NCBI RefSeq assembly: GCF_002999235.1
Contig: NZ_CP027236.1
Coordinates: forward strand, 2,604,001 to 2,668,000
DNA length: 64,000 nucleotides
Direction: 5' to 3'
DNA from: Actinomyces sp. oral taxon 897
Lineage (GTDB): Bacteria; Actinomycetota; Actinomycetes; Actinomycetales; Actinomycetaceae
Below the pieces are notes generated by a model, which searched no databases, was not told where the DNA came from, and saw only the letters and a list, made by a program, of their open reading frames with translations. Below are positions 1-64,000 of the stretch, piece by piece; the stretch's first letter is position 1; each line of letters begins with the position of its first letter. The position numbers and the translations under genes were made by a program.

Positions 1-65
1 TCCGGTTCCCCCGCACCCTCGGCACGGAAGTACTCCTCGATCCTCTCCCTGGCGTCCTTGGACAA
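1..65 (-). CDS. Possible 5' end of an unidentified protein (partial)
   Basis: The first 65 bases read on the minus strand give an open frame beginning at TTG (65-63) and running off the window edge: LSKDARERIEEYFRAEG and so on. Third positions are almost all G or C, as in real genes of this genome. A TAA lies four codons upstream, so the N-terminus must be close. There is no clear Shine-Dalgarno sequence, and only about 21 residues are visible, so no function can be assigned. Confidence 0.25.
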   Translation of the reverse strand, partial: MSKDARERIEEYFRAEGAGEP

Positions 66-252
66 ATTCGCGACTTACCCATTTCAATGGGCTCACTGGC
101 ACTATCCAGGGCCCAGGACCTCTGTCAGCCGATGGGGGTGTGAACTGTCCTGCCGCCTTGCCAGTGGCCCGCGCGTCGGGCGGGTCCTTGCCGGTCGGCG
201 CGCTCGGCGACGATCTGGCGGCCCGCGCTCCGGGGTGCCGTGGTGCCGGACC

Positions 253-2091
253 TCAGGAGCCCGGCGCTGTGGGCAGGGTGACCGTGAAGGTGGTGCCGTG
301 CCCCTCTTCCGGCTCGCGCACGGAGTCCACGGTCAGGCTCCCCCCGTGGGAGGCGACGATCGCCAGGGCGATGGACATGCCCAGGCCCGTCGACCCCGTG
401 CGCCGCTCCCGGGAGGAGTCGCCCCGGGCGAAGCGCTCAAAGAGCCGCTCACGCACCGCTGGGTCGATCCCGGGCCCGTCGTCGGCCACCGTGAGGACCA
501 GGGAGCCACCACGCCGCTCCAGGCGGGTGACCACGCGCGTCCCGGCGGAGGTGTGGACGCGGGCGTTGGCCAGCAGGTTGACCAGCACCTGACGCAGCCT
601 CGCCTCGTCACCGGCCACCAGGGGCGGGTCGGTGTCAAAGTCCGGCTCGGAGCCGTCCTCACCCTCAGGATCCAGCACGGCCAGGTCGATCTCCCACAGG
701 TGCTCCGGTCCGGCTGCCCGCGCGTCCTCCACCGTGTCCAGGACGACGCCCACCAGGTCCACCTCGTCGTGGGCCAGCTCCCGCCCGGCGTCGAGCCGCG
801 CCAGCAGGAGGAGGTCCTCCACCAGGGCGGTCATGCGCACGGACTCGGAGTGCACCCGCGCCAGGGCGCGCATCGCCTCCTGGGGCAGGTCGGCGTCGGC
901 CCCCTGGCGCGCGATGAGCTCGGTGTAGCCGCGGATCGAGGCCAGGGGGGTGCGCAGCTCGTGGGAGGCGTCGGCGACGAACTGGCGTACCTGCGTCTCG
1001 GAGCGCTGCCGGGCGGCCAGGGCCTCCTCCACGTGGTCCAGCAGGGTGTTGAGGGCTCCCCCCACCTGCCCCACCTCCGGGGAGGAGGCCAGGTCGCAGG
1101 GGGTCACCCGCTCGGCGATACGCACGTCGCCCGAGCGCAGCTGGAGGCGGGCGACCCTGCGGGCCGTAGAGGCCACCCGTCCCAGGGGGACCAGCGAGCG
1201 GTGCACCATGGCGGAGCCCAGGACGACGGCGATGACCGCGCCCACCAGGGCCATGACCGCCTCGATGGCGAGCTGGTGGCCGATGAGCGCGTTGTCTGCG
1301 GCCATGGACAGGCCGGTGACGACGGTGTCGCCGGTGACCTCGTCGGTGCTCACCAGGACCCGGTACTCCCCCAGGGAGCCGACGCTGACGGTGACCGGGG
1401 CGGCGGCCGGGGCCAGGCCCAGCAGTATGGCCTGAGTCTCCTCCGGGAGCGTGCAGTAGTTGCCGGAGGGGTCAATGTACCCCCCGAACCGTGACCGTCC
1501 GTCCGCGGTGCGCACCAGGGTCAGGGTCCCGGCGGACTGGCCCGGGGCGTCCAGGCCGGGTGGTACCCGTGGGGCGGTGGTGTCTGCGGGTGCCGAGGGC
1601 GGGGCGGTGGCGCCCTGGGGATCCCCTGAGGAGCTCGGGGACCCGGCCTGCGGGTCCGACTTGGCGGCGGACTTCCTGGCGGCCTTGCGGTCGGTACCGC
1701 CGTCGGACTGGTCCAGCGTCAGGTGCCTCTTGGAGGCGGCGCGCTGGGAGGCCTGGACCACCTGCTCGTCCAGGCGCTCCAGGAGCGCGTGGCGCAGGGT
1801 GAGGGTGGAGAAGGTGCTGATGGCGGCGGCCATGAGCAGGACGACCGCCATGACCGCGGCGGCCAGGCGGGTACGCAGCCGCCACCGGCTGGGTCGCCAG
1901 CGTCCGGGCCCGGGGGCCCCGCGCTCCGGCCCAGGGGTCTCGGCCGGTTCAGGGGAGGGGGCGGTGGGCGGCGTCCGGGCGGCCTGGGTGCCCGCGGCAG
2001 GCGGCGCGCCTGAGACGTGCGCGGCGCCCGTGGTGCCCCTGGCCTGCGAGGCGTCCGCGGCGGCGTCGCCACGGTGAGTCGGCGAGGTCAC
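253..2091 (-). CDS. OmpR-partner sensor histidine kinase
   Basis: Membrane sensor kinase of about 612 aa that should autophosphorylate and pass phosphate to the response regulator encoded just upstream. Order of parts: a Pro/Ala-rich cytoplasmic N-terminus, a first membrane segment (about residues 60-85), an extracytoplasmic region with a Ser/Asp/Lys-rich stretch, a second membrane segment, HAMP, a HisKA dimerisation domain with DASHELRTP (phospho-acceptor about H377), and an HATPase domain with N box NLLANARVH, DDGPGIDP and GLGMSIALA. The signal sensed is unknown. The start chosen is GTG at 2091, 11 nt after the regulator stop. No good ribosome site is visible, so translation is probably coupled to the regulator. 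An in-frame extension upstream into the regulator gene exists but gives unnatural composition. Confidence 0.85.
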   Translation of the reverse strand: MTSPTHRGDAAADASQARGTTGAAHVSGAPPAAGTQAARTPPTAPSPEPAETPGPERGAPGPGRWRPSRWRLRTRLAAAVMAVVLLMAAAISTFSTLTLRHALLERLDEQVVQASQRAASKRHLTLDQSDGGTDRKAARKSAAKSDPQAGSPSSSGDPQGATAPPSAPADTTAPRVPPGLDAPGQSAGTLTLVRTADGRSRFGGYIDPSGNYCTLPEETQAILLGLAPAAAPVTVSVGSLGEYRVLVSTDEVTGDTVVTGLSMAADNALIGHQLAIEAVMALVGAVIAVVLGSAMVHRSLVPLGRVASTARRVARLQLRSGDVRIAERVTPCDLASSPEVGQVGGALNTLLDHVEEALAARQRSETQVRQFVADASHELRTPLASIRGYTELIARQGADADLPQEAMRALARVHSESVRMTALVEDLLLLARLDAGRELAHDEVDLVGVVLDTVEDARAAGPEHLWEIDLAVLDPEGEDGSEPDFDTDPPLVAGDEARLRQVLVNLLANARVHTSAGTRVVTRLERRGGSLVLTVADDGPGIDPAVRERLFERFARGDSSRERRTGSTGLGMSIALAIVASHGGSLTVDSVREPEEGHGTTFTVTLPTAPGS

Positions 2092-2102
2092 GGCGGGGCG
2101 GC

Positions 2103-2837
2103 TCAGGCGGGCTTCTGGACGGGCTTGAGGACGTAGCCCACCCCGCGCATGGTGTGGATCATGGGCTCGCGCCCCCGGTCGATCTTGCGGCGCAGGTAGG
2201 AGATGTAGAGCTCGACGATATTGGCCTGCCCGCCGAAGTCGTAGTTCCACACCCGGTCCAGGATCTGCGCCTTGGACAGGACCCGGCGCGGGTTGCGCAT
2301 GAGGAAGCGCAGCAGCTCGAACTCCGTGGCGGTCAGGTGGATCTCGTCCCGGCCCCGCCACACCTCGTGGGAGTCCTCGTCCATGCGCAGGTCGCCGACC
2401 TCCAGCAGGCTCGCGCGCTGGTCGCTGGTGGCGCCGGCACGGCGCAGGAGGGCGCGTAGACGGGCCACGACCTCCTCCAGGGAGAAGGGCTTGGTGACGT
2501 AGTCGTCCCCGCCCGCCGTCAGCCCGGCCACCCGGTCCTCGACGGCGTCCTTGGCCGTCAGGAAGAGCACCGGCACGTTCGGGTCGCGCCCGTGAATGCG
2601 CCGCATGACCTCCAGGCCGTCGAAGTCGGGCAGCATCATGTCCAGGACGACGACGTCGGGCCGGGTCTCCTGGGCGGCCTTGACGGCGCCGATGCCGGTG
2701 CCCGCGGTGGTGACCTCCCAGCCCTCGTAACGCAGTGCCGAGGCGAGGAGGTCGGCGAGCATCTGCTCGTCATCCACCACCAGGACGCGCAGTGGTGAGC
2801 CGTCGGGGCGGGTGAGGGTGTCAGAGGGAGTAGTCAT
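2103..2837 (-). CDS. OmpR/PhoP-family response regulator
   Basis: DNA-binding response regulator of 244 aa, partner of the kinase that follows it. The receiver domain shows the acidic pair VVDDE, the phospho-acceptor Asp in VVVLDMMLPD (about D66), the T in FLTA and the K in TKPF. The C-terminal half is a winged helix of the OmpR type (HLTATEFELLRFL, ISYLRRKI, TMRGVGYVL). ATG at 2837 is preferred over ATG at 2849 because GAAGGG lies just before it. Two TGTGTG hexamers 11 bp apart lie 25-41 bp upstream, a spacing typical of OmpR-family sites, so autoregulation is likely (inference). Confidence 0.9.
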   Translation of the reverse strand: MTTPSDTLTRPDGSPLRVLVVDDEQMLADLLASALRYEGWEVTTAGTGIGAVKAAQETRPDVVVLDMMLPDFDGLEVMRRIHGRDPNVPVLFLTAKDAVEDRVAGLTAGGDDYVTKPFSLEEVVARLRALLRRAGATSDQRASLLEVGDLRMDEDSHEVWRGRDEIHLTATEFELLRFLMRNPRRVLSKAQILDRVWNYDFGGQANIVELYISYLRRKIDRGREPMIHTMRGVGYVLKPVQKPA

Positions 2838-2861
2838 GCCCTTCATCAAACACGTGAGAAC

Positions 2862-2878
2862 TGTGTGGATTCTGTGTG
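2862..2878. promoter_or_regulatory. Candidate response-regulator operator: direct repeat with 11-bp period
   Basis: Two TGTGTG hexamers start at 2862 and 2873, exactly 11 bp apart, upstream of the OmpR-type regulator gene. They are followed by GTGAC-CTCA-GTCAC (2876-2889), a short hairpin or dyad that reaches into the end of the neighbouring gene. OmpR/PhoP regulators bind direct repeats with this period. Which protein binds here is inference. Confidence 0.35.
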
Positions 2879-2881
2879 ACC

Positions 2882-3619
2882 TCAGTCACGAGTAAAGTGT
2901 TCCACGAAGTTGCGGATAATGCGTCCGGCCTGGTGGCAGGCCCCGGAGCGGGCCTCGGCAATGACGTCGTCCACCGTGCCGGGGTCCCCGTAGCCGGCGT
3001 CGGCGTAGACCCCTACCCGCTGGGCGAAGCGCTCGGCGTCGAGCTCGGGGTTGAACTGCGTGCCGTAGACGGCCCGGCCCACCCGGATCATCTGGACCGG
3101 GCAGTCCGGGGAGCCAGCCAGCAGCGTGGCGTGCGCCGGGACCTCGGGGGCCCCCTCGTGGTGGCCTACCAGGACCGTGAAGGTCTCCGGCAGGCCGGCC
3201 AGCAGCGGGTCCTGCCGCCCGTCGGCGGTCAGGTACACCTCCGCCACCCCCAGGTCCTCGGCGAACTCGGGGGAGGTGGGTGTCCCCAGGTAGTCCGAGA
3301 GCACCTCCAGCCCGAAGCCGGTGGCGAGTACCGGCACCCCCTCCTTGAGGGCGACCGCCAGCAGGTCGCGGACCTGCTCCTCCACCCGCAGCTGGGTGCG
3401 CGTCTTGGAGCCCCGGGGGGTGGACACGTCGTAGGGGCTGCCGCCGATGAAGACCCCCGAGACGTCCTCGGCGTGGAAGGAGTCCAGGAAGTCGATCTCG
3501 TCCAGGTGCACGTGGTGGAGGTCCCCGCCGGTCAGGCCGCCCTGGAGCCGGAAGGACTCGCACTCGGCCTGCGCGGCCTCGACCTCGGGGCGGGTGGACA
3601 CCATAATGAAGGGAAGCAC
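2882..3619 (-). CDS. Class-I glutamine-amidotransferase-like protein lacking the catalytic Cys and His
   Basis: 245-aa single-domain protein with the fold signatures of class-I glutamine amidotransferases (GMP synthase N-domain group): VFIGGSPYDVS, a nucleophile-elbow segment VPVLATGFGLEVL, and a C-terminal YGTQFNPEL. Active members have Cys in the elbow (GxCxG) and His in FHPE. Here those positions read Gly (about G101, codon GGC) and Asn (about N190, codon AAC), and only the Glu (about E192) remains. Glutamine hydrolysis is therefore unlikely; a binding or regulatory role is possible. GTG at 3619 was chosen because a TAGGG motif lies upstream and the family N-terminus begins there. It follows the DUF4190-type gene by about 50 bp and precedes the two-component genes. 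Confidence 0.75.
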   Translation of the reverse strand: MLPFIMVSTRPEVEAAQAECESFRLQGGLTGGDLHHVHLDEIDFLDSFHAEDVSGVFIGGSPYDVSTPRGSKTRTQLRVEEQVRDLLAVALKEGVPVLATGFGLEVLSDYLGTPTSPEFAEDLGVAEVYLTADGRQDPLLAGLPETFTVLVGHHEGAPEVPAHATLLAGSPDCPVQMIRVGRAVYGTQFNPELDAERFAQRVGVYADAGYGDPGTVDDVIAEARSGACHQAGRIIRNFVEHFTRD

Positions 3620-3669
3620 AGTGCGTACCCTACGAGAGATGGCCGCCAGGTGACGAGGCTGACTCTCCC

Positions 3670-4008
3670 CTAGGGCAGCGAGATGAGGAGCATCACCCAG
3701 ATCCAGGCCACCGTGGACACCCCGCCCACGACGACGCCAGCCCACGCCTGGGTGGTCCCGGTGGCGTAGGAGGAGCGCAGGCGTCTCAGCGCCGCCAGGC
3801 CCAGGCCCGCGCCGAGCGCGCCGGCCCCCGGGATCCAGCACAGCAGGGTCGTCGCCAGGGCCGCCAGGGCCAGCGGGTCCAGTCTCTGCCTGGGCGCCTG
3901 GTAGCCGGGGGCGGAGAAGATCTCGTAGGGGTCGAGCACCTCGGTCCCGGGGAACACGATGCGCTCAGGGACCGGCCGGGTCGGCGGGGCGGCCCCCGGG
4001 GCGCTCAC
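3670..4008 (-). CDS. Small DUF4190-like membrane protein
   Basis: 112-aa protein with a hydrophilic, proline-rich N-terminus (about 45 residues) followed by two hydrophobic segments ([20 protein letters not shown] and [19 protein letters not shown]) joined by a short basic loop. The two-helix layout and DPLAL start of the hydrophobic part match DUF4190-type proteins, whose function is unknown. The start is GTG at 4008, whose bases overlap the ung stop (GTGA), so it is translationally coupled to ung. A longer frame upstream lies inside ung and is not credible. Confidence 0.65.
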
Positions 4009-4682
4009 GGCAGCCGCCAGTCCACCGGCGTCGCCCCCTGGCTCACCAGGATCTCGTTGGCCCGGGAGAAGGGCCGGGAGCCGAAGAAGCCCCGTGAGGC
4101 GCTCAGCGGCGAGGGGTGGGGGGAGGCGATGACCGGCGTCGAGCCCAGCATCGGGGTCAGGGACTGGGCGGGGCGGCCCCACAGGATCGCCACCAGCGGC
4201 CCGCCGCGCTCCACGAGCGCCTCAATGGCCCGCTGCGTCACCTTCTCCCAGCCCCAGCCCTTGTGGGAGGCCGGTGCCCCGGGCCGCACGGTGAGGACCC
4301 GGTTGAGCAGCATGACGCCCTGACGCGACCAGGGGGTCAGGTCCCCCGAGGTGGGGCGCTCCACCCCCAGGTCGGAGACGAGCTCGGTGAAGATGTTCTC
4401 CAGGCTGCGCGGCGGGCGTACGCCGGGGGCGACCGAGAAGCTCAGCCCCATGGCGTGGCCCGGGGTGGGGTAGGGGTCCTGCCCCACGATGAGGACCTTG
4501 ACCTGGTCCATGGGGTAGGTGAAGGCGCGTAGGACGTCGGTCCCAGCGGGCAGGTAGCCGTCGCCGTTGGCTACCTCGTCGCGCAGGCGGTCCCCGATCT
4601 CGTGGATCGTGGGTTCCACGCTGGCCAGGGCGGCGGCCCATGAGGGGTCGATGAGCTGGGTAAGAGGCTGAGCGGGGTTCAC
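4005..4682 (-). CDS. ung: Uracil-DNA glycosylase
   Basis: Family-1 uracil-DNA glycosylase, 225 aa, close to the usual length. It removes uracil from DNA to start base-excision repair. The water-activating motif [17 protein letters not shown] (Asp and Tyr), the [11 protein letters not shown] segment and the DNA-intercalation/His motif [16 protein letters not shown] are all present. The start is GTG at 4682; the gene is divergent from the LytR_C-domain gene with about 60 bp between them. It overlaps the small membrane protein downstream by 4 bp. Confidence 0.95.
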
Positions 4683-4742
4683 GGCACGAGCCTAGTGCGT
4701 CTGTCGCCACGAGGAGGGCTGCCGCCCGGTATCGTCCTCCTC

Positions 4743-5375
4743 GTGAGCAACTACAGCTACCCCCAGGACGAGTTCGACGTCGCCGAGGACGAGCGGGTCC
4801 CTGTCGGTGTCCACCGGGCCTCCGTCCCCGCGTGGCGCAGCTGGCTACCACTTCTCATTATCCTCGTCGTGGTGCCTGCCCTGGCGTGGGGGGCGGTCAA
4901 GCTCCTGGGCACCGCGGACAGCAAGAGCACGTCCGCCTCCACCGCCAGCGCGAAGACGGAAGCCGGTGGGACACCGGCCGCCCAGGGCGGTGGGGGCACG
5001 GCGGGGAGCACGGGCTCTGCCGAGCAGACCGCCGCGCCCACGCAGGCCACGCCGGGGTCGACGCCGACCCCCACCCGGGCGTCCAACGCGGACCTGACCA
5101 CAGGCATCACCGTCTACAACGGCACCACCACCAACGGGCTCGCGGGCCGCACCGGCTCCCGCCTGGAGAACGCCGGGTACACGGGCGTGTCCGTCCCCGA
5201 CGGCTCCTACCAGAAGGACAGCCCGGAGGCCACGACCGTCTACTACCGCCCGGAGAGCGCCGCGACCGCCCGCGCCGTGGCCAGCCTGCTGGGCATTAGC
5301 AACCTGGTGGAGTCCCCCGAGGAGGCCCAGTCCAACCCCATTGTGGTCATCCTGCGCTCCGACTTCTCGGAGTGA
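4743..5375 (+). CDS. Membrane-anchored LytR_C-domain protein
   Basis: 210-aa protein: a short cytoplasmic N-terminus, one membrane helix (about residues 38-58, LPLLIILVVVPALAWGAV), a Thr/Ala/Gly-rich linker, and a C-terminal LytR_C domain (ITVYNGTTTNGLAGR...GVSVPDGSYQKDSPEATTVYYRP...NPIVVILRSDF). This domain is found on LCP cell-wall ligases and alone in actinobacteria, probably at the envelope. GTG at 4743 is chosen because the upstream codons overlap the ung promoter space. It is coupled by a GTGA overlap to the GH15-like gene. Confidence 0.85.
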   Translation: MSNYSYPQDEFDVAEDERVPVGVHRASVPAWRSWLPLLIILVVVPALAWGAVKLLGTADSKSTSASTASAKTEAGGTPAAQGGGGTAGSTGSAEQTAAPTQATPGSTPTPTRASNADLTTGITVYNGTTTNGLAGRTGSRLENAGYTGVSVPDGSYQKDSPEATTVYYRPESAATARAVASLLGISNLVESPEEAQSNPIVVILRSDFSE

Positions 5376-7018
5376 GGCGCCTGCCGACGGATCCGGGGTC
5401 GCGGCCAGCCGGTCCCCAGGCTCCCGGGCGGGGACCTGAGGGCCAGCCGCCCGACCCGGGCCGGGCGGCCCGCCTGAGGGGCAGCGGGACAGGTAGTTCG
5501 CGAACAGCGAACCAAGGGCCTGTCGGCGGGCTACCCAGCCGTCGGCGCCTGGTGCGCTGGGGTGTCGGCGCGGCCCTGCTGGTCGGCGGGGGCGCCCTCG
5601 GCCGGCGGGCCACCTACCGGGCGGCGCCCACGCTCCTGTCCGACGGCGTCGCGCTGGGGGCGGACGGGACCGTGGAGGTGCTCCCTGCCGGCGCCGGGGC
5701 GGTCTACGTCCCCGGCACCCGCCTGCCCGCCCAGGCGCTGGGGACGGCCGCCGGCGCCGGGACGCCGGCCGGGCACGAGGCCCTGGCCCACGCCGCCCTG
5801 GCCCGCCGCGCGGGAGCCCGCCTGGCCGCCGGGCGCTGGGCCGAGCTGGCCGACGGCGCCCTGTGCGACCTGCTGGCGCTGACCGGCCCCACCCTGGCCT
5901 GGCCGGACGCGTCCCGCCCGGCCACCGTCTTCCCCGCGGGCGCCGTCGTGGCCGCCCCGGTGGGCTACTGGCGCTACACCTGGCCCCGCGACGCCTCCTT
6001 CGGGGCCGTGGCCCTGGGCACCGTCGGGCTGGGGGACGAGGCGCTGGCGGTCCTGGACCACCTGGCCGCCCTCCAGCTGCCCGACGGCTCCTTCGCCGCC
6101 CGCTACACCCACAGCGGCCAGGTCCCCGACGCCCGCCCCGCCCAGACCGACGGCGTCGGCTGGTTCCTCTGGGCCGCCGGGTGCCTGGCGGGCGGCGCCC
6201 TCGCGCCCCAGGGTGCACCCACCGGCGCGTCCCAGGGTGCCTCTGCTGTCGGCGCCCAGCCCGGGCCTACCAGCCAGCCCGGGTCCGCCGCCAGGTCCGG
6301 GGCCAGTACCCAGTCCGGAGCCAGTACCCAGTCCGGGGCCGGCGCCCAGAGCGGGCCTGCCACCCCGGGCTGGGGCGGGCGCCTGGTGGCTGCCCTGGGG
6401 CGGGCCGCGGCCTGCCTCATGACCCGTACCGCCACGCCCAGCCACCTGCCCGCCGCCAGCCCGGACTACTGGGAGGTGCGTGAGCGCACCCTCACCCTGG
6501 GCACGGCCGCGCCGGTCCTCATGGGCCTGGAGGCCGCCCACGCCCTGGCCCGGGCGGGCCTGGACCTGGGCCTGGAGGCGTCGGCACTGGGGGAGCGGTG
6601 CTCCCGGGTACGCCAGGCGGTGGTGCGCAACTACGGGCCGACCTGGGGGCGCTACCCGCGTACCGACGCCGTCGACGCCGCGATCGCGCTGGTCGGCCCG
6701 CCTTTTATGGAGGCCCTTCCGGGGGTGGGGGCGGTGCGGGCCACAGCCAGGGCGCGTCTGGGCCGAAGGTCCGGCGGCCTGGCCCCGGGATCCTCCTGGC
6801 GTGACGACGGCGTCTCCTGGACCCCCGAGACCGCCCTAATGGCCCTGTCCGCGCGCGGCTGGGGCTGGCAGGGGGAGACCGAGGCGCTCCTGGCCTGGCT
6901 GGAGGCCCACCGCACCGCCAGCGGGGCCCTGCCTGAGAAGGTGGGTCCCGACGGCGCCCCGGCCGGGCCCGCACCCCTGGCCTGGACCGACGCCCTGGTC
7001 CTCCTGGCCACCTGCTGA
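5372..7018 (+). CDS. GH15-like (glucoamylase-type) glycoside hydrolase
   Basis: 548-aa protein with a Tat-like N-terminus ([19 protein letters not shown], about residues 56-75) and an alpha/alpha-barrel glycosidase domain. The substrate-site signature [17 protein letters not shown] and two well-placed acidic residues (WEVRERT, about E368; ALPEKV, about E522) fit the acid/base pair of glycoside hydrolase family 15, which releases glucose from alpha-glucans or trehalose-like sugars. A roughly 60-residue low-complexity insert rich in Gln/Ser/Gly/Ala (about 275-335, repeats of QSGAST) interrupts the barrel. The start GTG overlaps the previous stop (GTGA). Exact substrate unknown. Confidence 0.75.
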
Positions 7019-7258
7019 GCCCCTGCGGCACCCCGCCCGGGCCTGGTCCCGGACCAGGGGCGTGCCGCCCTGGATAGGCTGGCCCCGGGCCGGAGGCGCG
7101 CCGCCCTGGACGGACGCCCCGTGAGATCTCCCCCTGGGGTGCGCAGGTCCACGACCGGCCCTGGCCCGCCCGGTGGTGACGTCGGCCACCGGGCCCGGGA
7201 GCCGTGCGGCAGAGAAATCGGCCGTCGGCAAACACACGTGTGACGGGGACCTGCGCGT

Positions 7259-7285
7259 CTTGCACTCGCAGGTCGAGAGTGCCAG
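7259..7285 (+). promoter_or_regulatory. CIRCE element 1 (HrcA operator) overlapping the groL promoter
   Basis: CTTGCACTC - 9 nt - GAGTGCCAG, a near-match to the CIRCE consensus TTAGCACTC-N9-GAGTGCTAA bound by the heat-shock repressor HrcA. A promoter can be placed over it: -35 TTGCAC (7260-7265), 17-nt spacer, -10 CAGCAT (7283-7288), so HrcA bound here would block RNA polymerase. Confidence 0.8.
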
Positions 7286-7293
7286 CATTGCGG

Positions 7294-7320
7294 TTAGCAC
7301 TCAGGGCCGTCGAGTGACAG
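7294..7320 (+). promoter_or_regulatory. CIRCE element 2 (HrcA operator)
   Basis: TTAGCACTC - 9 nt - GAGTGACAG. The left arm matches the CIRCE consensus exactly and the right arm has three mismatches. It lies at the predicted transcription start of groL, 8 bp after the first element. Tandem CIRCE boxes before a groEL gene are common in actinobacteria. Confidence 0.75.
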
Positions 7321-7377
7321 CCCCGGGTGATCACACCCTGGCCGGGAGGTGAGGGACGACGTCGGCACGTGACCTGA

Positions 7378-9066
<1,689 letters not shown>

Positions 9067-9150
9067 GCCGACCAGTCGCCCGGGCGGCTCCGGCGAGCCC
9101 GGGTAGCCTCTCCGGGGCCGTGGGCGTGAGCCGGGCCACTGGAGTCAGGT

Positions 9151-9205
9151 AGAGCGGCGGGCCCTCGCCCTCCCCACGGGGGGGCGGGCGGCCCGCCGTC
9201 GCTCT
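9151..9205 (+). terminator. GC-rich hairpin after groL
   Basis: AGAGC-GGCGGGCC (9151-9163) can pair with GGCCCGCCGTCGCTCT ending at 9205, with a small bulge and a loop of about 25 nt. It begins about 85 bp after the groL stop and has no U-tract, as usual in this genome. The rest of 9067-9406 is Gly/Trp-codon-like GC-rich filler with no credible gene. Confidence 0.5.
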
Positions 9206-9406
9206 GCGGGCCTCCCGGGCGCGGCTACCTGGGCGCTGGGGGCTGGGGGCTGCCTGGGCGCAGTGGCCGCCTGGGAGCCGGACTCGCCCGGGAGTCGGGC
9301 CGCCTGGCCGCTGGGCACCGCCTGGGAAGGCCGCGCTGGGCCCGGGCGGCCGGGCCCTGGCCGGGCTCAGGGGGCCTACCGCCCGGGGCCTGCTCCTTGC
9401 CCCGGG

Positions 9407-9700
9407 CTACGCCAGGCCGAAGCGCGAGGTGTTGGAGGTCTCGGCGTCGTCATAGGACAGGGCGGCCTTGTCCAGGGCCTGGGAGATGGCGTCGAGGGAG
9501 GACTGGACCTGGATCTGGGTCAGGTGCCAGTTGGCGGCGCAGGAGGCCATGGAGGCGGAGGCGCCGCCGGTCCAGGAGGCCTGGAGGGTGGCGATGTCGG
9601 CGTTCATGGCGTCCACCTCCGTCTGGATGGTGGAGATACGGGTCCTGGTGCGGGTCGCGGTGTCCGTGACGGCCTGGGTGTCGACTGCGAAGACAGGCAT
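9407..9700 (-). CDS. WXG100-family (ESAT-6-like) protein
   Basis: 97-aa protein with the features of WXG100 substrates of type VII secretion: two helices joined by a W-x-G turn (LQASWTGGAS, about residues 40-49), a first helix rich in Thr/Ile, and a short C-terminal tail. The C-terminal secretion motif YxxxD/E is matched by YDDAE near the end. ATG at 9700 has GGAAAGG about 10 bp upstream. It stands alone without a second WXG100 partner or EccC ATPase in the window, so secretion machinery must lie elsewhere if present. Confidence 0.8.
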   Translation of the reverse strand: MPVFAVDTQAVTDTATRTRTRISTIQTEVDAMNADIATLQASWTGGASASMASCAANWHLTQIQVQSSLDAISQALDKAALSYDDAETSNTSRFGLA

Positions 9701-9879
9701 GGGCGGGAGCCTTTCCGTGCGGGGGGCGGACGCCCCACTGGCTGGGACCGCCGTGGTCGGCGGCTCCAACCACCGTAGGCAGGAGGCTGACCCGGGTGCG
9801 CCTGCACCCTCTGGACCTGTGGAGAACTCGTCAGACGTCCGTGTCTGTGTGCTGAGCGACCCCTGGGCGCTCTTAAGTC

Positions 9880-11133
9880 CTACAGGCGGCTGGCGCCGTC
9901 CTGGACGACAGGCGCGGTAACGGGGGACATCTCCCCGGTCCGTGCCTCGCGCTCCACCCTGGCCCGCTGTCGGCGCTCCTCGACCTGCTGGGCCAGGCGG
10001 GCCCGTGCCGCCTCGGCCATGGAGCGGCGGTCCTGGCCCGCCTCCGCCGCCTGGGCGGGAGAGGACGCGGAGGCGGTGCGCCGCCCGCCCAGCAGCCGGT
10101 CGATGTCTGCCGCGCAGGACTCCATGGTGGTGGCGTGGTCGTCGTGCTGGAGCCGGTTGTACGCCCTCCTGGCCTCGGGGCGGCGTCGCGGGGCCTCCGC
10201 GACGGCTGAGGGGGCCCGCCCGCCCGGGGGCGGGACGACGGGGATGCCGCCGCTCAGGGTCGTGGCGCTGGCTGCGGAGACGGGGGAGAGGGGGGAGACG
10301 GGGGAGAAGGCTGAGAAGGTGGTTGCGGGGGCGTAGGAGGTTGACGGCGTCGTGCTCACGGGCGAGGCGACCTCAGTGGTGCCGGGGACCTGGTTCCACA
10401 CCCGGGTGGCCACCTTGGAGGCCTCCTCGATGGAGGCGCCTGAGCGCAGCGCCTCCAGCTTGGCCGCGAGCATACGTCGCTCGCCCGCGAGGTTCTCGCG
10501 GGCGGCCTCCTCCCAGCGCGCTCCCAGGGGGGAGGAGAAGAGCCGGTCGCGGCTGAGCAGGCGGCTGACGATCTCCAGGCGGGCCTCCAGGTAGTCCTGG
10601 ATGGGGACGTGCCGGTACTCCTCGCGCACCGCGATCCGGTACTTCTTGTACAGCTGGGGCTCCACGGCCAGGGTGCCCAGGTCGGCGTCGTTGAGCGCCA
10701 TCGCGTCAATGTCGTTGGCGGGCAGGTTGTGCCGCTTGAGGTTGAGGATGAGGGCGCAGACCCGGTCGACCGTGGCGGGGGGCAGGCCGAGCTCCTGGAG
10801 GTCACGGGCGGCGTAGGCGGCGGAGGCTACCTCGTCCTCCCCGCCGTTGCGCTTGTAGGTCTCCTCCCGGGTGGAGGAGAAGACGTAGCCGTGGTACCAG
10901 GCGGCCACACGCATGACGTCCGGGTTGTGGGTCGCGTCAGCGAGCTCGTCCACCCGGGCCAGCATGTCGATGACGTGCTTGAGGTTGTGGAAGTGACGGT
11001 CGGGAGTGCTCCACTCCTCGATGAGGCGCTCACCAGCAGCGCGAACGTCATCCTGGGGCGCGGTGGCGCCCAGGGCCTTGACGCTGCGGATGTAGGCGGG
11101 CAGCAGCCACTGCGGTGCGTCGATGACGCCCAT
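9880..11133 (-). CDS. HD-superfamily phosphohydrolase-like protein with altered HD motif
   Basis: 417-aa protein. The N-terminal 200 residues match predicted metal-dependent HD-superfamily phosphohydrolases (COG4339 type): HFHNLKHVIDML, AAWYHGYVFSS, GGEDEVASAAYAARDL, LNDADLGTL. The usual histidine-aspartate pair reads His81-Gly82 (GGC instead of GAC), which would remove a metal ligand. The C-terminal 200 residues are low-complexity (Ser/Thr/Pro then Arg/Glu/Gln-rich, probably coiled). ATG at 11133 has GGAGG upstream. The long tail is not part of the known family. Activity is uncertain. Confidence 0.65.
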   Translation of the reverse strand: MGVIDAPQWLLPAYIRSVKALGATAPQDDVRAAGERLIEEWSTPDRHFHNLKHVIDMLARVDELADATHNPDVMRVAAWYHGYVFSSTREETYKRNGGEDEVASAAYAARDLQELGLPPATVDRVCALILNLKRHNLPANDIDAMALNDADLGTLAVEPQLYKKYRIAVREEYRHVPIQDYLEARLEIVSRLLSRDRLFSSPLGARWEEAARENLAGERRMLAAKLEALRSGASIEEASKVATRVWNQVPGTTEVASPVSTTPSTSYAPATTFSAFSPVSPLSPVSAASATTLSGGIPVVPPPGGRAPSAVAEAPRRRPEARRAYNRLQHDDHATTMESCAADIDRLLGGRRTASASSPAQAAEAGQDRRSMAEAARARLAQQVEERRQRARVEREARTGEMSPVTAPVVQDGASRL

Positions 11134-11403
11134 GACAAAGCCTCCGCGTCAGAAGGGATGAAACGAATGTCATCGTAGGCCGCGGCGGGGGCAAAGTCGA
11201 TCACACCTGGGGAGCCTCAGCCCACGGTGTGAGGAAAGCCCCTGGTCACAACATAAATATCGGCTAGGTCACGGCGAGTCGCCGCGTGTCACGTTGAGGT
11301 CGCGACGGCCCGCCCCGCGCGTGCTGCTCCGGGGGGTGCCCGCGGCGCCCGGCCGCCTCGTTAGGGCCCTGGTCGGCACCAGCGGTCCGGGCCCCGGACC
11401 GCC

Positions 11404-13227
11404 CTAGCCCTCGGCCAGGGGCAGCTCCAGGTGGACCGTCGCCCCGCCCCCGGGGGTCTGGTCCATCCGCACGAACCCTCCGTGCCGCTCGACGATCGCC
11501 GCCACAATGGCCAGGCCCAGCCCCGACCCCCCGGTCTCACGGTTGCGGGAGGTGTCCGCACGGTAGAAGCGCTGGAATATCTTCGCGGCCTCCGCCGGGG
11601 GCACACCGGGACCGTGGTCGCGGACCTCGACGACGGCGTAGCCCTTCATGAGCGCCGCGGTCGCCGCGGAGGCGCCTGCGGCCCGGGCGGCCCCGGTGGC
11701 GACGCCGTTACCGGGGGTCCTCACGCCGCCGGTCCCGTTGCCGGGTGCCCCGACGTCCCGGGCCCCGCCGGTGCGACCGGCCCGGCCGTTACCCCGGCGC
11801 GCCCCCGCCTCGGGCGTCTGGACGCCGGGGGTGAGATCCTGGCCGGCGGGGGCGTGGGTGACGGTCCCCACGGCGATCTCCACCGACGACCCGGCCGGGG
11901 TATGACGCACCACGTTGCCCAGGAGGTTGGTGACGACCTGGGCCAGGCGGTCCCGGTCCCCGGTGACCACCACGGGGACGGGGTCGGCGTCGGGGTCGGT
12001 CAGGGAGACCAGGGAGCAGTCCCGGTCGGGGGCCAGGACCATCATGTCGGTCAGGGCCCCGGCGCACACCGTGGTCAGGTCCACCGGTGCCATGGTCATC
12101 TCGCGGCCCTCGTCCATACGGGCGAGCTGGAGGAGGTCGTCCACCAGGCGCCCCATGCGGTTGGCCTCGGACTCAATGCGTCCCATGACCTCCCTGGTCC
12201 GCTCGGCGGGCACCCCGCCCATGCGGTAGAGCTCGCCGTAGCCGCGGATGGCCGCCAGGGGGGTGCGCAGCTCGTGGGAGGCGTCCGAGACGAAGCGGGT
12301 CATGCGCTCCTGGGCCACGACCTGCACGGAGAAGGCGCGCTCGTTCTGGGCCAGCATGGTGTTCAGGGCCCGCTGGAGGCTGCCGACCTCGGTGGTGGTG
12401 GGCTCGGTGGCGGGCACGCGGGCGGACAGGTCGCCGCTAGCGATGCGCCCGGCCACGCCCTCGATCTGACGCAGGGACCGCAGGGAGCGGTTGACCAGGT
12501 AGGCCGCGGCCAGGGCGCCGGTGAGGATGACGGCGACGTCGGTCAGCAGCACGATCGCCCGGACCTGCTCCACCGTCTCCATCATGTTGCTCAGGGGCAG
12601 GCCGATGGCGATGACGCCCACCACCTGGTTGTCGCTGCTGGTAATGAGCATGGTGATGACCCGCCAGGTGCGTTTGGGCAGGTTGGAGTCCACCGTGCGG
12701 ATAATGGCCTCGCCGTCGGCGGTGGTGGCGTTCTCCAGGGACAGGCCCGTCACCCGGGGGACGCCGAAGGTCTCCGCGGTCTCGGGGTTAATGGTCTGCC
12801 CGCTCTCGCCGTTGAGGTAGAGAGCCTCCACGTAGTAGGTGGTGGGCATGGAGTTGGAGGAGCCGGCGCGGATCTGGGCCAGGCCCTGGGTGCCGATGGT
12901 CTTGGCGGTGGCCTGGAGCTGCTCGTCGACCTGGTTCAGCAGGTGGGAGTGGAGCAGGGAGGTGACGGCCAGGGAGGACACCAGCAGGGCCACCGTCAGC
13001 AGGCCCGTGGTCATGAGGGTCAGGCGCGCCCGCAGGGGCTGGGCGTGCCAGACACGTCGTGCGGCCGTGACCGGGTGAAAACGCCCCCGACGGCGTGGCC
13101 GGTGGTTCACTGAGCGTGTCGAGGGGCGGCGGGAGCCGGGCTCCCCGTTGGCGCCGGGGGCGGCCGTCCGGACCCGGGCCGGGCGGGCGGGGCCGCCGCG
13201 CCGGGCCTGGGTCCGCGGGCTGACCAT
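11404..13227 (-). CDS. Sensor histidine kinase with a long insert in the ATPase domain
   Basis: 607-aa membrane kinase paired with the regulator that overlaps it. Parts: a basic N-terminus of about 70 residues, membrane helix 1 (TLMTTGLLTVALLVSSLAV), an extracytoplasmic sensor with a conserved-looking YYVEALYLNGESG segment, membrane helix 2 (IVLLTDVAVILTGALAAAYL), HAMP, HisKA with DASHELRTPLAAIRGY (about H318), and HATPase motifs NLLGNVVRHTP, DHGPGVPP and GSGLGLAIVAAI. About 70 Gly/Ala/Arg-rich residues separate the N box from the G1 box. ATG at 13227 is preferred to GTG at 13230 because AAGGG sits 6 bp before it. The architecture resembles the TcrY/MprB group; the signal is unknown. Confidence 0.85.
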   Translation of the reverse strand: MVSPRTQARRGGPARPARVRTAAPGANGEPGSRRPSTRSVNHRPRRRGRFHPVTAARRVWHAQPLRARLTLMTTGLLTVALLVSSLAVTSLLHSHLLNQVDEQLQATAKTIGTQGLAQIRAGSSNSMPTTYYVEALYLNGESGQTINPETAETFGVPRVTGLSLENATTADGEAIIRTVDSNLPKRTWRVITMLITSSDNQVVGVIAIGLPLSNMMETVEQVRAIVLLTDVAVILTGALAAAYLVNRSLRSLRQIEGVAGRIASGDLSARVPATEPTTTEVGSLQRALNTMLAQNERAFSVQVVAQERMTRFVSDASHELRTPLAAIRGYGELYRMGGVPAERTREVMGRIESEANRMGRLVDDLLQLARMDEGREMTMAPVDLTTVCAGALTDMMVLAPDRDCSLVSLTDPDADPVPVVVTGDRDRLAQVVTNLLGNVVRHTPAGSSVEIAVGTVTHAPAGQDLTPGVQTPEAGARRGNGRAGRTGGARDVGAPGNGTGGVRTPGNGVATGAARAAGASAATAALMKGYAVVEVRDHGPGVPPAEAAKIFQRFYRADTSRNRETGGSGLGLAIVAAIVERHGGFVRMDQTPGGGATVHLELPLAEG

Positions 13228-13976
13228 CACGAGCCCTTGGGCTCACGGAGCATGTAGCCCACGCCGCGTCTGGTCTGGATGAGGGGGGTGACGGGCTTGC
13301 CGTCGCGCCCCTCGATCTGGTCCACCTTGCGACGCAGGTAGGAGATGTAGGACTCCACGATAGCGGCGTCGCCGTTCCAGTCGTACTCCCAGACGTGGTC
13401 CAGGATCTGGGCCTTGGAGACCACGCGCCCGGCGTTGAGCATGAGGTAGCGCAGGAGCTTGAACTCGGTGGGGGACAGGTCCACCTCCACGCCCGCCCGG
13501 TGCACCTCGTGGGCGTCCTCGTCCAGGATGAGGTCCGCCACCTTCAGGATGCCGTCGTCCTCCCCCTCCACGGCGCGGGTGCGGCGCAGGATGGCGCGGA
13601 TCCGGGCGACGACCTCCTCCAGGCCGAAGGGCTTGGTGACGTAGTCGTCCCCGCCCACGGTCAGGCCCTGGACCTTGTCCGCCATGTCGTCGCGGGCGGT
13701 CAGGAAGAGGATGGGGGTGGTGACGTCGCGCTCGCGCAGGCGACGGGCCACCGTGAAGCCGTCCATGTCCGGGAGCATGACGTCCAGGACAATGAGGTCC
13801 GGCTCGGCGCCCTCGGCCTGCGCGGCCTTGAGGGCGCCGTTGCCGTCAGCGGCGGTGACCACCTCGAATCCGGCGAAGCGCAGGGAGGAGGCGAGGAGGT
13901 CACGGATGTTCGGCTCGTCGTCCACGACGAGGAGCCGGGCCTCGGGAGCAGGGGTGGCAGCGTCCATGCCCGGCAT
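13227..13976 (-). CDS. OmpR-family response regulator
   Basis: 249-aa regulator: receiver domain with VVDDEPN, phospho-acceptor in IVLDVMLPD (about D65), FLTARD and TKPFGLEEV, then an OmpR winged helix (DLSPTEFKLLRYL, ISYLRRKV, TRRGVGYML). Its stop overlaps the kinase start (TGATG), so both proteins are made from one message. ATG at 13976 is used; ATG at 13967 is possible. It resembles the regulator at 2103-2837 over most of its length, suggesting an old duplication of the system. Confidence 0.9.
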   Translation of the reverse strand: MPGMDAATPAPEARLLVVDDEPNIRDLLASSLRFAGFEVVTAADGNGALKAAQAEGAEPDLIVLDVMLPDMDGFTVARRLRERDVTTPILFLTARDDMADKVQGLTVGGDDYVTKPFGLEEVVARIRAILRRTRAVEGEDDGILKVADLILDEDAHEVHRAGVEVDLSPTEFKLLRYLMLNAGRVVSKAQILDHVWEYDWNGDAAIVESYISYLRRKVDQIEGRDGKPVTPLIQTRRGVGYMLREPKGS

Positions 13977-14270
13977 CTTCCCGAGTTATGCTGTGTGTTA
14001 CCTGAATGTACGCTGGAGTGGCGACGGCGGTGTTCGCCCTCGGGGGAAGCTGGGCGACGTCGCCCGGTGGTCTGGCGGAGGGGGCGTGAGCAGGACGAGC
14101 CCTGGTCTCGGGCGTCCGTGCGCGGGCACCCTGGTGCCACCGGTGCCACCCGGGGCTGCCCAGGTGGGCCACCCGAGGCCGCCCAGGGGCCGTGCCGGGC
14201 TGTGCGCGTTGACGGCCCGCGTGGCCCACAGGTCTGGTGCGTCGACGTGGGGCCGACGCACCAGGACCCT

Positions 14271-14870
14271 TCAGATAAAGGCCAGGGGGTCGTACTCCTC
14301 CAGCGGGATAATGCGCACCCGCGGCAGCGGGATGGTAAAGGCGTGGACCTTGGTCTCCAGGTCGTAGATGGTCAGGCCCTTGGACTCCAGGGCGGCCAGC
14401 TGGGCGTTGAGGAACTCGCGGAAGGCCAGGACCCCCACGCTGGAGCCGGCGGCAAGGAGGCGCTCCACCTGGGGGATGTAGTCCCCGTCGTGGCTGCCCA
14501 GGAGCACGAGGGCCTGCTCGCCCTCCTCCGCCCGCTGGGCCAGGGCGTCCAGCGTGCGCTGGATACCGATGTCGACGACCTTCTCGTCGTGGCTGCCGCT
14601 GCCCGCCAGGGGGATCGGCCGGTAGTCCATGGCCAGGAGGGCCTGGACGAACCCCATGGGCATGTGTCCGCTCGTGGCGTTAAGGAAGAAAAGTGCGCGC
14701 GTGTCGTCACCCTCGCCACCAGCGGCGGAGTCCGACAGGTTGTCGCAGAAGCTGAGCACGCGGTCCCAGCGGGGGCGCTCCTCGGGCTCAGGTCGGCGGC
14801 CCAGGACGCTCATGCCCAGGGTCGCATCAATGTTCTCGCCGTCGACGAGAAGGTAGGTGGCGGTATTCAT
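14271..14870 (-). CDS. NYN-domain (LabA/DUF88-type) putative ribonuclease
   Basis: 199-aa protein consisting of a NYN domain of the PIN-like nuclease superfamily. Conserved acidic residues that would bind metal are visible in YLLVDGENID near the N-terminus, HDEKVVDIGI in the middle and LLGSHDGDYIPQVERLL before the last third. Such proteins are predicted RNases; targets are unknown. It stands alone between a two-component system and an amidotransferase gene, and about 290 bp of GC-rich DNA with no gene precedes the regulator. Confidence 0.8.
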   Translation of the reverse strand: MNTATYLLVDGENIDATLGMSVLGRRPEPEERPRWDRVLSFCDNLSDSAAGGEGDDTRALFFLNATSGHMPMGFVQALLAMDYRPIPLAGSGSHDEKVVDIGIQRTLDALAQRAEEGEQALVLLGSHDGDYIPQVERLLAAGSSVGVLAFREFLNAQLAALESKGLTIYDLETKVHAFTIPLPRVRIIPLEEYDPLAFI

Positions 14871-14919
14871 AGGACCATGTTACGGGAGGATCACATGTGC
14901 CTCTGACGCGGTGTCAGGC

Positions 14920-15888
14920 TCAGGCGTGCGGTGTCCGCCGGGAGCGGGCGCTACGCACCAGGACCCGTGCCAGGGCCCGGCCGAAGGCCTGGACGGCGGG
15001 ATCCACCGCCTCGGCCTGCTCACGGGCCAGGCGGCCGGTGGCGACGGCCTCCCGGAGCGACTCGGGGTCCGGGGCCTGGGCGGGGGCGTCCGGCCAGGCG
15101 GGGGCGACACCGGTCAGGTCCGCGGCCTGCTCACGGGCCAGGTGCGGGGGCAGGCCGCGCTCGGTCAGGGCGTCACGGGTGCGCCAGTACCCCACCCGGA
15201 CGGGGTCGGACTCGGGGTGGTGCTGGAAGGCCAGGAGGCGGCCCGCCCGCCAGGTGTGCACCGGGGAGCGCTCGGAGGAGGCCAGGAGGACGGCCTGCTC
15301 GGGCAGGCGGGTGACGGCGTCGCCGTGGGAGACGATAACGGGCAGTGTGCCGTTGCGGCTGCTCGGGCCCGCGGCGCGCAGGCCCTCGGTGACCATCTCG
15401 GCGAACAGCGGGTCCTGCCTCCCGGCCCGGGTGACCTGCAGGTCCACGACGCCGGTCTCCGCGTGGTCGGGTGCGGGCACGGCGGTGGTGCCGCCCAGGG
15501 CCTCGGCGGCGATCTGGGCCCCCAGGCAGATGGCCACGGCGGGGACGCGCTCGGTGACGACCTGGGCCAGGAGCTCACGCAGCGGCACGATCCAGGGGTG
15601 GTCGTCCTCGCTGTGGGCGCTCATGGCGCCCCCCAGCACCACCAGGGCGCCGTCGATCTCCTCCAGGGCGGGGACGGGGTCGCCCGCACCGGGGCGGACC
15701 ATGCGGATGGTGGCGCCCTCGGCGAGCAGCCACTGCCTCAGGCGCCCGAGCGGCGCCAGGGCCTCGGGCTCAATGACGGTAATGACCGGTGCGCCGGGGA
15801 CGGCACCCGGCGTGGGCGCGCCATCCGCGGGCTGTCCGGCGCCGGGGGCCGGTACGGCGTCCTGCGGGGGTGTGTCGGGGTAGGTCAT
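14920..15888 (-). CDS. Type-1 glutamine amidotransferase domain protein
   Basis: 322-aa protein with an intact class-I glutamine amidotransferase domain: the nucleophile Cys in VAICLGAQIAAEALGG, His and Glu in LLAFQHHPES, and the GALVVLGGAMSAHSEDDHPW segment. Proteins of this type resemble the glutamine-hydrolysing part of GMP synthase without the synthetase domain; substrates are not known. The C-terminal 90 residues are Ala/Arg-rich. ATG at 15888 is used; longer frames upstream have no natural composition. It contrasts with the degenerate relative at 2882-3619. Confidence 0.8.
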   Translation of the reverse strand: MTYPDTPPQDAVPAPGAGQPADGAPTPGAVPGAPVITVIEPEALAPLGRLRQWLLAEGATIRMVRPGAGDPVPALEEIDGALVVLGGAMSAHSEDDHPWIVPLRELLAQVVTERVPAVAICLGAQIAAEALGGTTAVPAPDHAETGVVDLQVTRAGRQDPLFAEMVTEGLRAAGPSSRNGTLPVIVSHGDAVTRLPEQAVLLASSERSPVHTWRAGRLLAFQHHPESDPVRVGYWRTRDALTERGLPPHLAREQAADLTGVAPAWPDAPAQAPDPESLREAVATGRLAREQAEAVDPAVQAFGRALARVLVRSARSRRTPHA

Positions 15889-15935
15889 GGGGCCAATTGG
15901 AGAGGCAGGTGCGCAGGGTGCGCAAGTTGTAGGTG

Positions 15936-15991
15936 CCAGCAGGCCGGGCCCGAGGGCGTGGCACCAGCAGGACGGGCCCGGGGGCGTGGCC
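15936..15991 (+). repeat. Two tandem 28-bp repeats
   Basis: Two copies of a 28-bp unit (15936-15963 and 15964-15991) beginning CCAGCAGG, differing at a few bases, lie in the 295-bp space between the divergent amidotransferase and coiled-coil genes. No function is apparent. Confidence 0.6.
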
Positions 15992-16148
15992 CTGCCGTGC
16001 TGTCGGGCCAGCCGGTGCCGCGCCCTGCCTCGGTGCCGTGAGCCCACGGCGGCAGGCCGGGCCCGGGCCAGGCGACGCGGTGGGTGGTGTCGCGCCCGGT
16101 CCCCACGGGTCCCAGCCCGGACCATGTGGCGACGCGCACGAAAAAGGG

Positions 16149-16177
16149 TTGCCAACCACCGCTCTCGCGCTCAGGAT
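16149..16177 (+). promoter_or_regulatory. Leaderless promoter of the coiled-coil membrane protein
   Basis: -35 TTGCCA (16149-16154), 17-nt spacer, -10 CAGGAT (16172-16177), then 6 nt to the GTG start at 16184, so transcription should begin at the start codon. The same arrangement, with the same -35 hexamer, spacer length and distance to GTG, precedes the paralogous gene at 17744. Confidence 0.6.
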
Positions 16178-16183
16178 GGTGCT

Positions 16184-17590
16184 GTGGACAGCAAACGCCT
16201 CCCCACGCCTCCCCGACACCCCGACACCATGTCCCCCGGCCCTCCTCTCACCACCGCCAGTGTCCTGACGGCCCTGGCCCTCCTGCCCGCCGCCCCCGCC
16301 CACGCCGTGGGTGAGGCCGGCGCCGCACGCTACTCCGTCAGCACGGTCCTCCTGTGGGCGGGAGCCGTGGCCCTCGTCGTCGTGCTGGTCCTCCTGGTCT
16401 CCAGGTACCTGGCCCGACGTCGCTTCCTGGCCCAGCTCGCCGCCCGCCAGGCCTATGCCACCACCGTCCTGGCCCAGACCGACAGGGCCGTGCAGCTCCA
16501 GCTCGGGAAACTGGGCCGGGACCCCTGGCCCGACCAGGGATCCCGGGAGCGCGCCGCGGAGCTGGGGCGCGCCGCGCAGGCGGTCAGCGAGGGGCTCCAG
16601 GCCTACCGCGACCTCCAGGGCGCTGGCGGCCGGGTCGCCTACCGTCAGGAGAGGATCCGCCGCATGGAGGACGCGGTCGCCGTCGCCAAGAAGATCCTGT
16701 CCTACCAGGGGCCCGCGGCGCACGTGCCCCAGGCCCAGGGGCGCACGGCCGGTGACCTGGACGAGGTCTGCCAGGACGTCCTCCAGCTGCGCCGGGAGGT
16801 CCAGGCCAGGCTCGCGGAGCTCGAGGGGTCCAGCGACCTCCCGGTGTCCGTCGTCGCCGCCGCCCAGGAGGACCTGGCCCAGGCCGGTAGCCTCCTGGAC
16901 CAGGCCGGTCAGGACGCGGACAAGGGGCAGCAGGCCGCCCGCGCCCGCGACCAGGTGGAGGCGGGGTGCCGCCTGACCCAGGCCCGCAGGACCCTGGTCC
17001 GGGCCCGCCAGCTGGTCGACGGCGTCACGCAGGCCAGGCAGCAGGTGGTACAGACCCGCGCCCTGGTGGACAGGAGGGTGACCTCCCTGCGCTCCGACAT
17101 CGCCTACGCCGAGCGCCCGAGCGTCACGGCCAACCTCGACCCCGCGGACCTGGGCCAGGCGCTCGCGGCCGCCAGGGAGGCGATCGACCGGGCCGCGAGC
17201 ACGGGTCCTCAGGAGGAGCCCCAGGACGTGCTTGAGGACCTGCAGGGAGCCCAGAGGCGGTTGTCGGCCGTCCTGGGCCCCGCCCGTGAGAGCGAGAGGC
17301 GAATGGCGCGGGCCCGCGGCCGCCTGCACCAGGAGACGGCCAGGCTGGACCGGGAGCTGGACGCCGTCTTCTCCCGGATGTCCCACAGCGGCCGGTTCAT
17401 GAGCGCCAGGGCGCGCAAGGGCGCCGCCGAGCTGCGGGACCTGCGGGAGCAGGTCAGGCAGGCCGCGTGCTGGGACCCGGTCGGTGCGCTGGAGATCGTC
17501 CGGTACGCCTCCGAGCAGGTGCCCCACGTCCGGGCGTGCGTAGACCACGACCTGAGGGCCTCGCGCCCCAGCTACTGGAGAGCCGGCTAG
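16184..17590 (+). CDS. Coiled-coil membrane protein, paralogue of the TPM protein lacking its TPM domain
   Basis: 468-aa protein. An N-terminal signal-like segment (SVLTALALLPAAPAHAV) is followed soon by a membrane helix (LLWAGAVALVVVLVLLV, about residues 60-80) and then about 380 residues of Gln/Ala/Arg/Glu-rich helix likely to form coiled coils, presumably in the cytoplasm. It resembles the C-terminal part of the next gene but has no TPM domain and no glycine-rich tail. The GTG start is supported by the leaderless promoter that is conserved in both genes. Function unknown; the neighbouring TPM and PspA genes suggest a role in envelope maintenance (inference). Confidence 0.7.
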   Translation: MDSKRLPTPPRHPDTMSPGPPLTTASVLTALALLPAAPAHAVGEAGAARYSVSTVLLWAGAVALVVVLVLLVSRYLARRRFLAQLAARQAYATTVLAQTDRAVQLQLGKLGRDPWPDQGSRERAAELGRAAQAVSEGLQAYRDLQGAGGRVAYRQERIRRMEDAVAVAKKILSYQGPAAHVPQAQGRTAGDLDEVCQDVLQLRREVQARLAELEGSSDLPVSVVAAAQEDLAQAGSLLDQAGQDADKGQQAARARDQVEAGCRLTQARRTLVRARQLVDGVTQARQQVVQTRALVDRRVTSLRSDIAYAERPSVTANLDPADLGQALAAAREAIDRAASTGPQEEPQDVLEDLQGAQRRLSAVLGPARESERRMARARGRLHQETARLDRELDAVFSRMSHSGRFMSARARKGAAELRDLREQVRQAACWDPVGALEIVRYASEQVPHVRACVDHDLRASRPSYWRAG

Positions 17591-17708
17591 CCCGTCGGCA
17601 CCAGTCCGGACCCGCGCCGGGCCCAGGCGGCGGGCCTCACCCAAGGCCGTCAGCCGGGGCCAGGGCGCCCGTTGCGGGGCGCAGGCGGCGCGCCGGTGGC
17701 GAAATGGC

Positions 17709-17737
17709 TTGCCACCAGCGGTCCCGACTCCGAGGAT
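17709..17737 (+). promoter_or_regulatory. Leaderless promoter of the TPM-domain gene
   Basis: -35 TTGCCA (17709-17714), 17-nt spacer, -10 GAGGAT (17732-17737), 6 nt, then GTG at 17744. This is a near copy of the promoter at 16149-16177, implying that the two genes arose by duplication with their control region and respond together. Confidence 0.6.
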
Positions 17738-17743
17738 GTACCC

Positions 17744-20020
17744 GTGGACATCATTCGGCCCACCGCACTTCCCCATGCCGCCCGCCTCGCTGCCTCCGGC
17801 CTCCTCCTGACTGCCCTGGTCGCGCCCTCCGCCGCACTCGCGGCGTCGGCCCCTCCCGCCGCGGACCCCGGCCAGGCCCTTGCCGCCCCCGGCAGGGCCC
17901 CGGGCACGCTCCCCCTGGGTCCCCAGGGGCTGACCTCCACCACCCTGAGCAAGTCCGTCACCGACGACGCCAAGCTCCTGGACAACTCCGACGCCGAGGC
18001 CGCGGTGGCCAAGGTGAAGGAGGAGACCGGCCTGCACCTGTGGGTGGTCACCATTGCCGACTCCTCCCGCAAGGCGGCGGAGTTTGCCGAGTCCGCCTGG
18101 AAGGCGACCGGACTGGGCGCCTCGGACGTGATCCTGGTCATTAACGTGCCTGACAGTGGCTCGAACTCCTTCCTGTTCCGGGCGGATCCCTCCGGCGTGC
18201 TGAGCCAGGGCGACCAGGTCTCCATTGCCGACTCCCTGAAGCCCTACCTGAAGAAGAAGGACTTCAACAAGGCCGTCGCCGCCCTCCCCTCCCTGATCAA
18301 GACGCGGGTGGCGGGCGCGGGGACCACCGGGGACCGGGGCGCCACGAGGAGCACGTCCGCGGGCTCGGGCGCCCTCAGCACCAGTTCGACGGACTCGGGC
18401 CCGGGCGTGGGCACCGCACTACTTGCAGGAGGGGCTGTGGCAGGAGCAGGGGGCTGGTGGATCCTGAGGCGGCGTCGTCAGAAGGAAGACCCCGCCGCCG
18501 TCACCGGCGCCCCCACGCCGAAGAGCATTGAGCAGCTCCAGACCCAGGCCGTGGACGCCCTGGTGGCCGCCGACGACGCCGTGCGGGCTGCCGACGAGGA
18601 GCTGTCCTACGCGCAGGCCCAGTTCGGCCTGGCCGCCACGGACGCCTTCTCCGCCGCCCTGGGGACGGCGCGTGAGCACGTGACCGCCTCCTTCGAGATC
18701 CGCAAGGTCCTGGAGGACGACGTCCCCGAGACCCCCCGGCAGCAGTGGGAGATGTACTCCGAGATCCTCTCCCGCTCCCAGGCGGCCGTGGCCGCTATCC
18801 GCGAGCAGGAGAAGGCCTTCAACGAGCGACGGGGCCTGGAGGCCAACCTCCCGGCCTCCATTGCCGAGACCACCCAGCGCGCTGACGAGACCGAGCAGGC
18901 CATCCTCCAGGCCGACATCCTCCTGACCACCCTGCGCGCCACCTACCCCGACAGCGCCCTGACCTCGGTGGCGGCCGCCCCCAGGCAGGCGCAGCGCCTC
19001 CTGGAGGCCGGGCGGACCGCCCTGGACCAGGCGCAGGCCTCCGTGGACGCCGGGCAGCAGGGCACCGCCGTGGAGCAGGTGCGCATTGCCCAGGGCGCGA
19101 TCGCCCAGGCCGGTACCCTGTCCACGCAGGTCACCGGTGCCCGTGAGCGCCTGGAGCGTGCCGCCTCCGACCTGACGGCCGCGATCGGCTCCCTGTCCTC
19201 TGACCTCGTGGACGCCCGGCGCCTGTCCAGCATTATCCCGGCCGCGACCCTCGACCCGCTGGTGGCCGACGCCGAGGCCGCTATCGCCGCAGGTCGTGCG
19301 GCCTCCGGTATGAACGCGACGGGGGACCCCCTGGCGGCCCTGGACCACCTGACCCGGGCCGAGGCGGCCATTGACGCGGCCCTCGCCCCGGCGCGCGAGC
19401 GCGAGGAGAACGACTCCCGGGCCCGCACGGCCCTGGGCTCGCGCCTGTCCCGCCTGAACTCCCAGGTCGACGCCGTCACCTCCTACATCACCACCAACCG
19501 GGGGGTGGTGGGGCCCGCGGCCCGCACGGCCCTGTCCGAGGCGTCCCGGCACGCGGCGGCCGCCACGCAGGTGCAGGCCGACGACCCCGCCGCGGCCCTG
19601 GCCGAGGTCGAGACCGGTGAGCCCCTGGCGGCCCAGGCCCAGACCCTGGCCGAGTCCGACGTGCGCAACAGCAGCTACGGGTCCGGCGGCTACCGCTCAG
19701 GCGGCAGGTTCCTGGGCGGCGGTGGCGGTGGCCTCGACCTGGGCTCCCTGGTCCTGGGAGGGCTCCTGCTGGGCGGCCTGGGCGGTGGACACCACGAGCA
19801 CCACCATCACCACTGGGACGACGACGGCCCCGGCTTCGGTGGCTTCGGCGGTGGCGGCTTCGGTGGCTTCGGCGGCGGTGGTGACGACTTCGGTGGCGGC
19901 GGAGGAGGTTTTGACTTCGGGGGCGGGGACTTCGGCGGCGGTGGTGACGACTTCGGTGGCGGCGGAGGAGATTTTGACTTCGGGGGCGGGGACTTCGGCG
20001 GCGGTGGTGACGACTTCTGA
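17744..20020 (+). CDS. TPM-domain protein with coiled coil and Gly/Asp/Phe-rich tail
   Basis: 758-aa envelope protein. Signal peptide (AASGLLLTALVAPSAALAASA), then a TPM (YgcG/Psb32-type) domain of about 140 residues (VTDDAKLLDNSDAEAAV, LHLWVVTIADSS, GASDVILVINVPDSG), a membrane helix near residue 225 (LLAGGAVAGAGGWWILRRRR), and about 400 residues of helical, coiled-coil-like sequence. The tail has a His-rich patch (HHEHHHHHWDDD) and perfect Gly-Gly-Asp-Asp-Phe repeats. TPM proteins of bacteria are membrane-associated and often accompany PspA-type genes, as here (pspA-like gene 140 bp downstream). The His/Asp cluster might bind metal (inference). Confidence 0.8.
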   Translation: MDIIRPTALPHAARLAASGLLLTALVAPSAALAASAPPAADPGQALAAPGRAPGTLPLGPQGLTSTTLSKSVTDDAKLLDNSDAEAAVAKVKEETGLHLWVVTIADSSRKAAEFAESAWKATGLGASDVILVINVPDSGSNSFLFRADPSGVLSQGDQVSIADSLKPYLKKKDFNKAVAALPSLIKTRVAGAGTTGDRGATRSTSAGSGALSTSSTDSGPGVGTALLAGGAVAGAGGWWILRRRRQKEDPAAVTGAPTPKSIEQLQTQAVDALVAADDAVRAADEELSYAQAQFGLAATDAFSAALGTAREHVTASFEIRKVLEDDVPETPRQQWEMYSEILSRSQAAVAAIREQEKAFNERRGLEANLPASIAETTQRADETEQAILQADILLTTLRATYPDSALTSVAAAPRQAQRLLEAGRTALDQAQASVDAGQQGTAVEQVRIAQGAIAQAGTLSTQVTGARERLERAASDLTAAIGSLSSDLVDARRLSSIIPAATLDPLVADAEAAIAAGRAASGMNATGDPLAALDHLTRAEAAIDAALAPAREREENDSRARTALGSRLSRLNSQVDAVTSYITTNRGVVGPAARTALSEASRHAAAATQVQADDPAAALAEVETGEPLAAQAQTLAESDVRNSSYGSGGYRSGGRFLGGGGGGLDLGSLVLGGLLLGGLGGGHHEHHHHHWDDDGPGFGGFGGGGFGGFGGGGDDFGGGGGGFDFGGGDFGGGGDDFGGGGGDFDFGGGDFGGGGDDF
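19868..20017 (+). repeat. 63-bp in-frame tandem repeat in the TPM protein tail
   Basis: Copies begin at 19868, 19931 and 19994 (the last partial), offset exactly 63 bp, coding for 21-residue Gly/Asp/Phe units. Copies differ by one or two bases, so they are recent or kept uniform; copy number could vary between strains. Confidence 0.8.
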
Positions 20021-20162
20021 CCCGCCGGGCACCGACCGGCTCGCTCCTGGTACCCCTCTCCGGCCCGCGGTGCCAGGCGCCTGACCGTACTCGTGAGAAC
20101 CTACCTACCAGGGGTGACGTCCTCGGGCCGACCCCGCACCGATCCACACCGAAAGGCAGACC

Positions 20163-21002
20163 ATGGCTGAGAAGCAGTCGATCCTGGGACGTATCTCCCA
20201 GCTCACCCGCGCCAACATTAACGCGCTCCTGGACCGGGCGGAGGATCCTGAGAAGATGCTCAACCAGCTGGTCCGCGACTACACCGCCTCGATCGCCGAG
20301 GCGCGCGACGCCGTCGCCCAGACCATTGGCAACCTGCGCCTGGCGGAGAAGGACCACGCCGCCGACGTGGCCGAGGCCCGGGACTGGGGCAACAAGGCCC
20401 TGGCGGCCTCGCGCAAGGGTGACGAGATGCGTATGCGCGGGGACACCGCGGGCGCGGACAAGTGGGACGCGCTGGCCAAGATCGCCCTGACCAAGCAGAT
20501 CACGGCGGAGAACCAGGCCAAGGCCGCCGAGCCCATGATCACCTCCCAGCGCCAGGTCGTCGAGCAGCTCAAGACGGGCCTCCAGCAGATGGAGGTCAAG
20601 CTCGGCGAGCTGAAGTCCAAGCGCGACCAGCTGATCGCCCGCCAGAAGACCGCCCAGGCCCAGGTCAAGGTCCAGGGGGCGATCCGCTCCATCAACGTCC
20701 TGGACCCCACCAGCGAGCTGTCCCGCTACGAGGACCAGGTGCGGCGGGTCGAGGCCCAGGCCATGGGCCAGATGGAGCTGGCGGGCTCCTCCCTGGAGTC
20801 CCAGTTCGCCGAGCTGGAGGCCTCCTCCACCCAGATGGAGGCGGAGGCCCGTCTGGCCGCCCTCAAGGCCGGGCCCGCCGAGCTGCCCTCCAGCCCCTCC
20901 CCGACGGCGCAGATCACGGACGGGGACGACGCCGTCGAGGCGGCCTTCGCCGCCCTCAAGCGCAAGCAGGCCGCCCCGGCGGAGGACACCTCCTCCTACT
21001 GA
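20163..21002 (+). CDS. PspA/IM30-family protein
   Basis: 279-aa PspA/IM30 protein, almost entirely helical, of the family that forms rods or rings on the inner face of the membrane and protects it under stress. Typical features: SILGRISQLTRANINALLDRAEDPEKMLNQLV at the start in overlapping blocks, a long Gln/Lys/Glu-rich hairpin coil, and DPTSELSRYEDQVRRVEAQAMG. The ribosome site GAAAGG precedes ATG by 7 bp. A position just after the TPM gene fits a shared membrane-stress role. Confidence 0.9.
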   Translation: MAEKQSILGRISQLTRANINALLDRAEDPEKMLNQLVRDYTASIAEARDAVAQTIGNLRLAEKDHAADVAEARDWGNKALAASRKGDEMRMRGDTAGADKWDALAKIALTKQITAENQAKAAEPMITSQRQVVEQLKTGLQQMEVKLGELKSKRDQLIARQKTAQAQVKVQGAIRSINVLDPTSELSRYEDQVRRVEAQAMGQMELAGSSLESQFAELEASSTQMEAEARLAALKAGPAELPSSPSPTAQITDGDDAVEAAFAALKRKQAAPAEDTSSY

Positions 21003-21093
21003 GCGCTCCTTACTGAGCACTCTCCTACTGGGCGCTGAGCGTCCCCGGGCGGCTCCTGCCCGCGGTCCCGACGGCGCCTTAGCTGGTGGGATG

Positions 21094-21137
21094 GCTTGTG
21101 GGGCTGCCGGTGAGAGTTCACCGGCAGCCCCACAAGC
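21094..21137 (+). terminator. Perfect 20-bp-stem hairpin after the pspA-like gene
   Basis: Arms 21094-21113 and 21118-21137 are perfect reverse complements (GCTTGTGGGGCTGCCGGTGA and its complement) with loop GAGT. It lies 92 bp after the PspA-type stop and just before a frameshifted gene. It is too long and perfect for chance. The likeliest role is transcription termination; it could also insulate the accessory patch that follows. Part of the arm (GGCAGCCCCAC) recurs at 21201. Confidence 0.65.
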
Positions 21138-21149
21138 GGCGTCTCCGCG

Positions 21150-21251
21150 GTGCTGTCGTATCTTGACGGGGCGAAGAGCCAGATCAGCGGCAAGAGCATT
21201 GGCAGCCCCACGGGCTGCAGCTGGTCGGTGACTGCCGCCGCTTACGTCTGA
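21150..21251 (+). pseudogene. Displaced 5' end of the glycine-zipper gene (frame broken)
   Basis: From GTG at 21150 an open frame reads VLSYLDGAKSQISG ... CSWSVTAAAYV and stops at TGA 21249-21251. The next frame, open from 21232, continues at once with SEAADEALKELNNIVHD, which reads as a natural continuation of a helical, WXG/LXG-like N-terminus containing a Trp. Moving from the first to the second frame requires skipping one base between 21232 and 21251. Either the gene is broken by a one-base insertion, or there is a sequencing error or programmed shift. Confidence 0.45.
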
Positions 21252-21405
21252 GGCAGCCGATGAGGCCCTGAAGGAGCTCAATAACATTGTTCACGACTGC
21301 CAGGATCTGATCGCGGACCTGAAGAAGTACAAGACCGCCCTGGGCAACCTCGCCGGTGACCTGAGGAGTGTCAAGTCCCGCCTGGATGGTATCCGTGAGA
21401 AGGCA

Positions 21406-22359
21406 GTGGCCGCGAGACTGGATATCGAGGACGAGAAGATTATGGAGCCAAAACCTCCTACGGTTATTGAGCTCGGTCCGGCTATGGGCAAGCTAAAGGA
21501 TCCGACTGTTCCTTTCCCGTTCATCCTGAGTCGGAACACTATGACAGAGGCTGAGCGTGCCCAGACTCGGGTCGATGCGTACAATGGCCTGGTGGTTGAG
21601 GCCAGGGAGGCGAGGGATCGGGAGGCCGCCGCACGTCAGGAGTTTACGGACGCCTGTGCAGGGATCAGGAAGGAGAATCCGATTACGAAGACAATCGGCG
21701 ACTTCCTCGCTCCGTCTCTCGGGCTTGATCCCAAGAGCCTCATGCGCACCGCAGGCTGGGGTATTAGCCGTCTGAAGAACGTGTCGAACTTGGTGACCGG
21801 CGCCGCCCTGAGGTCCAGTGGTGCGGGCCTGGGACGTGTCACTGGATACGCCCAGAAGTGGTTGCCCTATCGTGCAGACACAAGTCGCTGGTCTGGGAAG
21901 CTCTTTGCCGGTGCACTCAAGCACTGGTCGCCGCATCCCGCCGAGGCAGTGGGTACGAAGGCGGGTAAGGTCGCGACAACACTGCAGTCCTCTAGGGTTA
22001 CTACCACACTTAAGTGGGCCGGGCGTTCGGGCAATGCCCTCTCGTTCGTTGTCAACGCCTACGATCAATGGGAGAAAGATTCTCATAACCCGGCCATAGG
22101 TGAAAATGAAAAAATTGCACGTGCAACTGCGAGCGGAGCTGCCAACTTTGCTGTTTCATACCTCGCGGCTACTGGTGGCGCTAAAACTGGAGCAGCTATT
22201 GGTGCTTGCATGGGTGGACCGCTGGGCGCGGCAGTCGGCGGTATTGTTGGCGGTGTTGTTGGCGGAGTCCTTGCGTCAGGGGTGGCGGCATCTGTCGGTA
22301 AGGCGGCAGCCAAATTTGTTAGCGGCCTGGGGAAAAGCTTGGGAAAGCTGTTTGGGTGA
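21406..22359 (+). CDS. Glycine-zipper protein, candidate type VII secretion toxin (5' end displaced)
   Basis: 317 aa from GTG 21406, but clear coding sequence in the same frame extends up to 21232 without a start codon, so this is a lower limit. The N-terminal part is helical and Lys/Glu/Ala-rich (DLKKYKTALGNLAGDL upstream, then AEREQ-like helices). The last 55 residues form a glycine zipper (GAAIGACMGGPLGAAVGGIV, then GGVVGGVLASGVAA), the type of segment that inserts into membranes in LXG toxins such as staphylococcal TspA. Base composition is visibly lower in GC than the neighbours, suggesting acquisition. Toxin function is inference; no enzymatic motif is visible. Confidence 0.55.
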   Translation: MAARLDIEDEKIMEPKPPTVIELGPAMGKLKDPTVPFPFILSRNTMTEAERAQTRVDAYNGLVVEAREARDREAAARQEFTDACAGIRKENPITKTIGDFLAPSLGLDPKSLMRTAGWGISRLKNVSNLVTGAALRSSGAGLGRVTGYAQKWLPYRADTSRWSGKLFAGALKHWSPHPAEAVGTKAGKVATTLQSSRVTTTLKWAGRSGNALSFVVNAYDQWEKDSHNPAIGENEKIARATASGAANFAVSYLAATGGAKTGAAIGACMGGPLGAAVGGIVGGVVGGVLASGVAASVGKAAAKFVSGLGKSLGKLFG

Positions 22360-22449
22360 TGGCAATGTGTCGAGCGTTTAATGACCGAAGTGTGCCGGTA
22401 GGTTTGGTCGTCTCGAATTAACTTCCATGAGGCGGAGCAGGAGTTTGGT

Positions 22450-23028
22450 ATGTCGGATCATCTCTGGGACGGGATCTACCTCATTGTGGGCGGTATTATC
22501 CTGTTGTGGATCTGGTGGATGGAGATGTTCTCTGACTCGTGGGTCGCGGATCTGTGCCGAGGTATGGCGGATGGGGGAGGGAAGAACACGGTTGCGCTTT
22601 TTGAGCCAGCGGTAGGTGTGGCGGTCCTGACTTGTGGTGACATGATCTTTCTTGAAAATATGGGGTGGGATTATGAGTCCTTGCCCGTAATGCTGTTGGG
22701 CTGCTTAATGCTTCTGTCTCTAATGGCCTGCGGCTTTGCCCTTATCCCCATCCCTCTGCCAGCGCCTATGTACCCGGAGTGGCAGAAGAAGAGGCGGCGT
22801 CTTCTGGCTGAGGGGCGTGAGGAGCGGGAGGCCTGGGCGGCTCCTGCCGGCAGGCGCTCGAGGTGGGGGCTCCGTCAGGGGCGGCACATCCGCGGGGTGC
22901 AGTACGACGTGGAGAGCTCCCCCTCCCAGGCCTACCGGGGCAGGCACGCCTACACCCCTGGCCGCTACCCCGACGTCGCCCCCGCGCCGGTGGACGAGGA
23001 CCACGCCCCACCTGCGGGCACCCGGTGA
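22450..23028 (+). CDS. Small membrane protein beside the glycine-zipper gene (possible immunity protein)
   Basis: 192-aa protein with two to three hydrophobic helices (GIYLIVGGIILLWIWWMEMF; AVGVAVLTCGDMIFL; MLLGCLMLLSLMACGFALI), followed by an Arg/Glu-rich cytoplasmic tail of about 85 residues. CAGGAG lies 6 bp before ATG. The first two thirds share the lower GC content of the preceding gene; the tail returns to the genome norm. I do not recognise the family. Position and topology fit an immunity protein for the glycine-zipper protein (inference). Confidence 0.6.
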   Translation: MSDHLWDGIYLIVGGIILLWIWWMEMFSDSWVADLCRGMADGGGKNTVALFEPAVGVAVLTCGDMIFLENMGWDYESLPVMLLGCLMLLSLMACGFALIPIPLPAPMYPEWQKKRRRLLAEGREEREAWAAPAGRRSRWGLRQGRHIRGVQYDVESSPSQAYRGRHAYTPGRYPDVAPAPVDEDHAPPAGTR

Positions 23029-23107
23029 CTCCCGGAGCCCGCAGGATGCGACCACCCAGCGGCAGCCCACGCATGACACCCGACGGCGACTCCCGGAGCC
23101 CGCAGGA
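23027..23107 (+). repeat. 20-bp direct repeat pair
   Basis: GACTCCCGGAGCCCGCAGGA occurs at 23027-23046 and again at 23088-23107, 61 bp apart, at the 3' end of the small membrane protein gene. The 61-bp offset equals that of the repeats at 58043-58250. It may mark a past duplication or recombination at the edge of the accessory patch. Confidence 0.6.
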
Positions 23108-23243
23108 CGCTCGGGCGGCACGATGACTCCCCCGCGTCCGTCCCGTGAAGGGCGACACAAAGAGGTGCCGTCGTAATGAGGGGCTCGCGTCCCCGCACCC
23201 TGTGGTAATATCACCGTTATCATCGGCTGAGGAGGCCACACCC

Positions 23244-23717
23244 ATGCGGGATAGTATTACCGTCCACCTGGCGCCGGGCTGGCAGGAGCTCAGCGCCGCC
23301 GATTTCGCCCCGGCCTTCGCCGACGTAGCGGGGGACGCCGTCCGCTATATTGCCGCCATCCCCCCGGAACGGGTCGGCTACGCCGCCAATCTCGTCGTGG
23401 TCAGGGTCCCCGTAGGCCCCGACCAGGATCCTGAGCAGGAGCTCATGGAGTCCGCCCGGGCCATGGTGGAGAGCATTCCCGGTATGCGTCTCATCGAGGA
23501 CGTCCCCACGGACTTTGACCTGTACATGTCCCGGGTCCGCGCCGGAGTATACATTCTGGACGAGGACGCCCTGACGGTGCTCCAGGTCGCCTGGCTGGAC
23601 ATGGAGACCCAGGGCACCAGCTTGTGGACGGCCACCTTCACCTGCCGGACCCGGGACTTCAGCACGTTCCTTGCCCAGTACTATGAGATGGCCCAGAGCC
23701 TGGAGGTCACCGAATGA
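23244..23717 (+). CDS. Unrecognised 157-aa protein (LpqN/PsbP-like appearance)
   Basis: Compact soluble protein without signal peptide. Alternating strand-like segments (SITVHLAPGWQEL, NLVVVRVPVGPD, YILDEDALTVLQVAWLD, LWTATFTCRTRDFSTFLAQY) are reminiscent of the PsbP-like/LpqN fold, which in actinobacteria accompanies type VII secretion and envelope genes; this is a tentative reading. GAGGAGG lies 10 bp before ATG 23244. The stop overlaps the next start (ATGA), so the two genes are coupled. Confidence 0.6.
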   Translation: MRDSITVHLAPGWQELSAADFAPAFADVAGDAVRYIAAIPPERVGYAANLVVVRVPVGPDQDPEQELMESARAMVESIPGMRLIEDVPTDFDLYMSRVRAGVYILDEDALTVLQVAWLDMETQGTSLWTATFTCRTRDFSTFLAQYYEMAQSLEVTE

Positions 23718-24475
23718 GCTCCTTCGACATCGACCGCGGTGTCATGATACTCACCCCCGAGCAGTGGGACGTCCTGGGGCGCATGGTGTCAAACCATATT
23801 GCGCAGCGCCCCACCCCGCAGGACGCCGCCGACGCCGGACTCGCTGACCTCGGGATAACTGGCCCCAAGGGCCCCGTGACAGCCGTCCGCGAGATCCTCT
23901 CAGGATTCGTCAACGCGCGCGCCCGCTACTCCAGCCGCCGTCTCGATCCGCGTGACGAGATGCCGGTCCGTGACATTACCTTCTGGCTTGAGCACCGTTG
24001 CACCGTGGAACGCTACGACACCGACGGCATCCACATCTACTCCTGTGACGCCGTCGAGGTACCCCACATTGTCCTGGCCAACGACCACCTCCACCCTCGC
24101 CCTATGCTCGACGACGGGCCGGACTCCGTCTTCGACACCCTCGCCTCCGCCATGAAGCTCGCTGACGCCGAGGCCGCCGTCGACATTATGCACCTCATCG
24201 GGTCCCAGGGACCCAAGGAGTCCGGATTCGTCCGTGACGCCCTGGAGGACCGCTGGAGCATTGTCATGCGCATGCGCGAGGAACGCGGCCCCGAGGGATT
24301 TGACGCCCCGACCGGGCAGATGACCCTGGGGACGTCCAACATGCTCTACGCGATCGAGGACGACGGGGGCCCCACCGTAAACCCCCGCGGCCCCGCCAGC
24401 AAGATCAGCCTGGTACCCGTCCTCGGTATCCAGGTCTGGGCCGCGGTCAGTCAGTGGATCTGGACCGGGAGGTAG
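23714..24475 (+). CDS. Unrecognised 253-aa protein coupled to the preceding gene
   Basis: Soluble protein starting at ATG 23714 inside the previous stop. No signal peptide, membrane segment or catalytic motif is evident. It begins MILTPEQWDVLGRMVSNH and ends in a hydrophobic VPVLGIQVWAAVSQWIW. The general look (mixed alpha/beta, short insert regions, place next to an LpqN-like gene and a candidate type VII substrate) recalls EspG-type secretion-associated proteins, but I cannot confirm homology. Probably one functional unit with the preceding gene. Confidence 0.6.
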   Translation: MSSFDIDRGVMILTPEQWDVLGRMVSNHIAQRPTPQDAADAGLADLGITGPKGPVTAVREILSGFVNARARYSSRRLDPRDEMPVRDITFWLEHRCTVERYDTDGIHIYSCDAVEVPHIVLANDHLHPRPMLDDGPDSVFDTLASAMKLADAEAAVDIMHLIGSQGPKESGFVRDALEDRWSIVMRMREERGPEGFDAPTGQMTLGTSNMLYAIEDDGGPTVNPRGPASKISLVPVLGIQVWAAVSQWIWTGR

Positions 24476-24640
24476 ACGGCCCGGCCGTCTCCGGGTGTAC
24501 TGAGACGCCACCTGGGCGCACTCCGGGCGCACCCTGGGTGAGTCCGGGACCCACAGTCCGCCGCCGGGCCCTTGACGGCCGGAACCCTGGTCGCGGATGA
24601 AGCGGTTATGCACACCCCCGACGGCGCGGGCACCTGATTT

Positions 24641-24771
24641 TGTCGCAATCTGAGGATCAGAGCCGGTCCCACCCCAGCCTCACCTTTGTACACTCAATGT
24701 CCACGCAGGTCAGGGGCTTGGGTCCCGACGCGGCCAGGAGTGCCCACCGCTCTGATCCTCAGATTGCGACA
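24641..24771. repeat. 131-bp element with perfect 23-bp terminal inverted repeats
   Basis: Arms 24641-24663 and 24749-24771 are perfect reverse complements (left arm begins TGTCGCAATCTGAGG and ends ATCAGAGC), enclosing 85 bp of unrelated sequence. Each arm contains a small dyad, TCTGA-GGA-TCAGA. There is no transposase, so it could be a miniature inverted-repeat element, a pair of head-to-head copies of a gene start (both arms can be read as MSQSEDQS), or a very large hairpin. The rest of the 24476-24932 gap shows no gene. Confidence 0.7.
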
Positions 24772-24932
24772 CGCACAGAAATCCGGGGTCGCAGACAGTC
24801 AAGAAACTACCAGGAACGTTGCATAACCAGCCCGGATTCGTGTCAGGTGACCGCGATAGGCGCCTCGTTCCCCGCGGGCAAGTCCTGCTCGCGCCATGAC
24901 AACCGGCTGCCCGGGTGGGGATTCCTGCCCGC

Positions 24933-26639
24933 TCACAGGTCCTCCGCGTCCACGATCTGGTAGGAGTAGCCCTGCTCGGCCAGGAAACGCTGGCGGTGCG
25001 CCGCGAACTCCTGGTCCACCGTGTCCCTGGCCACCACCGTGTAGAAGTGCGCCTGACGCCCGTCCTCCTTAGGGCGCACGATTCTCCCCAGACGTTGCGC
25101 CTCCTCCTGACGGGATCCAAAAGCGCCCGACACCTGCACCGCCACGCTCGCCCCCGGCAGGTCGATACTGAAGTTTGCCACCTTGGAGACCACGAGGACC
25201 ATGACCTCACCGGAGCGGAAGGCGTCATAAAGGCGCTGACGCTCACGCACCGGCGTCGTCCCCGTGATAACCGGGGCACCCAGGTGCTCCGCCAGCTCCT
25301 CCAGCTGGTCCACGTAGGAGCCGATCACCAGCGTGGACTCACCCGCGTGGCGCGCCAGGATCCGGTCCACCACTGCGACCTTCCCGGGTGCCGAGGCCGC
25401 CAGGCGATAGCGCTCGTCATTGTCCGCCGTCGCGTAGGCCATACGCTCACCGGCGCCCAGGGTCAGGCGCACCTCCGTGCACACCGCCGGGGCGATCCAC
25501 CCCTGGTTCTCCAGGTCCTTCCAGGGGGCGTCGTAGCGCTTGGGGCCGATCAGAGAGAAGACCTCGTCCTCGCGCCCGTCCTCACGCACCAGGGTCGCCG
25601 TCAGGCCCAGACGGCGGCGCGCCTGGAGGTCGGCGGTCATACGGAAGACCGGGGCCGGGAGCAGGTGGACCTCGTCGTAGACAATCAGCCCCCAGTCGTG
25701 GGACTCCAGCAGGTCCAGGTGCGGGTAGACGCCCTTGCGCCTGGTGGTCAGCACCTGGTAGGTGGCGATCGTCACAGGTCGGACCTCCTTGCGGGCCCCC
25801 GAGTACTCCCCGATCTCGTCCCCGGTGAGGGTGGTGAAGCGGGTCAGCTCCTCCTTCCACTGCCGGGCCGAGACCGCGTTGGTCACCAGGACGAGGGTCG
25901 TCGTCGAGGAGCGCGCCATGACCGCCGCCCCCACCAGGGTCTTCCCGGCCCCACAGGGCAGGACCACGACGCCGGAGCCCCCCGACCAGAAGCTCTCCAC
26001 CGCCTGCCTCTGGTAGGGGCGCAGCGTGAAGGCCCCCGGCTCACCCGCCGCCACGCCGTCCGGCGAGTCCCTCAGGGCGATGGGGTGGGCCTCGCCGTCC
26101 ACGTAGCCGGCCAGGTCCTCCGCTGGCCAGCCCAGCTTAATGAGCACCTGCTTGAGGTGGCCGCGCTCAGAGGGGTGCACCACGACGTCGGCCTCACCCA
26201 GGGACGCCCCCAGCAGGCCCGTGGTGCGCCGCGAGCGCATGACCTCCTTGAGGACCGCCACGTCGCTGGCATGCAGGACCAGCCCGTGCGCCGGGTCCGT
26301 GACCAGGGTCAGGCGCCCGTAGCGGTCCATGGTCTCGGCGATCTCGGTGAGCAGGGTGTGCGGCACCGGGAAGCGCGAGTAGGTGATAAGGGTGTGGACC
26401 ACCGTCTCGGCGTCCAGTCCCGCGGCGCGCGCGTTCCACAGGGCCAGGGGGGTGATCCGGTAGGTGTGCACGTGCTCGGGTGCCCGCTCCAGCTCGGCGA
26501 AGGGGGCGATGGCGCGGCGGGCGTCGGCGGCGGCGGGGTGGGCGACCTCCAGCAGGACCGTCTTGTCGCTCTGGACAATGAGCGGGCCGTCAGGGGGTGT
26601 CTGGGCGGACGGGGTGGATGCGGGGTCAGGACCGGGCAT
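24933..26639 (-). CDS. XPB/Ssl2-type DNA repair helicase
   Basis: 568-aa superfamily-2 helicase. An N-terminal damage-recognition-like domain (ITPLALWNARAAGLDAETVV) is followed by LRPYQRQAVESFW, Walker A PCGAGKTLVGAA, DEVH-type box VYDEVHLLPAPVF, the RED motif (VREDGREDEVF), and a C-terminal helicase domain with LVVSKVANFSIDLP and QRLGRIVRPK. This is the bacterial XPB family, thought to act in DNA repair or transcription-coupled processes. ATG 26639 follows a CATACT -10-like hexamer by 5 nt, so the message may be leaderless. The divergent neighbour encodes the usual partner with an Ssl2-N/helicase-C-3 domain. Confidence 0.93.
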   Translation of the reverse strand: MPGPDPASTPSAQTPPDGPLIVQSDKTVLLEVAHPAAADARRAIAPFAELERAPEHVHTYRITPLALWNARAAGLDAETVVHTLITYSRFPVPHTLLTEIAETMDRYGRLTLVTDPAHGLVLHASDVAVLKEVMRSRRTTGLLGASLGEADVVVHPSERGHLKQVLIKLGWPAEDLAGYVDGEAHPIALRDSPDGVAAGEPGAFTLRPYQRQAVESFWSGGSGVVVLPCGAGKTLVGAAVMARSSTTTLVLVTNAVSARQWKEELTRFTTLTGDEIGEYSGARKEVRPVTIATYQVLTTRRKGVYPHLDLLESHDWGLIVYDEVHLLPAPVFRMTADLQARRRLGLTATLVREDGREDEVFSLIGPKRYDAPWKDLENQGWIAPAVCTEVRLTLGAGERMAYATADNDERYRLAASAPGKVAVVDRILARHAGESTLVIGSYVDQLEELAEHLGAPVITGTTPVRERQRLYDAFRSGEVMVLVVSKVANFSIDLPGASVAVQVSGAFGSRQEEAQRLGRIVRPKEDGRQAHFYTVVARDTVDQEFAAHRQRFLAEQGYSYQIVDAEDL

Positions 26640-27246
26640 GGCCGGAGTATGGCACCGGGTGGAGCGCAGGGGCAGGGGTCAGTCCCTGCCTCGGGAGGGT
26701 CCGTCGTGTCGTGGAAGGAGTGGGTCGCCATATGGATGACTGTCTATTGTGGGTGAATAATTCTTTCTTGTTTAAAGATGTTTTGTCTGCGATAATGAGG
26801 GTTGGTCTGCGCTCAGAGGTGGGTGAGGGTCTTGTACGGCGCCCGGCCTGGGGCTAATGAGGCCCTCGGAAACCTTTGTGTCCGTCGGGCCGGGCGGGCT
26901 CGGGGCCGGGCGGGCTCGGGGCTGGGGCCTTTTGATGGCGGTCACGGTCAGGGTGACCTGCTCGAGTCCTGGCGGGCTCGAGGCCGGGGGCGCCTGGTAC
27001 GGGGTATGGCTGGGTATTACCGGTGGGAGCCCTGGCGGCCCTGGGGCGGCCCTGATGCGGGGCCCGGGTGCACCAGGGGCAGGTTCGATAGGGCAGGTTC
27101 GATTGCCTGGGGCACCTCCAGGCTGAAATGAGTGGGGCCAGGGTGCGCCAGGGGTAGGTGGCCAAGCGTGCGGACAGGGCGGGCGGCAGCGGGTGGGGCC
27201 CGGGTGCGCCAAGGGAGGTTTTCCCAGCCGCCCCTAGGGATCTGCG
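26640..27246. other. 607-bp space between divergent helicase genes; no gene seen
   Basis: This region has an AT-rich patch (about 26740-26800, TTTAAAGATG within it) that may hold promoters. It also carries two copies of GGGCGGGCTCGGGGC in tandem near 26895 and 26911, and three related pieces reading GGGTGCRCCARGGG (near 27066, 27135 and 27203). Frames of 90-146 codons exist on both strands but are Pro/Gly/Arg-only and overlap each other, so I do not call them. Confidence 0.5.
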
Positions 27247-29565
27247 GTGAGTGGGCGTACAGTGACGAAGGTGAGTCGTCAGCAGGACGTTCGCATCCCA
27301 CCTACCGCCGCCGACGTGGAGAGCGTCGCGGCGGCCCTCATGGCGCGCTCTGACCGCGAGGTCGCGGCCTTCCTGGCTGCGCGCCCCGACCTCGTCTCCC
27401 CTCCCTCACCCTCCTTCACGGCCCTGGCTGCCCGCGCGGTCGGGCGGTCCAGCGTCGAGGCGGCGCTCACCCAGTGCGACGCCCCCGCCCTTGCCGTCGC
27501 CCAGTGCCTGGTGCGCGACGCACTTACCGGGCCTGGTGAGAGCGCGCAGGGCGATGGGCCCGAGCCCGGCGCCCCCCAGGACGGCGGGCCCGAGCCCGGC
27601 GCCTCCCAGGGCGGTGGTCCTGGGGCAGCGGCGCCTGCTGCTGGTGCGGACGGATCCGGCAGGGACGCGGGCACTGACGCCGTCGTACCTGACGCCGGAG
27701 CCCGCACCGGGGCCGACGGCGCTGCCGGGCCTGGTGAGAGCGCGCAGGGCGATGGGCACGAGGCGGGCGCCCCCCAGGACGGCGGGCCCGGGGTGGGCGC
27801 GGACCACCTCGTGCGTCGTCTGGCCGGGGAGCTGGACGCGGACGTCGTCACCGAGCGTCTGGCCTTTCTTGAGCGTCTGGCCCTGACCGTGGCCGGACGC
27901 CCCGTGACCGGCCTGGTGGAGGCTGCCGGCGACGGTGACCTCCTGCCCGCGGACGTGTCCCTACGTGCCCCCAAGGCTGCCGGGCTCGACGTCCTGGACG
28001 CCGCCACGGTGTCCGCCGAGGCCTGCCGCCACGCGGAGGAGGTGGTCCGCCTCGTGTCCGTGCTGCTGGAGGAGTGGGGTCGTCAGGGCGCGCCGATCCT
28101 GCGCACCGGGGGAGTGGGGGTACGTGGCCTGAACCGTAGCGCCGAGGCCCTGCACGTCTCCCTGGCCCAGACGGCCACCGTCATCGAGCTCACCGCCGGG
28201 GCCGGGCTGCTGGGCCTGGACCAGGAGGGGAGCGCCTGGATCCCCTCGCGTGAGGACCCGGCCTGGAGCGGGGACCCCCTGCCTGAGCGCTGGGCGGCCC
28301 TGGTGGTGGCCTGGGCCGGTAGCGACCGTGCGCCCTGGCTCGTGGGGCGGCGCGGACCGGACAACACCCTACGCGCCGTCCTGCACCCTGAGACCGCCGC
28401 CCCGTGGGTGAGCACATTGCGCCGCCGGCTCCTGCGCCTGCTGCTCAGCCTGCCCGAGGGGACGGCCCTGACCGCCGACTTCGCCTACGCCACCCTGTCC
28501 ACCTCCCGGCCCCGGCGTCGTCCCGAGCGTACGGCGGTGGAAGCGCTCCTGGCCCAGGCCGAGCTGCTGGGCCTCACCGGCTCGGGGGCCCTGAGCGCGG
28601 GCGGACGGGTCCTGGCCCGCGCCCTGGCCGGGCAGGTGGAGGACGAGGAGGAGCTGCTGGGCTCCCTGGCCCGCACCCTGGCGGCCGACCTGCCCACGCC
28701 GGTGGGGGTGCTGCTGGTCCAGTCCGACCTCACCGCCGTCGTGCCCGGTCGCCCCACGCCCGAGCTCGCCGACCTCCTGGAGCGCTGCACCCGGGTGGAG
28801 TCACGCGGCGGGGCCCTGACCGTGCGCTTTACGGCGGAGTCGGTCCGCGCCGCCCTGGACGCTGGTGAGCTGCCCGACCGGCTCCTGGAGCGCCTGGCCC
28901 GCTTCAGCCCCGGCCCCCTGCCCAGTACGCTGACCTCCCTCGTCCACGACGCCGCCCGGCACCACGGGGCGGTACGGGTCCGGGCCGTGGTCTCGGTCCT
29001 GCGGGCGCCTGACCCGGCCGTGACCGCCGGGCTCCTGGCGGACAGGCGCCTGTCCGACCTGGGGCTGAGTGAGCTCGCTCCCGGGGTGCTCGCTGCCAGC
29101 GCCCCGGTCGGGCAGGTCCTGCGCGCGCTGCGGGCCGCTGGCCTGGCCCCGGTCCTGGAGGACGCCGACGGCGAGCTGGTCCTGGGGCAGCAGGTGGAGG
29201 CACATGGTCCCCGTCCCGAGCCGGAGCGCCTGGAGGCGGTGCCCGTGAGACGCCGTCGTCCGGCTGCCCGTGACCTCATGGTCCTGGTGGGGCGCATGAG
29301 GAAGGGGGAGGAGGCCTGGCGGGCGGCGGGCGGCGGGGCGCACACCGCCACCGACCCGGTGCACGCCCTGGCCGTCATGCGCCAGGCGCGGGCCACCCGC
29401 ACCCCCGTGCTCCTGCGCCTGGCGGGGACTGACGGCGTCGTCCAGGAGCGGCGTGTGCGGGTCCTGGAGGTCGAGCCGGGGCGGGTGCGCCTGGCGGACC
29501 TGCGGCGTCAGACCGAGCTGACGGTCGGGGTCCACCGTATTGTCTCCGTCACCCCCGCCTCCTGA
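27247..29565 (+). CDS. Helicase-associated (XPB/Ssl2-N, Helicase_C_3-like) protein
   Basis: 772-aa protein of the actinobacterial family found next to XPB helicases, with an Ssl2-like N-terminal domain and a C-terminal helicase-associated domain (LTTDFAY-like block, PVGVLLVQSDLTAVVPGRPTPELADLL). It has no ATPase motifs, so it probably assists the helicase at 24933-26639. A roughly 105-residue insert near residues 95-200 is low-complexity and internally duplicated (GPGESAQGDGPEPGAPQDGG, then a second copy). The start is GTG 27247; GTG 27271 is possible. Confidence 0.85.
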   Translation: MSGRTVTKVSRQQDVRIPPTAADVESVAAALMARSDREVAAFLAARPDLVSPPSPSFTALAARAVGRSSVEAALTQCDAPALAVAQCLVRDALTGPGESAQGDGPEPGAPQDGGPEPGASQGGGPGAAAPAAGADGSGRDAGTDAVVPDAGARTGADGAAGPGESAQGDGHEAGAPQDGGPGVGADHLVRRLAGELDADVVTERLAFLERLALTVAGRPVTGLVEAAGDGDLLPADVSLRAPKAAGLDVLDAATVSAEACRHAEEVVRLVSVLLEEWGRQGAPILRTGGVGVRGLNRSAEALHVSLAQTATVIELTAGAGLLGLDQEGSAWIPSREDPAWSGDPLPERWAALVVAWAGSDRAPWLVGRRGPDNTLRAVLHPETAAPWVSTLRRRLLRLLLSLPEGTALTADFAYATLSTSRPRRRPERTAVEALLAQAELLGLTGSGALSAGGRVLARALAGQVEDEEELLGSLARTLAADLPTPVGVLLVQSDLTAVVPGRPTPELADLLERCTRVESRGGALTVRFTAESVRAALDAGELPDRLLERLARFSPGPLPSTLTSLVHDAARHHGAVRVRAVVSVLRAPDPAVTAGLLADRRLSDLGLSELAPGVLAASAPVGQVLRALRAAGLAPVLEDADGELVLGQQVEAHGPRPEPERLEAVPVRRRRPAARDLMVLVGRMRKGEEAWRAAGGGAHTATDPVHALAVMRQARATRTPVLLRLAGTDGVVQERRVRVLEVEPGRVRLADLRRQTELTVGVHRIVSVTPAS

Positions 29566-29795
29566 CCGGCGCCCGCGTCCCGGTGCCGGCCGTGTCCTGG
29601 CCTGCCGGCGGACCAGTGCCCCGCACTTCTTGCCGCGGGCGCGAGGCCGAGCCACCCGGGCCCTGCCATCCGCAGGAGGGTACGCCCCGATGACGCGCCA
29701 CCGGTACCCGGGCCCCGGAGCACGCAGACCCCTTGCCGCGGGCGTGTCTGACCGCGGTGTCCTCCGGGTTACCCGGGCAGGTCTGCCTGTGCCCC

Positions 29796-29801
29796 TACAC
29801 T
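29796..29801 (+). promoter_or_regulatory. -10 hexamer of a leaderless promoter before the DUF3027 gene
   Basis: TACACT followed by exactly six bases and GTG (29808), the same -10-to-start distance as in the twin promoters at 16149 and 17709. No clear -35 hexamer is seen. Confidence 0.4.
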
Positions 29802-29807
29802 GGGGGC

Positions 29808-31559
29808 GTGACTATGAAGACGGCTCACTCCGAGGTGGCTCAGGCCATGGGTACGGTCAACGACCCTGCTACCGCAGGTGTCGCGCGGCCCGGCTCCCTG
29901 CCCACCAAGGCCCAGCGCACTGCCGCGGCCCGGGACCGTACCCTGACCTCCCCCACCGCTATCGAGATGGCCCGTTCCGTCCTGGCCGACCTGACCATTC
30001 CGGAGGCCGTGGGCCCATACACCGCTGCGCGCAGCGAAGGCGAGCGCCTGGTCACACACCTCTTCGAGACCACCATGGCCGGCTACCGCGGGTGGCGCTG
30101 GGCGGTCACCGTGAGCCGCCCGCCCCGCTCACGCACCGCCACGGTCTGCGAGGTCGGCCTCCTGCCCGGTGAGGAGGCGCTGCTCGCCCCCGCCTGGGTG
30201 CCCTGGGCAGACCGCCTGCGGCCCGGGGACGTGGGGCGCTCCGACCGTCTGCCGCGCCGCGAGACCGACGAGCGCCTGGAGCCGGGCTGGGAGGCCACCG
30301 GTGAGGAGGGGGACGCGGCGGCCCTGGACGAGCTCGACCTCGGCCGGGCCCGCGTGCTCAGCCCCGCTGGCAGGAGCCGCGCCGCCCAGCGCTGGTACGA
30401 CGGCGAGGCCGGCCCGGGCGCCGACGGCGTCCGCCAGGCTGACGCCACCTGCGGCACCTGCGGTTTCCTCATGCGTATGCCCGGCTCCATGCGGGGGCTG
30501 TTCGGGGTCTGCGCCAATGAGTGGGCCCCCGACGACGGTCGGGTGGTCTCCCTGGACCACGGCTGCGGCGCCCACTCCGAGACCGACCTGCCCGACCAGG
30601 GGCCCGAGTGGCCCGTCACCCCCGCCCGGGTGGACGAGGCCGACCTGGAGGTCCTGGGTACTGACGGGCGCCTCCTGCGCGAGGGCGCCTCCCAGGACGG
30701 TGAGGACCCGGCCCCGCAGGAGGCCCAGGAGGCCCAGGCGTCCGACGCCGGGGGCTCGGCCTCGCAGGACGCCCAGGACGGTGAGGACCCGGCCTCGCAG
30801 GGCGACGTCCAGGAAGCCCGGGAGGCCCGGGACGGGAGTACGCAGCAGGACGGGTCCGCCAGGAGGGGCAGGGCCAGGGCGTCGCGTAGGGCCCGTGCCC
30901 CGCGTACTCGCGCCTCCTCCCGTGCCCCTCAGGACCAGGACGCCCCGGACGCCCCGGCTGAGGCTCCCGCGCCCCAGGACGCCGGGCCGGACCTCGAGGC
31001 CGGTGGGTCTGAGACGCCCACTGAGCCAGACCAGACTCCTGAGCCGGAACAGGCCACTGAACCGGACGGGACTACTGGGGCCCCGCAGGCCGGGGCCCTG
31101 GGGGGTCAGGCCCCGGACGCTAAGGCCTTGCAGGGCGGCCCGGCCCCGCAGGGGGCCGAGGGGTCCCAGGACGTGGCTGAGGGACCGGCGGCGACACCCC
31201 AGGCGGAGGCGCGTCGGGTGACGACTTCCCAGGCGGCACCCCAGGCGGAGGCACACCAGGCCCCCGCTGGCCAGCCCGACGGGGATGACGGGTCCCGGTC
31301 GCGCCCCGCCCGCCCGCGACGCTCTCGTAAGGCGGGCCCCGCCGTCGAGCAGCTGGTGGAGGTCCTGGGACAGGCGCCCGGCCGGGAGGGGCCGGACACG
31401 GACCCGGAGCGCCGGGCCGCCTCCGCCCGCGACGCCGTCGCCGACCTCACGGCGGACCTGGGCCCGGATCTGACTGCCGACCTGCACCTGGACCTGGCTC
31501 CTGAGCACGCGGCCACCGCCCTGGCGGACCTGGAGGCCGCTCTGGCCGCCCGCACCTGA
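29808..31559 (+). CDS. DUF3027-family protein with long repetitive tail
   Basis: 583-aa protein. Residues 1-275 match DUF3027, an actinobacterial family of unknown function: ALADLTIP-type helices (MARSVLADLTIPEAVGPY), WRWAVTVSRPPRSRTATVCEVGLLPG, a zinc-ribbon-like CGTCGFLMRMPGSMRGLFGVC with four Cys in the region, and VVSLDHGCGAHSETD. The C-terminal half is Gln/Asp/Ala/Pro/Glu-rich repeats and ends in basic then acidic helices. GTG 29808 is chosen because of the leaderless -10; ATG 29814 is the alternative. The neighbours (XPB pair, purine permease) match the usual actinobacterial order. Confidence 0.85.
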   Translation: MTMKTAHSEVAQAMGTVNDPATAGVARPGSLPTKAQRTAAARDRTLTSPTAIEMARSVLADLTIPEAVGPYTAARSEGERLVTHLFETTMAGYRGWRWAVTVSRPPRSRTATVCEVGLLPGEEALLAPAWVPWADRLRPGDVGRSDRLPRRETDERLEPGWEATGEEGDAAALDELDLGRARVLSPAGRSRAAQRWYDGEAGPGADGVRQADATCGTCGFLMRMPGSMRGLFGVCANEWAPDDGRVVSLDHGCGAHSETDLPDQGPEWPVTPARVDEADLEVLGTDGRLLREGASQDGEDPAPQEAQEAQASDAGGSASQDAQDGEDPASQGDVQEAREARDGSTQQDGSARRGRARASRRARAPRTRASSRAPQDQDAPDAPAEAPAPQDAGPDLEAGGSETPTEPDQTPEPEQATEPDGTTGAPQAGALGGQAPDAKALQGGPAPQGAEGSQDVAEGPAATPQAEARRVTTSQAAPQAEAHQAPAGQPDGDDGSRSRPARPRRSRKAGPAVEQLVEVLGQAPGREGPDTDPERRAASARDAVADLTADLGPDLTADLHLDLAPEHAATALADLEAALAART

Positions 31560-31604
31560 TGTAGGCGGCGCCGGGTGCCGCGGGACCCGGCGGCCCTGCC
31601 ACAA

Positions 31605-31680
31605 GGCGCCCACGGGCAGGGCGCCCCGTCAGCCCCGAGCTCACCACCGAGCGCTTCGCCCAGGGGCGCCCACGGGCAGG
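31605..31680 (+). repeat. 16-bp direct repeat pair, 60 bp apart
   Basis: GGCGCCCACGGGCAGG occurs at 31605-31620 and 31665-31680 in the space between the DUF3027 and permease genes. The 60-bp offset is close to the 60-61-bp periods seen at 23027, 52691 and 58043. Confidence 0.5.
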
Positions 31681-31809
31681 CCGCCCCCGCGCCTCACAGG
31701 GGTCGTGGACAGCGCCTGGACGGCGCGGGGAGCGCCCGCACCCCGGTGAGATGGCTGAGAGGAAAGGATGAGATGCCGCTTACCCCGGTCTCTGCCACAA
31801 TAGGGACAC

Positions 31810-33318
31810 GTGAGAACTTCCTCCTCCCAGAGCACGCAGGAGACGGTGCCCCAGGGCTCGCGCACCCCTCCCCTCCATCCCCTGGACCGTTTCTTCCACG
31901 TCACTGAGCGCGGCTCGAGCATTGACCGTGAGGTGCGTGGCGGACTCGTCACCTTCTTCACGATGTCCTACATCCTGGTCCTCAACCCCATTATCCTCGG
32001 CTCCGCCTTCGCGGGCCCCGACGCCGGTGCCGGCGACCTGGACGCCGCCAAGGCCCAGATCGCGGCCGCGACCGCCCTCATTGCCGGGGTCATGACGCTC
32101 CTCATGGGCGTGGTGGCCAACTACCCGCTGGCCATGGCCGCGGGACTGGGCATTAACGCCATGGTGGCCTACACCATTGTGGGTACCAACGGCATGACCT
32201 TCGCCGACGCCATGGGCCTGATCGTCATTGAGGGCGTCATTATCCTGGTCCTGGTCCTCACGGGGTTCCGTGAGGCCGTCTTCCGCGCCGTCCCGGTGCA
32301 CCTGCGCACCGCCATCAGCGTGGGCATCGGCCTGTTCATCGCCCTGATCGGGCTGGTGGACGCCAAGGTGGTGCGCGCCGGGGGCACGCCCCTGGAGCTG
32401 GGCCTGGGCGGCTCGCTGCAGGGCTGGCCGGTGCTGGTCTTCCTGTTCGGCCTGTTCTTCACGATCGTCCTGTACATCCGCAGGGTGCGCGGCTCGATCC
32501 TCATTGGCATCGTCACCTCCACCGTCCTGGCGGTGGTCATTGAGGCGGTCCTCCACCTGGGTGCCTTCAACGACGACGCCAGTCGCGGCACGCTCAACCC
32601 CACCGGCTGGGCGCTGAGCGTGCCCGCGCTGTCCGACAACCCCGTGGCCGTGCCCGACCTGTCCAGCCTGGGGCACTTCTCCCTGCTGGGATCCTTTGAG
32701 AGGATGGGGACGGTCTCCGTGGTCCTCCTGGTCTTCTCCCTCATGCTGGCCGACTTCTTCGACACCATGGGCACCATGGTGGCCATTGGCGCCGAGGGCG
32801 ACCTGCTCGACGAGGACGGCAACCCGCCGCGTACCCGTGAGATCCTCGTGGTGGACTCCGTGGGCGCCATCGCCGGCGGCCTGGGCGGGGTCTCCTCCAA
32901 CACCTCCTACGTGGAGTCCGCGGCGGGAGTGGGCGAGGGCGCGCGTACGGGCCTGGCCAACGTGGTCACCGGCGTGCTGTTCCTGCTGTCGGTCTTCCTG
33001 TCCCCGGTGGTGGCCATGGTGCCCTACGAGGCCGCCACCCCTGCCCTGGTCATTGTGGGCTTCCTCATGATGACCCAGGTCGCCGAGATTGACTGGAAGC
33101 GTCCCGAACTGGGTGTCCCGGCCTTTATGACCATTATAATGATGCCCTTCTCCTACTCCATTACCAACGGTATTGGGGCAGGGTTCGTGACCTACGTCGT
33201 GGTGCAGGTGTCGCGAGGCAAGGCCCGCAGCGTCCACCCGCTTATGTGGTTCACCGCCGCGCTCTTCGTGGTCTACTTCACCCTGACTCCCATTAAGGAG
33301 ATCCTGGGCGTGAGCTGA
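31810..33318 (+). CDS. NCS2-family adenine/guanine/hypoxanthine permease (AzgA/PbuG type)
   Basis: 502-aa transporter with 12-14 membrane helices that should import purine bases with protons. The typical AzgA-type start LDRFFHVTERGSSIDREVRGGLVTFFTMSYI is visible in blocks, as are NPIILG, the GLGINAMVAYT motif in the re-entrant region, and DFFDTMGTMVAIGAEGDLLD. Length is slightly above the family norm. GTG 31810 follows TAGGGA by a few bases. Monocistronic or co-transcribed with the gene upstream. Confidence 0.92.
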   Translation: MRTSSSQSTQETVPQGSRTPPLHPLDRFFHVTERGSSIDREVRGGLVTFFTMSYILVLNPIILGSAFAGPDAGAGDLDAAKAQIAAATALIAGVMTLLMGVVANYPLAMAAGLGINAMVAYTIVGTNGMTFADAMGLIVIEGVIILVLVLTGFREAVFRAVPVHLRTAISVGIGLFIALIGLVDAKVVRAGGTPLELGLGGSLQGWPVLVFLFGLFFTIVLYIRRVRGSILIGIVTSTVLAVVIEAVLHLGAFNDDASRGTLNPTGWALSVPALSDNPVAVPDLSSLGHFSLLGSFERMGTVSVVLLVFSLMLADFFDTMGTMVAIGAEGDLLDEDGNPPRTREILVVDSVGAIAGGLGGVSSNTSYVESAAGVGEGARTGLANVVTGVLFLLSVFLSPVVAMVPYEAATPALVIVGFLMMTQVAEIDWKRPELGVPAFMTIIMMPFSYSITNGIGAGFVTYVVVQVSRGKARSVHPLMWFTAALFVVYFTLTPIKEILGVS

Positions 33319-33596
33319 GCCGGGGCCGCCCCGCCTGCGTCCCCTCCTGCGAGAGTGAGCGGGAGGGAGGAGGCGGGCTGCGCGAGGGGTGCCTGTACCG
33401 GACGGATCCGGCGGCCACCTTGCGCAGGAGCGGCCTCGCCATGGCGTGCCCGGCCGCACCGGAGCGCTGCCGGCGGCCGCCCCGGCAGGCGGGCGTGCCA
33501 GCGGCCCCGGCGTCGCCCAGCCTCAGGCTGAGGGAGCCGCCCCGCGCAGGGGCGACGTGCCTGAGGCCCCAGGAGCGACGGCCAGGGGCGACGCCG

Positions 33597-33676
33597 CCGT
33601 TCTCACGGCAAACAAGTACCGTTCTCGCGACGAACAAGTACCGTTCTCGCGAGCAATAAGTACCGTTCTCGCGGGG
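33597..33676 (+). repeat. 22-bp tandem repeat array A (3.6 units, forward)
   Basis: Three full units (33597, 33619, 33641) and a partial one, each CCGTTCTC-RCG, three variable bases, then AAYAAGTA. The period is exactly 22 bp. It lies between the permease stop and the MFS gene. This is the same repeat family as at 52476, 53086, 55883 and 56360. The remainder of 33319-33768 is GC-rich and shows no gene. Confidence 0.9.
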
Positions 33677-33768
33677 AGGACGGGGCGGGAGAGGGGCGTG
33701 AGGGCGCCCCGCGTGGCTTGCGGCAGGCGTACGCTGGTGCGGTTACCGACCGACACGCCGAGCCCGCC

Positions 33769-35076
33769 ATGCGCACCTTTGACTCCCTGAGAATCCGCAA
33801 CTACCGCATCTGGTTCTTCGCCGCCCTGGTGACCAACACCGGCACGTGGATGCAGCGCGTGGCCCAGGACTGGCTGGTCCTGCGCATCCTCACCGACGAC
33901 TCCGCCAGCGCCACCGGCATGACCACGGCGCTGCAGTTCCTGCCCGCCCTGCTGCTGTCCGCCCACGCCGGCCTGGTCGCCGACCGCCTGGACCAGCGCA
34001 GGCTGCTCATGGTGACCCAGGCCTTCATGGGGGTGGTCTCGGCGGTCCTGGCCGCCGACGTCCTCATGGGACGGGCCGCCCTGTGGCACGTCTACCTGGC
34101 GGCCTTCCTCACCGGGGTGGGCAGCGCCTACGACGCCCCCGCCCGCCAGATCTTCGTGGTCCGCATGGTCCCGACCGACCACCTGGCCAACGCGGTGGGG
34201 CTGAACTCCGCCTCCTTCAACGCCGCCCGGCTCCTGGGGCCCGCGGCCGCCGGGATGGTGACCGCCGCCGTCGGCCCCGGCCTGGTCTTCGCCGTCAACG
34301 CCGCCACCTTCCTGGCCCCGACGGCGGCCCTGGCGCTCATGCGCGTGGGGGAGCTCTACGAGGTGGCCCGCGCCCCGCGGGCCCACGGGCAGGTGCGCGA
34401 GGGCCTGAGCTACGTACGCCACCGCACGGACCTGCTGGTCATGATCGGGGTCATTACGGTGGTCTCAATGTTCACCCTCAACTACCAGGTGACCATGGCG
34501 GCCATGGTGCGCAGCGTCTTCGCCCTGGAGTCCGACGCCTACGGCACGGTCTCCTCGGTGTTCGCCGTCGGGAGCCTGGGCGGGGCCCTGTGGGCGGCCC
34601 GGCGCAGCCAGCCGCAGGTGCGCACGGTGGTGTGGGCGGCCCTCTTCCTGGGGGCCTCCACCCTCCTCATGGCCCTGGCCCCGGGCTACCTGCTGTTCAC
34701 CCTCGCCACCGTGCCGGTGGGGCTGTGCACCCTGACGCTGCTCACGGCTGCCAACCAGACCATCCAGCTCACCGCGGCGCCGCAGGTGCGCGGACGGGTG
34801 ATGAGCATCTACATGATGTGCCTCCTGGGGTCCACGCCGGTGGGCTCCCCGCTCATCGGGTGGGTCTCGGACACCTGGGGTCCGCGCGCCGCCCTCCTCC
34901 TCGGCGGTGTGGCAGCCGTTACCATTGCGGTGGTCGCGGGCACGTGGGCCCGACGCCGCGGGAGCGCCTCCCCGGCTCGTTATGCCCCAGACCCGTTCCC
35001 GACCGCCAGCGGACCCCGCGAGCGTGCCGCCCACGCCGAGGGAGACGACCTCGATCCGAAGGAGAACCGGCCGTGA
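33769..35076 (+). CDS. MFS exporter (EntS/MFS_3 type)
   Basis: 435-aa major-facilitator transporter with about 12 membrane helices. The N-terminus FDSLRIRNYRIWFFAALVTNTGTWMQRVAQDWLV and loop LVADRLDQRRLLMVTQ match the MFS_3 (enterobactin-exporter-like) group, which exports drugs or siderophores. ATG 33769 begins the family-like sequence; upstream codons contain no convincing ribosome site. It overlaps the DtxR-family regulator by 4 bp, so the two are coupled and the exporter may be linked to metal or siderophore homeostasis (inference). Confidence 0.88.
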   Translation: MRTFDSLRIRNYRIWFFAALVTNTGTWMQRVAQDWLVLRILTDDSASATGMTTALQFLPALLLSAHAGLVADRLDQRRLLMVTQAFMGVVSAVLAADVLMGRAALWHVYLAAFLTGVGSAYDAPARQIFVVRMVPTDHLANAVGLNSASFNAARLLGPAAAGMVTAAVGPGLVFAVNAATFLAPTAALALMRVGELYEVARAPRAHGQVREGLSYVRHRTDLLVMIGVITVVSMFTLNYQVTMAAMVRSVFALESDAYGTVSSVFAVGSLGGALWAARRSQPQVRTVVWAALFLGASTLLMALAPGYLLFTLATVPVGLCTLTLLTAANQTIQLTAAPQVRGRVMSIYMMCLLGSTPVGSPLIGWVSDTWGPRAALLLGGVAAVTIAVVAGTWARRRGSASPARYAPDPFPTASGPRERAAHAEGDDLDPKENRP

Positions 35077-35750
35077 GTGAACTCATTGACACCACCGAAA
35101 TGTACCTGAAGGCCGTCTACGAGCTGGAGGAGGACGGGATTACGCCGTTGCGCGCCCGCATAGTCGAGCGCCTGGACCACTCCGGTCCCACGGTCTCCCA
35201 GACGGTGTCCCGTATGGAGCGCGACGGCCTCATCCACGTCGCCGAGGACCGCTCCCTGAAGCTGACCTACGAGGGGCGGCGCCACGCCACGGAGGTGATT
35301 CGCAAGCACCGGCTTGCGGAAAGGGTGCTCCTGGACATTATCGGACTGGACCGCCGGCTCATCCACGACGAGGCCTGTCGCTGGGAGCACGTCATGAGCG
35401 AGAAGGTCGAGGACCACCTGTTCGCCCTCCTGGGGGAGATCGAGTCCGACCCCTTCGGCAACCCCGTGCCCCCGTCCGGGATCGTCTACCCGTCCCCGGC
35501 GCCCGACGAGATCTGCGCCGAGAGCCTGGCCGGCGATATCGACGAGGTCATTGACGCCGTCGTGGCCCGGGTGGGGGAGCCGGTCCAGGCCAGCCACCAG
35601 CTCCTGGTGGACATGGAGGACGCCGGCATCGTGCCGAAGGCGCAGGTGCAGGTGATGGCGGTCTACCGGGGGGTGCGCGTGGAGGGGCCCGGGGGCGACG
35701 CCGTCGTCCTGCCCCGTGACCTGGCACGACACCTGTTTTTGAGGCGATAA
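35073..35750 (+). CDS. DtxR/IdeR-family metal-dependent regulator
   Basis: 225-aa iron- or manganese-dependent repressor. N-terminal helix-turn-helix (MYLKAVYELEEDGITPLRARIVERLDHSGPTVSQTVSRMERDGL in blocks), a dimerisation and metal-binding domain with conserved HDEACRWEHVMSEKVEDHL, and a C-terminal SH3-like domain. Length and order match DtxR/IdeR. The start is GTG 35073, inside the MFS stop (GTGA) with AAGGAG 9 bp upstream. It probably controls metal-uptake genes elsewhere and perhaps its own operon. Confidence 0.9.
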   Translation: MSELIDTTEMYLKAVYELEEDGITPLRARIVERLDHSGPTVSQTVSRMERDGLIHVAEDRSLKLTYEGRRHATEVIRKHRLAERVLLDIIGLDRRLIHDEACRWEHVMSEKVEDHLFALLGEIESDPFGNPVPPSGIVYPSPAPDEICAESLAGDIDEVIDAVVARVGEPVQASHQLLVDMEDAGIVPKAQVQVMAVYRGVRVEGPGGDAVVLPRDLARHLFLRR

Positions 35751-35812
35751 TCACACAAGTCCTCGTGACCCTCGTCCCTGGCGACCTCGTACCGCCCGGC
35801 GCGCCGTGAGTC

Positions 35813-35832
35813 CTGTGTGTAATACCACAGGA
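35813..35832 (+). terminator. Small hairpin after the DtxR-family gene
   Basis: CCTGTG (35813-35818) and CACAGG (35827-35832) pair around an 8-nt loop, 60 bp after the regulator stop. It could be a weak terminator. Confidence 0.3.
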
Positions 35833-35954
35833 GGATGGAGGGGGTATTGAGGTGCACCGACCGGGGTCTGCTGGTTAGAGTAGCGAACGCAGTCGGTTTC
35901 CAGGCTGCGACGAGGGACGTGATGCCTAGTCCTGTCGGCACGTGTTCTCGTCAC

Positions 35955-36092
35955 CCTGACTCTTCAATCCGGCAGGTCCGGGGGACCCAACTTCCGGCCA
36001 GGTGGCCCACAAGGCTGCTTGGTCTTGGGGTGAAGCCCGCGACAGCGGGCCGAGCGTCTCCAGCTCGAACCCGACAGCTCACCTCGGCGGCT
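35955..36092 (+). promoter_or_regulatory. Cyclic di-AMP (ydaO/yuaA) riboswitch
   Basis: The leader of the NlpC/P60 gene carries the conserved core of the ydaO class: CCGGGGGACCCAAC (about 35977-35991), CTTGGGGTGAAGC (about 36023-36036), and the 3' block ACCCGACAGCTCACCTCGGC (about 36069-36088), which matches known family members closely. It ends just before the ribosome site AAGGAG. In actinobacteria this class binds c-di-AMP and usually lowers expression of cell-wall hydrolases. Boundaries are approximate. The rest of 35751-36106 shows no gene. Confidence 0.9.
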
Positions 36093-36106
36093 ACCAAGGA
36101 GAAACT

Positions 36107-36901
36107 ATGACGACTCGACCTGTGGCCCGCCACCGCAAGGCAAAGCGACCGATGGCGGCGCTTTCCGGGGTTGCTCCGACCGCACGCCGCGGTCTGAGCG
36201 TCGCCGCCGCCTCCGGCCTGGCCCTGACCGTCCTCGCCCAGGGCGCGGCCGTGGCCGCTGGCAGCACCGAGGTCGGTGAGTCAGCCGGCTCCCTCGGTGC
36301 GGGGGCGCTGACCACGGACGCCCGTGCGGCGGTCACCAACAACCCTGAGATCTCCGTCGCCTCTGACGCGACCTGGACCGCGGAGGGGGCCGCCCAGGCC
36401 ACCGCCGAGGCCCCTGCCCCTGCCCCCGCCCCCGCGGTCGAGGAGGCCGCCCCGGCGGCCGAGACGACGACTACCGCTGCCACCACCACGACCGAGGCCT
36501 CTGCCCCCACGACCACCCCGGCGGCGGCCGAGGAGGACACGACCCCTGCCCCCGCCCCCGCCCTGGCTGCCGGGAACTCCTCCGTGGCCGCCATCGCCAT
36601 GCAGTACGTGGGCGCCGCCTACGTCTACGGTGCTGGCGGCCCGGGTGCCTTCGACTGCTCCGGCCTGGTCCAGTACGTGTACTCCCAGATCGGCGTCAGC
36701 CTGCCCCACTCCTCCTCGGCGATCCGCGGCATGGGGACCCCGGTCTCGGCAGCCTCCGCCCAGCCCGGCGACGTCATGTGGTGGCCCGGTCACGTGGCCA
36801 TCTACGTGGGTGACGGCATGATGGTCTCCGCCGAGAGCGAGGGCGTGGGCGTGCGCTACATGCCCGTCCGCGGTGGCGCGACCTTCCTGCGGATGGTCTG
36901 A
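36107..36901 (+). CDS. Secreted NlpC/P60 peptidoglycan hydrolase
   Basis: 264-aa secreted endopeptidase that cleaves peptide stems of peptidoglycan. N-terminal basic region and signal segment (RGLSVAAASGLALTVLAQGAAVAAG), then about 110 residues of Ala/Pro/Thr/Glu linker, then an NlpC/P60 domain of about 105 residues with the catalytic Cys in FDCSGLVQYVYSQIG (about C184), His in GHVAIYVG (about H229) and SLPHSS. AAGGAG lies 6 bp before ATG 36107. Expression should respond to c-di-AMP through the leader riboswitch. Confidence 0.93.
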   Translation: MTTRPVARHRKAKRPMAALSGVAPTARRGLSVAAASGLALTVLAQGAAVAAGSTEVGESAGSLGAGALTTDARAAVTNNPEISVASDATWTAEGAAQATAEAPAPAPAPAVEEAAPAAETTTTAATTTTEASAPTTTPAAAEEDTTPAPAPALAAGNSSVAAIAMQYVGAAYVYGAGGPGAFDCSGLVQYVYSQIGVSLPHSSSAIRGMGTPVSAASAQPGDVMWWPGHVAIYVGDGMMVSAESEGVGVRYMPVRGGATFLRMV

Positions 36902-36954
36902 CCTGCGGCTTTAGATCCTGCGGGCTCCAGCTCGACAACTGCTTTCGCTGAGAG

Positions 36955-36987
36955 GGAGGGCACTCGTCCAGGCGGTGGGTGCCCTCC
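36955..36987 (+). terminator. Hairpin terminator after the NlpC/P60 gene
   Basis: GGAGGGCAC (36955-36963) and GTGCCCTCC (36979-36987) form a perfect 9-bp stem with a 15-nt loop, 53 bp after the stop codon. Confidence 0.6.
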
Positions 36988-36997
36988 TCCGTGTCTG

Positions 36998-37003
36998 TAT
37001 AGT
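36998..37003 (+). promoter_or_regulatory. -10 element of the universal stress protein gene
   Basis: TATAGT in an AT-richer stretch (TGTATAGTGTTTTG) between the preceding terminator and the usp gene; it gives a leader of about 65 nt. No clear -35 match is seen. Confidence 0.4.
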
Positions 37004-37074
37004 GTTTTGCACCACAGGCGAACGCGGGGTCCTGGCCCGCACCGCCCCACGCTCACAGAAAGGGGCACGAAACT

Positions 37075-38010
37075 ATGACAGACGACAAGGTGGTCCTCGT
37101 CGGGGTTGACGGGTCACCGGAGTCCTTCGGGGCCGTGGACTGGGCCGTGGCCCGGGCCGCACTCAAGGGGTGGCGGGTCCACCTCCTATGCGCCTACTCC
37201 CTGCCCTCGTTCACCACGGCCTCCCTGGACGGCGGCTACGCCGTCCTGGACGACACCGCCATCCGCTCCGGCGCCCAGGCGGTGCTCGACGAGGCCGTGG
37301 CCCGGGCCCGGGACAAGGACGTGCGGGTGACCAGCTCCCTGGAGACCGGGGACCCGGCCGGGGTCCTGGTGGACCTGTCCAAGCAGTCCGTCCTGACCGT
37401 CGTGGGCACCCGAGGCGGCGGGGGCTTCGCCGACCGGCTGCTGGGCACCGTCTCCTCCGCCCTGCCCGCCCACTCCCACTGCCCCACCGTGGTGGTGCCC
37501 CGGCACACCGAGGGGGCTGAGTTCACCCCGGTACGACGCATTGTGGTGGGCGTGGACGGCTCCTCCTCCGCCCGCAAGGCCCTGGCCTGGGCCGTGGAGG
37601 AGGCAGAGGCCTGGGACGCCGAGGCCACCGCCATCGCCGCCGTCCCCATGGCCACCGGGGCGGGGGTGCTGGCCTGGCTGCCAGCCACCGTGGACCGCGA
37701 GCAGGTCCTGGCCGACGTGCGCAGCGGCCTGGACCGGGCGATCGCCGAGGCCCTGGACGGCCACCCCGGGGTCACCGTGCGGCGCCACGCCCTGGACGGC
37801 AACGCCGCCGAGCTCCTGGCGGAGTTCTCCACCGCCGTGGACCTGGTGGTGGTGGGCTCACGCGGGCGGGGCGGGTTCTCCGGCCTCCTGCTGGGCTCCA
37901 CCAGCCAGGGTGTCCTGTCTCACGCCTCCTGCCCGGTGCTGGTCGTTCCCGACCGTTCCAAGGGTGAGGAGCGGGCACGGCGCACGTCCACGCCGTGGGG
38001 GCGCGCCTGA
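37075..38010 (+). CDS. Tandem-domain universal stress protein
   Basis: 311-aa cytosolic protein with two UspA domains (about residues 1-145 and 155-300). Each has the ATP-binding pattern G-2x-G-9x-G-S/T (GTRGGGGFADRLLGTVSS and GSRGRGGFSGLLLGSTSQ) and starts VVLVGVDGSPES or IVVGVDGSSSA. Such proteins help survival under starvation or hypoxia. AGAAAGG precedes ATG. Likely monocistronic, with tRNA-Arg downstream. Confidence 0.93.
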   Translation: MTDDKVVLVGVDGSPESFGAVDWAVARAALKGWRVHLLCAYSLPSFTTASLDGGYAVLDDTAIRSGAQAVLDEAVARARDKDVRVTSSLETGDPAGVLVDLSKQSVLTVVGTRGGGGFADRLLGTVSSALPAHSHCPTVVVPRHTEGAEFTPVRRIVVGVDGSSSARKALAWAVEEAEAWDAEATAIAAVPMATGAGVLAWLPATVDREQVLADVRSGLDRAIAEALDGHPGVTVRRHALDGNAAELLAEFSTAVDLVVVGSRGRGGFSGLLLGSTSQGVLSHASCPVLVVPDRSKGEERARRTSTPWGRA

Positions 38011-38055
38011 GTGGGAACGGGGCCCAGGCCCTGCTAGGCTGGGCCCCACAGCACA

Positions 38056-38128
38056 GCCCTCGTAGCTCAGGGGATAGAGCACCGCTCTCCTAAAGCGGGT
38101 GTCGGACGTTCGAATCGTCTCGGGGGCA
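38056..38128 (+). tRNA. tRNA-Arg (anticodon CCT)
   Basis: A 73-nt cloverleaf: acceptor GCCCTCG pairs with CGGGGGC (one G-U), discriminator A at 38128, D-loop AGCTCAGGGGATAGAGC, anticodon loop CTCCTAA, T-loop GTTCGAATC. CCA is not encoded. It reads AGG codons. Confidence 0.93.
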
Positions 38129-38215
38129 CGACGCCAGCGGGGCTCCCGGGGTCCGCAAGGATCTCGGGCCCCATAGGCCTCGCGTAGAAGTGATCCACCT
38201 GGCACAATGAGGCCC

Positions 38216-38953
38216 ATGGCATACACCCTCGTGCTGCTCCGCCACGGCGAGAGCGACTGGAACGCAAAGAACCTCTTTACCGGCTGGGTCGACGTCCCCC
38301 TGTCCGACAAGGGCTGCGCAGAGGCCGTCCACGGCGGCGAGCTGCTCAAGGAGGCAGGAGTCCTGCCCGAGAAGCTCTTCACCTCGATGCTGCGCCGGGC
38401 CATTATGACCGCCAACCTCTCCCTGGACGCCGCCGACCGGCACTGGATCCCGGTCGAGCGCAGCTGGCGCCTCAACGAGCGCCACTACGGGGCGCTCCAG
38501 GGCAAGAACAAGAAGGAGATCCGTGAGGAGTACGGGGAGAAGCAGTTCATGCTCTGGCGCCGCTCCTACGACGTACCGCCGCCGGCCATCGAGCTGGGCA
38601 GCGAGTTCTCCCAGGACACCGACCCCCGCTACGCCGGGGAGCCCATCCCCGTCACCGAGTGCCTCAAGGACGTCCTGGAGCGCCTCCTGCCCTACTGGGA
38701 GGGCACCATCGTCCCGGCCATCAGGACCGGCCAGGTCATTATGATCGCCGCGCACGGCAACTCCCTGCGCGCCATCGTCAAGCACCTGGACGACATCTCC
38801 GACGCCGACATCGCCGGCGTCAACATCCCCACCGGCATCCCGCTGGTCTACGAGCTCGACGAGGAGACCCTCAAGCCGCTCGAGAAGGGCGGGCGCTACC
38901 TGGACCCTGAGGCCGAGGCCAAGATCGCCGCGGTGGCCAACCAGGGCAAGTGA
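38216..38953 (+). CDS. gpmA: 2,3-bisphosphoglycerate-dependent phosphoglycerate mutase
   Basis: 245-aa glycolytic enzyme interconverting 3- and 2-phosphoglycerate. Phospho-histidine motif LRHGESDWN near the N-terminus, substrate residues [20 protein letters not shown], and second His in [14 protein letters not shown]. Length is normal for the family. ATG 38216 ([11 protein letters not shown]) fits the family start better than ATG 38207; GAGG lies directly between. CACAAT at 38203-38208 may be a -10 element. It lies in the same neighbourhood as eno, the next glycolytic step. Confidence 0.95.
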
Positions 38954-40557
<1,604 letters not shown>

Positions 40558-40564
40558 GGCGGTC

Positions 40565-40596
40565 CGTCCTCCAGGGGCCTGCGCCCCTGGAGGACG
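40565..40596 (+). terminator. Terminator of eno
   Basis: Perfect 14-bp stem (CGTCCTCCAGGGGC, 40565-40578, with its complement at 40583-40596) and a 4-nt loop, 7 bp after the eno stop. Confidence 0.8.
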
Positions 40597-40703
40597 CGGG
40601 TAGGGCCGCCCACCTTGGTGGTGCGGCCGTTGCCCTCCCGGAATGCGCCCCTGGGCGCGGGTAGGGCCACCAGCCGGGGCCTGCGCCTTAGGCTGGCCCT
40701 CCA

Positions 40704-40739
40704 CCGGTGGGGCCGGGGCACGTGCCCCGGCCCCACCGG
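40704..40739. repeat. Perfect 36-bp palindrome
   Basis: Left half CCGGTGGGGCCGGGGCAC (40704-40721) is followed immediately by its exact reverse complement (40722-40739). As RNA it would fold to a 16-bp stem with a 4-nt loop. It lies 147 bp after the eno stop, beyond the first terminator. The rest of 40558-41042 holds two copies of CGCGGGTAGGGCC (near 40596 and 40657) but no gene. Confidence 0.85.
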
Positions 40740-41042
40740 CGTCAGCTCCGGGCGCCGGGAGCGGAGCCGGTGCGAGGAACCGGGCGCAGGGTTGGCGCAG
40801 GGAGGGAGCCAGCGGCCCCACCGGCCCCGCAGACGCACGGGCGGGCTTGAGGCTCGACCGTGCGAACCGCACTCTCCGCGGGCGGCCCACGCCGGTAGCG
40901 GCCCCACCGGCGGTGCCGGGGCCTGGTGTCGGTCACCACCGGGCCCGCCCACGGCACGCCACCGGCCCCCATGTAGACTTACCCCTGGCAGGCCTGGTCA
41001 GGTACCGTGCGCCGCATGCCCGAGCCCCAGGAGGTCCCCGCC

Positions 41043-41981
41043 TTGACACCGAGCGCGTCCGTCATCGTCCCCAGCTACCGGGGCGAGGCCAGGCTACCGG
41101 TCCTGCTGGGCGGGCTCGCGCAGCAGGACACCACGGACTTCGAGGTCGTCGTCGTCATCGACGGCGAGGTCGACGCCTCGGCCGCCGTCCTGGCCGGCCT
41201 GGGGGAGTCCACCGGACTGGACCTGGACGTCATCGTCTTCCCCCGCAACCGGGGGCGCGTGGCCGCCCTCAACGCGGGGCACGCCGCCGCCCGCGGGGAG
41301 GTCCTCATACGCTGCGACGACGACCTGCTGCCCGCGCCCGACTTCGTCAGCGGGCACGTGGCCCGCCACGCCCACCACGGGCCGCGCGGCGTGGTCGCCC
41401 TGGCCAACGACGTCATGCCCGACTCCCCCTACGCGCGCGCCTACGGGGTGCGGTCCATGGACCACCTCATCGCCTCGGCCTACGCGGGGGACATTGAGCC
41501 CTGGCGCCTGTGGTCGGCCAACTGCTCCCTGACCCGGGGCACCTGGGAGCAGGTGGGGGAGTACTCCCAGGAGTACGCCCACTACGGCATGGAGGACACC
41601 GACTACGGCTACCGGCTCCACCAGGCCGGGATCCCGCTGGTCATCGCCCCCGAGCTGCAGGTGGCCCACCTGGGCGCCCCGACGTCCACCCACGACCGGG
41701 TCATGCGCGCCTTCCACTCCGGGGCCTCCCGGCGCACCTTCGAGGCCCGGCACGGCTCGGCCCTGTCACTCCCGTCGGCGGGCACGGGCCCCTGGGGGCG
41801 CCTGGTGGACGGGCTCTCCCGGGCCGGGGACGAGCCCCGCTACGAGCGGGCCACCCGTGCCGTGGACCGCCTCCTGCCCTACGTGCCCCGGTACGTGGCC
41901 GAGAAGCTCGTGGCCCTGTGCGTGGAGTCCGCCTCCCTGGCCGGCTACCGGCACGCCCAGGACGTCACCGCCAGCTTCTAG
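41043..41981 (+). CDS. Family-2 glycosyltransferase
   Basis: 312-aa GT-A-fold glycosyltransferase that should transfer a sugar from a nucleotide sugar to a polysaccharide or cell-wall acceptor. SASVIVPSYRGEARLPVLL at the start, nucleotide-binding FPRNRGRVAALNAG, DXD-type metal site RCDDDLLPAP, and acceptor-side EDTDYGYRLHQAG. The start TTG 41043 is chosen because AGGAGG lies 8 bp upstream and the family N-terminus begins there; ATG 41016 would add a nine-residue odd leader. First gene of a run of glycan genes placed between eno and divIC. Confidence 0.85.
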   Translation: MTPSASVIVPSYRGEARLPVLLGGLAQQDTTDFEVVVVIDGEVDASAAVLAGLGESTGLDLDVIVFPRNRGRVAALNAGHAAARGEVLIRCDDDLLPAPDFVSGHVARHAHHGPRGVVALANDVMPDSPYARAYGVRSMDHLIASAYAGDIEPWRLWSANCSLTRGTWEQVGEYSQEYAHYGMEDTDYGYRLHQAGIPLVIAPELQVAHLGAPTSTHDRVMRAFHSGASRRTFEARHGSALSLPSAGTGPWGRLVDGLSRAGDEPRYERATRAVDRLLPYVPRYVAEKLVALCVESASLAGYRHAQDVTASF

Positions 41982-42020
41982 CCCGCCTTCCACCCCCACC
42001 ACCGAGTGTTAAGGAAACCG

Positions 42021-42641
42021 ATGAAGCGTCTTGTGATATCCCCGCACATGGATGACGAGTCCATGGGCTGCGGCGGCCTCCTGGCCAAGTACGGCCCGGA
42101 GTGCCTGGTCCTCAATGTGGCGGGCTCGGGCCAGGTGCGTGAACGTGAGCACGCCGCCGCCATGGAGATCCTGGGCGTGACCAACGTGCGTAACCTGGAC
42201 TACCCCGACGGCTACGTCCACGACCACATGGCGCGGCTGGTGGCCGACGTCGACGCCGTCATGGCCGAGCACCACCCCGAGGAGGTCTACCTTCCCTACC
42301 CCTCCCTGCACCAGGACCACATCGCCGCCTACGAGGCCGGGATGCGCTCCTGCCGCATGTCCATGAGCCACCTGCACTGGTACCCGCCCATGGTCTACGT
42401 CTACGACGTCGCCGTCTACGACCTCTCCCTCTACCCCACCGACCTGCGCTGGAACGTGTTCGAGGAGCTCACCGCCGCCCAGGCCGAGGCCAAGGAGCGG
42501 GCCTGCCAGTGCTACGTCTCCGAGACCCCGGAGGGCCCCCACCCCCTGACCTCCATTAAGCAGATCGCCGCCGCGGTGGGCCGCACCCACCAGATGGACT
42601 ACGCCGAGCAGTACGCCCTCGTCAGGGAGATCCGCCGATGA
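42021..42641 (+). CDS. PIG-L (LmbE)-family deacetylase
   Basis: 206-aa zinc-dependent N-deacetylase of the PIG-L/LmbE family, acting on N-acetyl sugars in glycan or cofactor precursors. Metal-binding motif SPHMDDESMGCGG near the N-terminus and the second-His region YPSLHQDHIAAYEAG are present. ATG 42021 is preceded by AAGGAAACCG. It overlaps the WbqC-like gene by 4 bp. With the GT2 gene it suggests modification of an amino sugar in a surface glycan. Confidence 0.88.
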   Translation: MKRLVISPHMDDESMGCGGLLAKYGPECLVLNVAGSGQVREREHAAAMEILGVTNVRNLDYPDGYVHDHMARLVADVDAVMAEHHPEEVYLPYPSLHQDHIAAYEAGMRSCRMSMSHLHWYPPMVYVYDVAVYDLSLYPTDLRWNVFEELTAAQAEAKERACQCYVSETPEGPHPLTSIKQIAAAVGRTHQMDYAEQYALVREIRR

Positions 42642-43285
42642 CCACCGTCGCCATCCACCAGCCAGACCTCCTGCCCTACTCCGGCTTCTGGTACAAGATG
42701 ATCCACAGCGACGTCTTCATCCTGGCCGTGCACGACCAGTTCCAGAAGCACGGCTACCAGCGCCGGGTGACCATGCGCGGGCGCTGGGCCTCCCACATCC
42801 TGGAGGGCAAGCCCGCCCTCATCCCGATCGAGGACGTGGTGGTCCGCGAGGGCTGGCAGCGCCACCTCACCAACGTCATCCGGGGGCGGTACTCGGCCGC
42901 GCGCTACTTTAAGACCCGCGGGCGCGAGCTGTGCGAGCGCATTGAGGCCGCCCAGGGCAGGAGCCTGGACGAGGTCAACACCGCCATGATCGAGATCGTG
43001 CGTGACATGCTGGGGATCACCACCCCCCTGGTCACCACGCCCCCGCCCCAGGGCCACAACGTGGCCCGCCTCATTGAGCAGGTCTCCATGGTCGACGGCG
43101 ACGTCTACCTCTCCGGCTCCGGCGGCCTGGCCTACATGGGCCCGGACGCCCCCCAGGTGTTCCGTGAGCACGGTATCGAGCTGACCTGGTCCCGCCACGA
43201 GCACCTTACCGGCGACTCGGTGGTCACCCTCCTGCTGGACGAGGAGGACCCCATGCCCGCCATCCTCCACGAGCACGAGGGGTAG
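42638..43285 (+). CDS. WbqC-like protein
   Basis: 215-aa protein of the WbqC family: VAIHQPDLLPYSGFWYKMIHSDVFILAVHDQFQKHG in blocks, then NVIRGRYSAARYFKTRG. These proteins occur in O-antigen and capsule clusters and are thought to help attach amino acids or modify sugars; the reaction is not established. It starts inside the PIG-L stop (ATGA), a strong sign of joint function. The membrane protein gene follows after 3 bp. Confidence 0.88.
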   Translation: MTTVAIHQPDLLPYSGFWYKMIHSDVFILAVHDQFQKHGYQRRVTMRGRWASHILEGKPALIPIEDVVVREGWQRHLTNVIRGRYSAARYFKTRGRELCERIEAAQGRSLDEVNTAMIEIVRDMLGITTPLVTTPPPQGHNVARLIEQVSMVDGDVYLSGSGGLAYMGPDAPQVFREHGIELTWSRHEHLTGDSVVTLLLDEEDPMPAILHEHEG

Positions 43286-43288
43286 TGG

Positions 43289-44779
43289 GTGCGGACCACG
43301 TCCACGGCCTCCGGGCGGTCGGGCAACGCCGTCCCCGGGAGGCGGGACCAGCGTCCCGTGCCCCGTCGGCGTCCTGACGCGCCCCACCGCCGTCCCGCGC
43401 CCCGTACCGGTGGCGTCTGGAGGGGGCCGCTCGCCCCGGCGGCCTGGCCGTCCCTGACCGGGCGGCAGCGGCTGACCTACCTGGCGGTCCTCCTGGCCGG
43501 GACTATCTGGCTCATGGTGCCGCGGCTCTACGGTGCGTTCACCGCTCACGTCCACAAGGAGGACGGGGAGATCTTCCTCCACGGCTCGCTCACCGGCGCC
43601 AGCCTGCTGGAGCGCTACACCGGCTACCTCCACGTGGTCCCCCGGCTGATCAGCAACGCCTGCGCGCAGGGACCCGCTGAGGCCTACCCGGTGTGCGTGG
43701 CCTCCGCGAGCGCGTCACTCAGGCTCCTGCTGGCCCTGCTGGTGATCGTGGTCGTCACGCCCTGCACCCGAGCGTGGTGGGCCCCGCTGGCGTGCGGCGC
43801 CCTGGCCCTGTTCGGCGGGGTCGGCCAGCAGGAGGTGCTGGGCAACCTCACCAACCTGCGGTGGTTCCTCGTGGTCGGCGCCACCTTCGCGCTGCTGGGG
43901 GCCCTCAGGCGGCCGGGGCACGTCCTGCTGGGGGTCCTCTTCGTCACCGGGGCGGCCCTGACCGACCCGCTGGCCTTCGCCCTGGCCCCGGTCGCCCTGT
44001 GGCGGCTGGCGGCCCTGAGCGGCCGCCAGCGCCTGGTGCCCGCCGCCATGCTGCTGGCTCTGATGCTCCACGGCGCCCTCATTGACACCACGGCCCGCTC
44101 CTCCTCGCTCCTGGACTCCCTGCGGGACGACCCCACGGGGCTGGCCGGGACGGTCGTGGTCCGGGGGCCCGCCGAGGCGGCCCTGGGCGAGTCCGTCAGC
44201 CAGGCCCTCACCAACCTCCTGGGGACGGGGGTGTTCTCGGTGCTCGTGCTCGTCGGCTACGCCCTGGTGCTCCTGGTGCTCCTGCCCGGCGCCCCGGCGC
44301 AGACCCGGTGGCTGGTGGCCCTCCTCCTGGCGGCCGGTACCGCGTTCCTGGCCGCGACGGTCAACTTCGCCGACCTCTCCACCATCCTGCCGTCCCAGGG
44401 CCTGGCCAACGCCTCCCGGTACGCCCTCATCCCCTCCCTGACCATAGGACCCGCCCTGGTCCTCCTGGCCGATCGGGCGGGGCCGGGGCGCCTGGCGCGT
44501 GCGGTCTCGGGCGGCCTGGTGCTGGTCATGGCCCTGGGGTGCGTGGCGGACTCCCGGGGGGACGAGTGGGCCACCCACGGGCCCTCCTGGCCGGACACGC
44601 TCACCCAGGCCCGCCGGACCTGCCAGGAGGAGGGCGTGACGACCGTGACCGTCCCGCTGACCCCCCAGGGGGTGCCCACGCCCTGGACGGCTGTCCTCAC
44701 GTGCCAGTGGGTCCAGGGGCACCAGGACGCCGCGGGGTCGGCGGCGCCGGACCCCGGCCAGTACCCGACGCACCCGTGA
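43289..44779 (+). CDS. Polytopic membrane protein of the glycan mini-cluster
   Basis: 496-aa integral membrane protein with about ten helices after a basic Arg/Pro-rich N-terminus of 60 residues. Acidic residues in a loop after the first helix (KEDGEIFLHGS) resemble the catalytic loop position of GT-C-type glycosyltransferases, but I cannot assign a family with confidence. The C-terminus is a small extracytoplasmic tail. GTG 43289 has GAGGGG 6 bp upstream and lies 3 bp after the WbqC stop, so it belongs to that unit. Confidence 0.75.
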   Translation: MRTTSTASGRSGNAVPGRRDQRPVPRRRPDAPHRRPAPRTGGVWRGPLAPAAWPSLTGRQRLTYLAVLLAGTIWLMVPRLYGAFTAHVHKEDGEIFLHGSLTGASLLERYTGYLHVVPRLISNACAQGPAEAYPVCVASASASLRLLLALLVIVVVTPCTRAWWAPLACGALALFGGVGQQEVLGNLTNLRWFLVVGATFALLGALRRPGHVLLGVLFVTGAALTDPLAFALAPVALWRLAALSGRQRLVPAAMLLALMLHGALIDTTARSSSLLDSLRDDPTGLAGTVVVRGPAEAALGESVSQALTNLLGTGVFSVLVLVGYALVLLVLLPGAPAQTRWLVALLLAAGTAFLAATVNFADLSTILPSQGLANASRYALIPSLTIGPALVLLADRAGPGRLARAVSGGLVLVMALGCVADSRGDEWATHGPSWPDTLTQARRTCQEEGVTTVTVPLTPQGVPTPWTAVLTCQWVQGHQDAAGSAAPDPGQYPTHP

Positions 44780-44887
44780 CCTACGCCATAGGTCCTGGTG
44801 CCCTGGGCGGGCCCAGGGCCACGACGTGAGCGACCCGCCGTCCCCGGTGGACGCCCTCGTACCCGGCTCTCAGGCAGGATCGGGGCC

Positions 44888-45724
44888 ATGAGACAGCGCC
44901 GACCCGCCCCTGCCCGACCTCGGTCAGTCGCACCCCGGGGGAGGGAGGACGCCGCCGACCCCGCACCCGACGCCCCCCGGGCCGGTACGCCCCGGCCGGC
45001 GGCCCGCCCCGCCCCTGGCGAGCGGGCGACGGCGTCCCCGGAGCAGGAGCCGGGTGAGCGCCCCGGAGCATCGTCCGCCGCCCGGAACGTGCGCCTGGCC
45101 GGTGACGGGGGGCTGTCGCGTACGACCAAGACGGTGATCATGGGCATTACCCTCGTCTTCGCCGGCGTCGTCATGTTCCGCACCGTCACCGCCTACCTCT
45201 ACCAGCGCGCCCAGTACGACCTGGTGGTCTCCCAGGTCGCCTCCGCCCAGGCCACCGCCACCGCCCTGGAGTCCGAGCTCGCCCAGTGGCAGGACGACGC
45301 CTATGTCAAGGCCCAGGCCCGTGAGCGCCTGTCCTACGTCATGCCGGGGGAGACGAGCTACGTCGTCGTGGGCGCCGACAGCGTGACCAGGCCCCCGGGC
45401 CAGGGCGGCGCGGACCCCCAGGAGACCGCCGTGCCCTGGTACGAGGTCCTGCGCCAGTCGGCCGTGGTCGCCGGGGAGGTCACGCCCCAGAAGCCTGCCC
45501 AGCCCTCCGAGCCGGCCCGCCAGGGGTGGACCACGCAGGTCCCGGTGGTCCCCACCGCCGACCCCAGCAGCTCACCGGCCCCCAGCACCCCCCAGCCGGG
45601 GACGCCCGACCAGGACGGCTCCGAGCCGGCCGCCCCCGACCCCCAGGACGAGGACCGGTCGGACGACGGGGCAGGGCGTGCCCCCGCCACCGGGGCCCCC
45701 CAGGGGCAGGACGACGTCCCGTGA
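44888..45724 (+). CDS. FtsB/DivIC-type septum formation initiator
   Basis: 278-aa bitopic division protein: cytoplasmic Pro/Ala/Arg-rich N-terminus (about 85 residues), one membrane helix (TVIMGITLVFAGVVMF), then the DivIC/FtsB coiled coil (YDLVVSQVASAQATATALESEL in blocks, WQDDAYVKAQARERLSYVMPGET) and a Pro/Ser/Glu-rich tail. It should act in the divisome with FtsL/FtsQ. ATG 44888 has AGGA upstream at 10 bp. The order divIC-DUF501-ppx is the standard actinobacterial block; the tail is longer than usual. Confidence 0.9.
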   Translation: MRQRRPAPARPRSVAPRGREDAADPAPDAPRAGTPRPAARPAPGERATASPEQEPGERPGASSAARNVRLAGDGGLSRTTKTVIMGITLVFAGVVMFRTVTAYLYQRAQYDLVVSQVASAQATATALESELAQWQDDAYVKAQARERLSYVMPGETSYVVVGADSVTRPPGQGGADPQETAVPWYEVLRQSAVVAGEVTPQKPAQPSEPARQGWTTQVPVVPTADPSSSPAPSTPQPGTPDQDGSEPAAPDPQDEDRSDDGAGRAPATGAPQGQDDVP

Positions 45725-46257
45725 CCCCCGGCACCGTGGGGCCCCCGGTCCCCGACCCGGACTCCCAGGAGGTCACCCTCCAGGACCTGGCGGCCCTGGA
45801 GGAGCAGCTCGGGCGCGTCCCGCGCGGCGTGGTGGGCGTCGCCGCCCGCTGCGTGTGCGGCCGCCCGGTGGTGGCGCGCACCGCCCCCCGCCTGCCTGAC
45901 GGCTCCCCCTTCCCCACGACCTACTACCTCACCCACCCGGCGGCCGTGCGGGGCTGCTCCACCCTGGAGGCCGAGCACCTCATGGAGGAGTACAACGCCC
46001 GCCTGGGTGCCGACCCGTCCCTGGCCGCCGCCTACGCCGCGGCCCACGAGGACTACCTGGCCCGCAGGGCCGTCCTGGGCAGGCCCGAGGAGATCGAGGG
46101 GGTCAGCGCGGGCGGCATGCCCACCCGCGTCAAGTGCCTCCACGCGCTGCTGGGCCACTCCCTGGCGGTGGGGCCCGGCGTCAACCCTGTCGGTGACCTC
46201 ACCCTGGCGGCGCTGGCCGCCCGGGGCCTGTGGGAGGCCACCCGCTGCTACTGCTGA
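45721..46257 (+). CDS. DUF501-family protein
   Basis: 178-aa protein of the DUF501 family, consistently found between divIC and ppx in actinobacteria: LEEQLGRVPRGVVGVAARC, CGRPVVARTAPRLPDGSPFPTTYYLTHP in blocks, GGMPTRVKCLHALLGHSLAVGPGVNPVGD. Conserved Cys and His residues suggest metal binding. Function unknown. GTG 45721 overlaps the previous stop (GTGA). Confidence 0.92.
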   Translation: MTPGTVGPPVPDPDSQEVTLQDLAALEEQLGRVPRGVVGVAARCVCGRPVVARTAPRLPDGSPFPTTYYLTHPAAVRGCSTLEAEHLMEEYNARLGADPSLAAAYAAAHEDYLARRAVLGRPEEIEGVSAGGMPTRVKCLHALLGHSLAVGPGVNPVGDLTLAALAARGLWEATRCYC

Positions 46258-46336
46258 TACTGTCGGACTGTCTGGCGGGTACGAGGGACGCCGCGGCCTG
46301 CCGTACACCCGCACCGCGGAACCACCGGAGGACACC

Positions 46337-47290
46337 ATGACCCGCGTCGCTGCCATTGACTGCGGTACCAACACGATCCGGCTGCTGGTCGCCGACCTCG
46401 TCCACACCGGGCAGGCCGTGACCCTGAGCGACGTCACCCGCAGCGGGCGGATCGTCCGGCTCGGGGTGGGCGTGGACCGCACCGGGTACCTGGACCAGGC
46501 CGCCCTGGAGCGCACCCTGGAGGCCACGGCGGACTTCGCCCGGGTGGTGGGGGAGCTGGGGGCGGAGCGCGTGCGCTTTATCGCCACGTCCGCCACCCGC
46601 GACGCGCGCAACCGGGAGGACTTCACCGCCGGGGTGCGCCGGGTCCTGGGGGTGGAGCCCGAGGTCGTCAGCGGTCAGGAGGAGGCCGAGCTCGCCTACC
46701 TCGGCTCCCTGGTGGGTGCCGCCCCCGCCCCCGCCGGCTCCGCGCGCCTCGTGGTGGACCTGGGGGGCGGCTCCACCGAGCTCGTCCTGGGCCGCCGACG
46801 CCCCGAGGCCCTCCACTCCATGCAGACCGGCTCGGTGAGGATCACGGAGCGCTACCTGGCCGGGGGCGTCACCCCCCAGGCGGAGGCGGCCGCCCGAGCC
46901 GACGTGCGCGCCCGCATCCAGGAGGCGGGCGGGGACGTCGACCTGGGGGCCACCGGGGCCCTGGTGGGCCTGGCCGGCACCATTACCACGGTCACCGCCC
47001 ACGCCCTGGGCCTGGACGCCTTTGACGCGAGCGCCATCGCCGCCGCCCGCCTGGACGTGGAGGCGGTCCTGGCCTCCTGCGACGCCCTGGTGCACTCCAC
47101 GCCCGCCCAGCGTGAGGCCATGGGCTTCCTCGCCCCCGGGCGCCGTGACGTCATTGCCGCCGGGGCCCTGGTGTGGAGCGAGGTCGTGGCACGGGTGGTG
47201 GCCGACACCGCCCGCACCGACCACCCGGTGACGGTGGTCTCCACCTCCGTCCACGACATCCTTGACGGTATCGCCCTGTCACAGATCTAA
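46337..47290 (+). CDS. Ppx/GppA-family exopolyphosphatase
   Basis: 317-aa actin-fold phosphatase that degrades polyphosphate or (p)ppGpp. Motifs: VAAIDCGTNTIRLLVADL, FIATSATRDARNREDF, SGQEEAELAYLGSL, VVDLGGGSTELVLGRR, and VGLAGTITTVTAHALGL. CGGAGG lies 7 bp before ATG 46337. Length matches the short actinobacterial Ppx forms. aroD starts 16 bp downstream. Confidence 0.93.
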   Translation: MTRVAAIDCGTNTIRLLVADLVHTGQAVTLSDVTRSGRIVRLGVGVDRTGYLDQAALERTLEATADFARVVGELGAERVRFIATSATRDARNREDFTAGVRRVLGVEPEVVSGQEEAELAYLGSLVGAAPAPAGSARLVVDLGGGSTELVLGRRRPEALHSMQTGSVRITERYLAGGVTPQAEAAARADVRARIQEAGGDVDLGATGALVGLAGTITTVTAHALGLDAFDASAIAAARLDVEAVLASCDALVHSTPAQREAMGFLAPGRRDVIAAGALVWSEVVARVVADTARTDHPVTVVSTSVHDILDGIALSQI

Positions 47291-47306
47291 GGAGTCCAGG
47301 AAGACC

Positions 47307-48620
47307 ATGAGCCGTGAGCCCCTGCCCGCCGCGCGCGGGAACGACGAGCCCGACCGGGGCGCCGCGAGCCCGCTGGGTGGCGCCGTGAGCCTGCTGGGTT
47401 ATACGTCCGAGCCCGTTGCGAGCCCGTTGGACAGTGCCTCCGTCAACACCGTGAGCCCGCCGGACCGCACGTCGGAGTCTGCCGGGGGCTCACCGGGTGG
47501 TGTCTCCTCCCCCGCCGGGGGCTCGCTGGGTGGTGCCTCCGGCTCCGCCGTGAGCCCGCTGGAGGACTGCGACCCTGACGAGGGCCGACCGATGGTGCGC
47601 GTCCGCCGGTGGGGCGGGGCGCTCGTCGGCGGTGAGGTCCCCCTCCTCGCCGTCTCCACCACCGCACCCACCCTCGCCGGCTGCCTGGACCAGGTGCTGG
47701 CCGCCCGGCGGGCCGGGGCCGATGTCGTCGAGCTGCGGGGGGACCTGCTCCAGGAGGTCCAGGAGGCTGGCGGCGGCGATCCCCGGCTCCTGGCCCGGCT
47801 CCTGGCCCGGGCCGCCGACGCCGTCGTGCGGGCGCTGGAGGACGCCGACGCTGGTGCCGCGGCGAGCCCGGTGCCAGGTGCCGTGGTTGGTTCGGTGCCA
47901 GGTGCCGCGCCGGGGGCCGCCGAGGAGGCGGAGGGGCGGGTGACGCGCCCCGGGGTCCTGGTGACCCTGAGGACCCGCTCCCAGGGCGGGGGCCTTGACC
48001 TGGACCGTAGCGGCTACCGCGCGGTCCTGGGCGCCCTGGCGGAGGGCTACCTGGAGGGGGCCGGGCTGCGCCGCCCCGACGCCGTCGACGTCGAGGCCTA
48101 CTGCGCCGGCCTGTACGTCCCGGGAGGGCGCGACCTGGAGGAGGCCAGGGCCGACCTGCGTCTCCTGGCGGGCCTGGTCCACCGCGCCGGCCTGGACGTG
48201 GTCGCCTCCTGCCACGACCTCTCCGGCACCCCCGAGGAGGACGAGACCATGGACCTGCTGATCGACATGCAGGACGACGGCGCCGACGTGGTCAAGCTGG
48301 CCGCCACCCCCCACGACGCCGTCGACGTGGCCCGGCTCCTGAACGCCACCGCCTGCGCCCGGGAGATCCTGAGCGTGCCCCTGGTCACCATGTCCATGGG
48401 GGAGCAGGGGGCCGTGACCCGGGTCGCCGGGGGCGTGTTCGGCTCGGCCCTCACGTTCGTCCTGGTGCCCGGGCCCGACGGCTCCTGGACTCCCTCGGCC
48501 CCCGGTCAGCTGCCCATTGAGTCGGTCCGGGCGGTCCACGAGGTGCTGGGCCTGCACCGGGGGGCGGGCGCGGGTTACGAGGTGGCTGCGGGGCCTCGTG
48601 GGCATACCATGTGCCCATGA
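47307..48620 (+). CDS. aroD: Type-I 3-dehydroquinate dehydratase with extra low-complexity regions
   Basis: 437-aa enzyme, about 185 residues longer than normal AroD, catalysing 3-dehydroquinate to 3-dehydroshikimate in aromatic amino acid synthesis. Catalytic core present: VVELRGD, His in ASCHDLSG (about H303), Schiff-base Lys in ADVVKLAAT (about K330, 27 residues later as in Salmonella AroD), and FGSALTFVL. Extra parts: a roughly 95-residue Ser/Pro/Gly N-terminus with repeats of the SPL/SPP-GGA kind, and a roughly 30-residue Pro/Gly/Ala insert before VLVTLRTRSQGG. ATG 47307 has AGGA upstream. The stop overlaps the next start (ATGA). Confidence 0.85.
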   Translation: MSREPLPAARGNDEPDRGAASPLGGAVSLLGYTSEPVASPLDSASVNTVSPPDRTSESAGGSPGGVSSPAGGSLGGASGSAVSPLEDCDPDEGRPMVRVRRWGGALVGGEVPLLAVSTTAPTLAGCLDQVLAARRAGADVVELRGDLLQEVQEAGGGDPRLLARLLARAADAVVRALEDADAGAAASPVPGAVVGSVPGAAPGAAEEAEGRVTRPGVLVTLRTRSQGGGLDLDRSGYRAVLGALAEGYLEGAGLRRPDAVDVEAYCAGLYVPGGRDLEEARADLRLLAGLVHRAGLDVVASCHDLSGTPEEDETMDLLIDMQDDGADVVKLAATPHDAVDVARLLNATACAREILSVPLVTMSMGEQGAVTRVAGGVFGSALTFVLVPGPDGSWTPSAPGQLPIESVRAVHEVLGLHRGAGAGYEVAAGPRGHTMCP

Positions 48621-49513
48621 CTACGCTGACGAGCCAGGGGCCCGCGACGCGAGGCGTCCCCGTCGGTGTGCGCACGCACCTGGCCCACGCCGCGCTCCAG
48701 GTGATCGCCCAGGAGGCCCGTGTCCAGGTCCTCCACGTCAAGGGCCCCGCGGTCGACCCCAGCCTGGGGCGCCCCCTGCGCTCGGCCACCGACGCCGACG
48801 TCGTCGTCCGGCCCACGCAGGTGGCCCGCTACGTGGAGGCCCTGGCGGACCACGGCTGGGAGCACGTCACCAGCTTCGCCACCGGCTCGGTCTTTGAGCA
48901 CGCCGCGACCTTCTACCACCCCTCCTGGGGCTACGCCGACGTCCACCGGGTCTTCCCGGGCATGACCGCCACCCAGGCCTTCGCCGTGCTGTGGGCGAAC
49001 CGGCGCCTGCAGGCGGTCGCCGGCCTGCCCTGCCCGGTCCCCTCCCTGACCGCCCAGCGCCTCCTGCTGCTCCTGCACGTGGCCCGCAACGGGTCCGGGA
49101 GCCTCGACCCGGACTACGAGCGCGCCTGGGTGCGGGCCGACGCCGCCGAGCGCGCCCGTATCCGGCGGCTCGCCGTGTCCGTGGGGGCCCAGGTGGGGCT
49201 GGCCGCCGCCCTGGGCGAGCTCGACCGCTACGCCGCCGACCCCGCGCACGACCTCTGGTTCGTCCTGGCCCACGGGGGCACCTCCCGCCTGGAGGAGTGG
49301 CGTGCCCGCTTCCGCGCCGCCCCGGGGCCGGCCGCCAAGACCAGGGTCGTGGCCCGCTCCCTGCTGGTCAACACCGACCACCTGGCCATGCGCCTGGGCA
49401 GGCGCCCCTCGCACGGGGAGGTGGCCGCCGAGTTCGCCGGGCGCCTGACCCGGGCCGTCGGTGAGGTCCGCACCTTCCTGCACCGTACCGACCACGAGAG
49501 GAGGCAGACATGA
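48617..49513 (+). CDS. Nucleotidyltransferase-fold protein (NTP_transf_5 type)
   Basis: 298-aa protein resembling nucleotidyltransferase-family proteins of the PF14907 kind: HVKGPAVDPSLGRPLRSATDADVVVRP contains, in blocks, the KG turn and the R...DxD metal site, followed by VEALADHGWEHV and HVARNGSG. These proteins cluster with PqqD proteins and HprK-like kinases in exopolysaccharide or peptide-modification loci. ATG 48617 overlaps the aroD stop. Its substrate is unknown. A 4-bp overlap with the PqqD gene follows. Confidence 0.75.
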   Translation: MTTLTSQGPATRGVPVGVRTHLAHAALQVIAQEARVQVLHVKGPAVDPSLGRPLRSATDADVVVRPTQVARYVEALADHGWEHVTSFATGSVFEHAATFYHPSWGYADVHRVFPGMTATQAFAVLWANRRLQAVAGLPCPVPSLTAQRLLLLLHVARNGSGSLDPDYERAWVRADAAERARIRRLAVSVGAQVGLAAALGELDRYAADPAHDLWFVLAHGGTSRLEEWRARFRAAPGPAAKTRVVARSLLVNTDHLAMRLGRRPSHGEVAAEFAGRLTRAVGEVRTFLHRTDHERRQT

Positions 49514-49788
49514 GCTACCGGCTCCCCGAGCGCCTGGCCTGGGTGGACGACGCCTCCGGCGGTGAGGACGCGAACGTCTACCTTGCCCACGTACCTGACG
49601 GCCAGCCCCTGGTCCTGAGCGGCTCCGCCCGCTCCATCTGGCTGGTCGCCCAGGAGTCCCGGGACGCCCAGGAGGTGGCCGCCGTGCTGGCCGACGCCGT
49701 GGGCCTCCCGGCCTCGCGCATCGCCCCCGAGGTGAGCGCCTTCCTGGACGAGCTGGTCACCGACGGCCTGCTGGAGGAGGTCCCGTGA
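49510..49788 (+). CDS. PqqD-family peptide-chaperone-like protein
   Basis: 92-aa PqqD-type winged-helix protein (PLVLSGSARSIWLVAQ, EVSAFLDELVTDGLLEEVP). In peptide-modifying systems PqqD domains bind a precursor peptide; in polysaccharide-linked systems their partner is not known. No precursor peptide gene is recognisable nearby. It is coupled by overlap at both ends (ATGA at the start, GTGA at the end). A second PqqD domain is fused to the kinase at 54722-55843. Confidence 0.8.
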   Translation: MSYRLPERLAWVDDASGGEDANVYLAHVPDGQPLVLSGSARSIWLVAQESRDAQEVAAVLADAVGLPASRIAPEVSAFLDELVTDGLLEEVP

Positions 49789-50519
49789 GCGCGACCTCCG
49801 GGCGGCGCGCCTCCCGCGGACACGCCCGCCGTGAGCGGCTCGACATCCACGCCGGTGGCGGCGTCTTCGGGGACACGGCGCCCAGCAGCCGGGGCAACCG
49901 GCCCCGGCGCCTCCTGCGCCACCTGGTCCCCACGGGCGGCTCCGCCCCCCGGCGCCACGGTGGGGCACCCCGGGTGCTCATGGTGTGCACCGCCAACATC
50001 TCCCGCAGCCCCTACGCCGAGATGCGGCTGCGCCAGCTGCTGGGCTCCGGTGAGACCTGGGCGGTCACCAGCGCCGGGGTCCCCGGCCTGGTGGACCAGC
50101 CCATGGAGCCCGCCATGTCCGCCCAGGCCCGCGAGCGGGGGGTGAGCCCCGAGGAGGTCGCCGCCCACCGCTCCCAGCCCGTGGACCAGCGGATCCTGGA
50201 CCGCAGCGCGCTCATTATCTGCATGGCGGTCGAGCACCGGCGCCGGCTCGTGGAGGACTACCCCGAGGTCACCGGCCGCTGCTTCACCCTGGGGCAGCTG
50301 GTGGAGGCCGTCCAGGGCCTGGAGCCGCCCGGCGGCGGGCGACGGGCCCGCAGGATATCGGCCTCCGTCCTGGTGTCCGCCCTGGGGGCGCGGTGCCCCG
50401 CGCCCGACGAGTCCGCCGACGTGCCCGACCCCTTCCGACGGGGGACGGAGTTCGCCGCCGGGGTCGCCCAGCGCATTGACGCGGACTTGATCACGCTTGT
50501 CCCGTTCCTCCTGCGGTAG
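49785..50519 (+). CDS. Low-molecular-weight protein-tyrosine phosphatase
   Basis: 244-aa phosphatase with the LMW-PTP P-loop VCTANISRSPYAEMRL (nucleophile about C68, Arg about R74) and a C-terminal DVPDPF acid motif. A roughly 60-residue Arg/Gly-rich N-terminus precedes the domain, and a loop near residues 180-205 is longer than usual. It should dephosphorylate the tyrosine kinase encoded 85 bp downstream, the usual Wzb/Wzc type pairing that controls polysaccharide chain length or export. GTG 49785 overlaps the PqqD stop. Confidence 0.9.
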   Translation: MSATSGRRASRGHARRERLDIHAGGGVFGDTAPSSRGNRPRRLLRHLVPTGGSAPRRHGGAPRVLMVCTANISRSPYAEMRLRQLLGSGETWAVTSAGVPGLVDQPMEPAMSAQARERGVSPEEVAAHRSQPVDQRILDRSALIICMAVEHRRRLVEDYPEVTGRCFTLGQLVEAVQGLEPPGGGRRARRISASVLVSALGARCPAPDESADVPDPFRRGTEFAAGVAQRIDADLITLVPFLLR

Positions 50520-50604
50520 GGGCCACGGCGTTGGTAGCGTGACCTCGGGTAGGCCGTCACGGGTCCCCCGGCCCCAGTGCAGACCAGGAAGGGAAGCTGC
50601 CCTC

Positions 50605-52446
50605 GTGACCATTCAGGACTTTCTGCGGTTGATGAAGGTCAACGCGGTCTTTATTATCTGCTGCGTCGTCGTAGGGGGGCTCCTGGGCTTCGGGTACGCC
50701 AAGACCCAGCCCAAGCTCTACCAGAGCTCCGCGCAGGCCACGATCGTCATCGCCGGCACGGACGCCTGGAGCGCCAACTCCGTGGCCCAGCAGAAGGCGG
50801 GCGTGTTCGCCAAGCTCGCCGGCTCGGCGGCCGTGGCCCAGTCCGTGTCCCAGTCCCTGGGTCTGCAGGATCTCGGCGGCTCCCTCACCGGCGCGGCCGA
50901 GCCGTCCTCCCCGATCGTCACCATTACGGCGGTCTCCTCGGACCCGAGCCGGGCACGGGACCTGGCCAACGCCGCCATCCCCGCCCTGGGCAGCTACATC
51001 GCCTCCCTGGAGGCCATTGGCTCCGGGCAGAGCCCGTCGCCTGCTGACGCCCAGCCCCCAGCAGCCGGCTCCGACCAGCCCTCCACGCCGTCCCCCGCTG
51101 ACGAGCAGCCTGCCGCCCCTGAGCCCGCCACCCCCGAGCCCAGGCAGGAGGAGCCCAGGGGCGGTAACCAGGACGAGGGCGCGAACCCGGGCACCGGTGA
51201 GAGGCGCTCCACCCCCGGCCGCGGTAACGGCACCGGTGAGGAGAAGGAGGACGCAGCCGCCGACGCCCAGGCGCGCGTCGTGCCCGCCGTGGCCGGTACC
51301 GGGGCGAGCCTCGTGCCCGCCGTGGCCGGCGCGCCGCAGGCCGCCGTCGGGCAGGCCGGTGTTGGGCAGGCCGGGCAGGCCGCTCCCGCGGCTCCCGCCA
51401 CCGCCGCCCCGACCGACGAGACCTACAACAGCCAGACCCGCCTGGTCGCCCTGGAGCCCGCCCAGCTGCCCGGGGCCCCCTTCTCCCCCGACACCACCAA
51501 GCTCGCCGGCATGGGGGGCGCTGGCGGGCTGGCCCTGGGACTCGCCGTCGCCTTCCTGCGCCGTGCCCTGGACAACAAGATCCGCCACAACTCCGACATT
51601 GAGGACATCCTCCAGTCCTCGGTCCTGGCCGTGGTGCCCCGCTCCACCGACCTGAGCGCCAAGGGGCGCAGGAACGTGGACGGCCTGGGCCAGGCCGCCG
51701 AGGCCATCCGCCTGCTGCGCACCAACCTGCGCTTCGTGGACGTGGACAACCCGCCGCGCGCCATTGTCATGACCTCCGCCAACCCCGGGGAGGGCAAGTC
51801 CACCATCTCGGCGGTCCTGGCGCAGATGCTCGCCGCCTCCGGGCAGCGCACCATCCTGGTGGACACCGACCTGCGCAAGCCCGTGGTCCACCGCATCTTC
51901 GACATTGACGGCTCAGTGGGCCTGACCCAGGTCCTGGCCGGGGACGTGCCCGTGTCCGACGTCGCCCAGTTCGTCAAGGGCCACCCCCACCTCAGGGTCA
52001 TCCCCGCCGGGCGGATCCCGCCCAACCCCTCCGAGCTCCTGGGCTCCCAGCGCATGAAGGCCCTGCTGGACAGGCTCTCCCAGGAGGCGGTCGTGCTCCT
52101 GGACGCCCCCCCGCTCCTGCCGGTGACCGACGCCGCGCTCCTGTCGGCCCTGGCCGACGGCGCCATCCTCACCTTCGAGGTCGGGGGCACCTACAAGGAG
52201 CAGGCGCGCCTGACGGGCAAGATCCTGGGGCAGGTTGACGCCCGGCTGCTGGGGGTGGTGCTCAACCGCGCCTCGCGCCGGTCCATGGGCTCGGTCTACT
52301 ACGGCTACGGCTACGGCAGTTACGGGCACCACTACTACTACGGCGAGCGGCCACGGGGCTGGCGCCGTCTGCTGCCGGGAGGCCGTCGGCACACACGCCA
52401 CCAGGAGCCCGCCGAGACCCAGGAGCACGTCCCAGCCGCCTCCTGA
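50605..52446 (+). CDS. Bacterial tyrosine kinase with Wzz-type chain-length domain
   Basis: 613-aa BY-kinase, presumably controlling capsule or exopolysaccharide. N-terminal Wzz domain with membrane helix 1 (AVFIICCVVVGGLLGFGYA), an extracytoplasmic part containing a roughly 130-residue Pro/Ala/Gly/Glu-rich insert, helix 2 (LAGMGGAGGLALGLAVAFL), then a cytoplasmic kinase with Walker A ANPGEGKST (about residue 393 on), Walker A' LVDTDLRKP and Walker B VVLLDAPP. The tail carries a tyrosine cluster (SVYYGYGYGSYGHHYYYG), the usual autophosphorylation site. GTG 50605 has GGAAGGG upstream. Genes for repeat-unit synthesis are not in the window. Confidence 0.93.
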   Translation: MTIQDFLRLMKVNAVFIICCVVVGGLLGFGYAKTQPKLYQSSAQATIVIAGTDAWSANSVAQQKAGVFAKLAGSAAVAQSVSQSLGLQDLGGSLTGAAEPSSPIVTITAVSSDPSRARDLANAAIPALGSYIASLEAIGSGQSPSPADAQPPAAGSDQPSTPSPADEQPAAPEPATPEPRQEEPRGGNQDEGANPGTGERRSTPGRGNGTGEEKEDAAADAQARVVPAVAGTGASLVPAVAGAPQAAVGQAGVGQAGQAAPAAPATAAPTDETYNSQTRLVALEPAQLPGAPFSPDTTKLAGMGGAGGLALGLAVAFLRRALDNKIRHNSDIEDILQSSVLAVVPRSTDLSAKGRRNVDGLGQAAEAIRLLRTNLRFVDVDNPPRAIVMTSANPGEGKSTISAVLAQMLAASGQRTILVDTDLRKPVVHRIFDIDGSVGLTQVLAGDVPVSDVAQFVKGHPHLRVIPAGRIPPNPSELLGSQRMKALLDRLSQEAVVLLDAPPLLPVTDAALLSALADGAILTFEVGGTYKEQARLTGKILGQVDARLLGVVLNRASRRSMGSVYYGYGYGSYGHHYYYGERPRGWRRLLPGGRRHTRHQEPAETQEHVPAAS

Positions 52447-52475
52447 CCGCCCCCGGCCCTCCTGCCCGGCCGCCT

Positions 52476-52574
52476 CGCGAGAACGGTACTTGTTCGTCGT
52501 GAGAACGGTACTTGTTTGTCGCGAGAACGGTACTTGTTTGCCGTGAGAACGGTACTTATTGCTCGTGAGAACGG
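52476..52574 (-). repeat. 22-bp tandem repeat array B (4 units plus partial, reverse)
   Basis: Units start at 52487, 52509, 52531 and 52553, preceded by a partial unit. Each reads TACTT, two to five variable bases in the middle, then CGYGAGAACGG: the reverse complement of the array A unit. It lies 30 bp after the tyrosine-kinase stop. Confidence 0.9.
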
Positions 52575-52690
52575 GGGCGTGGCCGGGTGGCCGGTTCACA
52601 TGGCGGCATGAGGTCCTGGGCTGGCCCTGCCCGGGGGCCGGGCCCACTATCCGTTCGGGTGGGTCACGGCCCCACTATCCGCTCAGATGC

Positions 52691-52990
52691 TGGCATGCCG
52701 GGGAGCACGCCACCGCGGGCAACCACCCCGACACCCCGCCCCTCGGGCCTTGGTACGCCGGGGGAGCGCCGTGACCAGTCCTCAAAGACCCGTTGAGCGG
52801 CTCCGAGGTCCTGGCGTGGCGGGGAGCACCCCGTGGCGTCACCCGTCCTGCGAGCTCTCCGTAGCCGGAGCCCTGGTGTGGCGGGGAGCACCCGCCGCCT
52901 GGGAGCCCCGAGACAATGTCCCGTCCGGAGCCATGCGGTAGGGAGCGCCTCTCTCGTCCTGGGCCCTCAGGCTGGGGGGCGCGCAGGACC
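52691..52990. repeat. Degenerate repeat of about 60 bp, five copies
   Basis: A motif like TGGYRTGSCGGGGAGCRC recurs at 52691, 52751, 52812, 52874 and (weakest) 52933, spacing 59-62 bp, each preceded by a CGGAGCC- or CGAGGTCC-like block. It fills the space between inverted 22-bp arrays B and C. No open frame runs through consistently. In the rest of 52447-53251 I see only the arrays and GC-rich filler. Confidence 0.55.
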
Positions 52991-53085
52991 AGAGCGGCAG
53001 CGACCGAGACCACTTTAGGAGACCACGTAGGTAGCGCACCCCGGCTTCCTGTGCCGGAGGACGCCGTCGCCCTGAAGCAGGCCTC

Positions 53086-53231
53086 CCGTTCTCACGACGA
53101 ACAAGTACCGTTCTCACGGGCAACAAGTACCGTTCTCACGGGCAACAAGTACCGTTCTCACGGGCAACAAGTACCGTTCTCGCGGGCAACAAGTACCGTT
53201 CTCGCGGCGAATAAGTACCGTTCTCGCGGGA
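53086..53231 (+). repeat. 22-bp tandem repeat array C (6 units plus partial, forward)
   Basis: Units start at 53086, 53108, 53130, 53152, 53174 and 53196, with a 14-bp partial at 53218. Units 2-4 are identical. The array ends 20 bp before the LCP stop codon, so any LCP message ends in or near it. Inverted relative to array B, 511 bp away. Confidence 0.95.
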
Positions 53232-53251
53232 GGCGGGGGCAGGGCGGGCGG

Positions 53252-54583
53252 TCAGTTCACCACCCCTCCCAGCACATTGAGCTTGTCGGGATGCTCGGCC
53301 ACGTACTGGCTGATCGAGTCCGTCTGGAAGGCCCGGGACACCTCGGCCAGGGTGACGGCGTCGAGCAGCACGATCGACTGCCCGTCAGCACTGGTGGAGA
53401 TGCCCTGGACGGGGGCCTGGAAGAAGTTCACGTTGCTGCTGCGTATCCCGGTCATGGAGCTGGCCAGGTCGATCATGGCCGAGGTGGTCAGGGCGTCGTC
53501 CACGGCCACCGTCTTGGTCACCGTCTCAATGAGGCCAGCCAGCTTCACGGGGTCCGTGAGAGTCCCGCCGTCGACCGCGGCCTTGAGGATGGAGCGCATC
53601 CAGTTCTGCTGGCGCTTAATACGGCCGAAGTCCCCGTCCGGCAGGGTGTAGCGCTCCCGGGCGTAGACGAGGGCCTGCTCGCCGGTGAGCCTGTGGGCCC
53701 CGGGGGCCAGGACGTTGTCCGAGCTCGCGGCGTCCTGCCTGCCGGTGAGGTCCAGGGGCTGGGTCAGGGTGATATCGACCCCGCCCAGCTCGTCGGTCAG
53801 GGCCTTGAAGGACTCAAAATTCGCAATGGCGAAATGGTCAATATGGATCCCGGTGACGTTCTCCACCGTCCGGATCAGCAGCGTGGGGCCTCCCCAGGAG
53901 TAGGCGGCGTTGATCTTGGCCCGCGAGTCGTGGTCCACGACGTCGTTGGCCGGGATCGTCACCCAGGAGTCGCGCGGGATGGACATAACGTTGACCCTCT
54001 TCCGGTCCCCGCTGATCTGCATGACCATAATCGTGTCGGTGCGCTGGGCACCCACCTCCCACTGGGAGGGATCCTTGGAGTCGATCCGGGAGTCCGAGCC
54101 CAGGACCAGGAAGGTGACGGGCTGGCCGGCCGCGCCGGTGGCGTAGGGAGGGCGGCTCCCCAGGCCCGCGAAGGGGTCGCCCAGGTGCTCGATGCCGCCC
54201 AGGAGGCTGCGGATGAACAGGACCAGCCCGATCCCGGTCCCCGCAATGAGCGCCAGGAGCACCAGCAGCACCGTGGCCGCCTTGTGCCGGACCACCCAGG
54301 GGCGGCGCCTGTGGTGGTGGTGCCTGGCCGAGATCTCCTTGCGCTGGGGCGGGGGGCCCTCGAACAGGGGGGCGGAGTGCTCCAGGCGGTCCATGAACAG
54401 CTCGTTGGAGGCGTCGTCCAGGGGCACCTCGGCGGTTCGCCGGGTCCTCCGATCGGCTCTGCGAGGGTGACGATCGGAGGAAGGCCGGTCGGCGGAGGCG
54501 GGACTGCCGTGTGGGCCCTCGCCGGAGGGGCCGTGGTCCGAAGGACGGACGTGAGAGGGACGATCGGAGGATGAGTCAGACAC
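53252..54583 (-). CDS. LytR-CpsA-Psr (LCP) family cell-wall glycopolymer ligase
   Basis: 443-aa LCP protein that should transfer a lipid-linked glycopolymer to peptidoglycan outside the membrane. Parts: a roughly 95-residue Ser/Pro/Arg/His-rich cytoplasmic N-terminus, membrane helix (AATVLLVLLALIAGTGIGLVL), then the LCP domain with FLVLGSDSR, QRTDTIMVMQIS (Asp), VNVMSIPRDSWV (conserved Arg-Asp), KINAAYSWGGP, LGGVDITL, and LVYARERY/DFGRIKRQQ. GTG 54583 has GAGAGG 6 bp upstream. Convergent with the tyrosine-kinase gene and divergent from the HprK-PqqD gene; probably the ligase for the polymer they control. Confidence 0.93.
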   Translation of the reverse strand: MSDSSSDRPSHVRPSDHGPSGEGPHGSPASADRPSSDRHPRRADRRTRRTAEVPLDDASNELFMDRLEHSAPLFEGPPPQRKEISARHHHHRRRPWVVRHKAATVLLVLLALIAGTGIGLVLFIRSLLGGIEHLGDPFAGLGSRPPYATGAAGQPVTFLVLGSDSRIDSKDPSQWEVGAQRTDTIMVMQISGDRKRVNVMSIPRDSWVTIPANDVVDHDSRAKINAAYSWGGPTLLIRTVENVTGIHIDHFAIANFESFKALTDELGGVDITLTQPLDLTGRQDAASSDNVLAPGAHRLTGEQALVYARERYTLPDGDFGRIKRQQNWMRSILKAAVDGGTLTDPVKLAGLIETVTKTVAVDDALTTSAMIDLASSMTGIRSSNVNFFQAPVQGISTSADGQSIVLLDAVTLAEVSRAFQTDSISQYVAEHPDKLNVLGGVVN

Positions 54584-54679
54584 GGATGACCTCTCGAAGG
54601 GCTTGTTGCGGCGGACGATGACGCTGGGCCGACGGTGGCCCGGGAGACAGGCCGCAGCGCGGCGGCCTACGCGTCACGC

Positions 54680-54685
54680 TATCAT
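54680..54685 (+). promoter_or_regulatory. -10 element before the HprK-PqqD gene
   Basis: TATCAT in a locally AT-rich stretch; it would give a leader of about 30 nt containing the ribosome site AGGGAG. This supports GTG 54722 as the start. Confidence 0.4.
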
Positions 54686-54721
54686 CACCGTGTTCGCACC
54701 CCCGACCCTGAGGGAGCTCTT

Positions 54722-55843
54722 GTGCTTCTCACACTCATGGGGCAGACCGTTGACCTAGACCTCTCCCAGCTCCCGCTGCCGGTCGCCCAGAGGCTTGAGG
54801 ACGCGTGGCTGCCCTGCGCCACGACGGCGTCGGACAGGGACCCTGCCCCCGCCCCGTTCTCAGTCACGGTCCTGCCGCCCTCGGCTGCAGCCAGCGCCCG
54901 GCCCCACGACCTGGTCCTGCACACCCTGGAGAGGGACGTGACCTACTGCGTCTCCCAGCACCTGACCCGGTGGCTCATTAGCAAGGCGGCTGGTGACTAC
55001 CTCATGCTCCACGCCGCGGGCCTGCGCGCCCCCGACGGGCGCGTGGTGGGCGTCATCGCGCCCTCGGGGACAGGTAAGACCACCTTCTGCTCGGTCCTGG
55101 GGAACCGGTTCGGCTACGTGACCGACGAGACCCTCGTCATTACCCCGGGGACCCTGGACGTCATCCCCTACCCCAAGCCCCTGTCCGTCGTCGGACCCGA
55201 GGCGAGGCGCACCAAGGTGGACCACTCCCCGTCGGCCCTCGGCCTGGAGGCCGTCACCTCGCCCACGCCCCTGGGCGCCCTGGTCCTGGCCGAGCGGGTC
55301 AGGAGCGGCAACACCCTGGTGCCCATGAGGCTGGAGGAGATCATGGAGCCGGTCATCGCCCAGACCTCCTCCCTGTTCGCCCTGCCCTCCCCCCTCCTGA
55401 CCCTGGCCCAGGCCCTGACCCTGGCGGGCGGGCCCTGGCGTCTGAACTTCTCCAGCCAGGAGGAGTGTGCCTCCCTCCTGGCTGGCCTGCCCGCCTGTGA
55501 GGCGGCGCCTGCCTCCTTCACCCACGTGCCGGGGGCCGGTGACGCCCACACCGCGCTCAGCGGCCAGGACTGCGGCCCGCTCGCGGAGGGGGACCGTTTT
55601 GTGCGCACCACCTGGACCGACGCCGTGGTCACCGAGGACGCCGTGGTGCTCCTCTACGGGCGGCTGCCCGTGACGCTGGGGGGCGCGGGTGCCGTCATCT
55701 GGCTCGCCTGCCAGGAGCCGACGGGCATGGAGGTGATCCACCGCGCCGTCGTGGAGCGGCTGGGGGGCCACCCGCGTGCCCGGCTGCTGGTGGAGGAGGC
55801 TCTCATATCGCTCATTGTCGGCGGCGTCATCCGCCTGTGCTGA
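54722..55843 (+). CDS. HprK-like kinase fused to a PqqD domain
   Basis: 373-aa protein. Residues about 85-300 resemble HPr-kinase-related proteins: YLMLHAAGLRAPDGRVVGVI, P-loop APSGTGKTTF (K about 119), VTDETLVITP and VIPYPKPLSV. The last 85 residues look like a PqqD domain (FVRTTWTDAVVTEDAVVLLYG, then GGAGAVIWLACQEP, then EEALISLIVGGVIRL), comparable with the free PqqD at 49510. HprK-type kinases with PqqD partners are known in exopolysaccharide-linked systems; fusion in one chain is less usual. GTG 54722 has AGGGAG 5 bp upstream; an in-frame GTG at 54692 is possible. Confidence 0.75.
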   Translation: MLLTLMGQTVDLDLSQLPLPVAQRLEDAWLPCATTASDRDPAPAPFSVTVLPPSAAASARPHDLVLHTLERDVTYCVSQHLTRWLISKAAGDYLMLHAAGLRAPDGRVVGVIAPSGTGKTTFCSVLGNRFGYVTDETLVITPGTLDVIPYPKPLSVVGPEARRTKVDHSPSALGLEAVTSPTPLGALVLAERVRSGNTLVPMRLEEIMEPVIAQTSSLFALPSPLLTLAQALTLAGGPWRLNFSSQEECASLLAGLPACEAAPASFTHVPGAGDAHTALSGQDCGPLAEGDRFVRTTWTDAVVTEDAVVLLYGRLPVTLGGAGAVIWLACQEPTGMEVIHRAVVERLGGHPRARLLVEEALISLIVGGVIRLC

Positions 55844-55846
55844 GGT

Positions 55847-55879
55847 GGGGCGGGCCCGGCCGACCGCGGCGCCCGCCCC
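55847..55879 (+). terminator. Terminator after the HprK-PqqD gene
   Basis: GGGGCGGGC (55847-55855) pairs perfectly with GCCCGCCCC (55871-55879) around a 15-nt loop, 4 bp after the stop. Repeat array D starts immediately afterwards. Confidence 0.65.
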
Positions 55880-55882
55880 TCT

Positions 55883-56026
55883 CCGCGAGAACGGTACTTA
55901 TTGCTCGTGAGAACGGTACTTGTTTCCCGTGAAACCGGTACTTGTTCGTCGCGAGAACGGTACTTGTTTCCCGTGAAACCGGTACTTGTTTGTCGTGAGA
56001 ACGGTACTTATTGCTCGTGAGAACGG
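55883..56026 (-). repeat. 22-bp tandem repeat array D (6 units plus partial, reverse)
   Basis: Units start at 55895, 55917, 55939, 55961, 55983 and 56005, after a partial unit. Two variants occur: GAGAACGG ends and GAAACCGG ends (units 2 and 4, identical to each other). Units 1 and 6 are identical as well, suggesting a higher-order duplication. Same family as arrays A, B, C and E. Confidence 0.95.
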
Positions 56027-56161
56027 GGTGCTCACAGCAGGCTCCCAGGAATGTCCCGGCCTACGCGGACGCCCGGCTCTTCGGACCCGCTCCCGGTTCT
56101 CCACACCACTGCACCGGCCGTCCCACAAGCCTCACCACCCGCCCGGGACCTGCCCCGGTCA

Positions 56162-56223
56162 CCGGAGACGTACCCTAGATGCCCTTCCAGGGTACGTTCT
56201 CGGCACACGGGGCACGTCTCCGG
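56162..56223 (+). other. Possible structured RNA or switch: two mutually exclusive stems
   Basis: CCGGAGACGT (56162-56171) pairs with ACGTCTCCGG (56214-56223). ACGTACCCT (56168-56176) pairs with AGGGTACGT (56189-56197). The stems share bases 56168-56171 and cannot both form fully. The element lies between inverted arrays D and E; no gene is seen in 56027-56359. Confidence 0.4.
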
Positions 56224-56359
56224 CGAACGCAGTCAGATCCCGACGCGAACCAGGTAGGGCAGGCGTCAGAGCTGGCCGGGAGGTTGTGGCCGGGAGGTTG
56301 CTGGCCCCGCGCGTCTGCGTCGGTCAGGACACAGGTGCGGCAGGTGCACCGGCGCACCC

Positions 56360-56439
56360 CCGTTCTCACGACGAACAAGTACCGTTCTCACGACGAACAA
56401 GTACCGTTCTCACGACGAACAAGTACCGTTCTCGCGGAA
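56360..56439 (+). repeat. 22-bp tandem repeat array E (3 units plus partial, forward)
   Basis: Units start at 56360, 56382 and 56404 (all identical), with a partial at 56426. Inverted relative to array D, 333 bp away, which repeats the B/C arrangement. Confidence 0.93.
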
Positions 56440-56491
56440 GAGAGAGGGGCGGGCGGAGGGGTGGCTGGGTTCACCGCGCCCGTGAGGGCCT

Positions 56492-56514
56492 GGGACGACG
56501 TCGTCCCGTAGGAT
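56492..56514 (+). promoter_or_regulatory. Likely rplY promoter with a 16-bp palindrome upstream of the -10
   Basis: TAGGAT (56509-56514) fits a -10 hexamer. Directly before it lies the perfect palindrome GGGACGACGTCGTCCC (56492-56507) in the -35/-10 spacer, a good place for a repressor. It gives a leader of about 135 nt for rplY. Confidence 0.4.
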
Positions 56515-56654
56515 CGCGGTAATACCCCGGCGAGGGACACGCGCGTGCGTGCATCCGTGATCGACGTGGTGGTGCCTCAGGGTGCTGCGCGTCCTCGCGC
56601 CCCGCCGGACCACCGACCCGCGGGGCCCTCCCCGCGCCGACCCGAGGAGAACCC

Positions 56655-57248
56655 GTGGCTGACAACGCCATTAAGCTCACCGCCACCAACCGCACCCGCC
56701 TGGGCAAGGGCGCCTCCCGCCAGGCCCGCCGTGACGGGCAGGTCCCCGCCGTCGTCTACGGCCACGGCGCTGAGCCCCGTCACCTGCTGCTGGACGAGCA
56801 CGCCACCCGCATGGCCCTGCGCGGTAACGAGAACGCCCTCATTGAGCTGTCCGTGGAGGGCCAGCCCCTTCTGGTGCTGACCAAGGAGGTCCAGCGCCAC
56901 CCCATCCGCCCCGGCGTGCAGCACGTGGACTTCCTCCTGGTCAACCGCAACGAGCGCGTCGAGGTCGAGGTGCCGGTGACCGTCATCGGTGAGGCCGTGC
57001 CCTCCACCATGCACATTATCGAGCTCGCCCACGTGCTCCTGTCCGCCCCGGTGACCAGCATCCCCGAGACCATTGAGGTAGACGTCACCGGCGTGCAGGC
57101 CGGTACCGCCATCCGTGTCGCGGACCTTACCCTGCCCCAGGGCGTGGAGGCGGTCACGGAGGCCGAGACCGACATTGTCAATATCACCGAGGACAACACC
57201 GTCGTCGAGGAGACCGAGGCCCCCGCCGACGCTGCCGAGGCCCAGTGA
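56655..57248 (+). CDS. rplY: Ribosomal protein bL25 (Ctc form)
   Basis: 197-aa 5S-rRNA-binding protein bL25 of the long, two-domain Ctc type: N-terminal RNA-binding domain (LTATNRTRLGKGASRQAR, GQVPAVVYGHG) and C-terminal beta domain (ADLTLPQGVEAV), ending in an acidic tail. GTG 56655 with GAGGAG 6 bp upstream. Next to pth, the common bacterial arrangement. The long leader could allow autogenous control (inference). Confidence 0.95.
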   Translation: MADNAIKLTATNRTRLGKGASRQARRDGQVPAVVYGHGAEPRHLLLDEHATRMALRGNENALIELSVEGQPLLVLTKEVQRHPIRPGVQHVDFLLVNRNERVEVEVPVTVIGEAVPSTMHIIELAHVLLSAPVTSIPETIEVDVTGVQAGTAIRVADLTLPQGVEAVTEAETDIVNITEDNTVVEETEAPADAAEAQ

Positions 57249-57423
57249 GGGCCTGCCCCGACACCACCTGCCCGGGCGACGCCGTCGCGGCGGGTACGTG
57301 CCCAGGCGGTGCCAGCGCCTGCCGGTACGCCAGCCGCACCGGGTACGCCAGGCGCGCTGGGCAGACCCGAAGGCCCGGGCAGACCCGCTGTAGCCCAGTT
57401 GGTCCCCACCCCGGGGTCCTGCC

Positions 57424-58017
57424 GTGAGCGCGCCCTGGCTCGTCGTGGGCCTGGGCAACCCTGAGCCCCGGTACGCCCGCAACCGCCACAATATCGGCCG
57501 TATGGTCATCGACCTGCTGGTGGGGCGTACCGGGGCCACCCTGTCACGGCACAGGACCCGCGCCCGGGTGGCCGAGGTCCGGCTGGGGCTCCTGCCCGGT
57601 GGGGCGCCCGGGCCGCGCGCGGTCCTGGCGGAGCCCACCGCGTTCATGAACGTCTCCGGGGGGCCGGTCAGGGCCCTGACGCAGTTCTACGGCCTGGGGG
57701 CTGAGCGCCTGCTCGTCATCCACGACGACCTCGACCTGCCCGAGCACACCCTGCGTCTCAAGCGCGGTGGCGGTGAGGGCGGTCACAACGGGCTGCGTTC
57801 GGTCTCCCAGGCCCTGGGGACACGCGACTACGCCCGCCTGCGGGTGGGGATCGGGCGCCCGCCGGGACGACAGGACGTGGCCGACTTCGTGCTCACCGAC
57901 CTGCCGCCCCGGTCCCGGGCCCAGTGGGGCGTCACCCTGGAGCAGGCGGCCGACGCCGTCCAGGCCGTGGTGCTTAAGGGGTTTGAGCGGGCCCAGGCCG
58001 TCCTGCACGCCCCCTGA
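57424..58017 (+). CDS. pth: Peptidyl-tRNA hydrolase
   Basis: 197-aa enzyme that frees tRNA from peptidyl-tRNA. Family motifs: LVVGLGNPEPRYARNRHNIGRMVID in blocks (catalytic His in NRHN), AEPTAFMNVSG, VIHDDLDLP, RGGGEGGHNGLRS and RLRVGIGRPPG. Length is normal. The start is GTG 57424. The 175-bp gap after rplY has three GGTACG-type repeats (near 57294, 57331 and 57350) and no gene. Confidence 0.96.
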   Translation: MSAPWLVVGLGNPEPRYARNRHNIGRMVIDLLVGRTGATLSRHRTRARVAEVRLGLLPGGAPGPRAVLAEPTAFMNVSGGPVRALTQFYGLGAERLLVIHDDLDLPEHTLRLKRGGGEGGHNGLRSVSQALGTRDYARLRVGIGRPPGRQDVADFVLTDLPPRSRAQWGVTLEQAADAVQAVVLKGFERAQAVLHAP

Positions 58018-58042
58018 CGTGCCGGGCGCAGGCGTCCAGGAA

Positions 58043-58250
58043 CCGGACGTGGGTACTCCGGGAGAGGCTGGCCCCGTCAAGCCCGGGGAACCCCGGGCAA
58101 GGGCCGGACGTGGGCGCCCGGGAGAGGCGGACCGCCGGGCAACCGCCACGGGCGCTGTCCTGGTGACGGCGGCGAGTCGTCCAGGAGGGGCCGGGACGGG
58201 CAACCGCCACAGGCGCTGTCCGGCGGTCCGCGGCGAGTCGGAAAGGGCTG
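58043..58250. repeat. 61-bp-period degenerate tandem repeat after pth
   Basis: Three independent block pairs are all offset by exactly 61 bp: CCGGACGTGGG at 58043 and 58104, GGGCAACCGCCAC at 58137 and 58198, CGGCGAGTCG at 58170 and 58231. Together they define about 3.4 copies with mosaic similarity between neighbours. It lies in the space between convergent pth and the LuxR-type regulator. Confidence 0.75.
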
Positions 58251-58258
58251 ACGCCAGG

Positions 58259-58978
58259 CTAGGACATGAGCCCCGTCTCGTAGGCCACGACGACGGCCTG
58301 GACCCGGTCGCGCACCTCCAGCTTGGCCAGCACATTCCCCACGTGGGTCTTGACCGTCGTAGCGGAGACCACCAGGTGGGCGGCGATCTCCGCGTTGGAC
58401 AGGCCCTGCGCCATGAGCACCAGGATCTCCCCCTCCCGGGGGGTCAGGGAGGCGATCCGGGGGTCCGGGGCGCTCTGGGCCCCGCCGTCGGAGGGGAGCT
58501 GCCCGGCGAACATCTCCAGCATGCGCCGGGTAATGCGCGGGGAGACCACGGCCTCACCGCCCGCCACCGTACGCACCGCCTCGGCGAGCTCGGCGGGGCG
58601 GGTGTCCTTGAGCAGGAACCCGCTGGCCCCCGCGCGCAGCCCGGCGAAGGCGTACTCGTCCAGGTCGAAGGTGGTCAGGATGAGGATCCGCGTGCCCGGG
58701 CACTGGGCGGTGATCGCCGCGGTGGCGTCGATCCCGTTCATGCCCGGCATGCGCACGTCCATGAGGATGACGTCGGGGCGCAGGGCGCGCGCCTGGGACA
58801 GGGCGGCGTGGCCGTCGGCGGCCTCACCCACCACCTCAATGCCCTCCTCGGCGTCGAGCACCATGCGGAAGCCCATGCGCATGAGGGCCTGGTCGTCGGC
58901 CAGGACCACGCGCACCGGCCTGCCGTCGGCCGGTGCCGTGGCGGCGTCGTGGGACTGGGTCAGTGGGGTATCTGCCAC
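58259..58978 (-). CDS. NarL/LuxR-family response regulator
   Basis: 239-aa regulator: receiver with VVLADDQAL, phospho-acceptor in ILMDVRMPG (about D74), TTFD and LLKD, then a LuxR helix-turn-helix (LTPREGEILVLMAQGLSNAEIAAHL in blocks, TTVKTHVGNVLAKLEVRDR). GTG 58978 has GGGAG 7 bp upstream and overlaps the kinase gene by 19 bp. Likely controls the ABC exporter encoded upstream. Confidence 0.92.
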   Translation of the reverse strand: MADTPLTQSHDAATAPADGRPVRVVLADDQALMRMGFRMVLDAEEGIEVVGEAADGHAALSQARALRPDVILMDVRMPGMNGIDATAAITAQCPGTRILILTTFDLDEYAFAGLRAGASGFLLKDTRPAELAEAVRTVAGGEAVVSPRITRRMLEMFAGQLPSDGGAQSAPDPRIASLTPREGEILVLMAQGLSNAEIAAHLVVSATTVKTHVGNVLAKLEVRDRVQAVVVAYETGLMS

Positions 58979-61074
58979 GAGGGGCTCCCTTCGTCGTTCT
59001 CTTCCCAGCGCAGCACCGCCCGGACCTGCCACCCGGTCCGGGTGGGTCCGGCCTGGACGGTCCCACCGTAGACGGCCGCCCGCTCCCGCATGCCGATCAG
59101 GCCCTTGCCGCTGCCGTGCACGGGGCGGCTTCCCGGGGCGGACAGGTTCTCCACCGTGAGCACGACCGTCCCCGTGTGCCGCTCCACACGTACGGTGACC
59201 CGGGGTGTGGTGGGGGCGTAGCGCAGGATGTTGGTGAGCGACTCCTGCGCGATCCGGTACAGCGTGAGCTGGAGCCCCTTGTCCCCTGGCAGGGCCCGGC
59301 CCTCCCAGGTGTAGTCCACGGGGACGCCCGCGACCTGGAACCGCCTAATGAGCACGGGCAGGTCCGACTGCTCCGGCGCGGGGGACAGGGGGGTGTCACC
59401 GGTGGAGGGGTCCACGTCGGTGGCCTGGGTACGTAGGTGGGCCACGGCCTGGCTGGGCTCGACCGGCGGCACCGTCCCGGGCGGGGCGAACTCCGGCAAG
59501 GGTACCGCCCGCGTCTCGGGCTCCCGGGGGGCCGGGTCGGGCAGGGGGCGGTCGAGCCCGAGGCCGCCCGACGCCGGGGTGGTGGGTCCGGCAGGGGCGC
59601 TGGCGGGGCCAGGACCGGGGCCGTCGTGGGCGCCGGTCGGGCTGAGCCCGCTCGGGGACCCGGTGGCCTCGCCCGCGGGAGCGGACGACGCGGCATTGAG
59701 CATGGTGGTGCCGATCGGGGTCCTGGTGGCCTCGCCCGTGGGCCCGGGCGTGCAGGGACCGGCCGGGGCGGGGGTGGTGCCGACGGCCTCGGCCGCCACG
59801 GGCCCGGGGAAGGTTCCGGCCGCCCCTGGATGTCCTGACGGCGCGGAGGTGGCGCCGGGGTCGTCACGCAGCACCCCCACCAGGCGGCGCGTGTCCGCCA
59901 GGGCGCTGCGGCCGGTCTCGGCCAGCATCCCCAGGGCCTCCTTGGCCATCTCCGGGTTGCGGTCAATGGTGGCGGCGACGCCGTCGGCCATGGTGATCAT
60001 GACGGCCAGGGAGTGGGCGACGACGTCGTGCATCTCCCGGGCGATCCGGCTGCGCTCGTTGGCGGCCGCCAGGAGCGCCGTCTGCTCGCGCTCCAGCGAG
60101 GCGCGCGCGGAGCGGGCCTCCACCTCTGCCAGCCGCTGCCTCTGGGAGCGGGCGTTGAGCCCCACGAGCACGCCGATCATATTGACGAGTGCCAGCGCTA
60201 TGAGGGTCATGGCGGATTCGAGGAACGTGTAGCGCTCCAGGACTATCTGGGGGACCTGGACCGCGAGCGTAGAGGCGACCCACGCCAGCCACGCCCACCG
60301 GGTCCTGACCCTCACGGTGAGGGTCCCCAGCATTAGCGGCACGCCTATGAGCAGGGTGAGCATGAGCATGCTCGAGACGTAGAGGAGCGCGCTCTTCTCC
60401 GGGTCCAGGACCAGCACTGTCAGGATCTCGGTGACGGGCATGACCAGGATGACTACTGCCCAGGTGGTCAGGGGGCGGATGCGCCGCAGCGCCAGAGCGG
60501 TCCCGGCGGTCGTCTGGGCCAGGGCGAGGAGGACCAGGCCGGGTACGCCAATGGCCTGGAACGCCAGGGGGTTCTGGGCCTGGAGGACGGTGGACAGTGA
60601 GCCGAGGAGGAACACGAAGAGGGCCAGGCCTGAGTCCGCCGCCCGGGGGTGGGAGCGCAGCCACCTGCCCACGGGGCCGGGGAGGACGGGGGCGGCGACC
60701 GGGGTCTCGAGGGCGGGGTCAGCGGGGGTCATCGGGACCAGTGTTTCACGTGCCGACGTCGTGGCGCAGGGCGGAGGGGGCCACGCTGCCGTGGGACCTG
60801 GTGGCGCGGCTCCCGGCCCCATAACACCGGGCTCCACGACGCCCTGCCTCACAGCACTGGGCCCCACGACACCCGGCCTCACGGCCCTCGGCGTCGTGGG
60901 GCCCGGCTGGTCCCCGGCTGGCGGACCCACCGGGACGGGGTACACAGGCGCGCGGTTGTCCGGGGCGTAGGCGTCCCCGGGGTGGCCGGGCGCCGGTGCG
61001 GAGGCTGCCATAAGGGCGGCACGCACGGCTCCCAGCGGTAGGACGTCCGGGGCCTGTCGCTGGGAGCCGGTCAT
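58960..61074 (-). CDS. NarL-type sensor histidine kinase with long Pro-rich regions
   Basis: 704 aa from ATG 61074 (GGAG 6 bp upstream); ATG 60732 would give a more usual 590-aa protein without the first 114 low-complexity residues. After those come about six membrane helices (LALFVFLLGSLSTVLQ onward), a HisKA_3 domain with EMHDVVAHSLAVMI (about H349), a roughly 170-residue Pro/Gly/Ala insert, and a short HATPase domain (LTNILRYAP, GSGKGLIGMRERAAVYGG). DesK/NarX-like actinobacterial kinases have this core; the insert between the dimerisation and ATPase domains is exceptional. Confidence 0.8.
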   Translation of the reverse strand: MTGSQRQAPDVLPLGAVRAALMAASAPAPGHPGDAYAPDNRAPVYPVPVGPPAGDQPGPTTPRAVRPGVVGPSAVRQGVVEPGVMGPGAAPPGPTAAWPPPPCATTSARETLVPMTPADPALETPVAAPVLPGPVGRWLRSHPRAADSGLALFVFLLGSLSTVLQAQNPLAFQAIGVPGLVLLALAQTTAGTALALRRIRPLTTWAVVILVMPVTEILTVLVLDPEKSALLYVSSMLMLTLLIGVPLMLGTLTVRVRTRWAWLAWVASTLAVQVPQIVLERYTFLESAMTLIALALVNMIGVLVGLNARSQRQRLAEVEARSARASLEREQTALLAAANERSRIAREMHDVVAHSLAVMITMADGVAATIDRNPEMAKEALGMLAETGRSALADTRRLVGVLRDDPGATSAPSGHPGAAGTFPGPVAAEAVGTTPAPAGPCTPGPTGEATRTPIGTTMLNAASSAPAGEATGSPSGLSPTGAHDGPGPGPASAPAGPTTPASGGLGLDRPLPDPAPREPETRAVPLPEFAPPGTVPPVEPSQAVAHLRTQATDVDPSTGDTPLSPAPEQSDLPVLIRRFQVAGVPVDYTWEGRALPGDKGLQLTLYRIAQESLTNILRYAPTTPRVTVRVERHTGTVVLTVENLSAPGSRPVHGSGKGLIGMRERAAVYGGTVQAGPTRTGWQVRAVLRWEENDEGSPSWQIPH

Positions 61075-61170
61075 GGTCACCTCCGGGGTCGGTGGGTCTT
61101 GTGCCAGCTGGTCCAGAGGTACATTGCCTCCGGGGCCAGCTGGCCAGCAGGGCGGCGGGGTGGCGGGGGC

Positions 61171-61995
61171 TCAGGCGTCCCGCTTGGAGAAGGTGATCCA
61201 CCCCGCCAGCAGGGGCACGACGGCCCAGATCACGAAGGTGACTATGGCCATGGTGTGCGTGGGCGCGCCCTCGGAGTAGCGCCGGGCGATATTGAAGGGG
61301 TCGGCCAGCGCCGGGGACGTCACGAGAGGTGTGTGGTGGCTGAGGACCTCGGCCCAGTGCCACTGGCTGCCAGCGATCTGCAGCGGGATGTCAATGACGA
61401 ACAGCAGGGTGAGCACCACGGTGGTGGCGCCCGCCGTGGAGCGCATAAGGAAGCCCAGTCCCAGGGCCATGAGCGAGATGGTGGCGAAGCCTAGGCCTGA
61501 GCCCCACACCAGGCCCCACACCCTGGCGTCGCCGAAGGACGGGGCCTTGTCTCCCATGAACGGGGCGGAGATCGCCCAGGTCAGGAGCACCGAGAGGACG
61601 CCGGCCAGGAAGCCCCAGACGGCGATGCTCAGGCTCTTGGCCCAGAACAGGCGCCAGCGGTGCGGCACGGCGGCCAGGGAGGAGCGGATCTGGCCCGAGG
61701 AGTACTCCCCGGTGACAATGAGGGCGCCCAGGACCGCCATGGCGATCTGACCGAAGGTGATGCCTGCCACCATAAGGGCGGGGGCCTGGTCAGCGAGCAG
61801 CTCCTTGCTGTCGGAGGAGGCGACGATGGACAGGCCTGCACCGATGAGGACCGCCAGGCCCACGGCGATGACGGAGGTGATCCAGGTGGAGGCCAGGGTG
61901 CGCAGCTTGACCCACTCGGCGGCGATGGCCCGGCCAAAGGTCTGGCGTCCGTTAATGCGGCCGGTCCGGGTGCCGGGTGCGACGGCGGTGCTCAT
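61171..61995 (-). CDS. ABC transporter permease
   Basis: 274-aa membrane protein with six helices, of the ABC-2 / BcrB-like type (TITSVIAVGLAVLIGAGLSIV-like first helix, VLGALIVTGEYSSGQIRSSLAAVPHRW in blocks). TGEYSSGQIRSSL is a good family signature. ATG 61995 has GAAGA upstream; GTG 62013 is possible. With the ATPase 27 bp upstream it forms an exporter, perhaps for antimicrobial peptides or lipids; the adjacent two-component genes fit a detoxification role (inference). Confidence 0.88.
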   Translation of the reverse strand: MSTAVAPGTRTGRINGRQTFGRAIAAEWVKLRTLASTWITSVIAVGLAVLIGAGLSIVASSDSKELLADQAPALMVAGITFGQIAMAVLGALIVTGEYSSGQIRSSLAAVPHRWRLFWAKSLSIAVWGFLAGVLSVLLTWAISAPFMGDKAPSFGDARVWGLVWGSGLGFATISLMALGLGFLMRSTAGATTVVLTLLFVIDIPLQIAGSQWHWAEVLSHHTPLVTSPALADPFNIARRYSEGAPTHTMAIVTFVIWAVVPLLAGWITFSKRDA

Positions 61996-62022
61996 AGTGT
62001 CTTCTCTTCTCACGTCGTGCGG

Positions 62023-63048
62023 TCAGTGGGTGGTGGGGGTGGTCCCGGCCGGGCGCCCGCGTCGGGCCTGGCCCGTGGGACCCGTGGCCCTGCCGGGGGC
62101 GGCGTGGCCGGGGTGGGTGTCGTGGCCCCCGGCGGGTCCTGAGGGGGCTCCGGTGGAGTACTCGACCTCCCCGTTGGTGAGCTCCAGGTAGGCCTGCTCC
62201 AGGGAGGCGTGGATAGTGGTCAGCTCGTGCAGGACGATCCCCGAGGCCGCCGCGATCTCGCCGATCCTGGCGGCGGGCGCCGTGCTGGTGGTCAGGACCC
62301 CCCGCTCGGGGGACTGGACCGCGATCCCGGCCCGGCTCAGGGCGGCGGCCAGCTCCGTGGCCTGCGGGGAGGCCACCCGCACCTGGTCCGAGGTGGCGCG
62401 GGAGATGACCTCGTCCACCGGGCCCTGGGTGATAATGCGACCGCGGCCGATGAGCACCAGGTGGTCGGCCGTCTGGGACATCTCGCTCATGAGGTGGCTG
62501 GAGATGAACACGGTGCGTCCCTCGGAGGCCAGGCGTCGGCAGGTCTCGCGCACCCAGATGACCCCCTCGGGGTCCAGGCCGTTGACGGGCTCGTCGAAGA
62601 TGAGCACCTGGGGGTCGCCCAGGAGGGCGGCGGCTATGCCCAGGCGCTGGCCCATGCCCAGGCTGAACCCCTTGACCCTCTTCTTGGCCACGCCCGTCAG
62701 CCCGGTCAGCTCCAGGACCTGGCCCACCCGGGAGCGGGGGATGCCGTTGGAGACGGCGAGCTGGGTCAGGTGGGAACGGGCGGAGCGGGAGCCGTGCAGG
62801 CCCTTGGCGTCCAGGAGGGCGCCGACCTCGCACAGGGGGGCGGTCAGGTCGCGGTACCGCCTGCCGTTGACGGTGACGGTCCCCGAGGTGGGACGGTCCA
62901 GTCCCATAATGAGGCGCATGGTCGTGGACTTGCCCGCGCCGTTGGGGCCCAGGAAGCCGGTGACGGTCCCGGGTTCCACGGTGAAGGAGATGTGGTCCAC
63001 GGCGGTCTTGTCGCCGTAACGCTTGGTCAGGTCATGGGCTTCAATCAT
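62023..63048 (-). CDS. ABC transporter ATP-binding protein (BcrA type)
   Basis: 341-aa ATPase: Walker A GPNGAGKSTTMRL, Q-loop region, signature FSLGMGQRLGIAAALL (degenerate LSGGQ as in BcrA-type exporters), Walker B VLIFDEPVNGLDPEG, switch His in ISSHLMSEM. C-terminal regulatory domain and a roughly 45-residue Pro/Gly/Arg tail. ATG 63048 (MIEAHDLTKRYG) is the family start; ATG 63066 is the alternative. It is the first gene of a four-gene set (ATPase, permease, kinase, regulator) read leftwards. Confidence 0.92.
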   Translation of the reverse strand: MIEAHDLTKRYGDKTAVDHISFTVEPGTVTGFLGPNGAGKSTTMRLIMGLDRPTSGTVTVNGRRYRDLTAPLCEVGALLDAKGLHGSRSARSHLTQLAVSNGIPRSRVGQVLELTGLTGVAKKRVKGFSLGMGQRLGIAAALLGDPQVLIFDEPVNGLDPEGVIWVRETCRRLASEGRTVFISSHLMSEMSQTADHLVLIGRGRIITQGPVDEVISRATSDQVRVASPQATELAAALSRAGIAVQSPERGVLTTSTAPAARIGEIAAASGIVLHELTTIHASLEQAYLELTNGEVEYSTGAPSGPAGGHDTHPGHAAPGRATGPTGQARRGRPAGTTPTTH

Positions 63049-63340
63049 GTGCGGTGCTGCTCTCATTGAGGTGGGTGCAGGTGGCGTCCTGGCAGGTCCT
63101 GAGGTCTTCACCTGGGGGTGCTCCCGGGCTGACGTCCCCAAGGCTAGGAGGCGGGGAAGGGGGCCATCATCGGAGTGCGGGATGAACCTGGCGGGGGCCT
63201 TCTGGGCCCCGTGGGGGAGGAGCCTCCTCCCACAGGAGGAGAGGGGCCGGGTATGAGGTCTTTCCCAGGAATGTGCGGCAGGATAGGGTTGTTGACCCCA
63301 TGTGGACGGGGCACATCAGCCCCTGAGAGGACCGACACCA

Positions 63341-64000
63341 ATGAGCAATCCCTTCTTCGACCGTAGCCCAGCCTTCAACAGCAAGGGGGGCGTCGGCACC
63401 ACCCCCAACGGCTACCCCGCCATGCCCGGCTACCAGCCCGGTGCCCAGTACGGCCAGGCGCCCACTCAGGGCTACCCCGGCTACAGCCAGGCAACCACCC
63501 AGACCTACCCGGGTTACGGCCAGGCGCCCGCCCAGGGCTACCCCGGCTACGGCCAGGTGAGCCCGAACCAGGTCGCCGGCCTGGAGGCCCAGTACGCCGC
63601 GCCCAGCGCCACCAATGTCGACCGCGGGCGCATGACCTACGACGACGTCATTGTCCGTACCGCCGGGATGTTTGCCGTCATCCTGGGCACGGGGGCCCTG
63701 TCCTGGATGCTGGCCACCAACAGGGCCACCATGGGGGTCGGCTACCTGGTCATGATCCTGGGCTCCATCGGCGCCCTCGTCCTGGGACTGGTCAACTCCT
63801 TCAAGAAGGAGCCCAGCCCGGCCCTCATTATGGCCTACGCCGCCTGTGAGGGCGCCATGCTCGGGGCCTTCTCCGGCGTCATGAACTACCTCTACCCCGG
63901 TATTGTGATCCAGGCCATGGGGGCGACGGCGGCCACCTTCGTCGTCATGCTGTGCGCCTACAAGTTCGCGAACTTCCGGGTCTCGGCCCGGGTGGCCCGC
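63341..64000 (+). CDS. Bax inhibitor-1/YccA-family membrane protein (3' end beyond window)
   Basis: The first 220 residues are visible; the gene runs off the edge. The N-terminal 85 residues are Tyr/Gln/Pro/Gly-rich with three YPGYGQ-type repeats; helices of the YccA/Bax inhibitor-1 group follow (VRTAGMFAVILGTGALSWML, YLVMILGSIGALVLGLVNSF, PALIMAYAACEGAMLGAFSG). The family forms calcium-leak-like membrane proteins of uncertain role in bacteria. ATG 63341 has GAGAGG upstream. The preceding 63190-63240 region can form a GTGGGGGAGGAG/CCTCCTCCCAC hairpin. Confidence 0.88.
   Translation, partial: MSNPFFDRSPAFNSKGGVGTTPNGYPAMPGYQPGAQYGQAPTQGYPGYSQATTQTYPGYGQAPAQGYPGYGQVSPNQVAGLEAQYAAPSATNVDRGRMTYDDVIVRTAGMFAVILGTGALSWMLATNRATMGVGYLVMILGSIGALVLGLVNSFKKEPSPALIMAYAACEGAMLGAFSGVMNYLYPGIVIQAMGATAATFVVMLCAYKFANFRVSARVAR

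Follow-up and report, generated by a model that had tools for sequence, protein, structure and literature searches.

Short tandem repeats dispersed at gene ends in Actinomyces sp. oral taxon 897 and in other Actinomyces species

Iterons are direct repeats of about 20 bp. REP elements are high-copy intergenic sequences, species-specific and found in inverted pairs with loops. The STAR elements of staphylococci are presented, in the part of the account available to us, as direct repeats scattered over intergenic regions, with no function known, whose loci differ from species to species and whose 14-bp GC-rich repeats are separated by at least 40 bp (PMC3532100). According to a similarly partial source, the DNA uptake sequences (DUS) of Neisseriaceae exist in dialects and form inverted pairs tied to terminators, and they are also common inside genes (PMC3630211). 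The repeats analyzed here share some traits with each of these systems. A sequence-only reading of 64,000 nucleotides of the Actinomyces sp. oral taxon 897 chromosome (hereafter the window, i.e., that whole stretch) had proposed a dispersed family of direct repeats lacking any known description, and the searches made support this proposal; they revealed neither a known element nor an even spread at chance level.

Arrays of the window and their repeat unit

Five intergenic arrays are present in the window, starting at positions 33597, 52476, 53086, 55884 and 56360. As proposed, their period is exactly 22 bp and they embed 3, 4, 6, 6 and 3 full units (arrays 1 to 5, respectively), each array also having one truncated 11-bp half-unit. 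At up to three mismatches, 22 units were retrieved from the window and none from 100 dinucleotide-preserving shuffles. The arrays and the neighboring features are as follows:

33597..33673, minus strand: array 1, 3 units and a half-unit, solitary; CCGTTCTC on the plus strand, GAGAACGG on the minus (sense) strand; both flanking genes are on the plus strand, the array being antisense to both
50497..52446, plus strand: Wzz/CpsD-like gene (weak Pfam matches)
52476..52574, plus strand: array 2, half-unit CGCGAGAACGG and 4 units, starting about 30 bp past the end of the preceding gene
52575..53085, no strand: non-coding interior of arrays 2 and 3, 511 bp
53086..53228, minus strand: array 3, 6 units and a half-unit, paired with array 2 in inverted orientation and lying about 24 bp from the 3' (stop) end of the following gene
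53252..54583, minus strand: LytR-CpsA-Psr gene
54635..55843, plus strand: gene preceding array 4
55884..56026, plus strand: array 4, a half-unit and 6 units, two of which are a variant (CCGGTTTCACGGGAAACAAGTA, also given as TACTTGTTTCCCGTGAAACCGG), beginning about 41 bp past the end of the preceding gene
56027..56359, no strand: non-coding interior of arrays 4 and 5, 333 bp
56360..56436, minus strand: array 5, 3 identical units and a half-unit, paired in inverted orientation with array 4 and located upstream of rplY (56655)

When nine interiors of array pairs were compared, no common sequence was found beyond matches of 15-24 bp; a gene was called in three of these interiors. A degenerate motif at a spacing of about 61 bp was noticed by eye in the interior 52575..53085.

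The search was extended to the whole genome (3,249,416 bases), which harbors 397 units at up to two mismatches, divided between the strands as 206 and 191; a control search with the reversed pattern gave none. The apparent restriction of the arrays to 23 kb is therefore an effect of the window. Their density is about one array per 20 kb (23 arrays in 464 kb of sampled stretches), and their GC content is 0.52 vs 0.713 in the sampled genome.

The internal order of the units was analyzed on 94 exact-pattern units read from fetched stretches. The CCGT-TCTC-ACGG mini-dyad, previously regarded as a trait of the units, is not conserved, its 4-bp form occurring in 21/94 units and its 3-bp form in 57/94. 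On the sense strand, four of the five window arrays fold with z from -0.3 to -3.4, only array 4 lying beyond -2. Runs of identical units do exist in arrays 3 and 5, as expected from the proposed recent amplification, but this cannot be generalized, since adjacent units are identical in 6 out of 56 cases (0.11) vs 0.06 for random pairs; such a low likeness between neighbors suggests that copying occurs between loci. The unit variants track position in the array: the half-unit preceding the first unit is CGCGAGAACGG in 30/38 arrays, and CGTG is found in the last unit of 24 of the 29 arrays having two or more units.

Position relative to genes

Array scans at 22-bp spacing revealed that 17 of the 23 sampled arrays of this genome begin, in sense orientation, at most 130 bp past a same-strand stop codon, vs a mean of 2.8 and a maximum of 9 in 500 runs of random intergenic placement; the same holds for 34/51 arrays of other species (random mean 6.1, maximum 16). 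The stop codon is often followed by a C-rich stretch and then by one to seven direct repeats plus the half-unit, with fixed polarity. The tract preceding the arrays has C 0.53 and G 0.29 in this genome (n=13) vs 0.39 and 0.375 at other gene ends (n=210), and C 0.475 and G 0.23 in other species (n=30) vs 0.394 and 0.349 (n=307).

Among 80 array contexts, 39 are convergent, 34 codirectional (22 sense and 12 antisense, the latter including arrays 1 and 5 of the window) and 7 divergent, and none is inside a gene; in a larger, partly overlapping sample from one genome (G035), one array out of 31 falls in a gene called by the same rough gene finder. Facing arrays are frequent between convergent genes. 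Arrays occupy 7/45 convergent, 11/182 codirectional and 1/48 divergent spacers in this genome, and 27/125, 22/419 and 7/125, respectively, in a set from other species that includes neighborhoods picked for topA and purH.

A depletion of hairpins at array ends, seen in raw energies, was withdrawn: after composition correction, array ends have no fewer hairpins than other gene ends, those with z≤-3 being found at 4/17 and 12/47 array ends vs 17/185 and 73/437 other gene ends. The raw-energy depletion thus reflects GC content and is no evidence that the arrays replace intrinsic terminators. A scan for the latter returned two sites between 50400 and 57300, against a shuffle mean of 1.4 (one of them lies within array 2), and one site between 31800 and 35200 (shuffle mean 0.9), not at array 1. 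The possibility that the arrays are rows of mini-terminators (a CCGU-GAGA-ACGG hairpin followed by a T-rich half), of which the scan disclosed a single such site, was dismissed, given that 37/94 units lack the closing pair and that in other species the remaining half is not rich in T. In G035, one tight palindrome folds at z -11.6, the palindromes of G035 being the product of two facing arrays.

Distribution and dialects in Actinomyces

The related-genome search found the family in 22 of the 49 Actinomyces genomes searched, a carrier being defined by at least 16 matches at 22-bp spacing or at least 33 at 23-bp spacing; the next-highest genome has 7, and 27/49 fall below the threshold. A few genuine-looking units are also present in two of the latter (G028 and G033). 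Match numbers range from hundreds in some genomes to chance level in others. At 22-bp spacing, 389 sampled genomes from other genera of the order gave matches at control level only, and the four rplY loci of A. oris (20 kb each) yielded no array with the 22-bp core pattern.

The units have in common the core YGARRNCGG, joined to a clade-specific half, and comparison of trees with unit sequences revealed that unit types broadly match clades. Units recur every 22 or 23 bp: some other species, G016 and G019 among the carriers, have the longer period, so that the 22-bp period, exact in the window, does not extend to the whole family, and strict helical phasing at 22 bp was rejected. At gathering scores, Rfam gave no match at the arrays over the whole window, and in 52300-56700, at E up to 1, just two sub-threshold microRNA matches. 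No account of such repeats in Actinomyces emerged from the literature searched, as far as the accessible portions of the sources go; this large family, spread over many Actinomyces species, appears to be undescribed.

As for the sites occupied, the topA stop codon is directly followed by family units in 13 of 21 carriers (six script-flagged arrays, six single cores and one, G005, read by eye) and in 0/7 non-carriers, and is the best-shared address among those examined, also across clades. The purH address has an array in this genome only, out of 25 readable ones, and the gatD address in 3/23 (that of G012 was dropped as a partial match); most of the examined addresses are not common to distant species. 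Three related species have many addresses in common (e.g., 8 vs 1.4 expected), and one of them carries a different unit at 9/9 shared gene ends, corresponding to seven spacers, since in two cases a pair of these ends flanks a single spacer. Judging from these sequences, the unit has been replaced in concert at shared sites, that is, by concerted evolution in place, and the same addresses with different dialects in related species suggest that something copies one sequence to many sites.

Possible roles and comparison with known systems

The interpretation that we favor, tentatively and with less than even confidence, is that all arrays belong to a single family of binding or 3'-end elements; these would mark where transcription units end, and copying or conversion would maintain their uniformity. 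The anatomy of the arrays is firm; as to mechanism, we infer that each unit might be bound by a factor specific for its sequence, a DNA-binding protein being the most likely candidate; the protein binding suggested by the earlier reading is plausible. The factor would dock in a row behind the gene, helping to end or insulate transcription, possibly as a roadblock or pause; Rho might be loaded on the C-rich tract, and, where genes converge, facing arrays would guard both strands. Copying or conversion at existing sites would keep the arrays uniform, and in that case factor and dialect would change together in each clade. In favor of this reading are the placement behind stop codons, the C-rich tract, the topA address, the different dialects at shared gene ends and the broad match of unit types with clades; the 12 antisense arrays among the 34 codirectional ones, the 27 genomes below the carrier threshold and the addresses that distant species do not share speak against it.

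A possible, if somewhat unlikely, alternative is a repeat of REPIN- or MITE-like kind, mobile or selfish but non-autonomous, which an enzyme would copy to new and old sites and which would merely survive at gene ends. It would account for the uneven match numbers among genomes, for copying between loci rather than between neighboring units, for the different addresses of distant species and for the inverted pairs with loops, including the palindromes with a common asymmetric loop in three spacers of G067. It would also suit a lone array in the dialect of this genome in G015, which adjoins the duplication of a coaA-like 3' end (87% along 92 bp) and looks horizontally transferred. However, the polarity relative to the upstream gene and the addresses common to related species, with topA reaching across clades, argue against it. 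So does the search for a Y1 transposase (PF01797, RAYT or IS200 type), positive in 5/14 controls and in 0/49 genus genomes, by which a RAYT-driven REP was rejected. Phage or plasmid carriage was likewise discarded: viral contigs searched with two dialect patterns (that of this genome and one other), and phage and plasmid collections searched with array 3 by BLAST with low-complexity filter, gave no match.

A more speculative proposal, which we consider doubtful, is that a machine of Actinomyces rewrites existing arrays at gene ends in whatever dialect is current, as a bacterial "homing repeat" or a molecular drive working on more than 100 fixed addresses, and is coupled to a fast-changing factor by which the arrays would be read as end marks of transcription units.

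It is improbable that the arrays are chromosome-structure sites, where a protein of the nucleoid or one handling supercoils would bind behind transcription units, as is the case for gyrase and BIMEs in E. coli; the preference for convergent regions, where supercoils meet, and topA as best-shared address fit this idea, but units differing by clade would be unusual targets for a conserved enzyme, and the strand totals (206 and 191) are balanced. Very improbable are self-recognition tags for DNA exchange, resembling DUS dialects in their common core, in their inverted pairs at gene ends (as in the consulted part of PMC3630211) and in the apparently transferred array of G015, since 0/80 arrays are in genes, where DUS are common, and the sites are tandem and as sparse as one array per 20 kb. 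A CRISPR was excluded, the units being contiguous and without spacers; a genuine CRISPR array sits elsewhere. The suggested origin (iteron) or ParB/DnaA array is not supported, since the copies are chromosome-wide and mostly at gene ends, GTTTCACGGGAAAC occurs only at the two variant units of array 4, and eight perfect parS-type sites are grouped at 2.3375-2.3448 Mb.

That a short non-coding repeat has been replaced in concert at many separate, shared addresses in bacteria, where the search for a REP-type transposase gave none, is unexpected. It hints at a factor still missing from the picture of actinobacterial gene ends, and closely related species with different dialects represent natural experiments.

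In comparison with known systems, iteron and parS arrays are also direct repeats, and 13/14 bases of parS are matched in two array 4 units, but the Actinomyces units number in the hundreds over the chromosome and the parS-type cluster lies elsewhere. As far as the available part of the DUS account goes, dialects and inverted pairs are common to both systems, whereas the Actinomyces tandem arrays lie outside genes. With STAR elements, judged from the same partial account, they share dispersed intergenic direct repeats at loci differing between species, and they differ in their contiguous 22/23-bp units, polar to gene ends and clade-specific, with GC 0.52 vs 0.713 for the sampled genome. REP/BIME/REPIN elements resemble them in having more than 100 intergenic copies, inverted pairs with loops and a species-specific sequence, and the high-copy extragenic trait is found here as well (397 units, 0/80 arrays in genes); the Actinomyces arrays, however, are made up of direct repeats of 22/23 bp that lack a conserved dyad (4-bp form in 21/94 units), in a set of 49 genomes without the Y1 transposase that accompanies REP elements with RAYT.

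Window arrays and distribution of the repeat family

The sequence-only reading had described five intergenic arrays of 22-bp tandem units; these are real, with no unit matches in 100 shuffles. When the GAGAACGG strand is taken as sense, the window arrays consist of CGCGAGAACGG followed by n copies of TACTTRTT-NNN-CGYGAGAACGG, and array 4 includes two variant units. Their settings are the following:

Window 33597: array 1, solitary, flanked by genes for a permease and an MFS transporter
Window 52476 and 53086: arrays 2 and 3, facing, between two convergent genes, Wzz/CpsD-like and LytR-CpsA-Psr
Window 55884 and 56360: arrays 4 and 5, facing, between a gene with no hit in Pfam and rplY, encoding ribosomal protein L25

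The variant units (window 55917-55938 and 55961-55982) contain GTTTCACGGGAAAC, matching parS at 13 of 14 positions, and their GAAACCGG core is also present in the units of other species. Eight perfect parS-type sites (GTTTCACGTGAAAC) lie within 7.3 kb of this genome's contig (G000:C1:2337531-2344793) and presumably mark the origin region. Between arrays 2 and 3 (window 52690-52940), a degenerate motif like TGGYGTGGCGGGGAGCACC, spaced by about 61 bp and recognized by eye, may be a decayed CRISPR-like array. A very long CRISPR-like array with a 61-bp period (L086:9118-19764, i.e., G000:C1:3069118-3079764; repeat GGATCATCCCCGCGCGTGCGGGGTTTAC), which we take to be type I-E-like, covers more than 10 kb and reaches near the end of the stretch examined. 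A c-di-AMP riboswitch (RF00379, 63.4 bits; window 35943-36107) lies at the start of an NlpC/P60 gene region.

The whole genome contains 397 unit occurrences at up to two mismatches, almost equally distributed on the two strands (reversed control, 0), and a sample of 464 kb (the window and twenty 20-kb stretches) yielded 23 arrays comprising 71 units. By its rplY, this genome belongs to Actinomyces: the best 25 relatives listed among named genomes, a list without this genome itself, all bear that genus label (60-80% identity). Tandem-repeat finding in relatives disclosed other units arranged in the same architecture. The common core YGARRNCGG at 22-bp spacing gave 16-676 matches in 20 of 49 genomes of the genus and at most 7 in the remainder (reversed control, at most 5); at 23-bp spacing, scanned with a slightly wider core, nine genomes gave 33-353 matches and the remainder at most 4 (control, at most 3). 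Since two of these nine are absent from the 22-bp list, the family is present, by threshold, in 22/49 genomes, hereafter carriers (at least 16 matches at 22 bp or at least 33 at 23 bp); some genuine-looking units also occur in the sub-threshold genomes G028 and G033. An order-wide sample of 396 evenly drawn genomes comprised seven of the genus and 389 of other genera; the latter gave at most five matches at 22-bp spacing, as in the control.

Unit dialects (sense strand) and the Actinomyces genomes carrying them
TACTTRTTNNNCGYGAGAACGG: this genome
CGAGACCGGTCGAAAATAGGAG: G032, G035; similar in G004
CGAGACCGGGCGAACAGCACGG: G067
CGAGATCGGTCCGGTTCCGCGT and variants: G061; similar in G059, G027
CGAAACCGGCGGAAACGACACG: G015
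CGAGACCGGGACATATGTACCG: G013
23-bp units with TTACGTGC or TTACGTAC: G014, G063, G066

The unit types broadly match the clades of the single-gene purH and topA trees, in which several branches are weak; the sampled non-carriers G001, G003, G007, G023 and G034 form one clade.

Position of the arrays relative to genes

Genes were called with a rough GC-frame gene finder made for this analysis. In this genome, 17/23 arrays start in sense no more than 130 bp from a stop codon on the same strand, vs. 2.8 expected under random intergenic placement; the corresponding figures in other species are 34/51 and 6.1. The antisense version of the test gave 2 and 14, respectively, the 14 including facing pairs. 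By context, 39 of 80 arrays are convergent, 22 codirectional in sense, 12 codirectional in antisense and seven divergent, with none in genes; in a larger G035 sample, overlapping these 80, 19/31 lie in sense within 130 bp of a stop and one is inside a called gene. Array-bearing convergent spacers of this genome are longer (median 715 bp, n = 7, vs. 131 bp without arrays, n = 38), and the stop-to-array tract is C-rich (C 0.53, G 0.29, n = 13; other gene ends, C 0.39, G 0.375, n = 210).

The arrays' polarity, their location after stop codons, the C-rich tract, which might permit Rho-like loading, and the apparent guarding of spacers between convergent genes all speak for functional end-markers of transcription units, a reading that we hold tentatively. 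A composition-corrected hairpin test gave no support for the end-marker case. The sense-strand folds of four window arrays had z values from -0.3 to -3.4, and one tight G035 palindrome reached -11.6. In G035, the 31-bp arms of pairs with an 8-bp loop are identical in 6/7 cases (vs. 5.7% of random pairs), and the sequence varies from pair to pair. This fits selection for a hairpin, and quasi-palindrome correction as well, so that the G035 arms do not decide function. The nine facing pairs compared in this genome enclose interiors of about 0.27-1.6 kb, six without a called gene, whose common sequence is limited to matches of 15-24 bp.

In A. massiliensis (L110:9602-9699) and A. gerencseriae (L119:9563-9641), arrays likewise precede rplY by about 300-400 bp, matching array 5 in this genome; the dialects differ, and the A. 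gerencseriae array has the opposite orientation. Palindromes with a common asymmetric loop (GCGGTTTTCCACAGATCGGAATCTC) occur in three spacers at the G067 loci L345 and L348. Gene-end palindromes with unrelated arms, GCGTCACTTGGCGGAATGGAC after purH (L211, G023) and CTGGGAACGTGCCTGCGCTC after topA (L253, G036), suggest further gene-end repeat families.

Shared addresses and mode of spread

Both topA and purH were chosen for comparison on account of their arrays in this genome. Family units directly follow the topA stop codon in 13/21 carriers and 0/7 non-carriers, each in its own species' dialect; 11 of the 13 have arrays or facing units and two have one unit (the script flagged six arrays and six single cores, and G005, core CGAGTTCGG, was assigned by eye). 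An array at purH was found in this genome alone (1/25 readable), and gatD arrays in 3/23. Within 20-kb neighbourhoods of ten species, arrays occupy 8/11 topA gene ends, and every other gene-end group is occupied in at most two species: 1/10, 1/9 (twice), 1/5, 1/3 and 1/2, plus two groups (2/3 and 2/2) whose sharing is confined to one clade.

Among G032, G035 and G067, all of that clade, many occupied gene ends (addresses) coincide, with some spacers entered twice, once per gene end:

G032 vs. G035: 9 both, 7 one, 101 neither (expected both, 1.3)
G032 vs. G067: 8 both, 3 one, 54 neither (expected both, 1.4)
G035 vs. G067: 7 both, 4 one, 49 neither (expected both, 1.35)

Nine gene ends (seven spacers) are occupied in G067 and also in G032, G035 or both. 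At all nine the full units are of CGGGCGA type in G067 and of CGGTCGA type in G032/G035; one G067 unit there is intermediate (CGAGACCGGGCGAAAACAGGAG). The flank downstream of one address is almost identical in all three genomes. In our reading, the arrays occupy inherited sites and have evolved in concert there; independent insertions into favoured positions are a less likely source of the common addresses, since most addresses are not common to distant species.

Adjacent units are little more alike than random ones (fraction identical, 0.11 vs. 0.06) and unit variants track position in the array, so copying seems to have occurred between loci, not by local duplication. That the arrays are selfish DNA, tolerated where genes end, is a strong rival to the end-marker role, albeit a somewhat less likely one; no Y1 transposase was found in the 49 genus genomes, this genome's dialect was absent from the viral contigs, plasmids and phages searched, and one other dialect from the viral contigs searched. 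In G015 (L010:1321-1533), a single unit plus a half-unit in this genome's dialect is adjacent to a 3' gene end that is duplicated (87% over 92 bp) and probably belongs to a coaA-like gene, as judged from its sequence; this setting is consistent with horizontal transfer.

Comparison with known systems

Besides the end-marker role that we tentatively prefer, a role of the arrays in chromosome structure appears improbable. That they are DNA self-recognition sites is very improbable. No published description of the family was found in the open-licence full texts searched, and novelty is therefore to be intended as "not found in the literature searched", not as "unpublished". In behaviour the family is like REP/BIME, and it has similarities to both STAR elements and DUS dialects, yet it departs from each of the three in a defining feature that was tested.
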